Below, one piece after another: positions 1 to 64,000 of a stretch of 64,000 bases of DNA (its first letter is position 1; the number at the start of each line of letters is the position of its first letter). The stretch comes from a virus. The notes beneath the pieces are model-generated. The model ran no database searches and had not been told where the DNA came from. It worked only from the letters and a program-made list of their open reading frames with translations. The position numbers and the translations under genes were made by a program. The stretch covers positions 1-64,000 of IMG/VR virus record IMGVR_UViG_3300012928_002096; one strand, 5' to 3'.

Positions 1-387
1 GAATATAAGTTGCGTAAAAAAACAAAAAACTTTGAAACAAAAAAGCAAGAAATATTAAAAACTGTTGTGTGCAAATACATACACGAAGGTGAAATATTTA
101 TTGCAAGTAATTTAACATTATGGCCTTGTTGTTTTCTTTGGGATAGTGCTTTCAAAAACAAAGAAGGCATACTTGACAAATTAAATCAATTTGAACCAAA
201 CTGGAATAGTTTAAAACATCATAGTAAAGAAGAAATTTTACAACATCCTTGGTATGCAAAACTATTAGCAGCAAGTTGGGAACCCGGACACGAATTACAT
301 TTGACAAGATGTATTAGGACTTGTGCAAAAAATAAGGCGTATCATAACGAAATAAATTACGTAGATAATGCGATAAGTACATTATGA
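1..387 (+). CDS. C-terminal part of a radical SAM/SPASM-like protein (5' truncated by window edge)
   Basis: The reading frame is open back to base 1, so this is probably the tail of a longer gene. A TTG at 10 is the only early start in frame, and I do not favour it. The piece has a CK-Y pattern, then a PCC pair near residue 40, then RCIRTC near the end, with a conserved HPWY stretch between. That spacing resembles an auxiliary iron-sulfur (SPASM) domain after a radical SAM core, and the next gene is a radical SAM enzyme. Its stop overlaps the next start as ATGA at 384. The family call is an inference because the core lies outside the window. Confidence 0.5.
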   Translation, partial: EYKLRKKTKNFETKKQEILKTVVCKYIHEGEIFIASNLTLWPCCFLWDSAFKNKEGILDKLNQFEPNWNSLKHHSKEEILQHPWYAKLLAASWEPGHELHLTRCIRTCAKNKAYHNEINYVDNAISTL

Positions 388-1796
388 ATAAAGTGAGTGA
401 TACGTTCTGTATTCTTCCTTGGGTACACCTTAGCACTAGACCAGATGGTAGTATGAGAGTTTGCTGCACAGCAAACGCAAGTAGTGTTGGTCCAACAAAT
501 GATAAAGAACACGGCGGACAAGTTGGTATTCTAAAAACAGATGACGGCAAGCCAAACAATTTAAATGTTACAGATTTTCAAACTGCTTGGAACAGTGAGT
601 ATATGAAAAATGTGCGTAAGCAAATGATGAATGGTGAGAAGCCTCCTAGTTGTTTGAAATGCTACAAAGAAGAAGCCGCAGGCCATAATTCAAAACGTAT
701 GTGGGAAACTGAATATTGGAGTTCACGTACAAATGTAGATGAACTAATAGCAAACACAACAGATGATGGGGAAGTACCTCCACAACTTGCATACATTGAT
801 TTACGTTTTGGTACTAAGTGTCAACTTGCTTGTGTGATGTGTAGTCCGCACGATTCAAGTGGCTGGATCAAAGATTACAAAAAAATATTTCCTGCTGTGC
901 AAAATAAAAGTTTAAAAGAAACAATGCAGTGGCAAGACAAGGGTAGCACAAACGGTAGTAGTTATAATTGGCATAAACAAAATCCTATTTTCTGGGAACA
1001 ATTTTATGCACAAATGCCATATATGAAACAAATATATTTTGCTGGTGGTGAAAGTTTAATTATTGAGGAACATTATGAAATACTTGAAGAAGCCATTAGG
1101 CAAGGTATTGCAAAAGATTTGGAACTTCGTTATAACTCAAATGGAGTTGAATGGCGAGAGGATTTATTTGATTTATGGAAACAATTCAAACTTGTGCGTT
1201 TTCACTATTCGGTAGACAGCATAGGAGAAATGAATAGTTACATACGTTATCCAAGTGAATGGAAACGTACCGAAGAAGTTTTCCATATTTTAGATAAACA
1301 AACAAGTGTTAATGTTGAAATTACTGTTGCTTGTGCAGTGCAAGCATTGAACATTTATTACTTGCCAGACTTTATAAAATGGAAACTAGAACAAGGATTT
1401 CAAAAAGTAAATATGTGGCCATTTGGTGCAGGCGGTATAAACTATCACTTTGTGTATCATCCTCCTCATTTAAATGTAAAAGTTTTACCAAATTGGTTCA
1501 AAGCAGAAGTACGTAAAAAATATGAGGAGTTTTATCCTTGGTGGGAAGCTAATTGGGAAAAAGGAATACCTTCTTGGTATAAGTATGGCAAAAAGAAAAC
1601 TACATATCAGCAATGGCGTGATGCAGGGTATGGCATTAAACGTTTACAAGGTATGGTAAATTTTATGGAAAGCGAAGACTGGAGTAGACGTCTACCTGAA
1701 ATGAAAGAATTTTTACATAGGTGTGATGTGCAACGTGGCAACAGTTTTGCCACAGTCTTTCCAGAGATGAAGGACATATTCGATGGCCTTGAATAG
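384..1796 (+). CDS. Radical SAM protein with N-terminal twitch-type domain (type A, copy 1)
   Basis: A 470-residue protein. The canonical CX3CX2C cluster motif is C146, C150, C153 within TKCQLACVMC and should bind the 4Fe-4S cluster that cleaves S-adenosylmethionine. Before it lies a cysteine domain (C9, the C27-C28 pair, C90 and C93), which fits an N-terminal twitch/SPASM-like auxiliary cluster. FAGGES is the expected GGE-like SAM motif. It is a clear paralogue of the gene at 8605: both begin DTFC..PW, then CC, then a C-x2-C with E and R/K residues. The substrate is unknown. It overlaps the upstream gene by 4 nt and the downstream one by 14 nt, so it is likely translated from a polycistron. 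Confidence 0.85.
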   Translation: MNKVSDTFCILPWVHLSTRPDGSMRVCCTANASSVGPTNDKEHGGQVGILKTDDGKPNNLNVTDFQTAWNSEYMKNVRKQMMNGEKPPSCLKCYKEEAAGHNSKRMWETEYWSSRTNVDELIANTTDDGEVPPQLAYIDLRFGTKCQLACVMCSPHDSSGWIKDYKKIFPAVQNKSLKETMQWQDKGSTNGSSYNWHKQNPIFWEQFYAQMPYMKQIYFAGGESLIIEEHYEILEEAIRQGIAKDLELRYNSNGVEWREDLFDLWKQFKLVRFHYSVDSIGEMNSYIRYPSEWKRTEEVFHILDKQTSVNVEITVACAVQALNIYYLPDFIKWKLEQGFQKVNMWPFGAGGINYHFVYHPPHLNVKVLPNWFKAEVRKKYEEFYPWWEANWEKGIPSWYKYGKKKTTYQQWRDAGYGIKRLQGMVNFMESEDWSRRLPEMKEFLHRCDVQRGNSFATVFPEMKDIFDGLE

Positions 1797-3057
1797 TCTT
1801 CCTTGTTACTATGCACTAGGCGGTTTGAACTTGAAGCAACAGTTTGCTACAAGTTGTCCACAGCAATCTGATAGATTACAGTGGTTGGCAAAAGGACATT
1901 TACCTAGTCAATATTTTAACAATGAAGAATTTAAAAAACACAGATTAGATTTGCTAAGAGGCAATTGGCCTACTGGTTGTGATATGTGCCAAATAGTCGA
2001 AGAACAAAAGTCCGGTATCAGTATGCGACAGGAAACACCACCTGATACACGTTGGACTGATTATGGCACAGGTGCCACAAAGTTTGAAGGTTTAAAAACT
2101 ATTGAAATACGTTTTAGTAATGCTTGTAATATGGCTTGTTTACATTGTAGTGCAGCGTTTAGCAGCGGCTGGATGACAAAATTAAAACGCTATCAACCAG
2201 ATGAAATTGATCGTGAACACCACTTGGTACAACTTACACAAGATATGCATAGAAAACACATAGATGAAGCAATGCGTATTGAGCTAGATACAAAAATGGC
2301 TCTAGAAGTAGTTGATGACCTTATTGAAAACTTTCCTAATTTAGAAAGAGTTGATTTTGCAGGTGGAGAGGTGTTGTATCAAAAACCATTTCTACCTACA
2401 CTTGATAGACTTGCAGAACATCCAAATGCAAAAAATATGTTTATAATGTTTCATACAAATTTTAATGCTCCATTTGATCCTGTAGCTCTTAGTCACCGCT
2501 TGGATAAATTTGGCAGCAGTGAAGTAAAAATAAGTATTGATTGTAGTCCAGGAATGTATCAATATTTTAGAGGCGGCGATTGGGACGTATTAGCAAAAAA
2601 TATTGCAACTTTTAAATCTGTAAGAAGTAGGAAAACAAAAATTTCATTAATATGCACAACAGGTGTATATCAACTTATGCAGTTTAAAGATATTATACAA
2701 GGATTTGTAGAATTAGAATGTGATTATATTAACATTAGTATTATATACACACCTGAATATTTAAATCCTGCTCTTATGATGTTGTATTACAAAGACGAAA
2801 CTGAAAAAGAAATAAACAGTGCTATTGCATACTTAACTAAATTTACATCAAAAGACAGAAGTGACTGTTTTATTGCTTATCAAGGCATAAAAAACATATG
2901 GGAATATATACATAACCATCGAGTAGAAGAAAAACATTGGACAGCATTTAAAGAATATATTAAAAAAACTGATGTTATATGGAAACAAGAATTTAACGAC
3001 CACTTTACAAATTATCAATTTGATAAAAATACAAATAGGATATTAAGAAATGTTTGA
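1783..3057 (+). CDS. Radical SAM protein with N-terminal twitch-type domain (type B, copy 1)
   Basis: A 424-residue protein. The radical SAM cysteines are C115, C119 and C122 (ACNMACLHC). An upstream cysteine domain has C8, C25, C66 and C69, with the shared G-C-x2-C...E...SG.SMR pattern also present in the gene at 5580. FAGGEV is the SAM-binding GGE motif. The second N-terminal cysteine position is single here but double (CC) in its relatives, so the auxiliary cluster may be bound differently. The gene sits between the type A enzyme and a QueC-like ATPase, with overlaps at both ends. The substrate is unknown. Confidence 0.82.
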   Translation: MALNSLPCYYALGGLNLKQQFATSCPQQSDRLQWLAKGHLPSQYFNNEEFKKHRLDLLRGNWPTGCDMCQIVEEQKSGISMRQETPPDTRWTDYGTGATKFEGLKTIEIRFSNACNMACLHCSAAFSSGWMTKLKRYQPDEIDREHHLVQLTQDMHRKHIDEAMRIELDTKMALEVVDDLIENFPNLERVDFAGGEVLYQKPFLPTLDRLAEHPNAKNMFIMFHTNFNAPFDPVALSHRLDKFGSSEVKISIDCSPGMYQYFRGGDWDVLAKNIATFKSVRSRKTKISLICTTGVYQLMQFKDIIQGFVELECDYINISIIYTPEYLNPALMMLYYKDETEKEINSAIAYLTKFTSKDRSDCFIAYQGIKNIWEYIHNHRVEEKHWTAFKEYIKKTDVIWKQEFNDHFTNYQFDKNTNRILRNV

Positions 3058-3874
3058 AACAAGTAATAAATTTTATGAAAAACTAGGAGATGAATTTATT
3101 ATCACTAAAATAAACCATTTAGATATTGCGTTTAGTAAAAAATGGAAACGTATAGGTGTAAATTTAAGTGGAGGTGCTGATAGTGCATTACTTTGCTTTG
3201 TATTAGGTAAGATAATTGTTGATAATAATTTAGATTGTAAAATAGATGTAATCACATATCAGCGTTGTTGGGAAACTAGACCTTGGCAAGGATGGTGGAG
3301 TATACAAGTTTTCAATAAATTACAAAGTTTATATCCTAATATTATAGAAAATAGACATACAACATTCATACCACCTGCATTAGAACACGGTGTAAGTGGT
3401 CCTATTATAGATGGTAGGAGCGGTGACCAAATTATTGTAGGCGAATTTAATAAATTTGCAAGTTGGGAGTATAATTTAGATGCTGTATTCAATGCTACAA
3501 GTAAGAATCCAGACGACTCACGTGAAGATCGTATGAAAAATAGAGATGGTGACGCAGAAAATGCAAAAAGTTGGGATTTAATTTGGTTCAGTCCTAAATT
3601 AAAAACACATTTTTGTCATCCGTTTAGGTTTGTCAAGAAGGATTGGATTGTAGCTCAATATCATCTTTACAATATACTTGATTTATATTATACTACACGT
3701 AGTTGTGAAGGAGATATCAACCATAATCCCGCAGTATCTGATGTTGTAAAAGATTTTACTAAGTACACATTAGGTATGGAAGTTCCTGTGTGTAATGAAT
3801 GCTGGTGGTGTGATGAAAGACAGTGGGCTGAACAAAGAGTGCCTGAAATGATAAAGGAAATTGATGAGTTTTGA
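3050..3874 (+). CDS. PP-loop ATPase, QueC-like
   Basis: A 274-residue protein with the N-type ATP pyrophosphatase loop SGGADS at residues 40-45. Near the C-terminus C219, C248, C251 and C254 form a CNECWWC-ER arrangement. QueC, which turns 7-carboxy-7-deazaguanine (CDG) into preQ0 with ATP and ammonia, also has a PP-loop and a C-terminal four-cysteine zinc site ending CxxC..R. The rest is divergent and Trp-rich, and the first Cys lies further from the others than in cellular QueC. FolE, QueE-like, QueD-like and DpdA-like genes lie 30-38 kb away in this window. The alternative is another PP-loop amidase or adenylating enzyme that works with the adjacent radical SAM proteins. Confidence 0.6.
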   Translation: MFETSNKFYEKLGDEFIITKINHLDIAFSKKWKRIGVNLSGGADSALLCFVLGKIIVDNNLDCKIDVITYQRCWETRPWQGWWSIQVFNKLQSLYPNIIENRHTTFIPPALEHGVSGPIIDGRSGDQIIVGEFNKFASWEYNLDAVFNATSKNPDDSREDRMKNRDGDAENAKSWDLIWFSPKLKTHFCHPFRFVKKDWIVAQYHLYNILDLYYTTRSCEGDINHNPAVSDVVKDFTKYTLGMEVPVCNECWWCDERQWAEQRVPEMIKEIDEF

Positions 3875-5042
3875 TACTATAGATCTGCTTACTGGGCACG
3901 TTTTCCAAGTTACTTGGGATACCGGACGTAGGTGTAACTACGACTGTAGCTATTGTCCTGTGCATAGGCACGATAATTTTTCACGACACGCAACTATTGA
4001 CGAACTCAAAGACAATGTTGACTTTTTGTATGAATATATTGATTTACACCTAGGGTATAGAAAGAGTAAGATTGCAAATATTGGATTTACAGGCGGAGAA
4101 CCAACAGTCAATCCAAACTTTATACCATTTGCAAAATATTTAAGATCTGAGTATGATACCAAATATAGGGATAAATGGGAATGTGGTTTTGCATTGACAT
4201 CAAATGGTGCAATGGGTGAAAAAATGGGTCAAGCAGTAATGGAAAATTTTGATCACGCTACTGTAAGTTATCATAGTGAAAGCGATCAAAAACTAAAAGA
4301 TCAAGTTAGGAACAGAATATTACAATTTCATTACAAAGGACAAGAACATAATTTCACTGTAAGTGTAAATGTTATGTTTCACGCTGAATATTTTGACGAG
4401 TGCAAAGACTTGTGTGCTTTCTTAGAACAACATCAAGTTGACTATGTACCAAGAGTTATAGGAGAAGAGCCTGATAGTCGTCCTAGTTTTGCACACAAAT
4501 ATAATGACGAACAACTTGCGTGGTTCAAAGATTATTGGCGTGTAAAAAATGAAAAGAAAAACGATGAAAAAGAAATTAGTAAAGTATTAAGTGCAGCAGG
4601 CGAAAAGAAAAACGAAAAGAAAAAACTTGGAAACAGTATAGGACGTCCTTGTTGCGGAAGTAGAGATATGTTACTACACGCTGGTGCAAAAAGTAAAAAA
4701 AGTAATTTTGTAGATTTCAGACAATTCAAAGGTTGGAGTTGTAGTGTAAATTGGTTTTTCTTACATCTTGAACAGCAAACAGATAGTGTATTTCATCATC
4801 AAACTTGCCAAGCAAAATTCGAACACGGTAAACGTGGACGCATTGGCAAACTTAGTGAAGGTAAGCAAATTATTGCTGACCTAAGACAAAAAATGGAAAC
4901 TAACACTATGCCTACTATTATATGTCCAAAAATGACTTGCGGTTGCGGATTGTGTGCGCCAAAAAGTATGCATCAAGATAGGTATTTAGAAGTTTTAGGA
5001 AATCACTTAGATACAGGAGTATTAAATGTTAATCACGGGTAA
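3864..5042 (+). CDS. Radical SAM protein with C-terminal Cys-rich region (type C, copy 1)
   Basis: The radical SAM motif lies at the extreme N-terminus: C24, C28 and C31 (RRCNYDCSYC). FTGGEP is the SAM-binding motif. A Lys/Glu-rich loop occurs around residues 220-250. After it come a PCCG pair, WSCSV, HQTC and a final cluster CPKMTCGCGLC, which look like auxiliary Fe-S ligands. ATG at 3864 is preferred over the TTG at 3861 because AAGGA stands five bases upstream. It is a paralogue of the gene at 9957. It overlaps the QueC-like gene upstream and the SDR gene downstream. The substrate is unknown. Confidence 0.82.
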   Translation: MSFDTIDLLTGHVFQVTWDTGRRCNYDCSYCPVHRHDNFSRHATIDELKDNVDFLYEYIDLHLGYRKSKIANIGFTGGEPTVNPNFIPFAKYLRSEYDTKYRDKWECGFALTSNGAMGEKMGQAVMENFDHATVSYHSESDQKLKDQVRNRILQFHYKGQEHNFTVSVNVMFHAEYFDECKDLCAFLEQHQVDYVPRVIGEEPDSRPSFAHKYNDEQLAWFKDYWRVKNEKKNDEKEISKVLSAAGEKKNEKKKLGNSIGRPCCGSRDMLLHAGAKSKKSNFVDFRQFKGWSCSVNWFFLHLEQQTDSVFHHQTCQAKFEHGKRGRIGKLSEGKQIIADLRQKMETNTMPTIICPKMTCGCGLCAPKSMHQDRYLEVLGNHLDTGVLNVNHG

Positions 5043-5580
5043 TAAAGATTCTGGTATAGCACAGGCGTTACACAAACTTTATCCTGATGCAGAATTTTGT
5101 AGTCAAAGTACAGGATATGATTTAGCACGTAAATTAGATCAAGAAAGACTTGCAGAACGTGTATGCGAACACGATGTGTTTATTAATTGTAGTGCATTGT
5201 TTAAATTTCATCAGACTACACTTTTAAATATTGTATATCATAAATGTATGTTAGAAAAACATTGGTGTCATATTGTTAATGTTGGCAGCACTACCGATCG
5301 TGTTAAAAAAGGCGGTAGTTGGTTGTACAATGCAGAAAAGAAAGCATTGAGAGATTATTCTAATACACTAGGATTAAATGGTGTTTGGCATAGTGGACCA
5401 AAAATAAGTTACATTAGTTTTGGAACATTAAGTAATAATCAGCATAAACATCCTAACAGAACTGTTATAGATATAGACACCGCTACAAGTTACATAAAAT
5501 GGGTAATAGATCAACCTAAAGAACTTTGTATAAATGAAATTAGTATTGATCCTATGCAGCCCGAACACTGGAGAGGCTAA
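5026..5580 (+). CDS. Short-chain dehydrogenase/reductase (SDR), short form
   Basis: A 184-residue Rossmann protein. It begins MLITGNKDSGI, matching the TGxxxxGI dinucleotide motif, and has an YNAEK that fits the catalytic YxxxK, preceded by a serine in VGSTT. It is shorter than typical 250-residue SDRs. A distant paralogue lies at 12428. It probably reduces or oxidises a carbonyl/alcohol with NAD(P)H in the cytoplasm. It starts inside the end of the type C radical SAM gene and ends in a TAATG overlap with the next gene. Confidence 0.7.
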   Translation: MLITGNKDSGIAQALHKLYPDAEFCSQSTGYDLARKLDQERLAERVCEHDVFINCSALFKFHQTTLLNIVYHKCMLEKHWCHIVNVGSTTDRVKKGGSWLYNAEKKALRDYSNTLGLNGVWHSGPKISYISFGTLSNNQHKHPNRTVIDIDTATSYIKWVIDQPKELCINEISIDPMQPEHWRG

Positions 5581-6785
5581 TGTCTTCCTTGCCGAAGTAT
5601 GGGTGTTTACTACCTATGCATCATATGGCTATTCGTCCAGATGGACAAGTTATACCGTGTTGTTATTTTAGACACGAATATGTTCCTAAAGGTTTAAATC
5701 TATCTTTGGACAATCCTTTCGAACATCCTTTTATGAAACAAAACAGACAAAGTGTTTTACTTGATGAAATGATTCCAGGGTGTAGTAAATGTTACGAAGA
5801 TGAAAAAACATCTGGACAAAGTATGCGTACAGAAATTTTTAATTCTCCGTATAATTTTCTAAACTTACCAACAGATGATAGTAGAGGAAAAATACCAAAA
5901 CTTACAAACATAGATATTACATTTAGTAATGTTTGTAATAATAAATGTAGGATGTGTGGACCAGAATTAAGTACACAATGGTATAGTGACGCAAAGAAAA
6001 TGAATTATCCGTTTGAAAAGCGTGGAATTATTGCTGAAAACAAATGGATAGAAAATGCAGATGTAAGCGACTTGACTTTTATTAAGTTTTTAGGCGGCGA
6101 GCCTTTGATGGAACAAGAAAAAATGATTAAACTATTGCAAAAATGTAATAGAGAAAAATTAGTTGTACATATTACTACAAACGGTACTTTGTTACCAAAT
6201 GAAACATTACATCAACTGCTGCAAGATTGTGAAAAAGTATATATGACTGTAAGCATTGACCAGTTTGGCGAATTCAATGACTTACTGCGGAAAGGCAGTC
6301 ATTGGGATACTACGTTGAACAATATGTTTGCTATGAAAGAAGATTACGGAAGACATCATACAACAGTGCATAGTGTTACATCTATATACAATGTAAACTT
6401 GTGTAATCAACTTATAGATTTTTGTATTGCAGAAAAATTTAATCAAAAAAATTGTATTGTTGATGGACCTAATTGGATGATGCCAAGAAATTTACCTGAA
6501 GCAGTAAAACAAAAATGTATTGATATAGTAAAAAAGCATTTAGTCAGTGCAACCAATACAAAAATTAGACAATTTGGTGATGCAAAATTTCATTACGATT
6601 TATTGATAAAAGAATTAGAACAAGAAGGCGACTTTGGAATGTTTTTACGCAACGACACACGTATAAACATAATACGTAATGAACATTGGAAAGACTTTAA
6701 TCCTTGGTTGTTCAATGAAATTCAGCCATACTTTGAAGATACACAACTAGAACCTGGACAACTAGATTACTTACGTAACCTCTGA
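5580..6785 (+). CDS. Radical SAM protein with N-terminal twitch-type domain (type B, copy 2)
   Basis: A 401-residue protein with radical SAM cysteines C119, C123 and C126 (VCNNKCRMC). The N-terminal auxiliary set is C9, C27-C28, C68 and C71. The GGEPLM motif near residue 172 fits the SAM-binding GGE element. It shares the LP...P-DG...PCC opening and the C-x2-C...SGQSMR segment with the gene at 1783. The start overlaps the SDR stop (TAATG). This gene ends the first co-oriented block; a 27-base gap with a late-promoter-like box follows. Confidence 0.83.
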   Translation: MSSLPKYGCLLPMHHMAIRPDGQVIPCCYFRHEYVPKGLNLSLDNPFEHPFMKQNRQSVLLDEMIPGCSKCYEDEKTSGQSMRTEIFNSPYNFLNLPTDDSRGKIPKLTNIDITFSNVCNNKCRMCGPELSTQWYSDAKKMNYPFEKRGIIAENKWIENADVSDLTFIKFLGGEPLMEQEKMIKLLQKCNREKLVVHITTNGTLLPNETLHQLLQDCEKVYMTVSIDQFGEFNDLLRKGSHWDTTLNNMFAMKEDYGRHHTTVHSVTSIYNVNLCNQLIDFCIAEKFNQKNCIVDGPNWMMPRNLPEAVKQKCIDIVKKHLVSATNTKIRQFGDAKFHYDLLIKELEQEGDFGMFLRNDTRINIIRNEHWKDFNPWLFNEIQPYFEDTQLEPGQLDYLRNL

Positions 6786-6791
6786 TAAATA
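6784..6791 (+). promoter_or_regulatory. T4-late-promoter-like GATAAATA box
   Basis: GATAAATA stands 21 bases upstream of the ATG at 6813, and a GAGG ribosome site lies between them. T4 late promoters have TATAAATA, and related marine phages use NATAAATA. The placement is typical. It overlaps the end of the upstream gene, so chance occurrence in AT-rich DNA is possible. Confidence 0.45.
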
Positions 6792-6812
6792 TATAAAACT
6801 ATTGAGGATAAA

Positions 6813-7307
6813 ATGTTCCACACAAAAAACATAAACTACAAAATGTTGAGTAAAGATTCTTTGGATGCTGTAAGAAAATTTGTCACAACAGAAAAACATC
6901 TTTTTGATATGGGAATCTCGTATTTGCCACACAAACCTAAGAATCAAAGTCATAGATGGAAACCTTATACAAATTTACTTAGACCTATTACAAATTATCT
7001 CAAAGAAAAAGATTTAAACATTACCATAATAGGGTCAAATAGAATTGAAGGAAATACAAAAAGAAATTCATTTAAAGTACCAAATAAAGTTAACGGCTCT
7101 AATACAACTATTTTCATACCGTTGTTTGATTATTCAAGAGAACAAAAAATATTACATTTTGCCAACACTAATTGTGCATTAAATTCTACATTAGTGTTTG
7201 ATAATTCTTTATATAGACGCTGGGTTAATGAATCTAACATAAAGTTTTGTTTTTTAGTCTATGGGGTGAGCGAGTCTATTAGTATAGTTACTGAAAGGTT
7301 GTCATAA
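6813..7307 (+). CDS. Hypothetical protein, 164 aa
   Basis: I do not recognise this protein. It is basic in its first half (HKPKNQSHRWKP), with an IFIPLFDYS strand-like segment near residue 108 and no clear metal or nucleotide motif. Its length and the strand-rich C-terminal half (FCFLVYG) could fit a divergent cupin or 2OG-oxygenase fold, but I see no HxD. It has its own GAGG ribosome site and a late-promoter-like box. The next gene begins 2 nt after its stop. Confidence 0.6.
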   Translation: MFHTKNINYKMLSKDSLDAVRKFVTTEKHLFDMGISYLPHKPKNQSHRWKPYTNLLRPITNYLKEKDLNITIIGSNRIEGNTKRNSFKVPNKVNGSNTTIFIPLFDYSREQKILHFANTNCALNSTLVFDNSLYRRWVNESNIKFCFLVYGVSESISIVTERLS

Positions 7308-7308
7308 T

Positions 7309-7905
7309 TTGCAAATCGTATATGGAGAACCGAGGACAGGTTCTCATTTTGTAGCAAGGCATATTGCTAATAAAAATAATATGTTATTTTTGGGAGAATA
7401 TTTTAAAACTCCAATACCTAATGCACAAGTAAATATTGAAGATAAAATAAAATCTATTCCGGAAAACTCTGTAATAATAATTCATCCAGATTTGTCATAT
7501 GGCTATTACACAGATACTTTTTACGATTGGTTATTTTCTAATCCATTAATAGTTACAGAAACAAATGATCGCTGGCGACAAGTTATAAGCTGGGGTATAG
7601 CAGCTAAAACAACAAATTATCATAGTTTTAATATTTCAAAGCAACTCGATCAATATATAATTTATAAAAGAGAATTTTTTGATATGTTAAAATATTCTAT
7701 ACAAAAGTTTGAAAGTACTAAACATCTTATTAATTACAAAGAAAGATACACTTTACAAGACCTTGATAAAATATCTTTTGTAAATGGAAAATATAATCCT
7801 ACCAAAAAAACCTACAAGCAAAATACTCAACAATTAAGTTTAATGTATGAAAATATTGAAGAAGTAAAAGAATGGTATCAGGAAATAAGAATTAATAAAA
7901 ATTGA
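7309..7905 (+). CDS. Sulfotransferase-like P-loop protein
   Basis: A 198-residue protein starting at TTG. The segment GEPRTGSHFV at residues 6-15 resembles the 5'-phosphosulfate binding loop of Stf0/LPS-type sulfotransferases (PRTGS). Such enzymes transfer sulfate from PAPS to sugars or lipids. The later WRQVISW segment fits the helical 3'-phosphate region only loosely. Several Lys/Tyr-rich stretches follow. It could be another nucleotide-binding enzyme. It is neighbour to the unrecognised 164-aa protein and a nitroreductase. Confidence 0.5.
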   Translation: MQIVYGEPRTGSHFVARHIANKNNMLFLGEYFKTPIPNAQVNIEDKIKSIPENSVIIIHPDLSYGYYTDTFYDWLFSNPLIVTETNDRWRQVISWGIAAKTTNYHSFNISKQLDQYIIYKREFFDMLKYSIQKFESTKHLINYKERYTLQDLDKISFVNGKYNPTKKTYKQNTQQLSLMYENIEEVKEWYQEIRINKN

Positions 7906-7912
7906 ATAAATA
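7905..7912 (+). promoter_or_regulatory. T4-late-promoter-like AATAAATA box
   Basis: AATAAATA lies 22 bases before the ATG at 7935, with AGGAG at 7924-7928. The spacing matches that at 6784-6791. Confidence 0.4.
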
Positions 7913-7934
7913 CATTTGTATACAGGAGACTACA

Positions 7935-8585
7935 ATGGATCATAAACAAATTGAAAAAGCAGTCATTAGAAGCCAGCACTGTCAGCGTAATTGGGATTTG
8001 TCAAAGCAAATACCTGAAGAAGATTTAGATCTAATTCAACACGCTATAACGCAATGTCCTAGCAAACAAAATGTTGCATTTTACAAAGCACATATGATTA
8101 CCGATAGAAACTTAATAGAAGCAATCCACAGTAAAACAGAAGGTTTCACAACCAACTTTGTTACAATGGAAGGCGAAACAAACAGCCAAACTTTAGCTAA
8201 TTTGTTAATTGTTTTTGAGGCATATAACGGACATCTAAATAGAGATAAAAAAGTATTTAGAAATGACGAAATATTGAAGATGGATTTAGGAAAAGAACTT
8301 TCCGAAGCAGAGCAAGAAACATTTAAAAGAGATCAGCAAATGGCTGTGGGTATCGCAGCAGGATATGCAAATGTTACTAGTGCTATGATGGGCTATGGTA
8401 CTGGTTGTTGTGCTTGCTTCGATGGTGATGCTATTGCAGAACTTTTAAATTTAGATGGTCCTGTTTTGCTAATGATGGGAATAGGTTACAAAGATGCTAC
8501 TCGTAATAGAAGAGAACATCACGAAACTGGTTTTATGTTTCCAACAAAGCCAAAACAGAAGATCAAAGTTAAAAAGCATTACTAA
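7935..8585 (+). CDS. Nitroreductase family FMN oxidoreductase
   Basis: A 216-residue flavoprotein. It begins with the typical R-S...R-W segment, contains CPSKQN in the FMN-binding loop, then a small-residue-rich helix GIAAGYANVTSAMMGYGTG, CCACFD and LLMMGIGYKD near the end. These features are characteristic of nitroreductase/dehydropteridine-reductase-like enzymes that use NAD(P)H and FMN. ATG 7935 is chosen because AGGAG sits seven bases upstream; an earlier in-frame ATG at 7902 has no such site. The tail is strongly basic (KPKQKIKVKKHY). The biological substrate is unknown. Neighbouring radical SAM enzymes suggest it might supply electrons or reduce an intermediate. Confidence 0.75.
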   Translation: MDHKQIEKAVIRSQHCQRNWDLSKQIPEEDLDLIQHAITQCPSKQNVAFYKAHMITDRNLIEAIHSKTEGFTTNFVTMEGETNSQTLANLLIVFEAYNGHLNRDKKVFRNDEILKMDLGKELSEAEQETFKRDQQMAVGIAAGYANVTSAMMGYGTGCCACFDGDAIAELLNLDGPVLLMMGIGYKDATRNRREHHETGFMFPTKPKQKIKVKKHY

Positions 8586-8604
8586 TATTTCTATTAAATA
8601 ATAG

Positions 8605-9933
8605 ATGAAAGACACCTTCTGTCCAATTCCTTGGAACTTCCAGGCTGTTCGAAACAATGGAGATATACGAATTTGCTGTCAAGCAAACGTAACACAAAAC
8701 CAAGGAGTTATTCGACACACTGACGGCACACCCTACAACGCACAACGTGATTCTTTAGAGGATGCACGTAATGCAGACCTTATGAAAGCTGTAAGGAAAA
8801 ATATGCTTGAAGGTATTTGGAGTCAAGAGTGCGGCAGATGTCAACAAGAAGAAGAAGCAGGGCTTAACAGCAGACGCCAATACGAACAGCAAAATTGGCC
8901 TACATTTACTATTGACAAAGCAAGAGATGTAACAGACGAAGACGGCAATGTAAATGATATTCCTGTAACATATTATGATTTGCGTTTTGGAAATTTATGT
9001 AATCTTGCGTGTAGAATGTGTGGTCCAACAGATAGTCACACTTGGTTTGAACAATGGGTAGATTATCATAAAACAAATGATTACATTGATACACACGGTA
9101 CTGTAACATTACAACGTAATGCAAAAGGTAGGTTATTTACAAATGATTATGATTGGCACGGCAGCAATGTTTTTTGGGATAGCATAGAACAAAATATTCC
9201 AAACATAAGACACGTTTATATGGCAGGCGGTGAGCCAATGATGATAGAAAGGCACTATGAATTTTTGCAAAAATGTATTGATAGTGGCTATGCTAAAAAA
9301 ATTATTATAGAATACAATACAAATATGACAGCATTACCTCCTCGTGTATTAGCAATGTGGAAACATTTTAGGCAAGTTAGAGTAGGTGCAAGTATTGACG
9401 GTTTTGGTGATATGGTTGAATACCAACGTTGGCCTTTGAAATGGAAGAGTGCTTACAAAAATTTACAAAAACTAGATGACATATGTGTTGAAAATAAAAA
9501 TATATTTGCTTGGCTTGCTTGTACTGTTACTGCATACAACGTTTTTCATATACCAGAATTTATGTGGTGGAAGTTAAAAGAAAGTGGTTTCAAAAAAATA
9601 AACAGTTCAAAAAAACGACCAATTATTACACACCACGTTGCACACGGACCAAAAAGAACTAATATAAAATTGCTAAGTACAGAACTAAAGGAGGAACTGT
9701 TTCATCATTATAAATTATGGGAAGAAAAATTTATACAAGACAATGAAATAGATCCACATACAAAGGATAACGCAGTAAATATTTTGGACAGTATACTAAA
9801 ATTTGCCAACAAAGAAGATTATGCACAAGACTACTTACAAGAATTTGTAAATTTTACTAATTACCTTGATAAAACAAGAAATCAAAGCATACTAGATGTA
9901 GCACCACAATACTCAAAAATATTTGACAAATAA
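8605..9933 (+). CDS. Radical SAM protein with N-terminal twitch-type domain (type A, copy 2)
   Basis: A 442-residue protein. Radical SAM cysteines are C132, C136 and C139 (LCNLACRMC). The auxiliary cysteines are C6, C24-C25, C76 and C79. MAGGEPMM is the SAM motif. It aligns along its length with the gene at 384, including DLRFG before the cluster and a conserved hydrophobic W-rich second half. There is no clear Shine-Dalgarno site before the ATG (only AAATAATAG), unlike most genes here. A sigma70-like promoter for the next gene overlaps its last codons. Confidence 0.84.
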   Translation: MKDTFCPIPWNFQAVRNNGDIRICCQANVTQNQGVIRHTDGTPYNAQRDSLEDARNADLMKAVRKNMLEGIWSQECGRCQQEEEAGLNSRRQYEQQNWPTFTIDKARDVTDEDGNVNDIPVTYYDLRFGNLCNLACRMCGPTDSHTWFEQWVDYHKTNDYIDTHGTVTLQRNAKGRLFTNDYDWHGSNVFWDSIEQNIPNIRHVYMAGGEPMMIERHYEFLQKCIDSGYAKKIIIEYNTNMTALPPRVLAMWKHFRQVRVGASIDGFGDMVEYQRWPLKWKSAYKNLQKLDDICVENKNIFAWLACTVTAYNVFHIPEFMWWKLKESGFKKINSSKKRPIITHHVAHGPKRTNIKLLSTELKEELFHHYKLWEEKFIQDNEIDPHTKDNAVNILDSILKFANKEDYAQDYLQEFVNFTNYLDKTRNQSILDVAPQYSKIFDK

Positions 9934-9951
9934 ATTAAGGAGTGTTATACT
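9923..9951 (+). promoter_or_regulatory. Sigma70-like promoter TTGACA-17-TATACT
   Basis: TTGACA at 9923-9928 and TATACT at 9946-9951 are separated by exactly 17 bases. It lies across the end of the type A radical SAM gene and just before the ATG at 9957. An AAGGAG lies between the two boxes, so a transcript starting about 9958 would lack it. This is the only such promoter I noticed in the + strand island. Confidence 0.6.
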
Positions 9952-9956
9952 ATAAT

Positions 9957-11078
9957 ATGACTGAAGACTTGAAATGGAGCAACTATGACTTCACGAAAAT
10001 ACCCTTTGATGATATTGTTAGCGTTGGTCAGCGTACTTTATTGTACCGTGACATATTCACAGTATCTTGGCTCCTCGGAAGATTCTGCAACTACCGATGC
10101 AGTTATTGTTGGCCTTATGCCCGTAGTGACCGTAAAGACCATCGTCCTACCGAGCTATGCTTACGAACAATCGATGAAATAAAAAGGCAAGCACGTGAGA
10201 ACGGATTTAATAGTTATCATTTTAGTCTTAGCGGTGGGGAGCCTACTTTCCATCCTGGCTACTTGGATATTTTACAGCATTTGGCTAATGATGTAGAAAA
10301 CACAAATTATACTAGTATTCATATGACAAGTAATTGCAGTAGACCTATAAAGTGGTTTGAAACATATGTAGAATATGCAAAACCTTTTCATAGAGCAAGT
10401 ATTACAGCCAGTTTACATACAGAACACTTAAATACAAAGGAGAAGATGCAGGACTTTGCAGATAAATTAATCCTGTGTCAAGAACACGATGTACAGATTA
10501 CCATTAATATGGTCATGGTACCTGATTGGTTCGAAAGAGACTGGGAAAACGCACTGTTCTTCCACGAACAAGGAATCAACGTCACACTCAAGCCGCAATC
10601 CGATCCAACGGCTAGTAAAGTGGTTGAAGGGTACAAAGAAGAAGACCTAAAACGTTTATGGAACGGAATGCCTCAAAGAGCGTACACTGAAAGTAAAAGG
10701 CAGTGGAAAGGTAGACCTAAACCTAAATTTGAAGTTCCTAAAGATATGATGTATATGCCAGATGCAAGTGTGCCTTGGCATATGCAAGTGGAATTTAGAG
10801 ATAAAGCAGGAACAGCTTGGTATATGGATCAAGCAGAAAGATTCAACGCTTTTAATTTTAACAAATTTAAAGGATGGAAATGCAATGCAGGATATCAAGG
10901 AATTATTATTAGAGAGCCTGATGGAAGTATCAAACGTAGTTATTCTTGTCACGATGTTCCACTTGGCAACATAGAAACAGGATTTAAGTTATTTGATCAT
11001 CCTATGCCTTGTATCACTGAAAGTTGTGTTAGTAGTGCAGATAGTAAAATACCAAAAAGGAAAGAAAATGCATTATAA
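9957..11078 (+). CDS. Radical SAM protein (type C, copy 2)
   Basis: A 373-residue protein with the radical SAM motif C44, C48, C51 (FCNYRCSYC) and LSGGEP as the SAM motif. The segment DIFTVSWLLGRFC aligns with HVFQVTWDTGRRC of the gene at 3864. The C-terminal part has GWKCNA, SYSCHD and C...SC, which fit auxiliary cluster ligands. A GTG at 9942 is an alternative start, but it sits on the ribosome site; ATG 9957 has AAGGAG 14 bases upstream, an unusually long spacing. It overlaps the next gene by 11 nt. Confidence 0.82.
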   Translation: MTEDLKWSNYDFTKIPFDDIVSVGQRTLLYRDIFTVSWLLGRFCNYRCSYCWPYARSDRKDHRPTELCLRTIDEIKRQARENGFNSYHFSLSGGEPTFHPGYLDILQHLANDVENTNYTSIHMTSNCSRPIKWFETYVEYAKPFHRASITASLHTEHLNTKEKMQDFADKLILCQEHDVQITINMVMVPDWFERDWENALFFHEQGINVTLKPQSDPTASKVVEGYKEEDLKRLWNGMPQRAYTESKRQWKGRPKPKFEVPKDMMYMPDASVPWHMQVEFRDKAGTAWYMDQAERFNAFNFNKFKGWKCNAGYQGIIIREPDGSIKRSYSCHDVPLGNIETGFKLFDHPMPCITESCVSSADSKIPKRKENAL

Positions 11079-11742
11079 GATTGTAGAAAATGCTTTTGAT
11101 CAAAATATTATAGATACTATAATTGAATATTATGATAATAGATTTGCTGAAACACATTTAACAAATGGTATGTACAAAATTGAAGATCCGTGGAACCTAG
11201 ATATTGTACAAGAGAATATAAAACCTGTTTTATCAAATTACTTTGACACTAATTTAGAAAATATAGGAGATAATATATACAAACACAACGATCCATATTT
11301 TCCACATTGTGATACAAGTGTTGGTTATCCTTGTTTTAATGTTCTTATTCCGTTAAAAGTACACAATGATTTAGAACAAAAGTTTTGCATATTTGATCAG
11401 TATATAAATGATTTTAGCAGTGGTGCAACTTGGATGGGCAAATGGTATGCTGCTGCACCAGAGTTTGAACATAATAAAAAACGTAGGTTTCCTTTCAAAG
11501 ACAGCATAGTAGAAAATAAAACAAATCTTGAAATAGATGAAGAAATGTTTACAAGTTGTTTAGAAGCACGTGGCAGAGATAGATTATTGTTTAAAAATTT
11601 ATCTGGTATTGCTGTTGATTTTACACCTGGTAGTTTAATTATTTTTGATAGCAAACATATTCATTGCACTGGTAGAATGGATTGTGATTGGAAAATGGGA
11701 TTGAGTTTACGATTTGCAGGTGTATTTGGAGAAGAAGTGTAA
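11068..11742 (+). CDS. 2-oxoglutarate/Fe(II)-dependent oxygenase-like protein
   Basis: A 224-residue protein. FPHCDTSVGYPC holds a candidate HxD metal pair and HIHCTGRMD the distal histidine, with an Arg in GLSLRFAG that could bind 2-oxoglutarate. This is the usual order HxD...H...R of the double-stranded beta-helix oxygenases. ATG 11068 is chosen because AAGG lies a few bases upstream and the family-like opening MHYKIVENAF begins there. The substrate is unknown. The stop overlaps the next start as TAATG. Confidence 0.68.
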   Translation: MHYKIVENAFDQNIIDTIIEYYDNRFAETHLTNGMYKIEDPWNLDIVQENIKPVLSNYFDTNLENIGDNIYKHNDPYFPHCDTSVGYPCFNVLIPLKVHNDLEQKFCIFDQYINDFSSGATWMGKWYAAAPEFEHNKKRRFPFKDSIVENKTNLEIDEEMFTSCLEARGRDRLLFKNLSGIAVDFTPGSLIIFDSKHIHCTGRMDCDWKMGLSLRFAGVFGEEV

Positions 11743-12431
11743 TGTATTTTATTTCTGCACCTTTTGGAAACTATTTACAGTATACTAACTTTTTAAGTGG
11801 TAAGCCAGTAATAAGTGTGACAGGAACATTTACAGTAAAGCCACGCCCTGGACTAGCAAAACAAATTATCAAAACTCTTAGATATACTAAAACAGGTTGG
11901 CGTAATCAACTAGGTTTGCGTAACCCAGGTATATTCCAAGGAATAGAAAATACATCACCTAAAAGCGTAATGAGTATTGCAAGTTTAGAACCAAATGATT
12001 GGAAAATACTTTATGAAATAGTTCCTAAAGATATGAGTGTAGAATTAAATATTAGTTGTCCTAATGTTGACAAGCATCCTAATCTAAGTAAAATTTTTTC
12101 TAAAGATGATAGGAAATGGTGCATTGTAAAAGTGCCACCAATTATTACAAATAAACAAATTGACAGAATTGTTAATTTAGGATATAAACAAATACACGCA
12201 AGTAACACAGTGCCTACTGCAAAAGGCGGGCTAAGTGGTTCTGTAATAGTTGAACATACACTTAGAATACTAGACTATATAAAAACTACACATCCTGATG
12301 TTGAAGTTATTGCTGGTGGTGGTGTATACAGTAAACAAGATGCAAAAACATATATTGATGCAGGTGCAGATCATATTAGTTTAGGAACTGTATGTTTTAC
12401 GCCTTGGAAAATAAAAAGGATAATAAATTGA
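11742..12431 (+). CDS. Dihydroorotate dehydrogenase-like FMN oxidoreductase
   Basis: A 229-residue TIM-barrel flavoprotein. ELNISCPNVDKHPN is the classical DHOD segment, HASNTVPTAKGGLSG the substrate/FMN loop, and IAGGGVYS...AGADHISLGT the FMN phosphate loop. It is shorter than cellular PyrD (about 330 residues), so it may have lost an N-terminal segment. It could act on a dihydropyrimidine or another enoyl-type substrate rather than in UMP synthesis, because no other pyr gene is present. It sits in an operon with oxygenases and an SDR. Confidence 0.75.
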   Translation: MYFISAPFGNYLQYTNFLSGKPVISVTGTFTVKPRPGLAKQIIKTLRYTKTGWRNQLGLRNPGIFQGIENTSPKSVMSIASLEPNDWKILYEIVPKDMSVELNISCPNVDKHPNLSKIFSKDDRKWCIVKVPPIITNKQIDRIVNLGYKQIHASNTVPTAKGGLSGSVIVEHTLRILDYIKTTHPDVEVIAGGGVYSKQDAKTYIDAGADHISLGTVCFTPWKIKRIIN

Positions 12432-12967
12432 AATATGCAATTACTGGACATACAAACGGAATAGGTAAAGCATTTAGTGAATTACCAGAAGTAAAAGATA
12501 ATTTTATTGGCTTCAGCAAATCAAATGGATACAATATTAAAGATGTTGAAGATAGAAGAAAAATTATTAAAGAAAGTATAGACTGTGATGTTTTTATAAA
12601 CAATGCATATACATTGTATTATCAAACAGACTTGTTATACGAATTGCATAAAAAATGGAAAGATAGTGATAAAATTATTATCAATATGGGCAGTAATACA
12701 ACTGATGGTATGAAAGACTTTCCGCATACTTACACTGCCCACAAAGCAAGTTTAGAAACAGCAAGTTTGCAACTTAGCAATACTAAGGATATTTGCAGAG
12801 TTGCATTGTTGAAATTTGGCTATGTTGGTACTGAAAGAATATTAAAATATATGAAACCAGAACATTATATTCCTGTTGAAGATGCTGCAAAAATAATTTA
12901 CCAGACAGTAGAATGGGCAAATAAATATAACGTAAGAACAATGACAATTTTACCGAGAGAGCAATGA
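12428..12967 (+). CDS. Short-chain dehydrogenase/reductase (SDR)
   Basis: A 179-residue SDR. With a TTG start at 12428 the protein opens KYAITGHTNGIGKAF, the TGxxxGIG dinucleotide motif. NMGSNTTD holds the catalytic serine region and YTAHK the YxxxK pair. TTG is favoured because AAAGGA lies seven to nine bases upstream and the Rossmann strand starts directly there. It is a distant paralogue of the SDR at 5026. It overlaps both neighbours by four bases, which suggests translational coupling. Confidence 0.75.
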   Translation: MKYAITGHTNGIGKAFSELPEVKDNFIGFSKSNGYNIKDVEDRRKIIKESIDCDVFINNAYTLYYQTDLLYELHKKWKDSDKIIINMGSNTTDGMKDFPHTYTAHKASLETASLQLSNTKDICRVALLKFGYVGTERILKYMKPEHYIPVEDAAKIIYQTVEWANKYNVRTMTILPREQ

Positions 12968-13566
12968 GTTATTATACAGAATTAGATTTACCAGAATTAG
13001 AATTATACGATGAATTCAATAAGTTAATGGACAATGGTACTATACATTGGTTTAGAGATGATTGTCAAGATCAAATTTGTATCAATAGTACAAAAAAAGA
13101 TCCTGATAATTTTTTATTAGGTAGAGCGAGTTTATATTATGACTGGGATAAATCTTATGAAGAAGATGGTAAAATAGTAACTCCTTTACGTAAACCACCG
13201 TTACGGGAACAACAGTTTACTACACTTTGCACAGCATTTAAAGGTACACTGTTTGAAGAAGTTTACAATGCTCTCACAAAAAAATACAATGTTGGCAGAG
13301 TTAGAATAATGAATAGTCAACCAAAGACTTGTTTAACTTGGCATAGTGATAATACAACTAGAATACATTATCCAATGAAAACACAAGATGGCTGTTTTAT
13401 GATTATTGAAGACGAAGTAAAACATTTAGAAAAAAATAAATGGTATCATACGGATACACGATACGAGCATACTGCAATGAACGCAAGCAGAGAAACTAGA
13501 ATGCATTTGGTTGCTTGTGTGTTAGAGGAAAGGTTTGATGGAGAATACAACAAAGTTATTAATTAA
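12964..13566 (+). CDS. 2-oxoglutarate/Fe(II)-dependent oxygenase-like protein
   Basis: A 200-residue protein. LTWHSDNTTRIHYPM carries an HxD (H-S-D) and RYEHTAMN the distal histidine, followed by an Arg in RETRMHL. The strand pattern resembles aspartyl/asparaginyl beta-hydroxylase-type cupins. It overlaps the SDR upstream as ATGA and the desaturase downstream by about 29 bases. The substrate is unknown. Confidence 0.68.
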   Translation: MSYYTELDLPELELYDEFNKLMDNGTIHWFRDDCQDQICINSTKKDPDNFLLGRASLYYDWDKSYEEDGKIVTPLRKPPLREQQFTTLCTAFKGTLFEEVYNALTKKYNVGRVRIMNSQPKTCLTWHSDNTTRIHYPMKTQDGCFMIIEDEVKHLEKNKWYHTDTRYEHTAMNASRETRMHLVACVLEERFDGEYNKVIN

Positions 13567-14251
13567 TCACGCTTTTTGTCATCTTATGCTTATACCTGCA
13601 TTTTTGTATGGTGATGCTTGGATGTTCATAGCAGGATTTGCTTGGTGGTATGTAATTGCTATTGTTGCAATAAGTGGTGGATATCACAGATATTACAGTC
13701 ATTTTAGTTTTAAGACACGCAAGTGGTATCCATATGCTGTAAATATTTTAGGAATGTTTGCAGGAGCAGGGCCAGCAATGACTTGGGCTGCAACACATAG
13801 ACAACATCACGCATATAGTGACACTGAAGACGATCCCCACAGTCATAGTATCAAAGGTATTTGGAGTGTATATGTAAACACCTGGGGTTATGGTTTTAAA
13901 ATTAAACGTAGATTTATAAAACGTTTACTACAAGATCCGTTGTTAAGATGGTTCCACAAATATTACTTTCATTTAAATGTTGCAATTATTGTTGTGTTTA
14001 CTGCTATTGATCCTATGCTTATGATATTTGGTTATGCTATGCCTGTTGTACTAGCATTTCACGGATATGGTTTGTTAAATGTTTTAGGACACAAAGATGC
14101 ACAACCAAACAATAGTTGGATAGCAAACATATTAACTGCTGGCGAAGGTTGGCATAAAAATCATCATAAACGTGCAGGAAGTTATGAAATAGGACAAAAA
14201 TGGTGGGAACTAGATCCTACTGCTTGGTTTATAAAAATAATTAAGGTTTAG
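13538..14251 (+). CDS. Fatty acid desaturase (delta-9/SCD-like), three His boxes
   Basis: A 237-residue membrane di-iron enzyme. The three histidine boxes are visible: HRYYSH (HX4H), HRQHH (HXXHH) and HKNHH (HXXHH). Hydrophobic membrane segments lie before box one and between boxes two and three. Stearoyl-CoA/acyl-lipid desaturases insert a double bond in membrane fatty acids using O2 and electrons from ferredoxin or cytochrome b5. At about 237 residues it is a minimal version. ATG 13538 is preferred over the TTG at 13535. It may alter host membrane lipids during infection. Confidence 0.85.
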   Translation: MENTTKLLINHAFCHLMLIPAFLYGDAWMFIAGFAWWYVIAIVAISGGYHRYYSHFSFKTRKWYPYAVNILGMFAGAGPAMTWAATHRQHHAYSDTEDDPHSHSIKGIWSVYVNTWGYGFKIKRRFIKRLLQDPLLRWFHKYYFHLNVAIIVVFTAIDPMLMIFGYAMPVVLAFHGYGLLNVLGHKDAQPNNSWIANILTAGEGWHKNHHKRAGSYEIGQKWWELDPTAWFIKIIKV

Positions 14252-14252
14252 T

Positions 14253-14912
14253 ATGGACATTACTTTTGCAGCAATTGACTTAGGTATTAGTGCTTTAGAA
14301 AAACAAAAAATATTAAATGAGATACTTAGTGTTCCTGATGATTATTGGCATTACAATGAATTTAGAGGATGTCATATGCTAGGCATATACAACGGTGGCG
14401 GTAAACTAGGTGGTAGAGATGTAGCAGGAAATACTGCTAAAGGTGAATTTGATTATACTCCAGCTGGTAAACTATGCCATTACACACGATATACATTAGA
14501 AAATAAAATGTTTCCTTTTATGGATCCTGTTGGCAGAGTAACAATACTACGTACAAAAGTTAATGCTGGATTGTCTGTGCATTTAGATAGCACCTATGAA
14601 GAAATAGGTACATTACAACACAAGTTTAGATATGTTCTAAATGGTAACATTGACAAACTATATTTTTTAGATAGAGATCATAAAAAAATATTTGTGCCTG
14701 ATTGTTATGATACCTATGTAATGGATGGTAGTCACGCACATAGTTTAGATCCTGGCACAGAAGAAAAAATTACACTTTGTATAGGTGCTCCTTGGAAAGG
14801 AAAGCCTAATGCTAAGTATGATGAAATATTAAATAATTCATTATTTAATTTTAAAGTAAGTAGACCAAGTTATTACAAGCAGGAATGGCTAGATCCATTT
14901 TTTAAAAAATGA
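14253..14912 (+). CDS. Aspartyl/asparaginyl beta-hydroxylase-like cupin oxygenase
   Basis: A 219-residue protein. GLSVHLD carries HxD, YVMDGSHAHSLDPG the distal histidine(s), and EKITLCIGAPW the final strand. A conserved RYVLNG lies between. This matches the jelly-roll order of Asp/Asn hydroxylase-type 2OG oxygenases. An N-terminal extension of about 90 residues contains GGGKLGG. The start is 2 bases after the desaturase stop. The substrate is unknown. Confidence 0.65.
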   Translation: MDITFAAIDLGISALEKQKILNEILSVPDDYWHYNEFRGCHMLGIYNGGGKLGGRDVAGNTAKGEFDYTPAGKLCHYTRYTLENKMFPFMDPVGRVTILRTKVNAGLSVHLDSTYEEIGTLQHKFRYVLNGNIDKLYFLDRDHKKIFVPDCYDTYVMDGSHAHSLDPGTEEKITLCIGAPWKGKPNAKYDEILNNSLFNFKVSRPSYYKQEWLDPFFKK

Positions 14913-15505
14913 GAATTGTTACACTAGAACAATATGAAGAAAAATTTTTATCATATTGTAATAAGTTTTATAATTTAGATGATAGGAATAAAGATTGGTT
15001 TGATCCTGATTATGCAGGAAGCATACCAAATTCATACAAAAAATATCCACTGTGGACTTTTCTCATAGACGACAACGATAACCTAATTGCATTGAGTTGT
15101 GTGCAAACACATTATTTTCCAGATGATTGTGCTAGGCTTTTAACAAGAACATTTTACAATCCTGAATATAGACGCAAGCATTTAAAATATGAACATAATG
15201 AAAAAACACCTGCAATGTATATGCTTGAAGCACAACTTGAATTAACAAACTATAAACATAATTTTATGAGTGTAGAATTTATAAGAAGAAAAAATTCACT
15301 AGTGAAATTGGCAAAAAAGCTCAACGATAAATATTCTACTAACTGGAAAGTGCTTGATAATTTATATCACACTTATCCAAACAGTGATGATCCACATAGT
15401 TGGCAACCAGTGTGTGTATTACAAACAGATAGTAAATTTCCGTTGAGACACATATCGCAAACAGAATGGGAAAGCATATATGGCAGAAAAGTGTTTAATT
15501 CATAA
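14909..15505 (+). CDS. GNAT-like acyltransferase (tentative)
   Basis: A 198-residue protein. The strand-loop-helix DDCARLLTRTFYNPEYRRK followed by YMLEAQLEL resembles the acetyl-CoA binding region of GNAT enzymes, and FMSVEFIRRKNSL fits the next strand. The R-x-x-G-x-A pyrophosphate motif is not clear. The C-terminal half mentions several HxW and PHSW segments. I treat the assignment as weak. It overlaps the gene before it by four bases and may overlap the next by 26. Confidence 0.4.
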   Translation: MRIVTLEQYEEKFLSYCNKFYNLDDRNKDWFDPDYAGSIPNSYKKYPLWTFLIDDNDNLIALSCVQTHYFPDDCARLLTRTFYNPEYRRKHLKYEHNEKTPAMYMLEAQLELTNYKHNFMSVEFIRRKNSLVKLAKKLNDKYSTNWKVLDNLYHTYPNSDDPHSWQPVCVLQTDSKFPLRHISQTEWESIYGRKVFNS

Positions 15506-16139
15506 TACTCGTAGAAGCAGAGTTGCAGGAAACAACGGACCAAGAAGACATCAAATGAAAACACACGGTACAGTTACACAAAACGTACCTAAAGATGTAT
15601 TAGAACAAATTTACCAAATTGCTGCTACATATAACGGAAATGATTTAGGCGGAGATAATTATCAGATATCACAGCATTGTGATGTAAAAACTGCATTTAC
15701 TGCCAGTGAATCGTATTCACAAATTTTGTTGCAACAATTAAATGATGGCGCAGAAAATGAAGTTGATGAAACTAACTACACAACGTGGCGTAAAGACTTA
15801 CAAACTAATCTAATTGAACAATACTTAGAAAACACGTTTAAAACACCGTATAGAGCCCGTATAAGCGTTATGCACGGGGGTAATGAACTAAATTACCACA
15901 TAGACACTGATACAAGTGTGTTATGTCGTGTACAAATACCTGTAATTACAGAAGGTAGTTTATTTCAATGGAAAACAAAAACTGAAGAAATTAGTTTAGA
16001 TATGTTAACCGGCAATAGTTATTTTGTTAACACTGGTTGGCTACATAGAGTTACAAATGATAGTAACAACATAAGAATTGTTTTAATTTTTGGTGTTGAC
16101 TATGACAATTTACCAAACAAAGAAAGTTTGCTAATTTGA
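15480..16139 (+). CDS. 2-oxoglutarate/Fe(II)-dependent oxygenase-like protein
   Basis: A protein of up to 219 residues. LNYHIDTDTSVLCRVQIPV holds HxD and the following R, and GWLHRVTN the distal histidine. This is the H-x-D...H pattern of asparaginyl/aspartyl hydroxylase-like cupins. The start is uncertain: ATG 15480 adds a basic 25-residue leader overlapping the previous gene, while ATG 15555 begins directly at MKTHGTVTQN, with a weak AAGAAG site. The substrate is unknown. Confidence 0.65.
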   Translation: MAEKCLIHNTRRSRVAGNNGPRRHQMKTHGTVTQNVPKDVLEQIYQIAATYNGNDLGGDNYQISQHCDVKTAFTASESYSQILLQQLNDGAENEVDETNYTTWRKDLQTNLIEQYLENTFKTPYRARISVMHGGNELNYHIDTDTSVLCRVQIPVITEGSLFQWKTKTEEISLDMLTGNSYFVNTGWLHRVTNDSNNIRIVLIFGVDYDNLPNKESLLI

Positions 16140-16864
16140 CATATGTTGATAAAAATGATTGGGTGTTTGATACAAAACAACTACAAACAGAGTTGCAAAA
16201 ATTATTAGAAGAAAATAAAGTCAACAATCAACGAGATGGCAGTTTACACGGGTTATGCCTAACTTCGCAGGACGGCAGTTTATACAATGGATTTAATTTT
16301 AATGTTGCTATACAATATCCTCCGTATGAACAACAAGATAAACAAGATCCTAATCCTAAAATTTATTTTGATTTAGAATACGCTAAACAAAACAACATAT
16401 ATCATATGCTTGACTATGAAGTAGAAACAAATGCTTGTACAGGTATATGGAAAGAAATAATAGACTTTTTGTACAGTAAAGGAATGAATCCACGTAGAGT
16501 AAGACTTTCTTACTTACCACCAGAAGGTGTTATTAATACACATAGCGATGGAGGCGGATATAAATTTCATATACCGATATACACAGATGGTACAGATTTT
16601 GTACACGGAGACGAATCTTACACATTAGAAGAAGGTGGTAGTTATCTAGCAAGTGTTAATCCTTATCATTATGTAAAAAATAATGGTGACACAGATAGAT
16701 GGCATCTAGTTGCTGATGTTTGGGACACAGTAGGAAACTTTAGGATTGGAAAAGTAGGGCAAGACGAATTTAATAATGAAAAAGTAAATGCAAAACTATG
16801 GCGTGATTATGTTAACGGAAAAATAGACACACCAAATAAAATTTTATTAGGAGCTGAAAACTAA
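16136..16864 (+). CDS. 2-oxoglutarate/Fe(II)-dependent oxygenase-like protein
   Basis: A 242-residue protein starting at TTG, overlapping the previous stop as TTGA. RLSYLPPEGVINTHSDGG has the HxD (H-S-D) and NPYHYVKNNGDTDRWHLV the distal His region. The order and the PEG...H.D spacing fit cupin-type hydroxylases. No in-frame ATG exists near the overlap. The substrate is unknown. It is one of a tandem run of oxygenase-like genes. Confidence 0.66.
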   Translation: MTYVDKNDWVFDTKQLQTELQKLLEENKVNNQRDGSLHGLCLTSQDGSLYNGFNFNVAIQYPPYEQQDKQDPNPKIYFDLEYAKQNNIYHMLDYEVETNACTGIWKEIIDFLYSKGMNPRRVRLSYLPPEGVINTHSDGGGYKFHIPIYTDGTDFVHGDESYTLEEGGSYLASVNPYHYVKNNGDTDRWHLVADVWDTVGNFRIGKVGQDEFNNEKVNAKLWRDYVNGKIDTPNKILLGAEN

Positions 16865-17700
16865 TGCAAATGGACGCAGTAAGATATGAAATAGATTTTA
16901 ACACTATGAGTGACTCAGAAATTGTAAACTGGGGTAAAAATATAGTAAAAGATAATGTTGTACTTGTTAGAAACCAAAACCTAGACGAAGCAGGCATACT
17001 AAGAGTTTGTGAATTAGTTGGCAATGTGCTGAAACCAAATCAATTTTTTATGCATCCAGATTACCCTGGCTTATTTAGAGTAACAAACGAACGTAAGGAT
17101 GGCGATAAGATTGGTATCTTTGCAGACAAAGAACTAGACTGGCACAGTAACGGTAATGGTAGGAAAAGCGGCAAAGAGTGTTGTGTAGCCTTATATTGTA
17201 TTCGTCCTGGTGAAAACAGTGTAACTAGTTTTTGTGATACTAGACAAGCATATAGAGATCTAAGCGAAGAAGATAAAAACTTTTACAAGCAAATAGATTG
17301 TACATTTAAATTTGAGAACGGAACATTTTATGACTTAGACGAAGATGACAAAGAATTAAAAATGTTTCAAGGTGGCGCAAGAGATTTCAAGTATGGTGTT
17401 ACAAAACCTTTGGTATATACGCATCCATATGATGGTGATGAAGGATTGTACTTTACATTTCATTACATTAGAGAAATGTGGCTTAGAGATAATCCAGAAG
17501 AGAAGTTGGACAAGCAACCTATCTTTGATAAATTAATGGCACATATTTTCCAAGACAAATATATTTGGCATCACGATGATTGGCAACCAGGTGATTTTAT
17601 TTTTATGGATCAGTTTCATAGTATTCATAAACGTAATGCAGTCGAAGGTGATAGATTCTTATATAGACTAAGTTTTGATTATGAAGGTTGTTATGGATAA
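16864..17700 (+). CDS. TauD/TfdA-family dioxygenase homologue with HxN instead of HxD
   Basis: A 278-residue protein with the overall TauD/clavaminate-synthase layout: an N-terminal VVLVRNQNL region, LDWHSNGNG at residues 91-99, and the distal FMDQFHSIHKRN near residues 248-258, followed by YRLSF whose Arg (R268) should bind 2-oxoglutarate. The expected iron motif H-x-D/E reads H94-S95-N96. An Asn in place of the Asp is unusual and may mean altered iron binding, altered chemistry or loss of activity. It overlaps its neighbours by one base (TAATG). Confidence 0.7.
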   Translation: MQMDAVRYEIDFNTMSDSEIVNWGKNIVKDNVVLVRNQNLDEAGILRVCELVGNVLKPNQFFMHPDYPGLFRVTNERKDGDKIGIFADKELDWHSNGNGRKSGKECCVALYCIRPGENSVTSFCDTRQAYRDLSEEDKNFYKQIDCTFKFENGTFYDLDEDDKELKMFQGGARDFKYGVTKPLVYTHPYDGDEGLYFTFHYIREMWLRDNPEEKLDKQPIFDKLMAHIFQDKYIWHHDDWQPGDFIFMDQFHSIHKRNAVEGDRFLYRLSFDYEGCYG

Positions 17701-18395
17701 TGCATTACTACGAACTAGAATGGACAGATGATTTCAAACTTATGTTTGAAATACTAACAAAGTTTTACGTTAGTATGCCTAGTATTCTAGATGATGAAAC
17801 TCCAAGATTGCCTATTATTTTTGATAAATTAAAAGATGCATACGAAAATCCTTTTAACAAGCATAAACAAGCATTATGGTTTGATAGAATAAAAGAACCA
17901 GATCAGGAAGTAAAATTAATACTTGAATTATTTGACAAATACAAATTCAAGCACAATATAGACTATTTTACACAATCTGGACATAAAGATATTACAGGTG
18001 AATTTTTACCACATAGACATATGCCAGGAAAAGTTAGACGTGGTGTTACAGATGATGGTGCTGCTGTAGATAAAGTACAAACCGATGCAGTAGGCGAAAA
18101 AGGTACAGAAATACAAACTACAAATGTACAATTTACATTTCCGTATATTAATTCACATTTAGGCGAAACACAATGGTCAGCAACATACGATGTGCCTTTC
18201 TTAGAAAGACGTAGATTTACAGAAGAAGAAATTACTGGCAGATACACACTTAACACAAAGCCTGTTTTGTTTGATGTTAAGTCTTGGCACCAAGGACGTA
18301 ATACAACAAATAATGAAGATAGAGTATTATTTGGTATACCAACTTTATTTAATAATGTTAAAGAAGCAGTTAAATACCTAAGGAGATTACAATGA
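17700..18395 (+). CDS. Putative 2OG-oxygenase/cupin-fold protein
   Basis: A 231-residue protein. LPHRHMPG near residue 105 and SWHQGRN near residue 195 are candidate metal-binding histidines. VLFGIP is a plausible last strand with the 2OG Arg upstream. The first metal motif is H-x-H rather than H-x-D, so the class is uncertain. ATG 17700 overlaps the previous TAA. AAGGAG stands before the next gene. Confidence 0.5.
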   Translation: MHYYELEWTDDFKLMFEILTKFYVSMPSILDDETPRLPIIFDKLKDAYENPFNKHKQALWFDRIKEPDQEVKLILELFDKYKFKHNIDYFTQSGHKDITGEFLPHRHMPGKVRRGVTDDGAAVDKVQTDAVGEKGTEIQTTNVQFTFPYINSHLGETQWSATYDVPFLERRRFTEEEITGRYTLNTKPVLFDVKSWHQGRNTTNNEDRVLFGIPTLFNNVKEAVKYLRRLQ

Positions 18396-19066
18396 ATAGA
18401 TTGAGATATAAATTCGGAGATAGATTTGCAGAAACTAAAGGATACGATGGGTTTGCTGCTGATAAAGATGAATTAAATAACTTCTTTGAACAAAAGGTAA
18501 AAGGAAAATTAGGTGATCATAACACTGTTGGTATAGATAGTACAAAGCAACATATATACAATGTTTGTTATGATTGTAATATACCTTTATGGAACGAAAT
18601 ATATAATCGTGTTACAAATATAGGTACGATGTGTGATGTAAAACTAAATTGGGATGAAATAAAACATTGTATGCGTTTTACTTTTATATGGATGCCGCCA
18701 GGAGGAGATCTTACTCCACACACAGCTCATTACTTCAGAGCATTAAGTGCATTCAATACACCATTACGTGGCAAAACAGAAATAAGTTTCTACGAACATT
18801 TACCACAAGAAGATGGAACACACAAAGTCGGCAAAAAATTAGAAACGCACGAATATTTCAATCCTAATTTTTTAAATGTAAATCGTTATCACGGTGTTGC
18901 AAATGATACAGAAGAAGAACGTATGATATTAAAAACACATTTACTTATTGTGCCTTGGCAAAAACTTGTTAAAGCATACGAAGGTGATGATATTATTAAT
19001 ATGTTTGAAGAAACAGTTCCTTGGCAAAAACAAAAGAAAGAAACACAAGTCAAACGTCATGGATAA
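18392..19066 (+). CDS. Putative cupin/2OG-oxygenase-like protein
   Basis: A 224-residue protein. PPGGDLTPHTAHYFRALSAF, with H-x-x-H and an Arg, and VNRYHGVAND, with a distal His, fit a jelly-roll metal site like that of aspartyl hydroxylases, where H...R...H bind iron and 2-oxoglutarate. The C-terminal tail is basic. It starts in an ATGA overlap and ends inside the first codons of the next gene. Function is not known. Confidence 0.5.
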   Translation: MNRLRYKFGDRFAETKGYDGFAADKDELNNFFEQKVKGKLGDHNTVGIDSTKQHIYNVCYDCNIPLWNEIYNRVTNIGTMCDVKLNWDEIKHCMRFTFIWMPPGGDLTPHTAHYFRALSAFNTPLRGKTEISFYEHLPQEDGTHKVGKKLETHEYFNPNFLNVNRYHGVANDTEEERMILKTHLLIVPWQKLVKAYEGDDIINMFEETVPWQKQKKETQVKRHG

Positions 19067-19847
19067 TTTTAACAAAGAAGAAATAATTAATCACGCACGT
19101 GAACACGGATGGTGGTTACAAAGAGATGTGCAAATGGATAGGAAGCAATTTATGGAGTTTTGTAACCATATTGCTACACCTTGGTCGTGGAAAATACACG
19201 ATATGCACGGAGAAGGCGATCTTAACGAAGAAGAAGTTGTAGATTGGTCAAGTGAAACTAGATTTATGAAACGTAGTTTGCCTTGGCACGCTGATAATCC
19301 TTGGAGTAAAGATTTTCAGTTTCCTTTACGTGCATTTTATGCAGTAAATATACCTGATCCAAAAGACGGACCTTTAGAGTTTCTTAATCAAACAAAATGG
19401 TTTGAATCACTTGGCGAAAATCAAAAAGCAGACTTTAGATATATGAAAGTACTTGTGCAATGCTACAAAGGAAATTGCCAACCTTATTACGATGACTTTG
19501 TAAAAGTAAATCCAATTACAGGTAAAGAAAGTTTAAACTGGGGAAGTAAAGTTGTATACAGCGATGTATATGGGTTAGAACCTGATGAAGGACACGCACA
19601 TAATCATTTTTCATTTACAATGGCAATTATGCGTGATAGGAATATTGTTCCTGATGAAGAAATATCTACTTGGTTTCAAGATATGATAGATAAAGGGCAT
19701 CACGATATTGTTGAATTTAAAGAAGGTGATCTGCTTGTTAATGATAATTGGACAACATTTCATTATAGAAGAACATTAACAAACCCTAACGAACGTTTAC
19801 TTTATAGGAAAACATTGTTGCAACCATGGCAAAAATATATTGGCTAA
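19059..19847 (+). CDS. TauD/TfdA-like 2OG dioxygenase
   Basis: A 262-residue protein. SLPWHADNPWSKDF has a canonical HxD, and NDNWTTFHYRR the distal histidine with a nearby Arg. The long insert and the FPLRAFYAVN strand fit TauD-type enzymes. The start is ATG 19059, where MDNFNKEE begins; an upstream in-frame ATG lies deep inside the preceding gene. The substrate is unknown. It is the last clear oxygenase of the + strand island. Confidence 0.68.
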   Translation: MDNFNKEEIINHAREHGWWLQRDVQMDRKQFMEFCNHIATPWSWKIHDMHGEGDLNEEEVVDWSSETRFMKRSLPWHADNPWSKDFQFPLRAFYAVNIPDPKDGPLEFLNQTKWFESLGENQKADFRYMKVLVQCYKGNCQPYYDDFVKVNPITGKESLNWGSKVVYSDVYGLEPDEGHAHNHFSFTMAIMRDRNIVPDEEISTWFQDMIDKGHHDIVEFKEGDLLVNDNWTTFHYRRTLTNPNERLLYRKTLLQPWQKYIG

Positions 19848-20290
19848 CGATAAATGTAATTGGAAAAGATAATTATTTTAATGATTATCTCACAAATCCA
19901 GCAAAAAGATTTCAAACTGGTACAGGTAAAGCCTTAGGCAAAGATTACTGGAAAATGTATGAACAGGCATATTTGTATGCTAAACACCAAGGACATATTA
20001 TACTACGAGCAAAAGTTATTAACAAACGTAACGTGTTAAAAATATATCAAATATGGGATAGTAAAGATGTTCGTGAACAATGGGAACAAAAAGTTGATCC
20101 TAAATACTTTACTGCAACAGTACCACTTATTACATATCAATATCCTGTAAATGAAAAACAAAAAAACAAAATATTTGACTTAGTATTAAAAAGTAATAAA
20201 GTAATTTTACAGGCAGTAAGAGAAGATCATAGAACGCCAGGAATGACTATAGGCGATCCTTTAAAGTTAGATGTACTTTATAAAACTTAA
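19826..20290 (+). CDS. Hypothetical protein, 154 aa
   Basis: I do not recognise it. It has aromatic and Lys-rich stretches and no membrane segment. The middle contains W-D-S-K-D and W-E-Q-K segments. It overlaps the dioxygenase by 22 bases. Its TAA stop shares the palindrome TTAA with the stop of the convergent gene, so no terminator fits between the two operons. Confidence 0.6.
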   Translation: MAKIYWLTINVIGKDNYFNDYLTNPAKRFQTGTGKALGKDYWKMYEQAYLYAKHQGHIILRAKVINKRNVLKIYQIWDSKDVREQWEQKVDPKYFTATVPLITYQYPVNEKQKNKIFDLVLKSNKVILQAVREDHRTPGMTIGDPLKLDVLYKT

Positions 20291-22221
20291 AGACCAAATT
20301 TACCAGATATATTACTGCTAAAAGGTTTCTCACTTTTCCATAATGGACTATGCAAATATTTGTTTGTACTATCCCAAACACTATCATCTTCATCAAAATT
20401 TATTTCTGGAGAAACAGTGATAGTTCCTTGCATAGAACTATGGTTGCCACAAATGTAATAAAAAGTTCCTGGTAATGTTGGTGTCCATTGTACGCCATTA
20501 CCGCCGTATGAACCTTGACCTGTTGCGGCCGGAGTTGATACTTGATCGCCAGTACCAGTAGTTGCAGCATCTTTTATGTATATTGGATGTGTAACCCCTG
20601 CATTGTTTGTAATAGTAAGCGTATCTCCTACTTGTACAGCAATACTATCATTATTACCTGATACACTACCATTTCTATCTGTTCCACTCATTACATATGC
20701 ACTTGCTCCACTGTTTGTAGCAGTGATTGCATAAGATTCTGGTGTTGTTTTATCTGTGTATAGCTGATCACTTTTTGCATTTGCTTCAATATATGTTTTC
20801 ATTTGTGCTGGTGTCATACCTGGATTTGCTTCTAATATACACGCAACCATACCAGCAACTTGTGGTGATGCCATACTAGTACCTGATATTTTCATTAACT
20901 TATAATTGCTGTCTAATGGTGAATCAGGTCCGCCATATGTGCTGTATAATGCACTTGTACCACCGTTATCAGTTGAACCTACACTTATAATTTCTGTACC
21001 TGGAGCAAATATATTTACACCCGGTCCTGCACAACTTGATTCGGCTTTTTGCTCTTTACTACCTGTATATGTATAATCTACATTTCCTACCATAAATGCA
21101 TTTTCACTAAAAGGTGAACTACCGCGGAAGATAAATTCTTGAGAGCCACTTCCAAATGCACACGTATCATCATAATGTGGGCCACTTGCTTTATCTATGT
21201 AATAATAACTGTTTCCTGCTGCTATACAAAATATAATACCAGCATCTAAACATTCTTGTAAGTCTGTATCTACACTAGCAACACGAACATTTATTCTTCT
21301 GTTTAGACCTATTACAGGCACAACACCTACATTAGCCCAAAGATTATTACTACTGCTGCCATAATCTGAATAACTCCAACTGTTACCTAAAAAGGAACCA
21401 CTAGCTGGTGTGCTTCTATTACCACCATAACCCCAACTTGCATTTACAACTGTTGGACGTTTGAATCCTGTCTTAGGATCTATAGGCTTGTTGTTATGCC
21501 ATCCTTTGATAACATCAAAACAATTAGTTACACTAATACCAGTACCCGAATCTCCTGTGCCTTCTAAACCAGCTACTTTTACAGAATATATGTGTGCATC
21601 TTTAGCCCAACCTTGTGTGCGGCCTGCTACTGTACCTGCACAATGACTTCCGTGACTGTCATAGTCTCTATAATGGTTAGCACTTTGTGATCCTGCAAGT
21701 CCACTTTCTGCGTACCAATCGATTTGCTTTACTCTGCTTATACCTGCACTATCTGTAAATTCAGGATGATCAACTTGTAGTCCGCTGTCTTGTATTACAA
21801 CGTCTACACCTTTTCCTGTAAGTGTATAATTAAATTGCTCTGTAATTGTTGCTGTACCATCAAAAACATCAAAGCCTTTAGCACATCTTATCAAACCCCA
21901 ATTTAAATCGTTTGAGTTTCCGCTTTGAGTATTCTTTTTCCAATTAGCACCACCTTGAAATGCATTAAACCCAATATCTATATCTTCTCTATCTTGTGGT
22001 GGTATTTGTACATCTACTACCCTATTATCACCTCTAAGTGCAGTAGCTTCTGCATCTGTTAATGCATAGTGTGTATTTCTTTGACTTAACGGTCTTGCAT
22101 TTGCAACGTCTACTGTTCTATTTGGTATATCTCCAGCACCAGTTGATGCTATCATTTCTGCATTAAATGCATCGTAGTCTACACCTGCTTTAAGTGTGAC
22201 AATATACTCTTTCTCGCTCAT
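20287..22221 (-). CDS. Subtilisin-like S8 protease with C-terminal blue-copper-like domain
   Basis: A 644-residue protein. Residues 1-75 look like an I9-type propeptide. The catalytic triad is D145 (VVIQDSG), H190 (DSHGSHCAG) and S449 (SGTSMASP), with AAGN near 337 for the oxyanion hole. Residues about 525-607 form a cupredoxin-like domain: H545, C591, H594 and M597 in YYICGNHSSM, the four ligands of a type I copper site as in plastocyanin. No signal peptide is seen. It is adjacent to the tail-fibre-like gene, so it may be a virion-associated protease. The fusion is discussed among the findings. Confidence 0.85.
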   Translation of the reverse strand: MSEKEYIVTLKAGVDYDAFNAEMIASTGAGDIPNRTVDVANARPLSQRNTHYALTDAEATALRGDNRVVDVQIPPQDREDIDIGFNAFQGGANWKKNTQSGNSNDLNWGLIRCAKGFDVFDGTATITEQFNYTLTGKGVDVVIQDSGLQVDHPEFTDSAGISRVKQIDWYAESGLAGSQSANHYRDYDSHGSHCAGTVAGRTQGWAKDAHIYSVKVAGLEGTGDSGTGISVTNCFDVIKGWHNNKPIDPKTGFKRPTVVNASWGYGGNRSTPASGSFLGNSWSYSDYGSSSNNLWANVGVVPVIGLNRRINVRVASVDTDLQECLDAGIIFCIAAGNSYYYIDKASGPHYDDTCAFGSGSQEFIFRGSSPFSENAFMVGNVDYTYTGSKEQKAESSCAGPGVNIFAPGTEIISVGSTDNGGTSALYSTYGGPDSPLDSNYKLMKISGTSMASPQVAGMVACILEANPGMTPAQMKTYIEANAKSDQLYTDKTTPESYAITATNSGASAYVMSGTDRNGSVSGNNDSIAVQVGDTLTITNNAGVTHPIYIKDAATTGTGDQVSTPAATGQGSYGGNGVQWTPTLPGTFYYICGNHSSMQGTITVSPEINFDEDDSVWDSTNKYLHSPLWKSEKPFSSNISGKFGL

Positions 22222-22230
22222 TTAGGCTCC

Positions 22231-24354
22231 TTAGTGTAAGTCTACCCAAGCACCGTTTGCATATCCTTGGAATTTATTTGTAGTGGTATTATAAACCATA
22301 TCACCATTTGCAGATGCTAATGCATCACGTTCTGTTGTTGTGAATGATGCAAATCTTACTGGCGATTGTGTAATTACTACTGCATTACCTGCTGTCAAGT
22401 TTAAATTACTTGCCGCAGTTATTTCTGGCGTACCTGTGCTTGTGCTTTCAAAACGGTCTGCAATAACAGCATTGGTAACTGTTAAATTGTTTTCAACTGT
22501 AAGATCACTTTGACAAGTTACTGCTGGAATAATTACCATACCACTTGAATCGTTTGTATCAACAGTTGATCCTGTGAAATCGTAGTTTCCTAAGGCAGCT
22601 GGTTGCAGTGCTGAATCAGCTTTTGTACCTTGAGCACTTGTAGCAGCATCTGTAATGCCGTAACCTGCTAGTGTAGTTGGTGTACTAGTTACACCTGACC
22701 AAGCAACTCCACCTGCTGTACCGCTTACATTACCTGTTACGTCACCTGTAAGTGTGCCAGTGATTGTTACACCATTAGTGGTTGTTTGTAATTTTGAACT
22801 ACCGTTGTAATATAATCTAACACCACCATCTTCTGTAGCATCTATTTGTACTTCATCATTTGCAGCATTTTTTATTTCTAGTAAATTTGATAAAATTTGT
22901 AATCCGCCATCACCAGCATCTTTAATTACACTTGCTGTGCCTGTGTGATAAATTTGTAAATCATCGCCTGCACCAAATATTAATGTATCGTCAGAACCTG
23001 GACTTGCAGCATCACCAAACTTAATGTTGTAAGTTCCTGTTGTCATATTGCCGCCAAGCACTGGACTTGTATCGCCTGAAAGTTCAGTTACACCAGTAAC
23101 TGTAATGTCACCTTCTGCATTACTTGAAGTGCTTATATTTCCTGCACCAAGTATTTTAAAACTTTCTCCGCTATTGATTAATCTAATAGCACTATCGTCT
23201 GCACCAACACCAATGTTGCCAATGCCTCCGCCCGAACCACCTGATCCTACAACGTCTACATCATTTACCCACGCACTACCGTTATATTTTAAAACTTGTC
23301 CAGCTTGTGGAGTACCAATAGTTACATTTCCTAAATCAGAAAGTGTGTTAGGTGCTAAGTTTACTTTACCTGCTACACCATCAACTAATATTGTTGAATC
23401 ATCAGCTACAACTGTACCTGTTATAGAGGCTGCTTCTAAGTTGCCTGAAAAAATACCATCGCCTCTTACATCTAATGCTTTTAGTGGTTGATCCGTTTTA
23501 ATACCTAAATAACCAAAACGGTTGAAAACCATTGCATTGTCTGTGCCTGTACCACCTGATTCGTTGTATGTTAAAAATACAATTCTACCTGGCATAATAC
23601 CATCAGCAATAGCAGTGGTATACTTGTCAGCACCCATTTTAATTATAGCTGAGTTAGTGTAAGAATCTCCGTCATAGCCTTTTGAAATAAAGTTATATAC
23701 TGTATCACCTGCTGTCAATACTGTTTTATTTGCAATAGTACCATTATGTCCTCTTGCTTCTAATGCTACACCATTTGTACTTGTTATAGTTGAATCAACA
23801 ATAATATTTGCACTATCGCTACTTAATGTAAGCGCACCACCTGAAAATGTATTGCTTGTTACATCAACCATTACATTGTTTAAGGAGTTAAAAACTGATG
23901 CTAGTACTTTATTATTGTTTCCGTCTACTAATACTGTGGAATCGTCACCATATACACTACCTGATAAATCACCATCAAAACTACCGTTAAATAAGTTTGC
24001 AGCCATTGAGGTTGCATTTACATAACCACCTGCATCAATATTTAAGTTAACATCTATACTTCCGGTTGCGTTAATATTGCCTGTAGTATCAATATCGCCA
24101 GTACCAGTTATATCAAAGCTATTTAAATCAAGGTTGCCACCTAACTGTGGAGTTGTGTCGTCTACTACATCGCCTCCGCCGCCACCGCCGCCGGATCCTG
24201 ATGATACTTGATTACCACCAACAGTCGTTCCGTCACCTACCCAAAGCGGTCCTACACTAGCGCCTGAATAGTCTGTAACGTAAATTAATTCACCTAATTC
24301 TGGGGTATAAGACAAACGCTCAGCATTAGTACCTCTTTTAATTCTCAAAGCCAT
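22231..24354 (-). CDS. Tail-fibre-like structural protein with repeats
   Basis: A 707-residue protein rich in Gly, Thr, Ser, Asn and Asp. The start MALRIKRGTNAERL followed by GELIYVTD resembles the opening of many marine phage tail-fibre/baseplate proteins. A run of seven glycines near residue 60 is a flexible linker. DDSTVLVDGNNNKV and DDSTILVDGVAGKV are repeated units, and the last 25 residues (MVYNTTTNKFQGYANG) form a typical fibre cap module. It should function in host binding. A late-promoter-like box stands upstream. Confidence 0.75.
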   Translation of the reverse strand: MALRIKRGTNAERLSYTPELGELIYVTDYSGASVGPLWVGDGTTVGGNQVSSGSGGGGGGGDVVDDTTPQLGGNLDLNSFDITGTGDIDTTGNINATGSIDVNLNIDAGGYVNATSMAANLFNGSFDGDLSGSVYGDDSTVLVDGNNNKVLASVFNSLNNVMVDVTSNTFSGGALTLSSDSANIIVDSTITSTNGVALEARGHNGTIANKTVLTAGDTVYNFISKGYDGDSYTNSAIIKMGADKYTTAIADGIMPGRIVFLTYNESGGTGTDNAMVFNRFGYLGIKTDQPLKALDVRGDGIFSGNLEAASITGTVVADDSTILVDGVAGKVNLAPNTLSDLGNVTIGTPQAGQVLKYNGSAWVNDVDVVGSGGSGGGIGNIGVGADDSAIRLINSGESFKILGAGNISTSSNAEGDITVTGVTELSGDTSPVLGGNMTTGTYNIKFGDAASPGSDDTLIFGAGDDLQIYHTGTASVIKDAGDGGLQILSNLLEIKNAANDEVQIDATEDGGVRLYYNGSSKLQTTTNGVTITGTLTGDVTGNVSGTAGGVAWSGVTSTPTTLAGYGITDAATSAQGTKADSALQPAALGNYDFTGSTVDTNDSSGMVIIPAVTCQSDLTVENNLTVTNAVIADRFESTSTGTPEITAASNLNLTAGNAVVITQSPVRFASFTTTERDALASANGDMVYNTTTNKFQGYANGAWVDLH

Positions 24355-24385
24355 ATGAAACTTCTCCTACAGTATTACTTTAAAG

Positions 24386-24393
24386 TATTTATC
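24386..24393 (-). promoter_or_regulatory. T4-late-promoter-like GATAAATA box
   Basis: On the - strand GATAAATA lies about 31 bases before the ATG of the fibre gene, in the 49-base gap upstream. A structural gene behind a late box is what T4-like regulation predicts. Confidence 0.5.
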
Positions 24394-24403
24394 TCATATT
24401 TAA

Positions 24404-24697
24404 TTATTTGTTAAGCTTTAAAAAACGCTTTGTGCGTTTAGAGACATCTTTTTGAAGGCGCTTGGTATCTAGTCTAAAATCAACAGTATCTATTTTGTCA
24501 TTGTATTCATCTAAGAATGAAGCAATAGTATCTGATGGATCCTCTACATTTTTATTGTTATGTACATCAATTTCCCAAACTTTTTGGTCAAGAAAGGTTA
24601 CAATTACTGTAGAAACGTATTCAATAGGGAGGTAATCATAATTGACTTCATCTAAAATTTCCTCCCAATAGTCGGTATCACTTGGTTCTTTAGGCAC
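24404..24697 (-). CDS. Hypothetical conserved phage protein
   Basis: About 97 residues if translation begins at GTG 24697, giving PKEPSDTDYWEEI. A longer ATG start at 24784 would overlap the upstream gene by 95 bases and add a very basic leader, so I prefer GTG. The protein is acidic in the middle and Lys/Arg-rich at the end (KRTKRFLKLNK). It sits in the virion-gene run. Function is not known. Confidence 0.5.
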   Translation of the reverse strand: MPKEPSDTDYWEEILDEVNYDYLPIEYVSTVIVTFLDQKVWEIDVHNNKNVEDPSDTIASFLDEYNDKIDTVDFRLDTKRLQKDVSKRTKRFLKLNK

Positions 24698-25295
24698 TTT
24701 CGGTTTTCTTTGCGGCTTTACGTTTAGTAGGAACAAGTTCTTCTGCTTGCTCTCTAAGTGCCTTTGCTTCTTTAAAAAGTGCATCAGCTTGTGATCTATA
24801 TTGTGCCGCTAAGTCTTCGTTACTCATTACTCCGTCAGTAGAAACTTCTTCAGTGTATACAGCTGATGGATCAACTGTTTCTTTTGTGTCAGGTACAGTT
24901 TCGCCATCTGGGCCTTTTAGAGCTAAATCGGCTACTGTTACACCTTTTTGTTCAGCAATAATTTTATTCAATTCGTCTAAAGATATTGCATCAGAATTTG
25001 TTGGTGTCATTTCAACAATACTAGTTTCAACTTTTCTAAGTTTGCCTGTAGTATGAAATCCTGCTAACATATTTCTACCATCTGGTAGCATAGCTCTCGC
25101 CATTGCTTCACCAAACTCATATGCTTCTTGTCCGGCAGCTGATTCAACTGCGGTAATTAGTGCATCGTGTTCCTCTGCACTTAAATTTTCTGTTTGACAA
25201 ACCAAACAATTTTCTGGTTCGCCTGGAACAACTCTATAAGCTACTATAACTTTTCGCTTATTAGATTTAATTCTTCCTACGTGTTTAAGAGCCAT
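24690..25295 (-). CDS. Hypothetical conserved virion-type protein
   Basis: A 201-residue protein beginning MALKHVGRIKSNKRK. It has VIVAYRVVPGEPENCLV, an acidic helical middle, and a C-terminal coiled-coil-like segment ending in KRKAAKK. I recall similar proteins near structural genes of T4-like marine phages but cannot name a function. ATG 25295 is chosen because the conserved-looking start is there; an upstream ATG gives only a Gln/Arg-rich leader inside the previous gene. Confidence 0.6.
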   Translation of the reverse strand: MALKHVGRIKSNKRKVIVAYRVVPGEPENCLVCQTENLSAEEHDALITAVESAAGQEAYEFGEAMARAMLPDGRNMLAGFHTTGKLRKVETSIVEMTPTNSDAISLDELNKIIAEQKGVTVADLALKGPDGETVPDTKETVDPSAVYTEEVSTDGVMSNEDLAAQYRSQADALFKEAKALREQAEELVPTKRKAAKKTESA

Positions 25296-25551
25296 CTTCC
25301 GCCTCCGTTGTTGGTGCTGTTGGTGCTGCCGCAGCCGCTTTCTCTGCAGATTCAGCCGCTTCTTTAGCTTGTTTTGCTTGTTCTTCAACAGCTTTTAAGA
25401 AACCATCAAGCTTATTATAAAGAGCTCCGACATTTGCGAGCTCATTTGCTTTGAATGTTCCTCGTTCAGTAGAGAGCTCAATTACAGCTCTTGCTAATGC
25501 TAGATCTTGAATGTTTAGTTCATTTGGATCTGGTTGTGTTTGTTCAGTCAT
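25285..25551 (-). CDS. Hypothetical protein with coiled-coil C-terminus
   Basis: An 88-residue protein, MTEQTQPDPNELNIQDLALA then a helix ending in an Ala/Glu/Lys heptad region (AKQAKEAAESAEKAAAAAP). GGAG stands nine bases upstream. It probably pairs with the downstream 201-residue protein, whose start lies inside its end. Function is unknown. Confidence 0.6.
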   Translation of the reverse strand: MTEQTQPDPNELNIQDLALARAVIELSTERGTFKANELANVGALYNKLDGFLKAVEEQAKQAKEAAESAEKAAAAAPTAPTTEAEDGS

Positions 25552-25588
25552 TACTCTTTTACTCCTTGTATAATATATATTTTCTTGA

Positions 25589-25864
25589 CTATCTTGTATA
25601 CTTCAAATGTGGACAAGCTAACATAAAAAAGCTCATCTCTTTGGATAATTCAAATCCAACTGTTGTTACACTTGAAATTGTATCGTTTTGTATAGATACA
25701 TTTTCTCCTAAAAAGTATCTTCCTGTTAAATTATCTTCAATCCAATCAGAAAGAACTGCTTCTATGTTATAGGTTTTTTCCAAGTCAACAGTCTCGAAAG
25801 TAGGAGGGCAAAAGTTTACCCTCCTTATACCTAAAACATCTAGTGGATTGGTTTTAACCTTCAC
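25589..25864 (-). CDS. Hypothetical protein, 91 aa
   Basis: Begins MKVKTNPLDVLGIRRVNFCP and has no recognisable motif. Two Cys residues lie far apart. It overlaps the VWA gene by four bases, so it is likely co-translated with it. It might be a small baseplate-type subunit, but that is only a guess. Confidence 0.55.
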   Translation of the reverse strand: MKVKTNPLDVLGIRRVNFCPPTFETVDLEKTYNIEAVLSDWIEDNLTGRYFLGENVSIQNDTISSVTTVGFELSKEMSFFMLACPHLKYTR

Positions 25865-27183
25865 GCAGCCTCCTCATAATGTGCAGTCATACCAAAAGGA
25901 CCTTCTAAGTTTTTATCGTGATGACTATGAATAACAAATAATGTATCACAGTAATTAGGATCTCCCCAACTATCCCAAGCATAGCCATCTGTAAACATAA
26001 TAAATTTCTTAGGCTCAATGCCTTGATCCTTCATATATGTCCAATTTACTTCAAAGTCAGTGCCGCCACCACCTTTAACTTCATAGTCACTGATATCGTC
26101 TCCGTCATCTGAACTATAAAATGCTTCATTATATACCTTAGTATCAAAACACCATATTGTAATTTTGTAATCTTTGTACTCGTCCATAATACCTTTAACT
26201 TCACTTAAGAAGTCTTTAGCTTGCTTATCACCTATACTACCTGACATATCAATACTAATACAAAGATCAATAGTTTCTTCAAAGTTCATACCTGGAAGTA
26301 TAGCACCACTTTGCCAACCTTTGCGATTTGGTCTTACAAAAGTGTAATCACTTTTAATTGTGCTTTGAATCTGCTGACGTAGTAACTGACGCCAATTCAT
26401 TTTAGGCTCAGTAAGTTCTTTTATCATACGTGTAATTTCAGCTGGAGTATTACCAGCACCTGCTGCCTGTGCGGCCGCCATCACTGCTTCTTTTATTTCG
26501 TCTTTAATTTTTTGCTTTTCGCCTTCAGATAATGTTTGACCTTTTCCTTTGCCTTTACCATCATCGTTGCCTTCACCGTTGCTTGCTGGCCCTTCGCCCC
26601 ACTCAAAATGCTCATCTAACATTTCACCTAATTGTTCAATGTCAATTTTTTCTGCATCTTGGTACAATTGGTCGTATACTTCTTCACTAGTCCAATCTAA
26701 GTATTTGAAGTCTTGGAAACATTCTACTAGCTTTGGCTTCATACCAATTCTATCTCTAACTAGAATATTGTTAACAATATAATCACAAGCAACATTGTAA
26801 AGATAAGGATTACGATCTTCTCTTCTTGTAAGATGATCAAATACCATATGTAAAATTTCGTGTGCGATAACAAATTCTATTTCTTTGTTATCCATTGCAT
26901 TAAAAAACTGTGTATTGAAGTATAAGTTTTTACCATCTACTGCCGCAGTAGGAATAGTTTCGTCTGCCGCAACAATTCGTAAACGTGTTGCCATATTACC
27001 GAAAAAAGGATGCCTTAGAAGCAACCCAACTCTTGCAGTAATAATTCTATCTAGTACAACCTTTTGCATTTCTTCTAATGCTTCTGGTGTAATATTAGGA
27101 TCTGGTTCCCAATTCTTTAGTTTGCTTGCAGTTTTTTCTGTAGACATTTTCATTGCTACATAGTGCGGCATAAAATCTAACAT
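25861..27183 (-). CDS. VWA-domain protein with HExxH metallopeptidase-like N-terminal domain
   Basis: A 440-residue protein. H108-E109-I-L-H112 with a further His at 117 is a zinc-peptidase-type HExxH motif. A Gly/Lys linker lies around 200-216. The C-terminal domain has D312-M-S314-G-S316, the MIDAS metal site of von Willebrand A domains. This architecture (DUF2201-like) usually pairs with MoxR AAA ATPases, and such a gene lies immediately upstream at 28381. The pair may act as a chaperone or remodelling machine. It has its own promoter. Confidence 0.8.
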   Translation of the reverse strand: MLDFMPHYVAMKMSTEKTASKLKNWEPDPNITPEALEEMQKVVLDRIITARVGLLLRHPFFGNMATRLRIVAADETIPTAAVDGKNLYFNTQFFNAMDNKEIEFVIAHEILHMVFDHLTRREDRNPYLYNVACDYIVNNILVRDRIGMKPKLVECFQDFKYLDWTSEEVYDQLYQDAEKIDIEQLGEMLDEHFEWGEGPASNGEGNDDGKGKGKGQTLSEGEKQKIKDEIKEAVMAAAQAAGAGNTPAEITRMIKELTEPKMNWRQLLRQQIQSTIKSDYTFVRPNRKGWQSGAILPGMNFEETIDLCISIDMSGSIGDKQAKDFLSEVKGIMDEYKDYKITIWCFDTKVYNEAFYSSDDGDDISDYEVKGGGGTDFEVNWTYMKDQGIEPKKFIMFTDGYAWDSWGDPNYCDTLFVIHSHHDKNLEGPFGMTAHYEEAA

Positions 27184-27213
27184 AGTTGTCCTCTTTTTAT
27201 CAGTGCTGTAATA

Positions 27214-27242
27214 GTTATAACATTATTTAATATGATTGTCAA
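27214..27242 (-). promoter_or_regulatory. Sigma70-like promoter TTGACA-17-TATAAC
   Basis: On the - strand TTGACA at 27242-27237, a 17-base spacer and TATAAC at 27219-27214 precede the VWA gene. AGCACTGATA follows at the expected start point, 27207-27198, and is shared with the MoxR promoter. Confidence 0.75.
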
Positions 27243-27255
27243 CCTTTAAATAGAA

Positions 27256-27283
27256 TAGTGGACAGTACGAATACTGCCCACTA
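27256..27283 (-). terminator. Intrinsic terminator with UUCG tetraloop
   Basis: Read on the - strand, a 12 bp stem (TAGTGGGCAGTA with TACTGTCCACTA, one G-U pair) closes a TTCG loop and is followed by TTCTATTT. It lies ten bases after the MoxR stop and before the VWA promoter, so it should end MoxR transcription. Confidence 0.8.
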
Positions 27284-27292
27284 GTTATTGGC

Positions 27293-28381
27293 TCAAGCGT
27301 TTTGAGCAGCCTTGATATACTTGCCATATCGCGAGTGAAACTCATCAAAACAAGCAACTTCATCAGGATCAATTGGAAGATTGTATTGTGTAAGAGCAAG
27401 CTTTATACCCATTACAACTAATTCAGTCTCAAAATTATCCATTGCAAACCTTAAAAAGTTATCAACTTTTTTGTCGAACTTCTTGTCATTTGCATCACTT
27501 GCTTCTTTAAGCTCATAACAAAGAGACACAGTTAAGGAATACATTGCACTGATTTCCTGTGTTTTTATCTCTTTTACCTTGCCATCTAAAATATCGGATG
27601 GATTAGGCATACTTCCCGCAATCTTACGATGAGCCATAAATTTTACAGCCAAACCTTCACCTACAGCACCAGCAACAAGGTCTGTAGTTGTAGATTCATC
27701 TGAATCATCTTCGTCTAGTAGTTCAGAAACAAACGACCAACTACGTGGCGTTGCAAAAGAACGACTTGGCGATTTAGGATCAAAATCATAAAGATCCTGT
27801 TTTGCAAATTGCAAGTAGCCAACAACATCTTTGTGTTGCTTGTTGTCAACTGCCCACTCAAACCAATCATCAAACAATACTGAAAGTTCTAAGTGTATAA
27901 AGCGATTTGCAAGCGGAGCAGGCATTCGATACGTAACACCTTTGTCTGCTTCGCGGTTACCAGCGGCAACGATAATAACGTTGTCTGGTAATTTGTATTG
28001 TCCTACTCGACGATTTAGAATCAACTGATATGCTGCCGCTTGTACAGCAGGAGGAGCTGAGTTCATCTCGTCAAAGAATACAACAATGTTATCATATGCT
28101 TTTGCGAATTCTTCGTCTGGCAATTCGCTAGGTGCGCCCCACACCATTTTGCCTTGGTTAGCATCAAAGTACGGAATACCTTTGATGTCTGTTGGTTCCC
28201 ACAGCGATAATCTAATATCAATTAGATGGCTGTTTTTCATACTATCAGTAATCTGCCTAATAATATCAGACTTACCAATACCTGGAGGACCCCATAAAAA
28301 CACAGGTCGCTTCTTTTTAAATGCCCGATAAATGCTTTTCTTAGCTCGATTCGGACTAACTTGTCTTGTCATTGTATCCAT
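27293..28381 (-). CDS. MoxR-type AAA+ ATPase
   Basis: A 362-residue AAA+ protein. Walker A is GPPGIGKS at 31-38 and Walker B VVFFDE near 100-105, followed by the sensor segment VAAGN and the arginine-bearing APLANRF. MoxR ATPases act with VWA proteins to mature or remodel protein complexes, and a VWA protein follows downstream. It has its own promoter with a long leader of about 35 bases. An AAGGAA ribosome site lies near the start. Confidence 0.85.
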   Translation of the reverse strand: MDTMTRQVSPNRAKKSIYRAFKKKRPVFLWGPPGIGKSDIIRQITDSMKNSHLIDIRLSLWEPTDIKGIPYFDANQGKMVWGAPSELPDEEFAKAYDNIVVFFDEMNSAPPAVQAAAYQLILNRRVGQYKLPDNVIIVAAGNREADKGVTYRMPAPLANRFIHLELSVLFDDWFEWAVDNKQHKDVVGYLQFAKQDLYDFDPKSPSRSFATPRSWSFVSELLDEDDSDESTTTDLVAGAVGEGLAVKFMAHRKIAGSMPNPSDILDGKVKEIKTQEISAMYSLTVSLCYELKEASDANDKKFDKKVDNFLRFAMDNFETELVVMGIKLALTQYNLPIDPDEVACFDEFHSRYGKYIKAAQNA

Positions 28382-28421
28382 TTTGTATTTCCTTGTTTGT
28401 TTGTATCAGTGCTTATACGTT

Positions 28422-28450
28422 ACATTAACATTTATTTGTTGCAGTGTCAA
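28422..28450 (-). promoter_or_regulatory. Sigma70-like promoter TTGACA-17-TAATGT
   Basis: TTGACA at 28450-28445 and TAATGT at 28427-28422 with 17 bp between. The shared element AGCACTGATA follows at 28413-28404. The -10 box is weaker than at the other sites. Confidence 0.6.
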
Positions 28451-28455
28451 CCTTT

Positions 28456-28851
28456 TTATATATCTTTATATTCAACAACTGCTGAAAGCTCGTCTACAAG
28501 AGCTTTACCATAATCTGTAAACAAGATACCTTGCTCCCATACAAAATGCTCTACATCTTGTATATGATAAAAAGTTTCTTGTTGTGCAATCCAACGGAGT
28601 GCTGTTGTACGATCGCCTGCACCAAGATTTATCACATCTTGCACACGGTCTTCAAATCGTGCAACACAGGCTGCTTCACGAATTTTCTCTTCAGCCATAT
28701 TTTGCTCAAGAGTTTTGCAGTACTCATCCCAAGTTTTCTGCTTTTCTGCAGGAGTACAGTTATTCCAGTCTGCGTAAAAAGCTTCACGTGGACGGACACC
28801 ATACACTTCTTTGTGTAAGTCTGAAATAGTATCTTCACAGTATGTAAACAT
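28456..28851 (-). CDS. Hypothetical conserved protein, 131 aa
   Basis: A mainly helical acidic protein with several Cys and Trp residues and no membrane segment (MFTYCEDTISDLHKEVYG...). I recall similar proteins in T4-like marine phages, with no known role. It is the first gene of its own promoter. Its stop lies just before the MoxR promoter. Confidence 0.65.
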   Translation of the reverse strand: MFTYCEDTISDLHKEVYGVRPREAFYADWNNCTPAEKQKTWDEYCKTLEQNMAEEKIREAACVARFEDRVQDVINLGAGDRTTALRWIAQQETFYHIQDVEHFVWEQGILFTDYGKALVDELSAVVEYKDI

Positions 28852-28887
28852 TTGAAAGCCCTCTTTGCTTTATTGCCCTATATATAC

Positions 28888-28916
28888 AATATAAGACATC
28901 TTTACACAAAGGTCAA
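28888..28916 (-). promoter_or_regulatory. Sigma70-like promoter TTGACC-17-TATATT
   Basis: On the - strand TTGACC at 28916-28911, 17 bp, then TATATT at 28893-28888, 37 bases before the ATG of the 131-aa gene. The -35 box overlaps the stop of the Smr-like gene. Confidence 0.65.
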
Positions 28917-29143
28917 CCTTTTTTCTTTAATTTTATTAAAAAACTTCCTGGATTATATTTTTGTTGATTACATTCTCTAACAAATGGATGATTACTTGCC
29001 CAAGTAGGAAATTCTCTCATCATAGCACCTTGGCCTGTGATTACAATACATTGTCTATGTCCAAGATAATATGCTTGATCAACGGATTTTTTAAATTTAC
29101 GCCAACCTTCGTGTATGTGAGCACCGTGTAAATCAATCCTCAT
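28913..29143 (-). CDS. Smr-domain-like protein, stand-alone
   Basis: A 76-residue protein that opens IDLHGAHIHEGW, the DLHG motif of Smr domains, and continues with a helix, IVITGQGAMMREFPTWA (ITGxG element) and a last strand. The Smr domain is found at the C-terminus of MutS2 and acts as a nuclease on branched DNA or as a ribosome-associated RNase. Here it is stand-alone. A role in recombination or RNA cleavage is plausible but not shown. Confidence 0.65.
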   Translation of the reverse strand: MRIDLHGAHIHEGWRKFKKSVDQAYYLGHRQCIVITGQGAMMREFPTWASNHPFVRECNQQKYNPGSFLIKLKKKG

Positions 29144-29516
29144 TTTGTCTTTTCATTGCTTTTGTAAGGCCGTACTTACGCAAATCACCACTAAACAATG
29201 TTAATTCAACTGCTTTCTTCTCATTTGTAACCGTTATGCTTCTATTTGTCAAATAATAAGGGCAATCGATAAACTTATCTAAAAATATTATAATTTGTGT
29301 TGTTAAAGGCATTTCACGTGGATATGGAATATCATATGTTGTTAGTCCTAATTCTTGTATTGCTTCATACCCTTCATCTGTTAAACGAAGTCCGCCTACT
29401 TCTTTATTTCTAGTATTATACCACCAAATATGTAAGTGTTCTTGTACTGAAATATCATTATAAGTTTTGCCTAATTCTTTTAGGAAAATTTTTGTGTATG
29501 TAATTTTATTAGACAT
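29133..29516 (-). CDS. Hypothetical conserved protein, 127 aa
   Basis: MSNKITYTKIFLKELGKTYN... has no recognised motif. The middle LRLTDEGYEAIQELGL resembles a winged-helix-like segment, so a DNA-binding role is possible. It overlaps both neighbours: the next gene by 11 bases and the previous one by a base. Confidence 0.55.
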   Translation of the reverse strand: MSNKITYTKIFLKELGKTYNDISVQEHLHIWWYNTRNKEVGGLRLTDEGYEAIQELGLTTYDIPYPREMPLTTQIIIFLDKFIDCPYYLTNRSITVTNEKKAVELTLFSGDLRKYGLTKAMKRQNED

Positions 29517-29800
29517 TAGTCAATTTGTTCACCTTCGACTAATTTTACTACTGTAAATTCATCTGTTTTGAACATTTCATTTAATTTCTTTGATAGATTA
29601 AATGCGTGACCTGGATTTGAAAAACTAGTTTTTTTATACTTTGGACCAGGGTAATTAGTTAAAGAATTACTACTTTTTAAATTAAATGGTTTATTTTTGT
29701 AAAACACAGCCCATATTGCATCTGCTTCTAAAACCTGCTCACATTTGTATGTAACACTATTTGTAAATTCTAATAATACATTTGGCTTGGGTCTGCTCAT
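29516..29800 (-). CDS. Hypothetical protein, 94 aa
   Basis: A basic protein with YPGPKYKKTSFSNPGHAFNL. No known domain. Translation starts at the base of a perfect 10 bp hairpin (29799-29830), with the AGAGG ribosome site in the loop, so expression may be controlled at the RNA level. Confidence 0.55.
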   Translation of the reverse strand: MSRPKPNVLLEFTNSVTYKCEQVLEADAIWAVFYKNKPFNLKSSNSLTNYPGPKYKKTSFSNPGHAFNLSKKLNEMFKTDEFTVVKLVEGEQID

Positions 29801-29830
29801 ATGCGTATCCTCTTAGTTATATACGCATAT
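29799..29830 (-). promoter_or_regulatory. Perfect hairpin enclosing the ribosome-binding site of the 94-aa gene
   Basis: On the - strand ATATGCGTAT pairs with ATACGCATAT around a 12-base loop that contains AAGAGG. The second arm runs into the start codon. It resembles a translational control hairpin. Confidence 0.6.
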
Positions 29831-29837
29831 ATTTATC
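29830..29837 (-). promoter_or_regulatory. T4-late-promoter-like GATAAATA box
   Basis: GATAAATA lies about 30 bases upstream of the ATG at 29800, just before the hairpin. A transcript begun here would include only part of the first hairpin arm, so the promoter and hairpin uses may be alternative. Confidence 0.4.
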
Positions 29838-29857
29838 CTTTTTAAACTATAGTTTAA

Positions 29858-30100
29858 TTATTTCCAGTCGGAATCAGCACCTATTACTACTTCAATATCT
29901 CCAATATCACCGCCTGCATTTTCTTTTACAAACTTTTCTAAATCACCATTCATTCTTGCCATAACAATTCCTAAAGTAAATGCAAGATTTTTTGCTTGAT
30001 TCATATCTAAACGTAATTCTCTTGCTCTGCTTGATTCTGCAGATTTAACTTGCTGAATAAATTGTTGTATGCTACTGGTATTTAGAGGCTCTATTGACAT
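29858..30100 (-). CDS. Hypothetical protein, 80 aa
   Basis: A helical protein, MSIEPLNTSSIQQFIQQVKSA..., with an acidic tail (GGDIGDIEVVIGADSDW). No known domain. It overlaps the 159-aa gene upstream by 29 bases and is followed by a 57-base gap before the next gene, which holds the hairpin and late box. Confidence 0.5.
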   Translation of the reverse strand: MSIEPLNTSSIQQFIQQVKSAESSRARELRLDMNQAKNLAFTLGIVMARMNGDLEKFVKENAGGDIGDIEVVIGADSDWK

Positions 30101-30551
30101 TACTTAAGGCTGCTTTCATTTCTATTTCTGTTTTAAATGGACCCATATATTCATTTCTTTGTAAAGTAATCAATTTAGGGCAAAAACTTTTAAGCCAATT
30201 TACGTTAAATCTCACTAGATAATATCCAGCACAGTATAAACTTTTACTCTTCCTACTTTTTGTAAACAAAGGTAATTTACTTTGCAAATCATACATACTG
30301 TTAAATGGCAATGATCTAGTAGGATAGCCGTGTACTTCTTTATCTGTATTATTTTCCGTAGGAATTTTTGCAACAAAAAGATCTTTGCCTAGTTTTCTTT
30401 TCAATGCATTTTCACTTTTGTAAAAGTCTATTTTACCTTTTGCACTGACAACAAATCCTTCTTCTTCTTTTGCTAGTGTACCAACACGTACACCTGCATC
30501 TTCAACAATCCAAAATTTTCCATCTAAAATAGGTTTTGCTTTCACTGTCAT
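30072..30551 (-). CDS. Hypothetical conserved protein, 159 aa
   Basis: A basic protein. It starts MTVKAKPILDGKFWIVE, with a beta-rich front part and a KSRKSKSLYCAGYYLV middle ending FNVNWLKSF. I recall homologues in T4-like marine phages next to RNase H, without a known role. It overlaps the exonuclease by four bases. Confidence 0.55.
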   Translation of the reverse strand: MTVKAKPILDGKFWIVEDAGVRVGTLAKEEEGFVVSAKGKIDFYKSENALKRKLGKDLFVAKIPTENNTDKEVHGYPTRSLPFNSMYDLQSKLPLFTKSRKSKSLYCAGYYLVRFNVNWLKSFCPKLITLQRNEYMGPFKTEIEMKAALSNVNRASKYQ

Positions 30552-31528
30552 ATATAATACCTCGCTTGTAACGGTTCTGCATATTGTGCCGCATTATCTG
30601 CAATACGCTGTAAATCCCACTTAGCACAAAACTTCATAAGTCTCATACCTACTTGGCTAACGTTCTTACTGCTTGCTGATTGGATAGTGTTATTTATTTC
30701 TTGCTTTATGTTATCTGGTTGTGCAGTCAAATCACATAATGTAACATTTCTTGTGTAATCATCTAACACACGATGTTCTACACCTTCGTGATCAACCCAA
30801 CGTTGCAACATCATATTGTTCCAATTGTAGCCTTTACTTTCTTTATCAGCAAATGCTTCTAGTAAGCCTACTTTGTTCTTTGTACCTTTTTTACGTACAC
30901 CTGGATATGCACTAAACACGTTATCACTAGTGTCACCACGCATACACTTTTCAAACAACATAAATTGTGGTTCTGGAGCAGCCTTAGGCTCCTTAGTTTT
31001 CTTGTCTATTACAGATTTACCTTTGTCATCAAAGTAACCTTCGTGTGTAATTGTAACATTTTGTACACCGTTATATTGACGCACATTGGGTGCAATAAGT
31101 TGTGCAAAGTCACCATCTGTGCTAACAATCACGTGTTCATCATTTGGATGTGCTTGCACCCAACCTGCTATAAGATCATCTGCTTCTAACACAGGATTAT
31201 GTAAAACTGTGCAGTTTGTTTTGTCTGTAACAAACTCTTTGAACTCATCAAATATTTCCCAAAAGATTTTATCTTCTTCTGCCTCACGTGGGCTCATAGC
31301 TTCACGATGTTCTTTACGGTTACGCTTGTAAGGCTCATAATAATCTTTACGCCAACTACGTCCTTCTAAACAAAAAACAACGTGTGAACCGCTGAAGTCT
31401 TGCCACGCTTTCTTAATACTGTTAAGTGTAATGTGCATTGCCATACCTACTTTAGTATCAATATCGCCACGTACTACGTGTCTAGCTCTAAAGAAAGTAT
31501 TTGCTGTATCAATTAGTATGTAAGTCAT
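30548..31528 (-). CDS. 5'-3' exonuclease / T4 RNase H-like (FEN family)
   Basis: A 326-residue protein. MTYILIDTANTFFRARH carries the first metal-binding Asp (D7), HNPVLEADDLIAGW the EADD acidic pair, and VSTDGDFAQLIA the DxD. TSDNVF follows in the helix-hairpin-helix region. This is the order of FEN/RNase H enzymes such as T4 rnh, which removes RNA primers from lagging-strand fragments. The length is close to T4 RNase H (305 residues). Repair and replication genes adjoin it. Confidence 0.85.
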   Translation of the reverse strand: MTYILIDTANTFFRARHVVRGDIDTKVGMAMHITLNSIKKAWQDFSGSHVVFCLEGRSWRKDYYEPYKRNRKEHREAMSPREAEEDKIFWEIFDEFKEFVTDKTNCTVLHNPVLEADDLIAGWVQAHPNDEHVIVSTDGDFAQLIAPNVRQYNGVQNVTITHEGYFDDKGKSVIDKKTKEPKAAPEPQFMLFEKCMRGDTSDNVFSAYPGVRKKGTKNKVGLLEAFADKESKGYNWNNMMLQRWVDHEGVEHRVLDDYTRNVTLCDLTAQPDNIKQEINNTIQSASSKNVSQVGMRLMKFCAKWDLQRIADNAAQYAEPLQARYYI

Positions 31529-31913
31529 AAAACTCTTCTTCTACATATCGTTTCAATTCGTGGTCACCAACATTGTCAGGTACTTCGTTTTTGTAAAACA
31601 ATCTGTAGCTGTCACTGCCGTATTTCCCAATTCCATATAACATTGTAGCATCATTTCCGTCCCAAGTCAAGAACTCTTTACTCATTCTTTTCAAACGCTT
31701 ATATCTTACGTTTACCATACCGAGACTTTCGATTATAGTTTTAATTGTTTTTTCGGGTGTGTTTAAGAAATGTACAGGAGTTGGCGCAGTTGCAAACAAC
31801 GGAGGTAATACACGTTTTACTTGTTTTCTATTTGTACAATTTAAACAGATAACACCTACCATATGTTGCCATACGTTTTCAACTTGCTGTTGAACCATTA
31901 GATCGTCACGCAT
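31509..31913 (-). CDS. HhH-GPD DNA glycosylase, MBD4-like
   Basis: A 134-residue protein. The segment LYGIGKYGSDSYRLF at residues 92-106 and GDHELKRY at 116-123 closely match, from memory, the glycosylase domain of vertebrate MBD4 (HGIGKYGNDSYRIF, PEDHKLNKY). D117 aligns with its catalytic Asp, and G94-I-G96 is the hairpin. MBD4 removes T or U from G mismatches. The protein is minimal, and no Fe-S cysteine motif is seen. It overlaps the exonuclease by 20 bases. A role in repair of deaminated or modified bases is inferred. Confidence 0.75.
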   Translation of the reverse strand: MRDDLMVQQQVENVWQHMVGVICLNCTNRKQVKRVLPPLFATAPTPVHFLNTPEKTIKTIIESLGMVNVRYKRLKRMSKEFLTWDGNDATMLYGIGKYGSDSYRLFYKNEVPDNVGDHELKRYVEEEFYDLHTN

Positions 31914-32338
31914 TACGAAACTTCACTTTTTCCTTGATCGATAGGTACAACATTAATATAACCTGCGCCTCTATCTGTGTCTATTCCTTCTTCTACAAAC
32001 ATATTGTAAACAATATCTTTGAACCATCTATCAACAATTTGTTCTTCAGCATCGCCTTTTTCGCCATAGCCTGCGCCAATAAGTTGTTCAATAAAATATT
32101 TGTTCCAATCTAATTCAAAAAAACCATTTCTTACGTTATCTTGGTTAACTTTGACATCAAGTACATTTACCCACGGTTCTTTCTTTTTTGTAGCATATGC
32201 TTTAGGATCACGAACTTTTAACTGTTCCATTTCTTTGGCTTCTAAAGCAGCCTTCTCTTCTGAAATACGCTGTTCTTCTTCTGCAATGCGTTTTTCTTCT
32301 GCTTCAATGCCAGTTACTTTTTTAAGCCATTGTTTCAT
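31913..32338 (-). CDS. Hypothetical conserved protein with coiled coil
   Basis: A 141-residue protein. Residues 10-45 form an acidic coiled coil (EEKRIAEEEQRISEEKAALE), and DPKAYATKKKEPWVNVLDVKV follows. No enzyme motif. It may be a structural or scaffold factor. It shares one base with the glycosylase start and is next to a 64-aa gene. Confidence 0.55.
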   Translation of the reverse strand: MKQWLKKVTGIEAEEKRIAEEEQRISEEKAALEAKEMEQLKVRDPKAYATKKKEPWVNVLDVKVNQDNVRNGFFELDWNKYFIEQLIGAGYGEKGDAEEQIVDRWFKDIVYNMFVEEGIDTDRGAGYINVVPIDQGKSEVS

Positions 32339-32533
32339 TTATTTTCCATTCACTGCTGGTATTCTATCAGCCCAAGGAAAACCATTTACAAGTTTTCTTA
32401 GTTCTGCACCTTCAAAGTTTTCCATACCAAGATAATGTGCAAGGGTTTCATTCTCAGGATCTATTTTGCTTAGTTCCCTAGTTAGATTATTGATCATATC
32501 ATAATCCATTTGTGTTTTAATGTGCTTTCCCAT
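32339..32533 (-). CDS. Hypothetical protein, 64 aa
   Basis: MGKHIKTQMDYDMINNLTRELSK... is a small helical protein with no known domain. It is separated from the coiled-coil gene by no gap and starts in the TAATG of the small gene upstream. Confidence 0.5.
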   Translation of the reverse strand: MGKHIKTQMDYDMINNLTRELSKIDPENETLAHYLGMENFEGAELRKLVNGFPWADRIPAVNGK

Positions 32534-32691
32534 TAGTACTCCACTGTTTGTTTAAGATAATTAACTTCGACTTGTTTTGCGCCTAACGTATCGTCATATG
32601 ATTCTTCCATTCTGTACGATACGCCTTGCTTATACAATTTTACATTTAGTTTGTTTATTTCTTTAACCATTGTATTGAGGTCTTTTACCAT
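32533..32691 (-). CDS. Small hypothetical protein, possible downstream half of a frameshifted gene
   Basis: A 52-residue reading frame MVKDLNTMVKEINKLNVKLY... ending in KQTVEY. It overlaps the next start as TAATG, which supports translation. The same frame is open for another 14 codons upstream of this ATG (to a TGA at 32736), with KEINKKDPKVAEM before it. It looks like a continuation, in another frame, of the 34-residue frame at 32697-32801. Either two tiny genes or one gene with a frameshift. Confidence 0.45.
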   Translation of the reverse strand: MVKDLNTMVKEINKLNVKLYKQGVSYRMEESYDDTLGAKQVEVNYLKQTVEY

Positions 32692-32696
32692 TTCGG

Positions 32697-32801
32697 CTAC
32701 TTTTGGATCTTTCTTATTAATTTCCTTATTTTTTCATATTCCTCATCGCTTCTAATACCGTTAGGAACACTGTCAATATTCTTTTTAAGTTCCCCAGGCA
32801 T
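32697..32801 (-). CDS. Small hypothetical protein, possible upstream half of a frameshifted gene
   Basis: A 34-residue frame MPGELKKNIDSVPNGIRSDEEYEKIRK... starting inside the end of the QueE gene. A -1 shift in the A-rich stretch around 32720-32734 would join it to the 52-residue frame and give a single protein of about 86 residues. The apparent break could be natural, programmed or an assembly error. Confidence 0.4.
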   Translation of the reverse strand: MPGELKKNIDSVPNGIRSDEEYEKIRKLIRKIQK

Positions 32802-33681
32802 TTCCGAATAAGCTGATGTGGAGTCTAGGCGAGAACCTCCACCCTCGTTCCATACAGAGGTCCGCCACCTCTTGTACGTTGAGAGTGTATTCTTCCGACC
32901 TACCCCCAAGCGGCATAAGATATACAGGAACGTTGACACCTGCTTCACGATAGGCACTAACAGCTCTAGCGACTTCGTCAACATCGTCTTGATCAGCGAC
33001 AACAAACTTGAGATACATATCGCTGCCGTTAACACGCCTATAGTCAGCAGCCACAGCAGGCTTAATAGCAGTTTCCCAAGGTTCTCCGCTAACGCTAAGT
33101 TTTGGGGAACAAGACCAAGTGACTTCAAATCTGTCTTGAGTGTTGAGGTAGTCATAGAAATCATCTTTAAGATGTTGTGTAGTATTTGTTTCAAATGTGA
33201 CATTTTTCAAATCCCTCATCCGTGGATGTTCAAATAATTCTACGTACAGTCGTTGCCACGCCAACAACGGTTCGCCACCAGTCATAATCAAATGTACATC
33301 TTGGCCATTATCCATTGTCCATTTGCCTTCTGGTAATAAACTTAGTAAATGTTCTACAACTTCATCTACATCTTTAAGCATATTGAAATGTTTAAATTCT
33401 GGATAGATACTTGCATATGTATCACAACCTGTGTGTACAATAGGCAGATCATTAAATTCTTTTGTAGTTTCGTGAATGCCATCAGCAAGTAATTGCTTTA
33501 CTTCTGCATTGTAACGTTCACCACGCTTGTGTTGTTCCCAACGATCGCCAACGCTTTTATCAACACCAAAATTCATACAGCGAAAGTTACAACCGAAGGT
33601 ACGTAGGAATACACTAGGTACTCCTACAAACTTGCCTTCGCCTTGTACACTATAAAATGCTTCACTATAGCGTAACTTCAT
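32785..33681 (-). CDS. queE: 7-carboxy-7-deazaguanine synthase QueE, atypical cluster motif
   Basis: A 298-residue radical SAM enzyme that makes CDG from carboxy-tetrahydropterin. SEAFYSVQGEGKFVGVPSVF is the QueE signature, and MTGGEP the SAM motif. The cluster cysteines are C31 and C35 (FGCNFRC), but the third is not at +3. Instead C86 in TGCDTY matches the C-D-T that follows the third Cys in ordinary QueE, so about 50 residues are inserted between the second and third ligands. FolE, QueD-like and DpdA-like genes lie close by. Confidence 0.88.
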   Translation of the reverse strand: MKLRYSEAFYSVQGEGKFVGVPSVFLRTFGCNFRCMNFGVDKSVGDRWEQHKRGERYNAEVKQLLADGIHETTKEFNDLPIVHTGCDTYASIYPEFKHFNMLKDVDEVVEHLLSLLPEGKWTMDNGQDVHLIMTGGEPLLAWQRLYVELFEHPRMRDLKNVTFETNTTQHLKDDFYDYLNTQDRFEVTWSCSPKLSVSGEPWETAIKPAVAADYRRVNGSDMYLKFVVADQDDVDEVARAVSAYREAGVNVPVYLMPLGGRSEEYTLNVQEVADLCMERGWRFSPRLHISLFGNAWGT

Positions 33682-33845
33682 TATAGTTCCTCCGCAATAC
33701 CGAGGACTTCAGCAACAAGTAAACCTAAGGCTAACCAACCCCAACTACCTGTTGCTAAAGCAACTACGCATCCTGCGATACGTACACCACTTTTTACTAA
33801 ACTAATATAAAAGTGTTTTTTACTTACATCTACTGGTTCTGCCAT
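33681..33845 (-). CDS. Small membrane protein, 54 aa
   Basis: A single hydrophobic segment follows a short basic start: VRIAGCVVALATGSWGWLAL then GLLVAEVLGIAEEL. It fits exactly between FolE and QueE, with TAATG overlaps at both ends, so it is certainly co-translated. I have no functional assignment. Confidence 0.65.
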   Translation of the reverse strand: MAEPVDVSKKHFYISLVKSGVRIAGCVVALATGSWGWLALGLLVAEVLGIAEEL

Positions 33846-34552
33846 TATGACCCCTGTGCAAATTGCTGTTGTAGTTTAACGTTATCGATAAACTCTTTTT
33901 TAGTTGCTGGATCATTTTTAAATGCACCACGTAACACTGTAGTTTGTGTTAAACTACTGTGTGCTTTGATACCTCTATTTTCACAACAACCGTGCGTGGC
34001 TTGTACATAAACACCAACATTTTCACTTCCTGTATGTTTCTGAATTTCATCAGCAATCATTACATTTAGTTCTTCTTGTAGTGTTCCACGCATAGCACAC
34101 CACTGTGCAATACGTGTGTATTTACTCAAACCTAGTAACTTAGGACCAGCAATAATACCAATGTATGCTACACCTTTAACAGTTTGGTGATGATGTGAAC
34201 ACAAACTTGTAAGTTCACTACGCACAACCAACATACCTTCATAACCTTCACCTTCATTTACATAATTAGGAAAAGCATTAGGTGCTGGCATTGGATTATA
34301 TCGACCAGACATAATTTCGTTGACATACATTTTTGCCATACGTCTACCAGTGTCAATACTGTTAGGATCGTTCTCAGTATCGATAATCAATGTTTGTAAA
34401 ACATCTTCAAACTTATAAGCAAGTTCGTTCTTGATCTCTTCAAGTTCCCACTCGCTTATGTGTTCACTAATATTATCATTTGCAAAAAAACGCACGTTAT
34501 TTTTTTTAAGTCTTTCACGTACAACTTGACTGACTTTTACTTCTTCTGTCAT
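33845..34552 (-). CDS. folE: GTP cyclohydrolase I (FolE)
   Basis: A 235-residue enzyme that turns GTP into dihydroneopterin triphosphate, the first step of 7-deazaguanine and folate synthesis. DTGRRMAKMY, SLCSHHHQTVKG (zinc Cys and His), KLLGLSKYTRI and THGCCENRG (second zinc Cys) are the family motifs. Usual cellular forms are about 190-220 residues. It is the first gene of a transcript behind a TTGACA-17-TACTAT promoter and leads the QueE gene. Confidence 0.92.
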   Translation of the reverse strand: MTEEVKVSQVVRERLKKNNVRFFANDNISEHISEWELEEIKNELAYKFEDVLQTLIIDTENDPNSIDTGRRMAKMYVNEIMSGRYNPMPAPNAFPNYVNEGEGYEGMLVVRSELTSLCSHHHQTVKGVAYIGIIAGPKLLGLSKYTRIAQWCAMRGTLQEELNVMIADEIQKHTGSENVGVYVQATHGCCENRGIKAHSSLTQTTVLRGAFKNDPATKKEFIDNVKLQQQFAQGS

Positions 34553-34590
34553 TTAATTCTCCGAGTTATAGACGAGGATGTCTATTGTTT

Positions 34591-34619
34591 ATAGTAACAC
34601 TATTTAGATCTTTTGTCAA
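34591..34619 (-). promoter_or_regulatory. Sigma70-like promoter TTGACA-17-TACTAT
   Basis: TTGACA at 34619-34614, 17 bp, TACTAT at 34596-34591, 39 bases before the FolE ATG. It drives FolE, the membrane protein and QueE. Confidence 0.7.
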
Positions 34620-34622
34620 CAA

Positions 34623-34829
34623 TTAACTAAAATATTTTTCAATCATTTCAATTCTATCACTGGCTGCCGCCATAGTGTCTAATTCATTTTGTATTGCTTC
34701 TACAATATCTGCGTGTTCGCCTATGCCAACACTTTGATTCATATATACCATAATATTCGTTTTAGCTCTTTCTAGCTCGCCTTCGGCGTGCATCCTGGCA
34801 GCTTTGGCTAATTGTTCACTCATACTCAT
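34623..34829 (-). CDS. Hypothetical protein, 68 aa
   Basis: A helical protein, MSMSEQLAKAARMHAEGELERAKTN..., with no known domain. It overlaps the CDGSH-like gene by four bases as ATGA. The Ala/Glu helices suggest an oligomeric small protein. Confidence 0.5.
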   Translation of the reverse strand: MSMSEQLAKAARMHAEGELERAKTNIMVYMNQSVGIGEHADIVEAIQNELDTMAAASDRIEMIEKYFS

Positions 34830-34957
34830 TGGCTTTTCTCCTTTTTTAGTCTCTGTCTCTCTTCATATTGAGCTTTCTTTTCGAGGTATTGTTCCTCAGT
34901 TAAGCTATGCCAACCAATACATCTACCAGTTGGACTTCTTCCGCACCCACAACTCAT
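34826..34957 (-). CDS. Small CDGSH-like iron-sulfur protein, 43 aa
   Basis: The N-terminus MSCGCGRSPTGRCIGWHSL has C-x-C-x2-S...C-x-G-W-H, which closely follows the CDGSH 2Fe-2S motif (C-x-C-x2-S/T-x3-P-x-C-D-G-x-H). A Lys/Glu coiled coil follows. AAGGAGGGA lies upstream of the ATG. CDGSH clusters have a labile 2Fe-2S centre used in redox or cluster transfer. The residues before the His are I-G-W instead of D-G-S, so the fit is close rather than exact. Confidence 0.65.
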   Translation of the reverse strand: MSCGCGRSPTGRCIGWHSLTEEQYLEKKAQYEERQRLKKEKSQ

Positions 34958-34987
34958 ATTTCCCTCCTTGTTGTTTATAATTATTTA

Positions 34988-35515
34988 TTAATCATATTCC
35001 CAAGGAAAAACAATCCAAGTATCTTTTTCGCTAGTATCTATTTCTTCCCATACATAGTCTACATTGCCAAAATTTGTGTGTGTTTTCTCGCACATTGTAG
35101 CAAAACGGACATTTTCGTGCCAAACATCTTCCCACCCTATGCTATCAGGTAAACAACCCGATTCCCAGTCTTGTTTGATCCAATCAAACGTAGCGCCTGT
35201 GTCGTTGATATCATCTACAACTAATATTTGTTTACGCATTTTTGGTTTACATTTTCCATCGTGATAACCTAGTGCATCTTCAGCCATCCATAAATTACTT
35301 TCTGGCTGTTCTTTACTATCACGTAAACGCACATCTAGTGTGTAATGATTACAGTCTAGTAGGTGGCTTAATATTACACTTAAAGGCAATCCGCCTCTAT
35401 TAAGTCCTACAATGTAATTAGGACGAAAATTATTTTTGTACATTTCAAGTGCTAACTTATGAGCGCATTTTTGTACATCATCCCAAGAATAATATTTCCT
35501 GTCTATTTTTTCCAT
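34988..35515 (-). CDS. Phosphoribosyltransferase-like protein
   Basis: A 175-residue protein. VVDDINDTGATFDWI is the PRPP-binding loop (VDDxxxTGAT). YIVGLNRGGLPLSVILSHLL is the first strand of type I purine PRTases. It could be a xanthine/guanine or other base salvage enzyme, possibly for a deazapurine, but the hood residues that set specificity are not readable by eye. Confidence 0.75.
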   Translation of the reverse strand: MEKIDRKYYSWDDVQKCAHKLALEMYKNNFRPNYIVGLNRGGLPLSVILSHLLDCNHYTLDVRLRDSKEQPESNLWMAEDALGYHDGKCKPKMRKQILVVDDINDTGATFDWIKQDWESGCLPDSIGWEDVWHENVRFATMCEKTHTNFGNVDYVWEEIDTSEKDTWIVFPWEYD

Positions 35516-35724
35516 TCGTCCATCTCTGTTTTTATTTCAGTAATTTTTTCGTGTGCAATGCCACGTGCCATTTCTTGCACTTGTTCTAGCATATGTTTAC
35601 AAGTTGCGGCATCATATTTTTTATTGCTTATTTCAGAAAATTCATTCCGTACTCTGTGTGCTTGTATGCACAAATCTTTCATTGCATTGATTCTATCAAT
35701 CCATTGCTCGATACTATGTTGCAT
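35503..35724 (-). CDS. Hypothetical protein, 73 aa
   Basis: A helical protein MQHSIEQWIDRINAMKDLC... with an amphipathic C-terminus (ITEIKTEMDEWKK). It overlaps the PRTase by 13 bases and the next gene by one. No recognised domain. Confidence 0.5.
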   Translation of the reverse strand: MQHSIEQWIDRINAMKDLCIQAHRVRNEFSEISNKKYDAATCKHMLEQVQEMARGIAHEKITEIKTEMDEWKK

Positions 35725-36092
35725 TAAAATGGAACCTCTTCTTCATTTTTTCTGTTACCAACATAATCCTGATGTACCATTGCATATATGCTTTTAAAAT
35801 TTTCATATGCTTTTTGTAATGCAGGATATTCATTACACATATCTTCTACTTTGGATACTTCTGGCATTATATCTTCAAAAACAACTGGCGTATTATATCC
35901 AGTTAGTGTATAAACTTGATCTTCACCTGTTAATAAAGTATCTACAGTATTTGTATCAATTGTAATAGTATCGGTTGAACTTATTGATGTTAAATCTATA
36001 TCATATAAAGGATCGTACGTTGTTGTAACTTGAACATCGCTATCAATAAGATCCTCAGTAGTTATATGTACAGTTTCAGCGTGATCTCGCAT
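35724..36092 (-). CDS. Hypothetical protein, 122 aa
   Basis: An acidic, Thr-rich first half (TSISSTDTITIDTNTVDTLL) followed by a helical end. No known family. TAATG overlaps occur at both ends of this run of small genes, which suggests one polycistron. Confidence 0.5.
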   Translation of the reverse strand: MRDHAETVHITTEDLIDSDVQVTTTYDPLYDIDLTSISSTDTITIDTNTVDTLLTGEDQVYTLTGYNTPVVFEDIMPEVSKVEDMCNEYPALQKAYENFKSIYAMVHQDYVGNRKNEEEVPF

Positions 36093-36367
36093 TATAGATA
36101 CCCCATATTTTCCATATGTCCTCTAAGATTTTCAATTGCCTCTAATACACCTGGCCAATCTTCATTTTGAATCATTTCACGTGCATCTCTACAATCTTCA
36201 AGCAATTGGGGATTTTCAGGCCACTCTTGAATATTATCTAAAATATGTTTTGCTTCTTCTTCAAACCACATTATACCTTCCAAAAATTCACCATCGTCTA
36301 AATATTCGATGGCACGTAAAACCCAGTAATATAAATTATCAGTTCCTTTTAGTTCACTCGAGTGCAT
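36092..36367 (-). CDS. Hypothetical protein, 91 aa
   Basis: A very acidic, Trp-rich protein (IMWFEEEAKHILDNIQEWPE). It could be a DNA mimic on charge alone, but there is no further support. It overlaps the epimerase by 14 bases. Confidence 0.5.
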   Translation of the reverse strand: MHSSELKGTDNLYYWVLRAIEYLDDGEFLEGIMWFEEEAKHILDNIQEWPENPQLLEDCRDAREMIQNEDWPGVLEAIENLRGHMENMGYL

Positions 36368-37229
36368 TTCTGCTCCTTTCTAATTTGTATTGATCAAGAC
36401 ACATATCCTCAATCGTTTTTTCTAGTGTTACAAGGTCACTTAAATTATCAACAACACTTGTAACAGCATCACCTTCTCTTCTTGGTGCCTCTACAGTAAT
36501 TATTGATTTACCTGTAACTTTCTCCATAGTATTGATAACTTCACGTACACTATATCCTACGTTAGAACCAAGACATTCATAGTCTGTATTAGCTGGTCCT
36601 CGTTCAACGGCATTAGCAATGGCACTAGCCAAATCAGCAATGTGAATATAATCACGAATACAAGTACCATCCCTAGTATCATAGTCCACGCCAAAGATCT
36701 TAAGGTCGGGTAGTTTCTCAGCAGCCACCATAGCAGCAACACGAATAAGATGGGTAGGAACGCCCAATTGACGATTATGCCCGTCAGTACCAGATACGTT
36801 AAAAAATCTAAATATAGTGTATCCATCAGCTTTCTCCTTTATTACATCTTCTGCGGCTACTTTGCTACGTGCATATGGACTTGCCATTTCCCAAGCACTA
36901 CTTGTACTAGCAAACAAAACGTGTGGGCAAGTTGTCTTATTTAGAAGATTTAGTGTACCCATTACATTTACTCTATAGTATTCACTAGGCTCCTTCATAC
37001 TATCTGGCACAACACTACGGCCTGCTAAATGCACAATAGCATCATAAATGCCACCAACATATTGCCCAGTAATATCAACATTATGAAAATCATCACAGTA
37101 TGCAGATACATCATTGTGTTCGCCGTGAATATTAATATCCCAACCAACAACAAAATGTCCACGTTCTTTTAGTAGTTTACAAACGTGACTACCTATGTAT
37201 CCTGTTGCACCTGTAACTAAAACTTTCAA
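36354..37229 (-). CDS. NAD-dependent sugar epimerase/dehydratase, GalE-like
   Basis: A 291-residue extended SDR. GATGYIGS at 7-14 is the NAD loop, HLAGRSVVPDS the typical early motif, SPYARSK the YxxxK, and GDGTCIRDYIHIADLA the GalE signature RDYIHVxDLA. UDP-glucose 4-epimerases interconvert UDP-Glc and UDP-Gal. It is slightly short of 330 residues. It forms a four-base overlap with the glycosyltransferase and probably supplies its sugar donor. Confidence 0.82.
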   Translation of the reverse strand: MKVLVTGATGYIGSHVCKLLKERGHFVVGWDINIHGEHNDVSAYCDDFHNVDITGQYVGGIYDAIVHLAGRSVVPDSMKEPSEYYRVNVMGTLNLLNKTTCPHVLFASTSSAWEMASPYARSKVAAEDVIKEKADGYTIFRFFNVSGTDGHNRQLGVPTHLIRVAAMVAAEKLPDLKIFGVDYDTRDGTCIRDYIHIADLASAIANAVERGPANTDYECLGSNVGYSVREVINTMEKVTGKSIITVEAPRREGDAVTSVVDNLSDLVTLEKTIEDMCLDQYKLERSRNALE

Positions 37230-38389
37230 TACTTTGTCTCCGCTACGTGATCTCTATAACGATTGCTATCTCTACGCCACTGTTCACCGTTGCCTTGCAT
37301 AATATCAATATAACGATCAATTGTTGCACTAGTCCAATCACTAATCTTACCTAAGTCTTTGTGTGGAGAATCTAGCAATGGCTGTAGTTTGTTGACTGCA
37401 TCTTCTGTACTCCAAGGAACATACATTCTTGTGTAATCGTTTGCAAATATTTCAGGAAAACTTCTATATGCAGGAAACAATACATTACAACCTAATGCAT
37501 CTGCTTCACTTACTGTATTACTTGTCCAGTCTTGTAATGCACAGTTAAATAAAACTTTACTATGATTTACAATATGATAGTAATCATTCTTTTTTAAGTT
37601 TTCATAAATTTTTAAGCAACCTGCTTTTTCAAGAGCTCTTGCTCTATCAATATACTTTATATTGTTACTTCTTAATGGACCACCTTGTAGAATAGCAAAC
37701 TCAATATCTGCATCATTGAGTTGTTCAGCAATATCCATAAAAAAATCTGGCTGTTTTTCTTGATCAAAACGTGCCGCAAATACTACACGATTTTCACGTT
37801 CGTCCCAAGGCTTAATTTCGCCTACTCTAAGTTGCACTTCTGTTTTATCAAACGCAAGTCCACTTATGTTGTAAATAGGTGCTTTCCAGTTTGCTATTTT
37901 CATATGTGCAACCATTTCTTCATTACTTGCTAATACGCCTGTAACAAACTCATTGCACATTTCTTCATACAAACTCATCCACTTGCCCATACCCCAAACG
38001 TGTACAAAGTCATCTGGATCTACAGCCTGTGCTAAACAACGTATCCAAACTTGCGGGCGTTGTTCTGCTGGAATCTGATCCATAATGTAAGGCAACGATT
38101 CCATACCAGGCTGAAACATATCTTCAAAGAATACAACATCTTCGCCTGTAACTTCACCGTTACGCATCATTTGCACTAAGTTCATCATTTGCGACATTGC
38201 AAAGTAAGAACGGCCGTGTGCATCTAACACCTGACCGACTTGAATTGCTTTTGTGTTATCAATAGTAGTACCAGGCACACTAACCCAGTCGATGTCACGT
38301 CTTAAAAACGCTCTTCGTGACCACTCTTCTAACTGTAATGTGTACCTGCCTTCATAAGGCTCTAAGCCCATATAAAACAGTTTTCTCAT
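37226..38389 (-). CDS. GT-B-type glycosyltransferase
   Basis: A 387-residue protein. The second half has VVFAARFDQEKQPDFFMDIAE, FAILQGG and SNTVSEADALGCNVLFP, which match the GT4-type donor-binding region. The first half binds the acceptor. It is next to GalE-like and near sugar-nucleotide genes. It may decorate virion proteins, a host polysaccharide or DNA. It does not look like T4 alpha- or beta-glucosyltransferase. Confidence 0.7.
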   Translation of the reverse strand: MRKLFYMGLEPYEGRYTLQLEEWSRRAFLRRDIDWVSVPGTTIDNTKAIQVGQVLDAHGRSYFAMSQMMNLVQMMRNGEVTGEDVVFFEDMFQPGMESLPYIMDQIPAEQRPQVWIRCLAQAVDPDDFVHVWGMGKWMSLYEEMCNEFVTGVLASNEEMVAHMKIANWKAPIYNISGLAFDKTEVQLRVGEIKPWDERENRVVFAARFDQEKQPDFFMDIAEQLNDADIEFAILQGGPLRSNNIKYIDRARALEKAGCLKIYENLKKNDYYHIVNHSKVLFNCALQDWTSNTVSEADALGCNVLFPAYRSFPEIFANDYTRMYVPWSTEDAVNKLQPLLDSPHKDLGKISDWTSATIDRYIDIMQGNGEQWRRDSNRYRDHVAETKY

Positions 38390-38577
38390 TAATTACGTCC
38401 TTTATTCCGATTCTTAGCTCGGATCCAGTTTTTATATTTGGTGAAGGCCTGCCAAACACGGGCATCTTTTTTGTAAAGATCTGCCTGGTTAAATGGATAA
38501 CCTTCTGTACGACAAAAATCGTGCAGTTCGTCTAAGTCGTTAAAGATTTTATTAACGACAGGATTTTTGATAGTCAT
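38389..38577 (-). CDS. Hypothetical protein, 62 aa
   Basis: A basic protein with the middle FNQADLYKKDARVWQAFTKYK and a KNRNKGRN tail. Similar small proteins occur in marine T4-like phages. It overlaps the glycosyltransferase start by one base. No function is known. Confidence 0.5.
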   Translation of the reverse strand: MTIKNPVVNKIFNDLDELHDFCRTEGYPFNQADLYKKDARVWQAFTKYKNWIRAKNRNKGRN

Positions 38578-38581
38578 TTCC

Positions 38582-39055
38582 TTAATAATCCTTTTTTGCT
38601 TCTAAGTTAGGATAAATGATTGAACAGCCGTTTTCGCCATCTTCGGCGACATCAATTACAACAAACCGGCCTGGATATTTGTTGTTAATCTGTGTATACA
38701 AGTCATCTGCTATCATTTCACAAGACTTGTGGTTGAGTTCGATAGTTTTATCATCATATAAACTTTCTAACCAACGCTTGAATTGAATAAATTCAATATC
38801 TCTATCATTGTGCGTAACTTCAATTTGCACTTTGAAATGAAAGATGTGTCTATGTGCTACACCTAAAAAACTTACATCGTCCCAGCCACCTGTTGCTAGT
38901 GCTGGATCGTCTTTTGCCGCAGGATATAAATGTATACCTTCTTTACGAAATGTAACCCATATACTACGTTTTGCAATTTCTAATGTTTTATTCAATTTTG
39001 CATTTTCCTCTCTAAAGCGCCTTAACATATATTCATAATAACGTTCTTGGCTCAT
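38582..39055 (-). CDS. queD: QueD-like 6-carboxytetrahydropterin synthase homologue
   Basis: A 157-residue T-fold protein. VAHRHIFHFKVQIEV has the H-x-H zinc/substrate histidines, IEFIQFKRWL the usual FxxLK region, LNHKSCEMIADDLY the LxH segment, and VAEDGENGC the E of the V-x-E-T strand in a variant form. QueD makes carboxy-tetrahydropterin from dihydroneopterin triphosphate. The N-terminal 30 residues are longer than usual. A promoter (39035-39063) overlaps its start. Confidence 0.7.
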   Translation of the reverse strand: MSQERYYEYMLRRFREENAKLNKTLEIAKRSIWVTFRKEGIHLYPAAKDDPALATGGWDDVSFLGVAHRHIFHFKVQIEVTHNDRDIEFIQFKRWLESLYDDKTIELNHKSCEMIADDLYTQINNKYPGRFVVIDVAEDGENGCSIIYPNLEAKKDY

Positions 39056-39063
39056 ATTGTCAA
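39035..39063 (-). promoter_or_regulatory. Sigma70-like promoter TTGACA-17-TATTAT overlapping the QueD start
   Basis: TTGACA at 39063-39058, 17 bp, then TATTAT at 39040-39035. The -10 box is inside the QueD reading frame, so a transcript from here would miss the annotated start codon. Confidence 0.5.
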
Positions 39064-39563
39064 CCTATGATTTCGTCTGTGGTGTATTTAGACCAATCAG
39101 TAAAAACAGCCTTCTCTTTTAAATCGTGCATCCTATGCACCCATACACCCGGATTAGTTGCATCAAAGTCTTTGTCATCTATTTTAAGACACGCATTATA
39201 TCCTAGTTGACTTATGTATGGCAGTTTTGCACTAATCATTGGAATAAAACGATTGTATTCAGTGTAACCGGATTCTAATACCCATTCTACATCTTTAATA
39301 TCAAAATCTAATGTTATCCAAAAACCTTCTTTCAACAATGGAAAGATCATATTATCATATGCTTCATTTGGTTCAAAGCTCATATTGGCACCAATATAAA
39401 TATGATCAACACCTGCTTTGTTTGCGTGTTCAACAATATCTTCAAAGTTTTGTACACCTACAACGAACAGCGTTTTCTTACCAAACTTTGGCGTGTGTTC
39501 TACTTCTGTGCCAATAAAAAAGTTTACACTTTCATTTACACCGCTATCATAATCTCTTTTCAT
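39060..39563 (-). CDS. Hypothetical conserved protein, 167 aa
   Basis: The start ATG 39563 overlaps the upstream TGA (ATGA); an earlier ATG at 39602 lies inside that gene. The protein, MKRDYDSGVNESVNFFIGTEV..., has several hydrophobic strands (TLFVVGV, HIYIGA) and may be a TIM-barrel-like or Rossmann-like fold. I recall similar genes near queuosine-type genes in marine phages. The reaction is not known. Confidence 0.55.
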   Translation of the reverse strand: MKRDYDSGVNESVNFFIGTEVEHTPKFGKKTLFVVGVQNFEDIVEHANKAGVDHIYIGANMSFEPNEAYDNMIFPLLKEGFWITLDFDIKDVEWVLESGYTEYNRFIPMISAKLPYISQLGYNACLKIDDKDFDATNPGVWVHRMHDLKEKAVFTDWSKYTTDEIIG

Positions 39564-39733
39564 TGCTGTTTCACCTGATATATTTCGTTCCACGTATTCC
39601 AACGTTTTTTAATGTATTCATTTAACTGTTCTGGCGGATAATTTTTTTCTTTCATATTTGCAATAATCTTATCCAAATCTTCTAAAGCCATTTCTAATGC
39701 AAGTAACCTAAGTTCTTTTTCATTGGTATCCAT
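39560..39733 (-). CDS. Small helical protein, 57 aa
   Basis: MDTNEKELRLLALEMALEDL...KKRWNTWNEIYQVKQQ is a helical protein between two genes with ATGA and 14-base overlaps. It was found by reading the gap in another frame. No known function. Confidence 0.55.
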   Translation of the reverse strand: MDTNEKELRLLALEMALEDLDKIIANMKEKNYPPEQLNEYIKKRWNTWNEIYQVKQQ

Positions 39734-39932
39734 TTACATATATGCCTTTGTCTATTAGTTGTCTTTCTATTCTATAAATTTCATCTTTTAACCAAAGTTT
39801 TTCTGTTTTTAACCGTCTTAACTCTTCGGTAATATGATGAGTATATAACTTTTGTATTTCTGTGTCAAGTGCTCTGTGTTTTTTTCTTAATTCTTCAAGG
39901 TGAGATATTAATTTATCGTTGTCGTCGCCCAT
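39720..39932 (-). CDS. Small coiled-coil protein, 70 aa
   Basis: MGDDNDKLISHLEELRKKHRALD... is one long amphipathic helix with Leu, Lys and Glu heptads, ending GIYVNGYQ. It follows directly on the transglycosylase. No enzyme motif. Confidence 0.5.
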   Translation of the reverse strand: MGDDNDKLISHLEELRKKHRALDTEIQKLYTHHITEELRRLKTEKLWLKDEIYRIERQLIDKGIYVNGYQ

Positions 39933-41390
39933 TTAGATCTCCTCAAATAGTTCTCCGAACTTTGTGCTTGCGTTTACAGTCTTTTTTCCTACATTAAGTC
40001 TTGTGCCTATAACTTGCATCCAAAACTTAGAATATTTTGTTATTAAATCTAAACTTTTTTGTCTATCTTTTAAACTAAAGATCTCATCAACAACTTGTTT
40101 AAACTCTATACGTTCAAAACGTTCGTCAATCAACATATAAGGATATTCTCCTGTGTCATAACGTTCGTTTGCTCGTTGTGTGCTTTCAATGTGCATCCAT
40201 ACATTATGACCCATTTGTAATGCATAACTAAATGAGTCCCAACTTGTTTTGCCTTCTTTACCAATTTTATTCAAATCGCCTGGTTTGTAAATACAAATGT
40301 CTTTTATTTGACATTCTTTACTAATAGGAGAGTCTTCAAATGCTTTCAAAAGACCATCTGTTTCAAGTGCATCTTTAAATGTTCTTGTGTCTGTTGCATA
40401 CTTCTTATCATCAGCGCCTGGCGACATCATATAACTCCACTTGCCACGATCTTCAATACGTATTGTGTGATAAACTTGTCCATTTGCTGTTGCTAAGAAA
40501 GGCGATGCACAGTCATATGTAATCATAAAGTTTTTATTATGATACTTACGCACTGCACGTTGGATATCTGTAAGCAATACAGCCCATTCTAACTTACTTG
40601 TGCCTAAGAAGTGCATAACATCGTGAACACCTTCTTCTAGTAACCCATCGTGTATTTGATGCACAAGTCTACGCAATATCAAATCAACATCGCACATATT
40701 TTGTCCACCCATTGCCCAGCCATTAAAGTGTGTATCTGGAAACTGTGCTGGATCGCAATAGTGCTTGAACTCTTCATACCAACTATCTGCATCTGCGTGG
40801 TTACTACCTTGTAATACGTTCAGCACTTTGAAGTTGCCACGTCTATTTGCCATATAGTATTTTGCGTTTATGTGTGTTGCATCTACAGCATCTTGATAAC
40901 TGTGAATATTTGCTGCCTTTGCTGCCTTAGGATCTTGGAAAGTCCAAGTTGGAATATCCAACATCATTCCATAGTCCATATATTCTTCCATCCAGTTAAC
41001 AACAAGTTCACGTTTCTTTTGTGCTTTTGGACATTTAGGATTAGTCCAGTCACCTTCCCAAAGTCCTTTTGCAATTTGGAAACCACCAGAGTCACCAAGC
41101 AACCAACTATTTTCTCTATCGCGGTTGCGTAACATATCTTCTTTTTCTACGTGTTTGTTTATATCTAAGTCTGCGTGTCCTGCAGAATACAAAGCCCACT
41201 TATAATGAAATGCTCCTTTATCAGGATTCAAAAAGTTTAGACTTTCTACTTCATTAAGTCCAGATGGCACACGATTGTAATCAACGTATTCACCGAAACG
41301 TTGTTTACCTACAAATGTAGCATAAAAGCCACTTATACTTGGCAGAAACACAGCATAATCATTCTGTGTTTGTGTTAGATCCTTTTTCAC
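39933..41390 (-). CDS. dpdA: DpdA-like tRNA-guanine transglycosylase homologue (DNA 7-deazaguanine insertion)
   Basis: A 485-residue TIM-barrel protein. GDSGGFQIA (D100) is the TGT catalytic motif, GWAMGGQ fits the base-binding loop, and D293 in ITYDCASPF aligns with the TGT nucleophile. The usual C-x-C-x2-C zinc site is not obvious. Phage DpdA proteins replace guanine in DNA with 7-deazaguanines and are proposed to protect phage DNA from restriction. FolE, QueE and QueD-like genes in the same region support this. A tRNA role cannot be excluded. Confidence 0.8.
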   Translation of the reverse strand: MKKDLTQTQNDYAVFLPSISGFYATFVGKQRFGEYVDYNRVPSGLNEVESLNFLNPDKGAFHYKWALYSAGHADLDINKHVEKEDMLRNRDRENSWLLGDSGGFQIAKGLWEGDWTNPKCPKAQKKRELVVNWMEEYMDYGMMLDIPTWTFQDPKAAKAANIHSYQDAVDATHINAKYYMANRRGNFKVLNVLQGSNHADADSWYEEFKHYCDPAQFPDTHFNGWAMGGQNMCDVDLILRRLVHQIHDGLLEEGVHDVMHFLGTSKLEWAVLLTDIQRAVRKYHNKNFMITYDCASPFLATANGQVYHTIRIEDRGKWSYMMSPGADDKKYATDTRTFKDALETDGLLKAFEDSPISKECQIKDICIYKPGDLNKIGKEGKTSWDSFSYALQMGHNVWMHIESTQRANERYDTGEYPYMLIDERFERIEFKQVVDEIFSLKDRQKSLDLITKYSKFWMQVIGTRLNVGKKTVNASTKFGELFEEI

Positions 41391-41778
41391 GTATTGCTCT
41401 CTTTTCTAAACTTAACTTATCTTTTTGACTCATTACATATGCGGCGCCTGCAAGAATTAAAATTGCGCCAGCTTCGGCAACTAGCACCCAAGGATTTGCG
41501 TCTTTACTGTGTAGCACAATTAATCTACACAATGCTGTCATTGCAATTATAATAGGCAATGTAACAGGTATTCTGTTGCTAATAAAGTATGCACCAACCA
41601 TACCTACAATCTCAGTATATATAAAAAGCAGAAATAAATCTGCAAGTTCTATCTTAAGATCCATAATCATAGAATATACATCTAAACCTGCCGCAACAAC
41701 AGTAAGTATGCCTATTATAGAAAGCATACCTTTTTCTGTCATTACTGTAGTCCAGTGTAATCTATTTTTTTCTTGCAT
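41359..41778 (-). CDS. PsiE-like phosphate-starvation membrane protein
   Basis: A 139-residue protein with four hydrophobic segments. LFLLFIYTEIVGMVGAYF and RIPVTLPIIIAMTALCRL match, from memory, the PsiE (PF06146) signature. PsiE is a phosphate-starvation-induced protein of unknown molecular role. Its gene is fused by TAATG to the clamp gene. Marine phages often carry phosphate-stress genes. Confidence 0.65.
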   Translation of the reverse strand: MQEKNRLHWTTVMTEKGMLSIIGILTVVAAGLDVYSMIMDLKIELADLFLLFIYTEIVGMVGAYFISNRIPVTLPIIIAMTALCRLIVLHSKDANPWVLVAEAGAILILAGAAYVMSQKDKLSLEKRAIREKGSNTNTE

Positions 41779-42506
41779 TATTTCTGTTGCGCTGGTAGAA
41801 TGTAATCATATTTTGCCATACCACTGTCTACGCTAATTTTCATAGCACCTTGATCAGTGATACTCATTGTTTTGTCACCATCTAAGTTTAGTATAGCAAG
41901 TGTTTGTGCAACTGGCCACGCCCAAGTATGTGTAAGTTTGCCTTCAATACCGTGTTCAAATGTAAATGAACCTGCGTGTGTTGCTTCGTCACCAAAGTAA
42001 AAGTTCAAGTTGTTATCTTCAGTCTTTACTTGGAACACTGTTTCTTCACTGTGTGCGCCTGACATCAATTTCATACGTGCAATTGCTGCCATATTAGGCT
42101 GAATCTCAACATCATATGTGCTGACTTTGAACTTTACACTTTTTAGTTTTTCTTCAATAATTGCTTTGTTCATAAAACGATAATCATTTTCAAAATCACC
42201 CGATGCATTTTCAAAGTGTATGTGTGTTGGCATAACTTCGCCGTTGCGTTCTGCTTGTACAACTTCAATCTTTGCATTGTCTTTGTACTCTGGATTTTTC
42301 AAGTGATAATCTAATTTGCCAAGATCTGGCATACCAAATGTTCCGTTAAATTCACCAACTGGCGAATGTGTTGTTGCTGTCATAATCACACTACGATCAT
42401 CAGCCATACTATCAATTTGAGTATCTTCTTCTGCTGTAACTTTCAGTGTAGTAATAAAACCTAGTCTGTGTGTATGACTCACAATGTCTTGTAGAATATC
42501 TTGCAT
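41778..42506 (-). CDS. DNA polymerase sliding clamp, T4 gp45-like
   Basis: A 242-residue protein, close to T4 gp45 (228). It alternates beta strands and acidic helices, with HAGSFTFEHGIEGKLTHTWAWPV and the last strands LAILNLDGDKTMSITDQGAMKISVDSGMAKYDYIL, which resemble clamp domains of T4-like phages. It should load on DNA as a ring to hold the polymerase and activate late promoters. It has the best promoter of the window, but no clamp loader genes are visible here. Confidence 0.75.
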   Translation of the reverse strand: MQDILQDIVSHTHRLGFITTLKVTAEEDTQIDSMADDRSVIMTATTHSPVGEFNGTFGMPDLGKLDYHLKNPEYKDNAKIEVVQAERNGEVMPTHIHFENASGDFENDYRFMNKAIIEEKLKSVKFKVSTYDVEIQPNMAAIARMKLMSGAHSEETVFQVKTEDNNLNFYFGDEATHAGSFTFEHGIEGKLTHTWAWPVAQTLAILNLDGDKTMSITDQGAMKISVDSGMAKYDYILPAQQK

Positions 42507-42527
42507 ATTGTTCTCCGTTGTTGATTA

Positions 42528-42556
42528 ATTATACTAACTTTTGCTTTATTTGTCAA
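42528..42556 (-). promoter_or_regulatory. Consensus sigma70 promoter TTGACA-17-TATAAT
   Basis: TTGACA at 42556-42551 and TATAAT at 42533-42528 with 17 bp, 22 bases before the clamp ATG. It also overlaps the stop of the dehydrogenase-like gene. Confidence 0.85.
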
Positions 42557-43307
42557 GTGTTTGTTTCAATTTTGTGTTATAATAAACTGCTGCCGACAAT
42601 GTATTTAGATTAATATTTTTTTCTGATGCCATTTTTAATAGAGCCTTTGTGTCTTTTGGAAAACACATTCCACCCCATCCACGTATACCTTCTTCTGGCC
42701 ATACATAACTATGACTTGAACCTATACGTTTATCATCTGTAATACCTGCTTGCACTTCTTCATAGTCTAAATTATATGCTTTACAAAAATCAAAAATTTC
42801 ATTGAAGAAACTTACTTTAGTTGCTAAGAAAGCATTTCTAAAATATTTTATAGCAATAGCTTCTTCTGGTGTAACAATGTTTATACGGCATTGAGGCCAA
42901 TTAAAACTATATTGGTCACGCCAGTAATCTGTATCACCACTTAAAATAATACAGTCTAATTGTTTAATATCATTCATATAGTTTTTTGCTCTAAGAAACT
43001 CTGGAGAAAAACATAATCTATGATTAGGAAAATTATTTTTTATATCTTGCCAGCCTTGTAAACTTATTGTGCTTTTGATTAATATAGGTGTTGTTTCATT
43101 ACAAAGTTCTATAGTGCTGTACACAGCACTTACATCACAACTACCATCTTCTGCTGATGGAGTAGGTACACATATTACCACAGCACTTGTATTTGAAAAA
43201 TCAGCATATTTGTCTTTAGGTGGATCGTGTATTTCAATTTCTCTTCTATGGTCTTTGAATAGTAATTCGTATGCCTGTCCAACAAATCCGTATCCTGCTA
43301 TAATCAT
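42546..43307 (-). CDS. UDP-glucose/GDP-mannose dehydrogenase-like protein, short form
   Basis: A 253-residue protein. MIIAGYGFVGQ is the NAD loop, ICVPTPS and FSPEFLRA typical family segments, and GGMCFPKD carries the catalytic Cys (about C215). Full-length enzymes have about 400 or more residues with a C-terminal UDP-binding domain that is missing here. It may be a truncated enzyme that works with a partner or a different substrate. ATG 43307 overlaps the previous stop as ATGA. Confidence 0.72.
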   Translation of the reverse strand: MIIAGYGFVGQAYELLFKDHRREIEIHDPPKDKYADFSNTSAVVICVPTPSAEDGSCDVSAVYSTIELCNETTPILIKSTISLQGWQDIKNNFPNHRLCFSPEFLRAKNYMNDIKQLDCIILSGDTDYWRDQYSFNWPQCRINIVTPEEAIAIKYFRNAFLATKVSFFNEIFDFCKAYNLDYEEVQAGITDDKRIGSSHSYVWPEEGIRGWGGMCFPKDTKALLKMASEKNINLNTLSAAVYYNTKLKQTLDK

Positions 43308-44017
43308 TGTGCTAACTTCGCTTCCTGAAAGTATCCAAGTCTTTCCCAAGTATCACGATAATCTTTAACATTGAAACAACGTTTTGTATCTAGCTTGACT
43401 GCTAATGGCCAATCATTACCACCTTCAACAATTTTGTCACCAAAGAAATAAATTTTATCATTCTTGTTAAAATCTTCTAAGATTTGACTTTTATCTCCAC
43501 CTTTACGATATATGTCTATTCCTGTTTCGCCACCTATAGTTGCAGTTATATCAGGAAATTCTAAATTAATTTGGAAAGCAATACTTTCACGTTCTTTGTT
43601 TTGCAAATCGTGTTGTATATAAAGTTTACGTTCACCTAGTGTGCAATTACGTCCTACTATACTAAAATTAATTGTACCTGTTCTTTCTTCTATATGATTA
43701 CCTGTACGTAATGGAAAATTACTTGCTTGTAACCAACCGTGCATTAAATTATACAATTCTTTAGGAGCATCAAATGTTTTACTTGCTACATTTTGTCCTT
43801 TTTTGTAGACATCATTGCCACTGCAATTATAACAAGACTCAACATTTTCACAAATATCTTCACCAAGCTGTTCGACTGTCTTATTATAATCGCTACCAGT
43901 TACTAACCATACTTTATTATGTGTAATAAATGATTTAAAAAATGTTTTAAACTCTGGATGAATAGTTTGTCTACTTGGTGTAAGTGTGCCGTCAACATCG
44001 AATATAAATTTATTCAT
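43304..44017 (-). CDS. Eukaryotic-type phosphomannomutase-like HAD protein
   Basis: A 237-residue protein. FDVDGTLTPSRQ (D7, D9) is the HAD nucleophile motif, and VTGSDYNKTVEQLG, VGRNCTLGER, GGETGIDIY and YFFGDK...GGND match the eukaryotic PMM2/PMM1 family in order. These convert Man-6-P to Man-1-P. The family is rare in bacteria. It lies beside cytidylyltransferase, cupin and dehydrogenase-like genes, which suggests mannose-derived sugar-nucleotide synthesis. Confidence 0.78.
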   Translation of the reverse strand: MNKFIFDVDGTLTPSRQTIHPEFKTFFKSFITHNKVWLVTGSDYNKTVEQLGEDICENVESCYNCSGNDVYKKGQNVASKTFDAPKELYNLMHGWLQASNFPLRTGNHIEERTGTINFSIVGRNCTLGERKLYIQHDLQNKERESIAFQINLEFPDITATIGGETGIDIYRKGGDKSQILEDFNKNDKIYFFGDKIVEGGNDWPLAVKLDTKRCFNVKDYRDTWERLGYFQEAKLAQ

Positions 44018-44424
44018 TATACTTCACATACTCTCTTTCTTAAATCACTAGTGCTAAATCTATGATCACGTTTATTAAAATACAAATCTATTTCACGCTT
44101 ACGACAAATGTCTTTACCTGTAAAATCTTTGTCTCTGTATTCTTCTCCAAGTATTCTAACATCTATATGATACATTGTCAATATATCTTCTAGGTCTTTT
44201 TCAGTGCCATAAGGAATAATTTCATCAACATACTTTACACCTTTTAATTGTGTATAGCGTTCGACAATAGTTTGCACAGGAGCATTTTTTTCTGATCGAT
44301 CTACACTAGGATCCATTTGTAATGCACATATTAAATAATCGCATTGTTCTTTTGCTTCACGTAACATTTGTACGTGTCCTGCGTGTAATAAATCAAATGT
44401 TGAACAAGTAAATCCTACTTTCAT
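44017..44424 (-). CDS. Cytidylyltransferase-like nucleotidyltransferase
   Basis: A 135-residue protein. H14-A-G-H17 (LLHAGH) and FSTSDLRKRV near the end match the HxGH and ISTT(K/R) motifs of glycerol-3-phosphate and related cytidylyltransferases. It would join a sugar or polyol phosphate to CTP. It shares a one-base overlap (TAATG) with the mutase gene. Confidence 0.8.
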   Translation of the reverse strand: MKVGFTCSTFDLLHAGHVQMLREAKEQCDYLICALQMDPSVDRSEKNAPVQTIVERYTQLKGVKYVDEIIPYGTEKDLEDILTMYHIDVRILGEEYRDKDFTGKDICRKREIDLYFNKRDHRFSTSDLRKRVCEV

Positions 44425-44765
44425 TAATGATTCCGCCTACCATCAAATGCACAAACAAAGTAAAGTTCTTGGTCTTTACCTTGATACATATCAGATTCTA
44501 CTCTATGATGTATACCATCTTTAATCAATACAACATCACCAGGACCAACTGCCATAGGCTCATCATTTAGATACATTGTGCCTTTACCTCTAATAAAGAA
44601 ATAAATTTCTTCTTGTCCTTTGTGTATATGTCCTGACGTAGATTTGCCAGGCTTCATTGTTGTACTACTTAATACTAAATTTTGTAACAGTGTGTTATCT
44701 TTAACAATGTATCGTTCGTCTTGTTTAGCGATAACTCCACCAATATCTTGTATATCTACTTTCAA
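44424..44765 (-). CDS. Cupin-domain protein
   Basis: A 113-residue single cupin. GHIHKGQEEIYFFIRGKG is motif 1 (G-x5-HxH...E-x6-G), and PGDVVLIKDGIHHRV is motif 2 (PGD...P/G-x-x-H). It resembles the C-terminal part of mannose-6-phosphate isomerases or small sugar-binding cupins, which fits the neighbouring sugar genes. Confidence 0.8.
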   Translation of the reverse strand: MKVDIQDIGGVIAKQDERYIVKDNTLLQNLVLSSTTMKPGKSTSGHIHKGQEEIYFFIRGKGTMYLNDEPMAVGPGDVVLIKDGIHHRVESDMYQGKDQELYFVCAFDGRRNH

Positions 44766-45046
44766 AAGTCTATCTCCCTTCCTTTATATTCCCAAGTTCC
44801 ATATCTAGTTGGTTCGGCTTCTTTTGGCCCGCCATATTCTTTAGCTTTTTCTTCTGTAACTTTTTGTTCAGGTATATCAGGGTCTTTACGTGCATATTTT
44901 ATATCACAATATCCACAAACAACATAATGTCCATCGTGTGGTATTCTAAGATAAACTTTTGGGTGGTCATTGTTATCTCCACTACACGCAACACTGTCGC
45001 CATCTATGTAAATAATGCGTTCTTCAAATCCTTCGATTCTTTCCAT
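44762..45046 (-). CDS. CHCC zinc-finger protein (NDUFS6/zf-CHCC-like)
   Basis: A 94-residue protein. C21, H28, C44 and C47 with HPKVYL and CGYCD follow the zf-CHCC pattern known from complex I NDUFS6 and short alphaproteobacterial proteins. The start ATG 45046 is preceded by GGAG five bases upstream; a longer start at 45061 is less likely. The protein is probably host-derived and suggests an alphaproteobacterial host. It lies one base downstream of the polymerase stop. Confidence 0.72.
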   Translation of the reverse strand: MERIEGFEERIIYIDGDSVACSGDNNDHPKVYLRIPHDGHYVVCGYCDIKYARKDPDIPEQKVTEEKAKEYGGPKEAEPTRYGTWEYKGREIDF

Positions 45047-45047
45047 A

Positions 45048-47711
45048 TTAACTCCATTCAAATAAATTGTTAAATGTTGTTTTTTGCTTTGTGCTTTCTA
45101 AGTCATATTTCAACACACCAATTAAGTTGTCTAGTTTGTTGTCAATAATAACTTCTTCCATTGCATCGCCATCAAAAGGAAGCTCTTTAAACCAATCAGG
45201 AAGTCTTAGTTGATCTGTTGGATAAGCAACAGAAGTATATCCTAATGGATTTTGTTTCAGTTTACAAACAATAACTTTCATACCATCTACAATTTCTTGG
45301 GAATATTTATCACCATTCATACGTTTCAATGTATTCCAGTTGATGCTTGCTCTTACGTGTCCAGGCATATTTGCTTTGCCTTGCTTTTCTTCTAGTCGTT
45401 GATAATGTCCAATCTTGTTTGCACGTTTGGGTGAACCTTTCTCAAATCCTGGACGTTCTTTAAACTCACGCCTAAATTCACTTATACTTTCTAGTAATTC
45501 TTTTTCGGGCTGTACTGCTAATACCATATCAAGCAATGTTTTCAAATAGTTTTGCATAAACACTGGAGTATCACTACGCTTTAAGTCCAAGCCCATAGCT
45601 TTAACTTTACCTAATGCACCATCCTTATCTTTTCTATCACCTTCTAAGTCATACACTCGCACTGCATAACGTTTCTTTGTAATAAACAAGCCTGTGTCTG
45701 CAACAACTTCTCTTGCGGCAGCAATAACCTCACTACGTGGGCGAGGACAATGAAATGCGTCACGCATAAAATCTGGAAATGTTGTGTTTGCTTGTTCGCA
45801 TAACTGGTCATACAATGTAATTACATTATCTTTACCCCAAGGCACAGTACCAGCAGTAATTTCTTCTTCAAGTACAGGATACGCACTAAAGTAAACAGAG
45901 TCTGTATCACCATATATAATTGCTTTACCTACGTGATCATATTCGCCTGTAATAATCTTATTCACTTCACTTGCCATATGCTTTGCAATTTGTCTGCCAG
46001 TTAGTGTTGTTGACTGTCCAATACGTTTATCAAAAAATCTACAGCCTGGATTCAAAATAGCACCATACAAACTGTTCAAGTTAATCTTTTTGACAAGTTG
46101 TCTTTTGTCCCAAAATGCTATTTCTGTTTCGTTGCCTGCATCAATTGCTTTACGCATTTTTGCTTGTAATTCTTTACGCTCTGCATACCAACGTTTCAGC
46201 AAACCTGGAATAACACCTTCGACTTCTGTTGTAAACACAGTACCGTTAGCACTAAGCATCCACGGTTGATGGCTATCAAAAATAAGTTTGTATATTTCTG
46301 CACCACTTAGCACGTGGCTTGTACCATCTTCTAAATCTAATGTAAGTGCAACGTCTTTGCGTTGTTCCATTACAGCATCATATTCTAATGTAGCAAACTT
46401 ACCTTCCCAACTTGCCGCAAAACTTTTCTTTTCAAGTGTTTGTGCATTGTGTAAAAACTCTTCAGTCAAGTCTGGACGTATTTGTCCAATAATAGTTTCT
46501 GGAGCCATATTCATTGCACGAATAATACTTGGATATAGACTGTTCAAGTCCATACTACCAATCCACTTATGTACACCTTTTTTAGGATACGCAACATAAG
46601 CACCTGCCGCGGCAGTTTGCCCTTCGTGTTGTACTCTGTTAGGTGCTTGCATACCTCTTCTGTGTGCTTCATTAACAATTGCTTGCTCTGTAACTGCAAC
46701 TGCTCCTGCTGTTGTTTGTAATAACACAGTATTATCGTGTGCAATTTCATTTGCAAGATCAATAAAGCGTAACTTCTTATCAATTTTATCTAGTAGTGCA
46801 ACGTCTTGTCTATTGTATTCAATAAACTTTTTAAAGTCGTTGTTGTAAAGTTGATCAAGTGTGCCTTCATACACAGTCTTGTTTTCACCAACTTCCATTT
46901 CACCAATAGCATCAAGTCTGTATGTGTGACGTTCTTCATATGTATATTTGCGATACAGTTCAAGATAGTCCATATGCACTCTACCTATTGTATCAAACGT
47001 TTCAGCAGTTTTGCCAAACTTTTCAAACTCTCTACGTCTTGGAAGTTGCTTCCACAAACAAAAGCGCCTAGTGTCATCTTTGCTCAACACCCGTGAAACA
47101 CGATTTACAGTGTAAGGAATATCATAACCTTCACTGTTCCAGCCGCTCAATATATCTGCATCTTCTATAACATCAAGAAATGCTTGTAGCATATCTCCTT
47201 CATTTTCATACAAATATGTATTATCAAAATCTGCACATTCTGCTTGTGCTTCTTCCATAGTTAGTGTTTTGGGCGGCAATGCAAATGTTACCAATGCATC
47301 TAACCATTGTAAATGCACAGTAATAGCAGTAATTGGCATAAAAGGATCGCTTGGATCAGCAAAGCCTCTATCTGGATCAAAATCAGTCTCAATATCAAAA
47401 AAGCAAACATTTAGTTTAGGAGCATCTTGGTTGAGATAGTGTTCACTCAAACATTGAAATATTGGATTTACATCCGACTCAAACATTTTTTTGCCTTTGT
47501 TAATGGCAAGTTCTTTTCTAAAATCTTTTGTATTTTTACAAACTACACGTTGTAGTGGATCTCCATAAATGCTTTTGTATTTGCCACGTGGATCTTCATA
47601 GTAAAATGTATACTTTGCTTGATATTCAGTAAAATGCCTTTTACCATCCTTGCGTTCTACTGCACGGATAATATCTGCATCTCTATCAAAAAAAGCGTCT
47701 ACGTATGGCAT
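45048..47711 (-). CDS. DNA polymerase, family B (T4 gp43-like)
   Basis: An 887-residue polymerase, near T4 gp43 (898). The 3'-5' exonuclease has FFDIETDFD, and the polymerase domain has DLNSLYPSI (motif A), LNSLYGAILN (motif B) and YGDTDSVYF (motif C). It replicates the phage genome. An extended -10 (TGC-TATAAT, about 47735) lies before the gene, inside a membrane protein gene. The operon continues into the CHCC and sugar genes. Confidence 0.95.
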   Translation of the reverse strand: MPYVDAFFDRDADIIRAVERKDGKRHFTEYQAKYTFYYEDPRGKYKSIYGDPLQRVVCKNTKDFRKELAINKGKKMFESDVNPIFQCLSEHYLNQDAPKLNVCFFDIETDFDPDRGFADPSDPFMPITAITVHLQWLDALVTFALPPKTLTMEEAQAECADFDNTYLYENEGDMLQAFLDVIEDADILSGWNSEGYDIPYTVNRVSRVLSKDDTRRFCLWKQLPRRREFEKFGKTAETFDTIGRVHMDYLELYRKYTYEERHTYRLDAIGEMEVGENKTVYEGTLDQLYNNDFKKFIEYNRQDVALLDKIDKKLRFIDLANEIAHDNTVLLQTTAGAVAVTEQAIVNEAHRRGMQAPNRVQHEGQTAAAGAYVAYPKKGVHKWIGSMDLNSLYPSIIRAMNMAPETIIGQIRPDLTEEFLHNAQTLEKKSFAASWEGKFATLEYDAVMEQRKDVALTLDLEDGTSHVLSGAEIYKLIFDSHQPWMLSANGTVFTTEVEGVIPGLLKRWYAERKELQAKMRKAIDAGNETEIAFWDKRQLVKKINLNSLYGAILNPGCRFFDKRIGQSTTLTGRQIAKHMASEVNKIITGEYDHVGKAIIYGDTDSVYFSAYPVLEEEITAGTVPWGKDNVITLYDQLCEQANTTFPDFMRDAFHCPRPRSEVIAAAREVVADTGLFITKKRYAVRVYDLEGDRKDKDGALGKVKAMGLDLKRSDTPVFMQNYLKTLLDMVLAVQPEKELLESISEFRREFKERPGFEKGSPKRANKIGHYQRLEEKQGKANMPGHVRASINWNTLKRMNGDKYSQEIVDGMKVIVCKLKQNPLGYTSVAYPTDQLRLPDWFKELPFDGDAMEEVIIDNKLDNLIGVLKYDLESTKQKTTFNNLFEWS

Positions 47712-47729
47712 TTATATTCCTTTGTATTA

Positions 47730-48008
47730 TTATAGCACAAAAAGCTGTACAAGAGCAATCGAATTCATTAGTACAAACCAAGCACAAAGTACGATTGCAA
47801 AGGCTGCTTTTCTAATTACTGTACTTATAACACCAAGTATACTTCCTAACAAATATAAGGGTATAAAAAGCTCAGTAGCAGGATCTAACACAGTAAAAGT
47901 TAAGATAACACTGGCTGCCATCAATACTGTAGTTTCAACCATCTCACAATAAAAAGCCACGGGTGATAACCTATAGCTTTCTTTTATATATTCTAAAATC
48001 TTATTCAT
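47730..48008 (-). CDS. Small membrane protein, 92 aa
   Basis: Two to three hydrophobic segments: VETTVLMAASVILTF, ELFIPLYLLGSILGVI and KAAFAIVLCAWFVLM. It lies just upstream of the polymerase and overlaps the next gene upstream by eight bases. Not identified. Confidence 0.6.
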   Translation of the reverse strand: MNKILEYIKESYRLSPVAFYCEMVETTVLMAASVILTFTVLDPATELFIPLYLLGSILGVISTVIRKAAFAIVLCAWFVLMNSIALVQLFVL

Positions 48009-48267
48009 CAGTATCGTAACCTGTGGTAGCTACGATTGTTTCTAAATCCTCAAATTCATCAGATACTCTACTCCAATCACGTTTTTGTGCAACTTTTATT
48101 GCTTTATTGATTAGACTAGGCTTTACGTTTAGTTCTTCGGCTACTGCTTTTACAGTTTCTTTCAGTCCACCTTGTAGATCTTCGATTTCCTGTAATACAG
48201 TTACACCTTCTTTCACTAGGCGTTCTAACTTGGCCTTTTCCTCTGGGCCATACACACGGTCACTCAT
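48001..48267 (-). CDS. DsbA-like dsDNA-binding / late transcription protein
   Basis: An 88-residue protein. MSDRVYGPEEKAKLERLV, ETVKAVAEELNVKPSLINKAI and a tail with acidic residues resemble, from memory, the small DsbA protein of T4-like marine phages, a DNA-binding protein near late genes in T4. The helix-turn-helix-like middle supports DNA binding. It has its own promoter. Confidence 0.6.
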   Translation of the reverse strand: MSDRVYGPEEKAKLERLVKEGVTVLQEIEDLQGGLKETVKAVAEELNVKPSLINKAIKVAQKRDWSRVSDEFEDLETIVATTGYDTDE

Positions 48268-48292
48268 ATAGTACTCCTTAGTTATTTGTTTT

Positions 48293-48321
48293 ATAGTAAT
48301 AGAATATTGTCAAAATGTCAA
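48293..48321 (-). promoter_or_regulatory. Sigma70-like promoter TTGACA-17-TACTAT
   Basis: TTGACA at 48321-48316, 17 bp, TACTAT at 48298-48293, about 26 bases before the ATG of the DsbA-like gene. A second TTGACA sits inside the spacer. Confidence 0.7.
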
Positions 48322-48764
48322 GCTTTAAATGACCCATCTACGTGTTTATCTATATGCGCCAATATTTCATATCCTATAATTTCTGCTTTGTAATCTTGGT
48401 GGTCACCTAAGTAAAGATACTTATATCCTTGTGACTTCATCCAAGCAGGAACGTGGTGACTGAAGCGCCAACCAATACGCTTCCAAGGTTGTTCGTAATT
48501 CCAAGCAAATTGTTGACTAAATCCTACTTTATCATTAGGATACATTAAGGTCTGCTCCCAAGCAATAAGTTTATTATTTTCGTATAAGCAGTTCCAGGCA
48601 TAAAGGTCAATATCATCCTGATATAAAGGATGTACACTTTCAAAATTTTTATGTTTGCAATATGTTACAAATACTTCTGTTGCTTCTTTAAGTGTTGGTT
48701 TAACATTCACAATGTCTGGATCTAATTCATAGTCTATCTTAGATAAATCTATTCTACCGTACAT
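48318..48764 (-). CDS. Hypothetical protein, possible GNAT-type
   Basis: A 148-residue protein. GYKYLYLGDHQDYKAEIIGYE resembles the end of GNAT or arginyltransferase-like domains. The rest has many Trp and Tyr residues. The coenzyme loop is not clear. It overlaps the next gene by 11 bases. Confidence 0.4.
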   Translation of the reverse strand: MYGRIDLSKIDYELDPDIVNVKPTLKEATEVFVTYCKHKNFESVHPLYQDDIDLYAWNCLYENNKLIAWEQTLMYPNDKVGFSQQFAWNYEQPWKRIGWRFSHHVPAWMKSQGYKYLYLGDHQDYKAEIIGYEILAHIDKHVDGSFKA

Positions 48765-49440
48765 AATAACCTAACCTTTGTTCTTTGAAATATGGTTCAA
48801 TATCTTCATACCAATCTTCATAAGGATTATCTATCCATTGATAACCTTCTTTGACAAGAGATTCTTTATACTCTGTTGTTGTATCTTGCCATATTGGTAT
48901 ATATTCATTCCATTTATCTTCAGTGGTGCCATCTGGATTACCACTAGGACGGAAATGTATTTCAATAGGATTGTTTTCTTTGTATTCTACATTAATGATA
49001 GGTATGTCTATGGCTGCTAAAGGTTTTGGCAATACAGGTATATCATCACTTTTTTTCCATCTTGTGAATTTTATGACATTTGTTTTATCATTCCAGCCTT
49101 GCCAATTATGTAAACAGTTCCACTCGTTGTTTTCTTTATAATATGTTGTTGAAAAATGTCTGCCTTCAAAATACTCACACCAAAAATATCCTGGTGGTAC
49201 ACTTGAAATATCCCCTTTTTCTAAAACTTTTATTGTTGTACAAATACCCATTCCACCTAAATTATATATAGGTCTTATTACGTATTCTTTTGTTTCAGGA
49301 ATTTCTGTAGCACCTGGACCGCAACTGTATCCCATTGTTTCAGCTAGGTATAATTTATTCCACCACTTGTGTAAGTGTGGTAGTTGATTGTAAAGTTCGC
49401 GTTCTTCTAGATCGTAATCATCTATCCACTTCAGGCTCAT
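48754..49440 (-). CDS. Hypothetical protein, 228 aa (ATP-grasp-like features)
   Basis: MSLKWIDDYDLEERELYNQL... The segment YVIRPIYNLGGMGICTTIKVL then FWCEYFEGRHFS resembles the ATP-binding strand and the strand with acidic residues of ATP-grasp enzymes. The metal-binding end is not readable. It is Trp-rich. It overlaps the large 917-aa gene by 23 bases. Weak assignment. Confidence 0.4.
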   Translation of the reverse strand: MSLKWIDDYDLEERELYNQLPHLHKWWNKLYLAETMGYSCGPGATEIPETKEYVIRPIYNLGGMGICTTIKVLEKGDISSVPPGYFWCEYFEGRHFSTTYYKENNEWNCLHNWQGWNDKTNVIKFTRWKKSDDIPVLPKPLAAIDIPIINVEYKENNPIEIHFRPSGNPDGTTEDKWNEYIPIWQDTTTEYKESLVKEGYQWIDNPYEDWYEDIEPYFKEQRLGYYVR

Positions 49441-52171
49441 ACTTTCTTCTTAATTCCATATATTTTTGTCTTGCCTTTTCGTAGTTAGGTATACCACCAA
49501 ATAGTGTTTTCTTTCTTTGCTCTTCTTGCTGATAATTATAGCCAAAATTGATGTTCGGGTTATCACGGGCAATATACAAAATAGGATTTAATGTTTGGAA
49601 AACTTCCATCATTATCTCGTCTTGTTTATTTCCGTCTAGAAGATCATATTCCTTCATATACGCTTCAAGTTTGTCAACAATTTTCATTATATCAATTGAA
49701 TCTATAAGTGCTTTTAATTCATCTGGTTTATCTTGTAAATCTTGTATTTGATCTAATTCAGCACGGATAGCATCAGCCTCTTTGATTATATTTTCACGTG
49801 CTATTTTTCTTGGATTTACACCAATTTTCTTCAACCTTGATGCAACATCTTCTTCAGATGCCCACCAGTCTTTATCTTCTATGTCTGTTTGTAAATCACC
49901 ATCATAATACTTGTCAACAATATCAAAGTCTTCTCTGCTAACCAAAGCCTTAAAAAGTTTTCTTAGCATTGGTTCGTCAACAGTGCTAAATATACCTGCA
50001 AATGATGGTCTGTCTAATGCTAATTTAAATTGATCAGCAGTGCCCTTAGGTGCTACAAATGCAATAACATTTAAAGGACTACCTTTTCCAATTGATTTTG
50101 CAAATCTATCTAACAATGCTGCCATATATGGATTAGACTCGGTTGTATCTTCTTTGAAAAATTTATATGTCCAAGCATCATCACCTCTGCCACCTAATTC
50201 TTCTTCTAAAAACTGTCCTGTTTCTTGTTTGAAACCTGGATATATTGTTTCAAGATATACTTTTTTAGAATTGTTCATTTTAAACAATCTGTCTATAGCA
50301 GCTAAAATAAGGTCTTCTTTTCTACTTGCCAAATCACGGACTATGCTCATTTCGTCATCGTCTAATTCTACTTTTTCTTCAGTGTCAGGAATTTCAAACT
50401 GTCTTGCGTCTAGTCCTTCTTGTTGATATCTTTCGTCAAAGTATATGTTTGCATTGCCGCCGTCTACTTCACCGTCGCCGTCATTGTCCTTACCATCGCC
50501 AACTAGCCATATTCTATCTTTTGCAATTGATTGTTCATAAAACAATGAAGGATCTGTACCTGCACTTTGATACACTGTGCCTTCTTCTATGATGCCTTTT
50601 AGTCTTAAAGGACCTAAAGGAGCATATTCTTGAAATGGAGGCAAATGTGCATAAAATCTAACCATTTCTGGATATGTTTTATTCATTACATCAATGAATG
50701 CCTGTATTGCTCCATTTGTTTCTTCTGCAGAAGGTTGCCTATACAAGTCTGGCAACTCACCGCCGCTTTGTGATATTGCTTCTTTTAATAATTTATCTTC
50801 TAAAAGCACATCAAAAACTTCAGGTTCTATATCTGGTCTATCTCTAGACATAACACGCATAATTTCAAATTGCTTTCCGTCGCTGGACACAGTTATACTA
50901 TCATCTGTAAACTGAATTGCACTATGATATAGTCTTGGATTGATTCTTTTTATTCTAATTAGATGTGCTATGAATATACGGTTATATAGATCTGGACTTA
51001 ATTCGTCTACCATACGTTGACTTAGTATTTTATTTGTTAATGCATTGTATTCTTTTGCAACTATGTCATAATCTTTAGCATTAGCAAGTTGCATTAATGC
51101 TTCTTCGATGCTCATTTCGTCACTTTGAACACGAGCAGAAGTAAAAACAGCAAAATAATTATTTTTAAATGCTTTTTCTATTTTTTCTGCTAATTGTCTT
51201 GCAGTGATTTGGTCAATGTTTGCTGTATCATTTTGTTCCGACTTAGCATCTTCAGCTGCTTGCTTTTCGATTCTATCTTGAATACCAGCAGTATTACGTT
51301 CAAATTGAAATTGTGCAATACCTGCAAAGTGTAGATACAATAATTTTGGTTTAGTTAATTCTTCTCTTGCTATTTTAGGACCTAAGTAGGTAACTTGTAA
51401 AAATCTAAGTCTTTCAAAATCTGGTATTAGGTTAACCATTCCACCAATTTTATTTTGTGTTTTGAAATTAGGACTTAAAGGACGTAAAACAGCTCTCAAA
51501 TTATCAAATAATATATCAGCATTACGAGATTTATTAAGTATTAAATCTATTGTATCGTCAGCCCAGTCTTTTATATTTTTTTCAGTTTGCCCACCAAAAT
51601 TTTGGCCTTTCCATTGTTCGTTTATAATAGGAGTTATTACAGCAGCCCAACCATCTCTACCTATTGATTGTAAAAAACTTGCATAATCTGTAACTTGAGA
51701 TACATCGCTATTTGCAAACTTTTGTCCATCAAATGCTCTACGTACTTTTTTGAAGTTAGCCAACGCATTATCTAGTTCTCTATTCTTTAAGAAACCTAAG
51801 TTGTTCAAAGGAGCTAGTAAAAGTTTACCATCTTCTTGATTTATAACACCATTAATTGTAAGAGGTCTTACTTTTGTGTTATCTGCCATATCTGCAATTT
51901 GTATATTAATACTTTTTTGCCATCTTCGTATAGCATTACCTAATGCTTGGTCAAAAACTCCTGTTTCTCCGCCAGTCCACGCTTTTGTATTATTGGGCCA
52001 CCACGAACCTTCTTGTCTTTCTCCGAGTGCTAAACTGTGTTTTGCCATTGCTCGTTGTATTGATTTGATTAGTTCTTTATCAACACTGTCAGGGCCTACA
52101 TAAACGTTGATGTTTCTGTTGCCAGCAAAGGCCTGTAAAGCATCTTCTTTTAAGACGTCAAAAAGTTTCAT
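49418..52171 (-). CDS. Large hypothetical protein, candidate virion-internal (CTS-bearing)
   Basis: A 917-residue protein. The N-terminus MKLFDVLKE-DALQ looks like a T4 capsid-targeting peptide, with an L-x-E cleavage site at residues 7-9. Residues about 30-125 have a peptidoglycan-binding-like pattern (GVFDQALGNAIRRWQ...NGVINQEDGKLL). DNDGDGEVDGG near 575 is a calcium-loop-like DxDxDG. No polymerase or ADP-ribosyl motif was seen. It may be an injected internal protein, by analogy with T4 Alt. Confidence 0.5.
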   Translation of the reverse strand: MKLFDVLKEDALQAFAGNRNINVYVGPDSVDKELIKSIQRAMAKHSLALGERQEGSWWPNNTKAWTGGETGVFDQALGNAIRRWQKSINIQIADMADNTKVRPLTINGVINQEDGKLLLAPLNNLGFLKNRELDNALANFKKVRRAFDGQKFANSDVSQVTDYASFLQSIGRDGWAAVITPIINEQWKGQNFGGQTEKNIKDWADDTIDLILNKSRNADILFDNLRAVLRPLSPNFKTQNKIGGMVNLIPDFERLRFLQVTYLGPKIAREELTKPKLLYLHFAGIAQFQFERNTAGIQDRIEKQAAEDAKSEQNDTANIDQITARQLAEKIEKAFKNNYFAVFTSARVQSDEMSIEEALMQLANAKDYDIVAKEYNALTNKILSQRMVDELSPDLYNRIFIAHLIRIKRINPRLYHSAIQFTDDSITVSSDGKQFEIMRVMSRDRPDIEPEVFDVLLEDKLLKEAISQSGGELPDLYRQPSAEETNGAIQAFIDVMNKTYPEMVRFYAHLPPFQEYAPLGPLRLKGIIEEGTVYQSAGTDPSLFYEQSIAKDRIWLVGDGKDNDGDGEVDGGNANIYFDERYQQEGLDARQFEIPDTEEKVELDDDEMSIVRDLASRKEDLILAAIDRLFKMNNSKKVYLETIYPGFKQETGQFLEEELGGRGDDAWTYKFFKEDTTESNPYMAALLDRFAKSIGKGSPLNVIAFVAPKGTADQFKLALDRPSFAGIFSTVDEPMLRKLFKALVSREDFDIVDKYYDGDLQTDIEDKDWWASEEDVASRLKKIGVNPRKIARENIIKEADAIRAELDQIQDLQDKPDELKALIDSIDIMKIVDKLEAYMKEYDLLDGNKQDEIMMEVFQTLNPILYIARDNPNINFGYNYQQEEQRKKTLFGGIPNYEKARQKYMELRRKYEPEVDR

Positions 52172-52918
52172 TTACATTCCCATTTTTTTATTCAGTGCAG
52201 CATATAGTTGGTCTTTTATACTTTCAACACTAGATTCTTTGGCCATTTTTGTAGCAGTGGCGTACATAACAGCTTTAGCATCTTTGCCATAACGGTCTTT
52301 GAAATCACCTTTATTCTTTTTCATACCTTTGACGTACTTTTCTTTTTTCTTTTCCTCGCCTTTGGTAAGTTCACGTTCACTTATTGACTCTTCCATACTA
52401 GTAGCTGCCGCTTGTGCTGCTTTTTGTATTTCAGGTTCACTAGCATCTGGCATTATTGCCTTAATAGCACGATATATTGCTTTGTATAATTCTCCTGTAG
52501 GACTAAAACCAATTTTTTTAGCAATACTTCCTTGCCCAAAACTTTTATCTATTGCTTTAGTAAATGCATCATCATCTGCTTCGCCTACAAGTTTGCCTCT
52601 AGCAGGGTGTGGAGTTTCATTACCACCTGGTTTACTTTTTTTCTTAATAGCATCTTTTGCTTTAAGTTGTCCTTCTGAGCCTGTTTTATAGCCTTCAGTT
52701 AAAGTAATACCAGCAAGTGCAGCAAAGTCACTTACACTGTAATCTTTATCCATTTGTAATGAACCTTCTGGCACTGTTGCACTTTCTGTAATGAAATCTA
52801 CTTTTGCTTCAGGTGCTGGAGCATTGCCACCTGCTTGTGCTCTTAGTGCTTCAAGTTCTTGCTTTGGATCTACAGGATCCATAGCGAATAGTTTGTGCTG
52901 TAGTGCATTATAATCCAT
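52172..52918 (-). CDS. Hypothetical protein with basic YVKGMKK-type C-terminal module
   Basis: A 248-residue protein. ALAGITLTE and VDFITE contain L/I-x-E sites. The C-terminal region EKYVKGMKKNKGDFKDRYG then AKAVMYATATKMA is a basic module that I recall at the ends of several proteins in T4-like marine phages. It may be a scaffold or core protein. It overlaps the small gene upstream (TAATG). Confidence 0.5.
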   Translation of the reverse strand: MDYNALQHKLFAMDPVDPKQELEALRAQAGGNAPAPEAKVDFITESATVPEGSLQMDKDYSVSDFAALAGITLTEGYKTGSEGQLKAKDAIKKKSKPGGNETPHPARGKLVGEADDDAFTKAIDKSFGQGSIAKKIGFSPTGELYKAIYRAIKAIMPDASEPEIQKAAQAAATSMEESISERELTKGEEKKKEKYVKGMKKNKGDFKDRYGKDAKAVMYATATKMAKESSVESIKDQLYAALNKKMGM

Positions 52919-53043
52919 TAATTTTTCCTTTTCTTCTTACCAGCGCAATGTGCCTTTTGTGAGAAGCCTTTGGGATTAGAGCAGTTAATACTTTTTTTGT
53001 ATTTAGAACTCCACTTTTCCTTTATAACTTCTTTTATTTTCAT
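52918..53043 (-). CDS. Small basic protein with Cys-pair motif, 41 aa
   Basis: MKIKEVIKEKWSS...INCSNPKGFSQKAHCAGKKKRKN, read in the gap between two genes. It has an N-terminal I-x-E site, the C-SNPKGF...HC module and a Lys/Arg tail. Its stop overlaps the next start (TAATG). It is probably a real gene because it fills the gap exactly and resembles its neighbours' tails. Confidence 0.6.
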   Translation of the reverse strand: MKIKEVIKEKWSSKYKKSINCSNPKGFSQKAHCAGKKKRKN

Positions 53044-53706
53044 TTACATTTTTACACAGTTATCTACTGTCTTGCCGCCTTTTTTCTTAGTACCCATACG
53101 CTTGTAGCCTTTCCAGCATACTTTGCCGTCTACGCCTTTTTGCTTTTCTTCTGGTAATGTAGTGTAACTAGGGTTACCACAATCTGGGCAACACCCTATG
53201 TTTTCGGTGATTTCTTTCATTTTCATAGCTAAACTTCCTTTATATGTGCTAAATTCCTCTTTTGTTAGAACTGGTTTGTGACGCTTTGGTTTTGCGGATT
53301 CTGGTAGTTTAGGTGAATCCATATTCATTTCATAATCTAAACTGTGGAATACGCTGCTCAAATAGTCTGCTGCTTTTGTGATTTTGGCTTGCTGCCAACC
53401 TTCAATGCCCTCTGCTTCACTTACGTTTTTCATCATTTCGTGTAGCTTGATAGCATACTTTGCGATCTTATACAAATCACTACGAGCCATTTGTACTTCG
53501 TGATCACGCTCCGCGGCATCTGCTAGATCCGCAAGACCTTCTTTAACTTTCTTTTTTGGAAGATGTTTATCTTTGATTGCGCCTTTTTCTTCTTCGCTTG
53601 CGCCTTCGCGACCAGCCTTCTGTAGTTCCTCAAAACCTTTTTTACCGTATTTTTTAATACCTATGTGTCTTTGAAGGCCGCTTTCTTTTGTGGCTTTTTC
53701 AGTCAT
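53044..53706 (-). CDS. Hypothetical protein with Zn-like Cys and KGYKR-type tail
   Basis: A 220-residue protein. IGCCPDCGNPSY near residue 170 is a zinc-ribbon-like CC..C cluster, and the tail KVCWKGYKRMGTKKKGG...NCVKM is a basic Cys module. The middle is helical and acidic (DAAERDHEVQMARSDLY). A late-promoter-like box lies upstream at 53735-53742. Function is unknown. Confidence 0.5.
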   Translation of the reverse strand: MTEKATKESGLQRHIGIKKYGKKGFEELQKAGREGASEEEKGAIKDKHLPKKKVKEGLADLADAAERDHEVQMARSDLYKIAKYAIKLHEMMKNVSEAEGIEGWQQAKITKAADYLSSVFHSLDYEMNMDSPKLPESAKPKRHKPVLTKEEFSTYKGSLAMKMKEITENIGCCPDCGNPSYTTLPEEKQKGVDGKVCWKGYKRMGTKKKGGKTVDNCVKM

Positions 53707-53733
53707 TATAATGCTCCAATAGTAATTACTATA

Positions 53734-53922
53734 CTATTTATCTTTAGAGCGTTTACTGTTCTTCTTCTTAGGCTTGCCACCTAGGATGTTTGTGTCAATA
53801 TCTAAGGCATTTTTTACTGTGCCATCTGGGTTTTTCATTTGTCTACTGACCAATCCACCAACAGGCGCTGCTACTGTTGCTACTGCGGCTGCTGTTGTTT
53901 CACATAACTCTTTTATCTTCAT
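53734..53922 (-). CDS. Hypothetical protein, 62 aa, with CTS-like start
   Basis: MKIKELCE-TTAAAV has an L-x-E site at residues 6-8 and then an Ala-rich stretch. The tail PKKKNSKRSKDK is basic. It overlaps the next upstream gene by four bases. The late-promoter-like box overlaps its last codons. Confidence 0.5.
   Translation of the reverse strand: MKIKELCETTAAAVATVAAPVGGLVSRQMKNPDGTVKNALDIDTNILGGKPKKKNSKRSKDK
53735..53742 (-). promoter_or_regulatory. T4-late-promoter-like GATAAATA box
   Basis: GATAAATA on the - strand, 29 bases before the ATG at 53706. It partly encodes the end of the 62-aa gene (GAT AAA TAG), so it could be chance. Confidence 0.35.
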
Positions 53923-54653
53923 TTTTTCTTTCTACCTGATTTCATATTCGCACACCAGTGATACATTTTTGCCTTTTCACCGCTTGCTTTTTTAGCACGT
54001 TTACGTAAATCTGTTACACTACCATTACAACTAGCACCTGAACGCTTTACACGCCCTGGTCTGCTTTTGCCTTTTTTCTTACCATCTGCAAAGTTTTCAC
54101 CAACTGCTTGTTTAATTGCTTTTGCTGTTCGTTCAAACTTGTGATCTTTATACTTAAAGCCAATTCCTCCAGCATCTTCCCAAGCATTTATATTAACACC
54201 GTAATCGTCAATTAATATGTTAGGACTACCATCTTCGTTTTTGGCAAACTTTGGTTTGTTATGTGTAATAAACACATCTTTTGGCGGAAAAAATGCTAGA
54301 TTATTTTTTATCCATTCACGCTTATGTGGTTCTGATCTTGGATCATCAGCTAATGGTGAACTACATATAAAATATTGCCCTTTTACTTTTTTAACAAGTC
54401 CTAGTAGATCTTTTGCTTGGGGCAGTAAAGGTAAATTCAACCAAAATTCATCAGTGTCTCTTATTTTTTGTAGTGCATCATCTATGTTATGTTGTTTGTT
54501 AATTTGTGTAAAATGGTCAACTTGCATTATTTTAGCCCATTCACCAAAAAAGTCAGCAAGAACACCATCCATATCAATATAGATTTCTGTATTAGGATTT
54601 AATCCTATTTCCTCTCTAAGGTTAATAAAATTTTCTAATTCACCAATCTTCAT
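53919..54653 (-). CDS. HAD-family 5'-nucleotidase-like protein with basic C-terminal tail
   Basis: A 244-residue protein. YIDMDGVLADFFGEW is the HAD nucleophile motif DxDGVL, as in 5'(3')-deoxyribonucleotidases, ICSSPL a second conserved motif, and ILIDDYGVN the acidic final motif. The last 55 residues are basic with C...WC (GKSRPGRVKRSGASCNG, YHWCANMKSGRKKK), a tail like those of neighbours. The start MKIGELENFINLRE-E has L-R-E. It may recycle dNMPs. Confidence 0.65.
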   Translation of the reverse strand: MKIGELENFINLREEIGLNPNTEIYIDMDGVLADFFGEWAKIMQVDHFTQINKQHNIDDALQKIRDTDEFWLNLPLLPQAKDLLGLVKKVKGQYFICSSPLADDPRSEPHKREWIKNNLAFFPPKDVFITHNKPKFAKNEDGSPNILIDDYGVNINAWEDAGGIGFKYKDHKFERTAKAIKQAVGENFADGKKKGKSRPGRVKRSGASCNGSVTDLRKRAKKASGEKAKMYHWCANMKSGRKKK

Positions 54654-54978
54654 TATCGTTCTCTGTTAGTGCAGCAAATATTCTACCTGGTTTTTTAGGT
54701 TTTTGCACTACTTCTTCTAATGTATGTCCACCTTCCATAATTGCTAATTCATATGCACTATAACACGGAACTTCATTTTCTGCAAGTCCTAAATTATATA
54801 ATACATTTGTGCTATTACCCTTAACTTTTTTCTTATGTGTTGGTGGGCGTCCATCTTTATCGACCTTAAAGCCAAACTTTGCTGCTTCTATACTGGTTTG
54901 ATTAGGTCCTACGTCCGGTGTTGTGTTAACACCTTTTACAATTCTACCTACGCCTTCATCTAAATCATAAATTCTCAT
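54640..54978 (-). CDS. Hypothetical protein, 112 aa, CTS-like start
   Basis: MRIYDLDE-GVGRIVKG has an L-x-E site at residues 6-8. The rest is basic with PPTHKKKVKGNSTNV and a short acidic end. It overlaps the HAD gene by 14 bases. No domain recognised. Confidence 0.45.
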   Translation of the reverse strand: MRIYDLDEGVGRIVKGVNTTPDVGPNQTSIEAAKFGFKVDKDGRPPTHKKKVKGNSTNVLYNLGLAENEVPCYSAYELAIMEGGHTLEEVVQKPKKPGRIFAALTENDNEDW

Positions 54979-55205
54979 TTTGATTTTTTCCTGCTGCGTA
55001 AACCTGGAGGATACTCTTGTCCTTTCCAGTACGGACGGCTAAACCATAATTTGAACCAATCTTCATCGCCGGGTTGTATATTATTCTTACGTTGTATTCT
55101 TGCTTTTTCAGTGCCTGTGTGACTTATATTTTCAGGCACATATGGTGTAAATCCTGTAAATTTATTCTTAATACCAGCAAGGTGTTGTAAGTCGGCGATA
55201 TCCAT
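54975..55205 (-). CDS. Hypothetical protein, 76 aa, basic tail
   Basis: MDIADLQHLAGIKNKFT...then PGDEDWFKLWFSRPYW and PPGLRSRKKSK. It overlaps both neighbours by one to four bases. A small basic protein with Trp residues that could bind DNA. Not identified. Confidence 0.45.
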   Translation of the reverse strand: MDIADLQHLAGIKNKFTGFTPYVPENISHTGTEKARIQRKNNIQPGDEDWFKLWFSRPYWKGQEYPPGLRSRKKSK

Positions 55206-55729
55206 TATGTTGCCGCTTTTCTTGCCTGTACAATTGCCCTCGCTAAATCTGCTGGTGCTGCTCTTGGGAACTCTCTTCTCATATCAGCGAGCAACTGTTT
55301 GTCTGTTTTGTAATTAAGGCGTTTTTTTGCATATCTCATATAATCCTTAAATGGATCTTTTTTACCGTGCATAATTCTATCGCCAATACCTTTAACAAAA
55401 TCCACAACGCCTTCGGTGACTTCTTCCATTTCGTCATTAATAAGTTCACCAACAATCATTTTGATATCTTGTTTATTAAGTAGTTCATTAGGAGCAAAAG
55501 GTAATTGATATTTTGCACAGTAATTTTTTAATCCGTTGTTGACCATATCATACAAGCCTTTTGTTTGCTTGCTTTTTTTATAATCTTCAAACGCAGGAAA
55601 AAATGACTTCCTATAAAACATAGGATCGTTTCTAATATATATTTTTAAGTCTTCCGCAACGTCATAATCTGGACTTGGATAGATTTCTTTAGGAATATCT
55701 ATGTCGTGGAATTCATTAATTTTTACCAT
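55205..55729 (-). CDS. Hypothetical protein, 174 aa
   Basis: Helical, Lys/Arg/Asp-rich (AVKFR-like segments are absent). FPRAAPADLARAIVQARKAAT closes the chain and KKDPFKDYMRYAKKRLNYKT lies before it. A 43-aa coiled-coil gene overlaps its start by 14 bases. No recognised domain. Confidence 0.45.
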   Translation of the reverse strand: MVKINEFHDIDIPKEIYPSPDYDVAEDLKIYIRNDPMFYRKSFFPAFEDYKKSKQTKGLYDMVNNGLKNYCAKYQLPFAPNELLNKQDIKMIVGELINDEMEEVTEGVVDFVKGIGDRIMHGKKDPFKDYMRYAKKRLNYKTDKQLLADMRREFPRAAPADLARAIVQARKAAT

Positions 55730-55847
55730 TTTCTTCTAACCTTTTTTTGAGATTTTCTATCTCTTTTTTTAATGCTTCAATTGTTTCTTGTGCCTTTTTA
55801 AGCTCTTCTAGTCCTCTATATCCGTATTCAGTATAGCCATCTACCAT
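55716..55847 (-). CDS. Small coiled-coil protein, 43 aa
   Basis: MVDGYTEYGYRGLEEL... followed by a Lys/Glu/Leu heptad helix ending RLEENGKN. The gene fits between its neighbours with overlaps of 7 and 14 bases. It was found by reading the gap. Confidence 0.55.
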   Translation of the reverse strand: MVDGYTEYGYRGLEELKKAQETIEALKKEIENLKKRLEENGKN

Positions 55848-56413
55848 TTTCTACAACTCCAGTAACGTGCCTTATGACGCGGTCCTGGATTGTCGCAGTT
55901 ATGTCTAGCACGAAAACTTCTGCGTCTTGCAGCATTGTTCTTTTTAATTTTCATACCTTTTTGTCCAAAGTTTACTTTTACAACATTACCTTTTGGATTT
56001 TTGACATATACTTTAAACTTCTTTACATCACCTGCCATAGGCTTGCCTAGTTTAACTTTACGTCCTTGATATTCTGCTTCCCATACACCGTCTTCATCAA
56101 CGTATCCAGGGTAACCAAAATATTCGTGAAAGTCTTGATCGTCCTCAAGAGTAATTTCACTTACATTATCAAAGTCTTCCGTTGCGTTTATTTCGAAATC
56201 ATTAAGTCCTAGTTCAAATAGTTTCATTGCTACTCCTTCTATTTCATTTTCATTCAATGCAAACGGAGTGTCAATAGTAACTGTAGAAGAATTATTGTTT
56301 TCTTCTAAGGTATATTCACTTACATTTTCTAATAGTTCATTACTTGCAGTAGATACAGTTTCTGCTACAAGTTGATGATCAAAGTCTGCAAAGGTTATAC
56401 TTAAATAGTGCAT
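55841..56413 (-). CDS. Hypothetical protein with basic Cys-bearing C-terminus
   Basis: A 190-residue protein. The first two thirds are acidic and strand-rich (DFDNVSEITLEDDQDFH), and the last 35 residues are Arg/Lys-rich with ARRRSFRARHNCDNPGP...YWSCRKW. I recall similar tails on proteins of marine T4-like phages, but not their function. It shares the tail pattern of its neighbours. Confidence 0.5.
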   Translation of the reverse strand: MHYLSITFADFDHQLVAETVSTASNELLENVSEYTLEENNNSSTVTIDTPFALNENEIEGVAMKLFELGLNDFEINATEDFDNVSEITLEDDQDFHEYFGYPGYVDEDGVWEAEYQGRKVKLGKPMAGDVKKFKVYVKNPKGNVVKVNFGQKGMKIKKNNAARRRSFRARHNCDNPGPRHKARYWSCRKW

Positions 56414-56417
56414 AATA

Positions 56418-57107
56418 CTATTTATCTGTAAAAACTAATTGCTCTATCCTTTGTATATTATCCCCAACTAACATTTGAGCTATTAGTAATGTTTTAGCGT
56501 CACGTACATAAAAGTAGTAACCTTTAACATATCTACTATTTGTAATACTTTCTTTGGCTTTGTCACCTATCTTTGCCAGGTGTGGATTTTCGTCTATCCA
56601 TTTTACTAAGCTAGGTGTTCCTAACTTCTTTCCAAGTGTTACTTTATACTGATATTGCGGTTCTTTGTCAACTAAAATAACATTTTTATTTTCTTGTAAA
56701 AATTGTATTTGTAAAGGATCGGGTTCATAAAACTCCACCCAATTTTCTTTGATATTATTTGATAAACTTGTTAAGAACTTCCTATCATTGCTGTATAAAT
56801 TGAGTCTATGCATTTCAACTCGCACTAAGTAATCTACATCATTCCTTATTAAATGTCTGTAAATTGTTATTGCATCATAATAATGTTTTGTATCAATAGA
56901 TTCTTTAAATCTACTGCCAACAGGTAATGTTATTTGAGGTTTTCTAAAATTATGATATCTGTTACATTCATCTAGCTTGCCTTTTGCATAACTTAATGTG
57001 CCTTCTTTTTGAAACTCAGTACGGAAAAAAGTAGCACATTGATTACGTATACAAAGTTTGTAAAGATACTTGTTATAATGTAACTTTTTACTTTCATACA
57101 GTTTCAT
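56418..57107 (-). CDS. Hypothetical conserved protein, 229 aa
   Basis: MKLYESKKLHYNKYLYKL... basic, aromatic-rich, helical. It has no recognised enzyme motif. It lies directly downstream of ClpA with a 14-base overlap, an arrangement I recall in related phages. Possibly an adaptor for ClpA, which is only a guess. Confidence 0.5.
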   Translation of the reverse strand: MKLYESKKLHYNKYLYKLCIRNQCATFFRTEFQKEGTLSYAKGKLDECNRYHNFRKPQITLPVGSRFKESIDTKHYYDAITIYRHLIRNDVDYLVRVEMHRLNLYSNDRKFLTSLSNNIKENWVEFYEPDPLQIQFLQENKNVILVDKEPQYQYKVTLGKKLGTPSLVKWIDENPHLAKIGDKAKESITNSRYVKGYYFYVRDAKTLLIAQMLVGDNIQRIEQLVFTDK

Positions 57108-59340
57108 TTTCTTCTACCAAACAATCTAATTTGATTTCATCTTCTCTGAAATCGATTGTAACACTTCCGCCATTTTTAAGTTCACCAAAAAGTATTTTTT
57201 TACTTAGAGGACGTTTAATTTGTGCATCAATTACACGCTGTAACGGTCTTGCACCCATTTTAGGATTGAATCCTTTGTCAACTAAGAAGTCAAGAGCTTC
57301 GTCAGTAATGTCAATAGCAATATCTTTTTCTTGTACTTGTTGTTTTAGCTCTAGTAAAAACTTACCTACAATTTTCATCATTACTGGCTTGTCAAGTTTA
57401 CCAAATGTAATAACACCATCTAGCCTGTTTCTAAACTCAGGTGGAAAATATTTTTTAAAGTCAGTATCTTCATAGTCTTTATCGCTATCTTCACCAAAAC
57501 CAATTGCATTTTTCTCAGCATCTTGTGACCCTAAGTTAGTAGTTAGTATAAGTGTAGCATTACGTGCATCTGCTTCTTTACCGTTACTGCCTGTTACTCT
57601 ACCATTGTCCATAATTTGTAACAAAATAGTGCTGATGTCTGGATGTGCTTTTTCTATTTCATCTAAAAGTAATACACAGTTTGGATTTTCTTGCAGTTTA
57701 GTAATAAGTTGGCCTGCGTCTTCTTCAAAACCTACATAACCTGGAGGCGAGCCAATCAGTTTACTAATACTATGCTTTTCTTGGAATTCACTCATATCAA
57801 AACGCACAAGTTTTACACCCAAATGATGTGCTAGTTGCTTGCTTAGTTCTGTTTTACCAACACCTGTTGGACCCATAAACACAAAACTACCAATTGGTTT
57901 GTTTTCACTTTTTAGTCCTGCTTGTGCTACTAAGATTTTATCAACAATATCTTCGATAGCATTGTCTTGACCATACACAACTGTTTTTAGATTATCTTCT
58001 AAGTTTGCTAAGTTTTCGCTTTCACGTTCTTTTACCTGTTCTTCAGGCAAGTTAATCATTTTTGCTAATTCAAACTGTATACTTTCTTCAGTTACAACTT
58101 TATTTTCAACTTGATCATTTACTTTGAATCTACTACAAGCAACATCAATCAAATCTATTGCTTTATCAGGCAATTTTTTATCAGTTTGATATTTTACGCT
58201 AAGTTTTACGGCTGCGTTTATTGCTTCTTCTGTAATAGTAGTATTATGATAACTTTCATAATATTGTTTAATACCTTTAAGTATTCTTACAGTGTTTTCT
58301 TGTGAAGGTTCGTCAACATTTACCCTTTGAAATCTTCTCATCAACGCACGATCTTTTTCAAAGAACTTACGATACTCTTCCCAAGTTGTACTTGCAACAA
58401 CTTTCAAGTTACCTTTAGTCAAAGCAGGCTTTAACATATTTGCCATATCATTTGCACTGTTACTACCGCTTGCACCAGCACCACTTATCATATGTGCTTC
58501 GTCGATAAACATAATAGTTTTGCCTTTTTTCTGCAATGCAGAAATAACCAACTTGAAACGCTCTTCAAAATCTCCTCTATACTTTGATCCTGCTAACATA
58601 CTGCCAATATCCAATGTATAAACATTGTATTCTTTTAAAAACTCTGGTACACTTCCGTGGACAATATTGTATGCAAGTCCTTCAGCAATAGCAGTCTTAC
58701 CCACACCTGGTTCACCAACCATTAGCACATTACTTTTGCTTCTTCTACCAAGTGCAAGTGCTACTTGCTCTAGTTCTTCACTGCGTCCAATAATAGGATC
58801 AATTTTATTATTTTTAACAAGACTGTTTAAGTCGCTTGTAAACTCTTTTAGTGCTTTATTAGCAATACCCATATTTTCTTGTGGGTTGTCATCGTCACTT
58901 CTATCAAATTCTGTGCTAATATAGTCTGCAAATTGCTGTTTATTTACACCAGCCTGCTGTGTAATAAAATACGCATAACTTTTCTTTTCACTTAGTATAC
59001 TTAGAAATACATCTGATATTTCTATCATATTACGCATACTAAACAATACTTGTGTAAACGCTCTATTCAATACACGTTCTACTGTTTGTGTCTTAGCAGG
59101 TTTATATTCTTTACCTTTCTCAACTAAAATATTATCAAGTTTAGTTCTGAGATAATTTTCCAAATTCTTTTTAATATATTCAACGTCTGTGCCAAATCCT
59201 GTGACAAGTTCACTGAAATTATTTTCACACAACATTGCATATAGTAAATGTTCTAATGTCACATACTCGTGACGTAGTTTTACTGCGTCTTTGACTACTT
59301 TATCAAATACAAGTTGTAATTCTTTAGACGGTTCTACCAT
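57094..59340 (-). CDS. clpA: ATP-dependent Clp protease ATPase subunit ClpA
   Basis: A 748-residue Hsp100 protein, nearly full length (E. coli ClpA is 758). The N-domain has the Clp repeat. The first AAA module has Walker A GEPGVGKT at 209-216 and the second GPTGVGKT at 490-497, with IMFIDEAH and VLLLDEIEKAH as Walker B. RPLQRVIDAQIKRPL closes it. ClpA unfolds proteins and feeds ClpP, here probably the host's. No phage ClpP is seen in the window. Confidence 0.93.
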   Translation of the reverse strand: MVEPSKELQLVFDKVVKDAVKLRHEYVTLEHLLYAMLCENNFSELVTGFGTDVEYIKKNLENYLRTKLDNILVEKGKEYKPAKTQTVERVLNRAFTQVLFSMRNMIEISDVFLSILSEKKSYAYFITQQAGVNKQQFADYISTEFDRSDDDNPQENMGIANKALKEFTSDLNSLVKNNKIDPIIGRSEELEQVALALGRRSKSNVLMVGEPGVGKTAIAEGLAYNIVHGSVPEFLKEYNVYTLDIGSMLAGSKYRGDFEERFKLVISALQKKGKTIMFIDEAHMISGAGASGSNSANDMANMLKPALTKGNLKVVASTTWEEYRKFFEKDRALMRRFQRVNVDEPSQENTVRILKGIKQYYESYHNTTITEEAINAAVKLSVKYQTDKKLPDKAIDLIDVACSRFKVNDQVENKVVTEESIQFELAKMINLPEEQVKERESENLANLEDNLKTVVYGQDNAIEDIVDKILVAQAGLKSENKPIGSFVFMGPTGVGKTELSKQLAHHLGVKLVRFDMSEFQEKHSISKLIGSPPGYVGFEEDAGQLITKLQENPNCVLLLDEIEKAHPDISTILLQIMDNGRVTGSNGKEADARNATLILTTNLGSQDAEKNAIGFGEDSDKDYEDTDFKKYFPPEFRNRLDGVITFGKLDKPVMMKIVGKFLLELKQQVQEKDIAIDITDEALDFLVDKGFNPKMGARPLQRVIDAQIKRPLSKKILFGELKNGGSVTIDFREDEIKLDCLVEENETV

Positions 59341-59860
59341 TTACTTTCCTTTTATATTTTTTATGTCTTTTCTTTTCTGCTAAGTTTAATTTTAATTTAG
59401 ACACTCTATTAATGAATTGCACACCTTGTAAATGATCATACTCGTGTAAGAATATTCTTGCATCAATATCATCAAATTTTGTTTCTACGTGTATTACGCT
59501 TTTACCATCTGGTGTAATAGTATCAAATTCTACCATACAACTCATAGGACGTCTTACTTTCAAAAACAAGTCAGGATGACTCAAACAACCTTCAACACCT
59601 AGTTCAAGTTCTTTACTCAAACCTTTAATCATTGGATTAATTACTGTAGTTATGTCGCCATATTGTTTATTAAGCATAGTTCTCATAACAAAAATTTGTC
59701 CGTCAAATCCTACTTGATTTGCACTGAGTCCTAAACCGTGATGCTTACGCATTACGTCCATCATATCAAATGCAATTGGCGCCGGATGTATATTTGTAAT
59801 ATCAAACGGTCGTACAGAATTTTCTAACATAACATCAGGTGCGAGAATTAAGTTCATCAT
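59324..59860 (-). CDS. def: Peptide deformylase
   Basis: A 178-residue metalloenzyme. GLGLSANQ (residues 42-49), EGCLS (90-94) and HEYDH (139-143, with the metal His pair) are the three PDF motifs. It removes formyl groups from new proteins. Phage deformylases are known in marine myoviruses. It overlaps ClpA by 17 bases and DnaJ by 26. Confidence 0.92.
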   Translation of the reverse strand: MMNLILAPDVMLENSVRPFDITNIHPAPIAFDMMDVMRKHHGLGLSANQVGFDGQIFVMRTMLNKQYGDITTVINPMIKGLSKELELGVEGCLSHPDLFLKVRRPMSCMVEFDTITPDGKSVIHVETKFDDIDARIFLHEYDHLQGVQFINRVSKLKLNLAEKKRHKKYKRKVNGRTV

Positions 59861-60638
59861 TTAACTGTCTTATCCTATCTAAATCTTCATACCTATCTAA
59901 TTTAGGCGTAGTTCCTTTTACTTCAACATACACGTTGCCTGTACGTTGTGTTTTATAATCTTTGATTCCGTAACCTGGAATACTTAATATTGTGCCTGGA
60001 TGTGTGCCTGGAGGAATCTTAATAGCAATTGTGCCTCCTCCTAATTTGTCTATAGTTGTTTCTGTGCCTAAAATAAGTTCTAATACATTTATACTACAAA
60101 ATGTTCTCAAATGCAACCTATCTCTTACATATTTTGGATGACTTTTAACATTTATTTTAGCAAGTAAGTTTCCCCTTGGTAGTTGTTTAAAATAGTTGTC
60201 ACCTAAGCCTGCAAGTTGTAATATTTGTCCGCTTTCAATGCCTGCTGGTACGTGAATATTTGCAACTACTTCTTCACCAGAACGTAACTGATATCTGCCA
60301 ATAATATTTTTGCCTTGTATAACATCTTCTAAATTAACATTTACATTAATAGTAACATCTTGATTTCGCCTTTGTACTCTTCTGCCTTGGTGAAAAAACG
60401 CTCCAAAAATATCATTCATATTTTGACTGTTGAAATTCATTTCTGGTCTAGGAGGAGCATCATAATGAGCCTTTTTATCAGGATCTTTTAGCGTGTCATA
60501 TGCTTCATTTATTTCTTGAAACATTTTTTGGTCACCACCTTTGTCAGGGTGATGCTTCATTGCTAATTTTTTATATGCTCGTTTGAGTTCTTCAGGAGAT
60601 GCTGATTTGTCAACACCTAACCGCTTGTAATAGTCCAT
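59835..60638 (-). CDS. DnaJ/CbpA-type co-chaperone
   Basis: A 267-residue class B J-protein. H30-P31-D32 lies in the J domain, then a short Phe/Asn/Gln region, then the two C-terminal beta domains (VNVNLEDVIQGKN, PGTHPGTILSIPGYG). No zinc-finger cysteines, so it is CbpA-type. It would activate host Hsp70, and it stands with ClpA and deformylase as a protein-quality group. Confidence 0.88.
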   Translation of the reverse strand: MDYYKRLGVDKSASPEELKRAYKKLAMKHHPDKGGDQKMFQEINEAYDTLKDPDKKAHYDAPPRPEMNFNSQNMNDIFGAFFHQGRRVQRRNQDVTINVNVNLEDVIQGKNIIGRYQLRSGEEVVANIHVPAGIESGQILQLAGLGDNYFKQLPRGNLLAKINVKSHPKYVRDRLHLRTFCSINVLELILGTETTIDKLGGGTIAIKIPPGTHPGTILSIPGYGIKDYKTQRTGNVYVEVKGTTPKLDRYEDLDRIRQLNDELNSRT

Positions 60639-60657
60639 ACTATTACTTATTTAGACC

Positions 60658-61131
60658 CTAGCGTTTTTTACTTGAACTTGATTGTTTACCTGCGTATGCT
60701 TGTCCACCAAAGAATGCTGCAACTATTGCTGCAACAGAAACAAAGTAAGTTGCTGCCATTGAGCCTAGTATATCTCCGGCTGTTTCTAAGTTTGCAAATA
60801 CAGCCAATACTACTGCAAAAGGATATAGTAACATTCCAAACAAAGCAAACCAAGCCATTTTACGTTGTGCGTCACGCATTGCATCAGCATCTTCAAGTGC
60901 TTTGCGTCTAAATTCTAACTCCATTGCCTTTTCTTCAGCATCAACCCATCCATCTCCATTTATATCAGCAGGATGATAAGTTTGCTGAACAGGCGCAGGT
61001 GCTGCTACTGGTGCCGCTGCTGGCGCTGCTGCCGGTGTTGGTGTAGGAGCTGGTGCTGGTGCAGGAGTTGCTGCTTTTGGTGCAGGTGCTGCTCCACCGC
61101 TCTTAAGTTCCTCAGGTTTTTTTCTTGGCAT
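60658..61131 (-). CDS. Pro/Ala-rich, EF-hand, membrane protein
   Basis: A 157-residue protein. Residues 14-48 are a Pro/Ala linker, residues about 54-66 hold an EF-hand loop (DINGDGWVDAEE), and two hydrophobic segments follow (MAWFALFGMLLYPFAVVLAVF and AATYFVSVAAIVAAFF). The tail is basic. It is upstream of the lysis genes in sequence order but downstream in transcription. A calcium-responsive membrane protein or a holin-type role is possible. Confidence 0.6.
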   Translation of the reverse strand: MPRKKPEELKSGGAAPAPKAATPAPAPAPTPTPAAAPAAAPVAAPAPVQQTYHPADINGDGWVDAEEKAMELEFRRKALEDADAMRDAQRKMAWFALFGMLLYPFAVVLAVFANLETAGDILGSMAATYFVSVAAIVAAFFGGQAYAGKQSSSSKKR

Positions 61132-61408
61132 TTTTACCCTCCAATTTGTTTAGTCTTGCCTCGATTGAATCTATTTTAGCTGTAATTTTTGGATACTTTT
61201 TACGCCAAGCATCTTCAGGTTGTTCCAGCCAAGTTAAGCCCCAACGTTCAACTAAGTAGTCGACCATAAGATCAAATTTTGCATAACCCCAAAGTCCTAC
61301 TCTTGTTGTGCTTAAATATGCCAAAACCATTGCACCTGCAATACTACCGGCAATACTAGTATAGATCCAAGTTCTATCGCTAGCCATATTTTGTATCATT
61401 TCCCACAT
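61112..61408 (-). CDS. Membrane protein, possible holin-type
   Basis: A 98-residue protein with one strong membrane segment (WIYTSIAGSIAGAMVLAYL) near the start and a Lys-rich coiled-coil tail (IDSIEARLNKLEGKNAKKK). Size, charge and location in the lysis region fit a holin, but only one clear segment is seen. AGGAGGG stands upstream. It overlaps the EF-hand gene by 20 bases. Confidence 0.5.
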   Translation of the reverse strand: MWEMIQNMASDRTWIYTSIAGSIAGAMVLAYLSTTRVGLWGYAKFDLMVDYLVERWGLTWLEQPEDAWRKKYPKITAKIDSIEARLNKLEGKNAKKKT

Positions 61409-61432
61409 AAACAGCCCTCCTATTATGTGTAT

Positions 61433-61855
61433 TTACCATAAATCAGTATTACACCAGTATTGTTCTGCACCAGGCTGAAGTGAATCACAGCCACGTATTA
61501 GTAATTCGATCATTTCTGTAAGGTCTTGTGAAATACCTGTAATTATTGCAAGAAAAATAAACAAGAAAAATAGTATAAATGGACTTGAAAGAATTAACCA
61601 CCAATAAGTTCTAAATATTCCGTATCCGTGTGCTTTACGATATTCTCTTTTGCGTTGGAACCAATGCACAATTCCTTTTATAATGTTTTTGATTCCTTCA
61701 ACAAACCATTCGCCTATAAAGTGTCTAATAACTCTAACAACAATAAGGATTGGACTTGCAATAACTTCCCAAATTAAAAGCAATGCATCTACAATAAGAT
61801 CAACTACGTGATCTACTGTCCACCATTCCTTAAAACGTTGCCAACGACTTTTCAT
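61433..61855 (-). CDS. Membrane protein, 140 aa
   Basis: An amphipathic start (WQRFKEWWTVDHVV) with hydrophobic segments LIVDALLLIWEVIASPILIVVRV and YWWLILSSPFILFFLFIFLAIITGI. Two Cys residues lie at the end. Not recognised. It overlaps the lipoprotein gene by four bases. It belongs to the lysis gene group by position. Confidence 0.55.
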   Translation of the reverse strand: MKSRWQRFKEWWTVDHVVDLIVDALLLIWEVIASPILIVVRVIRHFIGEWFVEGIKNIIKGIVHWFQRKREYRKAHGYGIFRTYWWLILSSPFILFFLFIFLAIITGISQDLTEMIELLIRGCDSLQPGAEQYWCNTDLW

Positions 61856-62349
61856 TTTTCAGCCCTATACCTTCTTATACTTATACTTCTATGCGGATTA
61901 TATCTTTCATACCTAACTTTATTGTCTTGATTGCCGCCTAAAATTACCCAGTATTCTTTGCCGTTGTAAATTTGTGTTTCTACATAAAATCCAACGTGTC
62001 CTTTCCACCCTTCATCACCTCTTGGAAAAATAACAATATCACCACGGCGTATATCGTGGCGTTGTACAGTATCTCCCCAATTCAAAAAACTTCTTGCTAA
62101 TAATGGATTATCACTTACAGATTCACTGCCTGGAATATTGTCCTGTGCTAATACTGCATTTACAAACGCTGCACACCATTCTGTATACAGCGGGTCAACA
62201 CCTACTAATTCTTTTATTTGCTTTCTATGTTGACGTTCTTCTAGTCCAACGTACGGTTGAGCTGTGCCTATACTATCATCTGTAGTGACTTGACAACCTA
62301 ATAATATAAAACTTAAAAGTAGAATTATATTATTCTTGAACCACAGCAT
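61852..62349 (-). CDS. Lipoprotein with CHAP-type (TIGR02594-like) hydrolase domain
   Basis: A 165-residue protein. NNIILLLSFILLGCQ is a signal with a LLGC lipobox. WCAAFV carries the candidate catalytic Cys and GHVGFYVE the His, with NPLLARSFLNWGD and RGDIVIFPRG between, which matches the TIGR02594/CHAP amidase group. It would cut peptidoglycan from the outer-membrane inner face. ATG 62349 is chosen because the signal peptide starts there; a longer start adds a basic leader. Confidence 0.72.
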   Translation of the reverse strand: MLWFKNNIILLLSFILLGCQVTTDDSIGTAQPYVGLEERQHRKQIKELVGVDPLYTEWCAAFVNAVLAQDNIPGSESVSDNPLLARSFLNWGDTVQRHDIRRGDIVIFPRGDEGWKGHVGFYVETQIYNGKEYWVILGGNQDNKVRYERYNPHRSISIRRYRAEK

Positions 62350-62719
62350 TATCCATTGCTTCTTCTGCTTGTTCGTAGTAACCTTCATACGCTGCTATTA
62401 TTGCTTGTTGCTGTTGCACTAATGCACGTATATCTGAAAAGTTCAAACCTAAATTTCCGTATCCATCTCCTGTAAGTGCATATAATGCAAAGGCTTGTCC
62501 TTCTGTTTCAAGTTTATTAATTACTGCGTCTACATTACCTTCGTTGATTACTATCCATTCTACTTTACGCATATTAAGTTCGTCAACTGGAGGCAACTGT
62601 AGTGTTGGTTTTTCAATTGGTTTAGAGCTTACTTCAATCTGCTGTGGCTTCGTCGAGCAGGCCGCGAGACTTATAAGTATCGTAAAGCCAAGGACACTCT
62701 TTGTTAAAAGCGATGTCAT
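62330..62719 (-). CDS. Outer-membrane lipoprotein, o-spanin-like
   Basis: With ATG 62719 the protein opens MTSLLTKSVLGFTILISLAAC, a lipoprotein signal with LAAC, followed by a Pro-rich stretch and a helical C-terminus. It overlaps the upstream coiled-coil membrane gene by 86 bases in another frame, as Rz/Rz1 pairs often do. It is larger than typical Rz1, so the assignment is inferred. Confidence 0.55.
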   Translation of the reverse strand: MTSLLTKSVLGFTILISLAACSTKPQQIEVSSKPIEKPTLQLPPVDELNMRKVEWIVINEGNVDAVINKLETEGQAFALYALTGDGYGNLGLNFSDIRALVQQQQAIIAAYEGYYEQAEEAMDNAVVQE

Positions 62720-63122
62720 TTTTTGCTGTCCTTTCTTTTTCATTGAGTTCTGCCCCCGACAATAATTCAAAGCATCTACCAGCATTTTCTGTGCCTCTAT
62801 TTACTGCACGTTCTATACCATCTGCATTTGCTATGGCTGCTGCTGTCAAATCGATTTCTTGTAATTTATCTGCTAATTTTTGATTTTGTCTACGTATAGC
62901 AGTATAAGCATTATTTAAACTAGATATTTCGTTTTGAGCACTTGCATAGTCTGCTTGTAAACTTTCAAGTGCTTGCTCGTTTGTTTCAACTGCTATTTCT
63001 AATTTTGCGTTGTTTTCATTTAGTATTGCAATACGGGCTTGTGTGTCATTATAATACCAATAACCTATGCCGCCCATAGCACACATAACTAAAAACATTA
63101 CTGCTGCTAGTTTCAAGCCCAT
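62634..63122 (-). CDS. Inner-membrane coiled-coil protein, i-spanin-like
   Basis: A 162-residue protein from ATG 63122 (MGLKLAAVMFLVMCAMGG), with one membrane segment, a long helix with heptads (ENNAKLEIAVETNEQALES) and a C-terminal Cys pair region. This is the usual layout of an inner-membrane spanin (Rz). A longer Cys-rich leader in frame is unlikely because it overlaps the endolysin's last codons. Confidence 0.6.
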   Translation of the reverse strand: MGLKLAAVMFLVMCAMGGIGYWYYNDTQARIAILNENNAKLEIAVETNEQALESLQADYASAQNEISSLNNAYTAIRRQNQKLADKLQEIDLTAAAIANADGIERAVNRGTENAGRCFELLSGAELNEKERTAKNDIAFNKECPWLYDTYKSRGLLDEATAD

Positions 63123-63133
63123 ACCTTTACCAC

Positions 63134-63997
63134 CTACCCTAATAACTTTCCCAGTGTATTTGGTCCTACAATACCGTCTGCAACAAGACCATTTGCACTT
63201 TGCCACTCTTTAACAATACGTGCAGTACCAGGTCCAAAAATACCATCAGCAGGTGAAATATCAAGTCTTTCTTGTACTTCTGCTACTAATGGACCACGTG
63301 AACCTTGACGTATTGTTTGGTTAGTGTTAAGTTCTTTTTCTTCTTCTGGTTCTATTTCCATATCACCGCCTAAAACATCTAATGCGTGTGCCCAATGTTT
63401 TTTACGATCTTCTAGTCCAATAGTACCTCCGTTGATACGTTTGGTCATTTTTAAAATGTCCATATTATCACAGTGTTTGTTAATATTGTTTTCGTCCCAG
63501 AACCAGCAAGCACTATCTAATGCACCTTTTTTGGTACGCACATAATCTACTGCTTCTTCTGGTGTCATTTCTACATCTTCTGCGAATTCTGTGTAATTGT
63601 ATCTTCCTGTAAGTTGTAGTATTCCGCCACCACGGAATCTCCAGCCGTCGCCGCTGTCAACATCACCATTGTCCATTCTGTTGGCATATATGACGTTAGC
63701 AATCCTTTCAGGTTGTCTATGATATTCGTTTGCATCTCTACCAGCCCTTTTAAAATATTTTGGAAATATAACATTTAGTGCTTTTGCACTGTAATTCAAG
63801 TTTTCACTTAGCACTCTAAAACCACCTGATTCGTGTCCACATTGTGCAATAAATCCTGCAACTCTTGGTATTGTATTGACATCCCACAACGGCAGTATTT
63901 CAAGCATTGCTTCATACCAATCTTCCCAATCACTTCTATGGATTAGTTCTTCTGCCATCCACGGTTCAAAATCAAAATCAAAATCTTCTTTAGCCAT
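63134..63997 (-). CDS. Endolysin: GH19-type glycosidase with C-terminal peptidoglycan-binding domain
   Basis: A 287-residue protein. GHESGGF with E56 is the chitinase-19/lysozyme-like catalytic segment, followed by LNYSAKAL and GRGGGILQLTGRYNY-type residues. Residues about 225-287 form a PG_binding_1 domain (GPLVAEVQERL...DGIFGPGTARIVKEW...DGIVGPNTLGKLL). It degrades cell wall at lysis. Its start is three bases from the window edge, so the promoter is not visible. Confidence 0.85.
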   Translation of the reverse strand: MAKEDFDFDFEPWMAEELIHRSDWEDWYEAMLEILPLWDVNTIPRVAGFIAQCGHESGGFRVLSENLNYSAKALNVIFPKYFKRAGRDANEYHRQPERIANVIYANRMDNGDVDSGDGWRFRGGGILQLTGRYNYTEFAEDVEMTPEEAVDYVRTKKGALDSACWFWDENNINKHCDNMDILKMTKRINGGTIGLEDRKKHWAHALDVLGGDMEIEPEEEKELNTNQTIRQGSRGPLVAEVQERLDISPADGIFGPGTARIVKEWQSANGLVADGIVGPNTLGKLLG

Positions 63998-64000
63998 TTT

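Follow-up and report, generated by a model that had tools for sequence, protein, structure and literature searches.

The first 20 kb of the window (the whole stretch of DNA analysed, 64,000 nucleotides long) is a tightly packed set of enzyme genes from a marine T4-type phage. This island is a composite of two separate gene modules, A and B, and it sits in the tail-fibre/host-recognition hypervariable zone of the phage. Most likely, the module A/B region is responsible for making and then tailoring an unusual glycan or peptide modification linked to this zone.

The dense packing on one strand described in an earlier sequence-only reading was confirmed. Positions 1-20290 are 99.7% coding and contain 26 ORFs, all on the + strand; the largest gap between ORFs is 27 bp and overlaps are mostly 1-55 bp. 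Among the ORFs are six complete radical SAM (rSAM) genes and the tail of another, together with genes for a nitroreductase, a dihydroorotate dehydrogenase-like (DHOD-like) flavoprotein and a desaturase. Of the approximately eight 2OG/cupin-type proteins originally counted, five are supported by Pfam and two more by an HxD motif (about seven by motif), but the ORFs starting at 6813, 17688 and 18392 have no 2OG support from either Pfam or motif. A sister contig (IMGVR_UViG_3300020404_002628) is identical to the window where the two overlap and provides approximately 8 kb more upstream sequence. Module A comprises positions 1-13566 plus these 8 kb, and module B (13535-20290) is an operon of a desaturase and multiple 2OG oxygenases. 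Upstream, the sister contig has a fibre-like gene (gene 33), which 18 of the 38 module A loci also have. Downstream of the island are a subtilase gene and a protein with a weak match to Mtd_N (tropism determinant). The hypervariable island is thus flanked by tail-fibre/structural genes, as is the host recognition cluster of pelagimyophages, a large hypervariable island that T4-type marine phages carry among their tail-fibre genes; the literature on it mentions rSAM cassettes in passing (PMC7029224, PMC7892664). The DNA polymerase is closest to that of Phosso/Atu_ph07 (phages of Rhizobiales; ~50%).

The rSAM genes inside the window are as follows (positions, strand, product).

1-387, + strand: g00, C-terminal part of a 364-aa rSAM protein cut by the contig end, motif CNAACPGC; complete in the sister contig
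384-1796, + strand: g01, N-twitch rSAM, module A core; PF04055, NF033640 423 bits
1783-3057, + strand: g02, N-twitch rSAM; PF04055, NF033640 203 bits
3861-5042, + strand: g04, rSAM with a C-terminal Cys-rich (SPASM-like) end; PF04055; in 27/38 module A loci
5580-6785, + strand: g06, N-twitch rSAM; PF04055, NF033640 236 bits
8605-9933, + strand: g10, N-twitch rSAM; PF04055, NF033640 367 bits; in 29/38 module A loci
9942-11078, + strand: g11, rSAM, module A core; PF04055 E=2e-16

Both the six complete rSAM enzymes and the tail of the seventh had been recognised from the sequence. All six score above the Pfam gathering cut-off of PF04055 (29.5 bits) and contain the CxxxCxxC and GGE[PSV] motifs. 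The cut-off of the NCBIfam N-twitch rSAM model NF033640 (170 bits) was passed by four of them (g01, g10, g06 and g02), with g04 and g11 below it. The best 80 viral relatives of g01 were all at least 81% identical. Two MAG contigs that carry g11 and bear the labels Rickettsiales and Gammaproteobacteria resemble phage contigs. By sequence, no homologues of solved structure were found for g01, g11 or g03.

The other module A genes in the window are listed below.

3050-3874, + strand: g03, PP-loop ATPase-like, resembling QueC by motif only; in 18/38 module A loci
5026-5580, + strand: g05, short SDR-like protein; adh_short E=8e-4, YNAEK; in 26/38 module A loci
6813-7307, + strand: g07, no 2OG motif and no family match; recently exchanged segment, dS 0.05 to relative G002
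7309-7905, + strand: g08, possible PAPS-type nucleotide-binding protein, motif GEPRTGSHF; no family match
7902-8585, + strand: g09, nitroreductase-family flavoprotein; PF00881 E=3e-10
11068-11742, + strand: g12, 2OG-oxygenase-like; HCD...H motif only, no Pfam family
11688-12431, + strand: g13, dihydroorotate-dehydrogenase-like flavoprotein (DHO_dh, PF01180); independent insertion
12392-12967, + strand: g14, short SDR-like protein; TGxxxGIG and YTAHK, weak NCBIfam SDR match only
12964-13566, + strand: g15, Asp/Asn beta-hydroxylase-like 2OG protein (Asp_Arg_Hydrox, PF05118, E=9e-12)

Pfam confirmed the nitroreductase, the DHOD-like protein and the desaturase. The two proposed SDRs (g05 and g14) carry the motifs, but both are short and their family matches weak. 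For the sulfotransferase-like call on g08 the motif stood and a family match did not follow. The same applies to the QueC-like ATPase g03, in which SGGADS and a CxxCxxC end are present, but which matched no Pfam or NCBIfam family, QueC included; a paralogue in a relative gave a PP-loop/QueC match at E ~0.04-0.05. The shared module A block ends with g15, which is syntenic in the two closest relatives, G001 and G002. In the same two relatives g13 is missing between g12 and g14, and it occurs alone in approximately 50 marine phage contigs.

Module A is strongly ordered. Across 38 deduplicated phage loci the mean Kendall tau of gene order was 0.93 (469 locus pairs), against 0.00 in the shuffled null (maximum 0.04), and all thresholded orthologues were on the same strand. 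It had been proposed that independent occurrence of the genes in random order would refute a non-random island; because order and strand are strongly conserved in many diverse phage contigs, this does not hold for most of the island, and an enzyme island with no known pathway still describes it. The idea of a single multi-step pathway over 20 kb was abandoned, since modules A and B occur apart and g13 is an independent insertion. Most genes of the block have a dN/dS of 0.03-0.12. The dS values form a mosaic, with g07/g08 at 0.05 beside values of ~1, which shows cassette exchange. The module A core is extended in different phages by additional rSAMs, by SDRs, by a PP-loop protein and by a nitroreductase, and the downstream half of the island varies between relatives. 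A UDP-glucose dehydrogenase is present in the island of G002, which also has a SET-domain protein.

The core of module A consists of three rSAM genes: g01, g11 and a third, alpha, located upstream of the window. Among the proteins common to G002 and another relative (G005), g11 ranked first (88% identity) and g01 second (86%), with a median of 58%. Neighbours of the core are a GT-A glycosyltransferase-like protein (GTlike32), a methyltransferase-like protein (MTlike31) and, in phages, a very conserved 74-residue helical protein (small74; 64-87 residues), encoded just upstream, past the contig edge. In 31 of the 38 loci small74 adjoins alpha, and of all shared proteins it ranked first in the most distant pairs compared (71 and 68%). 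It is predicted to form an ordered helical domain (pLDDT 91) and is conserved along its whole length; the predicted model gave no fold match in the PDB. The model of GTlike32, which is only moderately confident (pLDDT 77, pTM 0.62), resembles GT-A enzymes (chondroitin polymerase, WrtF, SunS, ArnC) at Foldseek E-values of 1e-5 to 1e-3 and TM of 0.2-0.3. These matches are GT2-type enzymes and include the peptide S-glycosyltransferases SunS and ThuS; a DGDA motif is conserved. MTlike31 is called methyltransferase-like from its motifs and because it weakly matches a protein of phage Mosig that has a methyltransferase annotation.

The core is also found in cells. g01 was present in 13 of 144 Bdellovibrionia genomes, and all 13 also contained g11 and alpha (Fisher p ~1e-16, kinship of the genomes ignored). 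In the 11 genomes with all three genes on one contig, their starts lie within 2.3-5.7 kb. g11 was found in 22 of 369 Bdellovibrionota genomes. Like the phages, these bacteria have the same three rSAM families (~41-68% identical), and in several loci GT-like or MT-like genes adjoin the triad. Unlike the phage loci, theirs are chromosomal, usually smaller and without a close small74 homologue; small74 is therefore not needed there. No sugar-nucleotide genes were recognised beside the cellular core in the Bdellovibrionota loci read. In the g11 tree, cell sequences stand apart from most phages, in a topology with long outgroup branches, eight long-branch phage sequences and a root, and hence a direction of transfer, that is not fixed.

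Module B consists of the following genes.

13535-14251, + strand: g16, fatty acid desaturase (FA_desaturase, PF00487, E=8e-12) with three His boxes; start of module B
14253-14912, + strand: g17, 2OG-like, HLD motif only; module B synteny
14909-15505, + strand: g18, conserved module B protein, possibly an acetyltransferase; no Pfam match; synteny
15480-16139, + strand: g19, Asp/Asn beta-hydroxylase-like 2OG protein (PF05118, Asp_Arg_Hydrox); module B synteny
16136-16864, + strand: g20, Asp/Asn beta-hydroxylase-like 2OG protein (PF05118, Asp_Arg_Hydrox); module B synteny
16864-17700, + strand: g21, TauD-like, PF02668 E=1.5e-30; HSN where the HxD iron-binding motif is expected
17688-18395, + strand: g22, no family match
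18392-19066, + strand: g23, conserved module B protein; other contigs have module B copies of it at 64-82% identity
18948-19847, + strand: g24, TauD-like dioxygenase (HAD); PF02668 E=1.5e-7
19826-20290, + strand: g25, last island gene, abutting the convergent subtilase gene; no family match

The order of module B is kept in nine other contigs (tau 0.96), and g25 also occurs in module B of two of the loci compared (L325 and L327). Both TauD-like proteins of the first reading have Pfam matches, yet g21 lacks the HxD...H iron-binding triad of the TauD family. Its homologues, as read in module B loci and in Mosig, have HSN too (as WHSNGN in the homologous loci); in an alignment the motif of g21 falls on the Asp of ScoE and TfdA.

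Since the ordered arrangement is conserved across viruses and the core is shared with Bdellovibrionota, the island probably makes one specific chemical modification during infection. A saccharide or peptide-linked scaffold would undergo C-H chemistry by the core rSAMs, in the form of oxidation, epimerisation, cross-linking or C-C bond formation; the glycosyltransferase would attach this scaffold to an acceptor, and methylation would then follow. Module B may desaturate and hydroxylate either this product or a protein or acyl group attached to it, although the two modules, as they also occur apart, need not share a product. The product may change the host envelope, for instance so as to shut out competing phages, or it may change the fibres of the phage itself. 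A strictly conserved core would give an invariant structure and the exchangeable genes a varied decoration. As to the target, we infer that a nucleobase is the least supported, and that the evidence leans towards a surface glycan or a modified protein/peptide. A composite biosynthetic island whose glycan/peptide-scaffold chemistry alters envelope or fibres is the best explanation as a whole, held tentatively and at somewhat short of an even chance. SPASM/twitch-type rSAM enzymes act on peptides more commonly than on sugars, which counts against the glycan reading, and no flippase, polymerase or O-antigen genes were seen in the island.

The rSAM and Asp/Asn-hydroxylase-like 2OG enzymes could instead act on a phage or host protein (possibly small74 or a tail fibre) and not on a glycan. 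This would agree with the N-twitch and SPASM matches of the rSAMs, the three Asp_Arg_Hydrox proteins, the position and rank of small74, the SunS and ThuS fold matches and the SET-domain protein in G002. The absence of a precursor gene had been used to argue against a simple RiPP; none is present in the window, but a conserved small protein beside the core rSAMs weakens that argument against a peptide system. However, small74 is ordered, helical and conserved throughout, unlike a disordered leader/core precursor, it has no close homologue near the cellular core, and no known RiPP maturase model scored above its cut-off. We regard modification of a protein or peptide as somewhat unlikely. A classical RiPP was rejected (no leader/core precursor gene in the window, upstream small74 predicted to be folded), as was an RiPP-rSAM maturase, all such models being far below cut-off.

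A less probable product is a soluble compound made during infection, either a small molecule or a cofactor (an antibiotic, a signalling molecule or something nucleotide-like). The QueC-like PP-loop motif of g03 and the MoaA/viperin-like similarity of the rSAMs speak for it, as does the mixture of nitroreductase, SDRs and multiple 2OG oxygenases, typical of natural-product clusters. Yet the similarity to viperin and MoaA is far below curated cut-offs, an exporter or a carrier/synthetase gene was not recognised in the island, and glycosyltransferase- or methyltransferase-like partners accompany even the minimal cellular core. A viperin-like antiviral was rejected (best 42.5 bits, NF038283 cut-off 180 bits), and so was a queuosine/7-deazaguanine-type nucleobase modification: there is no QueC/QueE family membership, the rSAMs gave weak scores only against QueE models, and companion genes were not recognised. 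That recombination merely gathered unlinked auxiliary genes in a hypervariable region, with no common product, is very improbable. Such gathering would fit g13, the dS mosaic, the variable downstream half and the swapping of a five-rSAM module among Campylobacter phages (PMC2853527), but order, strand and co-occurrence are strongly conserved for both modules and the core is co-distributed in bacterial chromosomes. For modules A and B it is largely refuted, but it may still apply to g13, to g22 and to the A-B link.

rSAM-rich phages have been reported before; the modules, the core and the cellular counterpart appear to be new. The T4-like Campylobacter phages CP220 and CPt10 encode 11-12 rSAM proteins, of which five form the interchangeable module (PMC2853527), and show only distant similarity to the island (22-25% in segments of g11 and alpha). 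TARA_ERS488813_N000010 is a marine T4-like genome of 183 kb with 12 rSAM genes, for which Fe-S supply through an A-type carrier was stressed (PMC5332604). By this published description its rSAM count is comparable, but no member of the carrier family (PF01521) was detected in the rSAM-rich T4-type records examined, which are fragments; the records that do contain it mostly lack a large set of rSAMs. On these fragmentary records, the idea that an Fe-S supply gene accompanies a high rSAM load was rejected.

Lipid desaturases are known in cyanophages. Marine phages have been reported to carry single 2OG oxygenase and desaturase genes (PMC7029224); compared with such single genes of cyanophages and pelagiphages, module B is an ordered operon with at least four 2OG-type proteins. 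It has counterparts in the cultured SAR11 phage Mosig (EXVC030M, MT647606), which like the island encodes a desaturase (the g16 counterpart, shared with relatives of Mosig), Asp_Arg_Hydrox proteins and a TauD protein with the same HSN motif. The Mosig island, between tail fibres and VrlC, contains three genes annotated as MoaA-like, including alpha-like and g04/fam13-like rSAMs, and an ArnB-like aminotransferase, a carbamoyltransferase and an epimerase. In contrast to the present phages, Mosig has no close g01, g11 or small74 homologues; the phages of this group have 9-15 rSAM genes each, the three-rSAM core and a cellular counterpart.

In fifteen years of notice, rSAM-rich phages have been described by gene counts only. 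Here, three rSAM families occur as a set in many phages and in some bacterial chromosomes, and are conserved as well as or better than most other proteins common to the phages. They form a defined, testable unit: in place of 'many AMGs' there is now a specific biochemical problem that involves few genes. It is possible, if rather doubtful, that g01, g11 and alpha represent an undescribed pathway of a widespread marine phage group and a minority of Bdellovibrionota, with a product (a novel glycan or a structure derived from a peptide) near-essential for infection or competition and not an optional AMG; this would be why the phages retain the triad among the proteins they conserve best. As a cultured SAR11 phage has a comparable desaturase/2OG module, part of the system is accessible to experiment. 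The island suggests that abundant ocean viruses employ radical and oxygenase chemistry that is new.

The phage record (IMGVR_UViG_3300012928_002096) is linear and 67036 bases long, and the window covers bases 1-64000. Family searches identified a T4-type family B DNA polymerase, closest to those of Sinorhizobium phage Phosso (50%) and Agrobacterium phage Atu_ph07 (48%), and the translations showed PhoH-like and DnaJ-like proteins and a thymidylate-synthase-like end, so that the record reads as a tailed-phage fragment. The island is placed among fibre genes and consists of two modules. It lies on the + strand throughout, with a coding share of 99.7% and a widest gap of 27 bp; the remainder of the window is on the other strand. 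A sister contig (IMGVR_UViG_3300020404_002628) matches the window and extends approximately 8 kb further upstream.

Upstream extension (sister contig): full g00 (seventh radical SAM, rSAM, protein), alpha (eighth), beta (ninth), GT-like (GTlike32), methyltransferase-like (MT-like), small (small74) and fibre-like genes
1-20290, + strand: island, genes g00-g25
1-13566, + strand: module A (multi-rSAM), continuing into the upstream extension
6813-7905, + strand: g07/g08 segment
11688-12431, + strand: g13, dihydroorotate dehydrogenase (DHOD)-like gene with NxSCPN and GGLSG motifs
13535-20290, + strand: module B (g16-g25; desaturase, 2OG-oxygenase-type (2OG) enzymes and unknowns)
16864-17700, + strand: g21, TauD-like
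20287-22221, convergent with the island: subtilase gene with a C-terminal plastocyanin-like copper-binding domain, close to tail-fibre-type proteins

The six complete rSAM proteins, nitroreductase, DHOD-like protein and desaturase of the sequence-only reading were all recovered by family searches. Within its 2OG set, the searches found three Asp_Arg_Hydrox and two TauD proteins, and two additional HxD-bearing ORFs are probably 2OG enzymes; support for its sulfotransferase and QueC assignments stays at motif level. The sister contig carries 9 rSAM domains in 32 kb, the related records G001 and G002 10 each, and the remoter G004 and G005 12 and 15. T4-like phages rich in rSAM genes are already known: Campylobacter phages CP220 and CPt10 have 11 and 12 (PMC2853527), a 183-kb Tara genome has 12 (PMC5332604), and rSAM cassettes occur in pelagimyophage host recognition clusters (PMC7029224). 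A search of the openly accessible literature found no paper describing the three-rSAM core, its Bdellovibrionota counterpart or the two modules with their ordered genes.

G001 and G002 retain g00-g12, g14 and g15 in order, lack g13 and have other genes in place of g16-g25. An IMG/VR profile scan yielded 486 stretches with g01 relatives, possibly including paralogues; each of the top 80 was at least 81% identical. The analysis of gene order applied orthologue thresholds to the 38 loci, each at least 17 kb long, that remained after deduplication.

Module A genes, loci out of 38 (10-kb flanks truncate many loci)
alpha 37, MT-like 34, small74 31, GT-like 29
g10 29, g04 27, g05 26, g00 24
g02 19, g06 19, g03 18, g11 18

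Thresholded orthologues were on the same strand as g01 in every case, and the pairwise mean Kendall tau was 0.93 (shuffled, 0.00). Gene order is conserved, and the independent genes in random order that the earlier reading had named as its refutation were therefore absent for module A.

Most block genes are under strong purifying selection (dN/dS 0.03-0.12, sister contig versus G002). Since dS in the same comparison ranges from 0.04 (g08) to >2, segments were exchanged recently. The g07/g08 segment has a dS of ~0.05 versus 0.4-2 for most neighbours, which points to very recent exchange. The DHOD-like gene is an insertion between g12 and g14 in this phage only; its relatives occupy 52 loci in viral contigs, nearly all missing the other island genes. 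In its variable part, the G002 island encodes a SET-domain protein (L074:18422-18910, - strand).

Marine phage records G007, G008, G010, G014, G016 and G017 have a DHOD-like gene with an A-type Fe-S carrier (PF01521) and few or no rSAM genes, whereas the rSAM-rich T4-type records show the reverse. In a very large phage contig (IMGVR_UViG_3300020469_003050, 342 kb), an A-type Fe-S carrier occurs together with 17 rSAM matches.

Module B was found in the same order (tau 0.96) in nine further contigs with almost no 21-mers in common with the window, and in some it adjoins convergent g11/module A. In a cultured SAR11 phage, Mosig EXVC030M, the stretch between the tail fibres and VrlC carries counterparts of the module B desaturase, TauD and Asp_Arg_Hydrox genes, as well as genes annotated as MoaA and genes for an ArnB-like aminotransferase, an epimerase and a carbamoyltransferase. 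In g21 (window and loci L319-L334), HSN replaces the HxD iron-binding motif of TauD-family enzymes, possibly an atypical iron site; WHSNGN is retained in the homologue of every locus fetched and in Mosig, and HxN or HxQ was seen in further phage TauD-like proteins.

Between G002 and G005 (median identity of shared proteins 58%), g11 (88%) and g01 (86%) ranked first and second, and g01 (88%) was among the best conserved between G002 and G004. In the remotest pairs (G011; median 38-40%), small74, a 201-aa protein, alpha and g01 led the ranking. The core of g01, g11 and alpha has a cellular counterpart: a genome scan with g10 led to Bdellovibrionota chromosomes with g01, g11, alpha and GT-like genes, and MT-like in some; in one case the contig is 936 kb long, and in another the genes adjoin htpG- and maf-like genes. 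Among 144 Bdellovibrionia genomes, 13 had g01, 15 had g11 and 17 had alpha; all 13 with g01 had both others (Fisher p ~1e-16, uncorrected for relatedness). The three starts span 2.3-5.7 kb in the 11 genomes with all on one contig. Of 369 Bdellovibrionota genomes, 22 carried g11 at E < 1e-40; among the 369 and 385 genomes sampled from two other classes, it was found just in the two MAGs that had prompted the sampling, on contigs of viral appearance.

We favour glycan tailoring, because of the glycosyltransferase-like protein, the UDP-glucose dehydrogenase and the sugar-type enzymes of related islands. GTlike32 conserves a DGDA motif, and its model, of moderate confidence, matched GT-A enzymes in Foldseek, including chondroitin polymerase, WrtF, SunS and ArnC. 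Its length varies from 343 to 1090 residues (L161:7-3276, L173:1210-4440, L109:2312-3343), apparently through N-terminal repeat units. Protein modification follows close behind: the SPASM/twitch domains and small74 speak for it, and the same glycosyltransferase-like, UDP-glucose dehydrogenase and sugar-type proteins against it. Small74 is predicted to be ordered and helical (pLDDT 91), and its model found no match in the PDB; a role as adaptor, regulator or folded substrate is therefore likelier than one as RiPP precursor. That the island makes a soluble compound, or is a chance collection, is less likely. Under glycan tailoring, the g01/g11/alpha core would make an invariant unit, the glycosyltransferase would attach it to an acceptor, and the variable island genes would decorate it.
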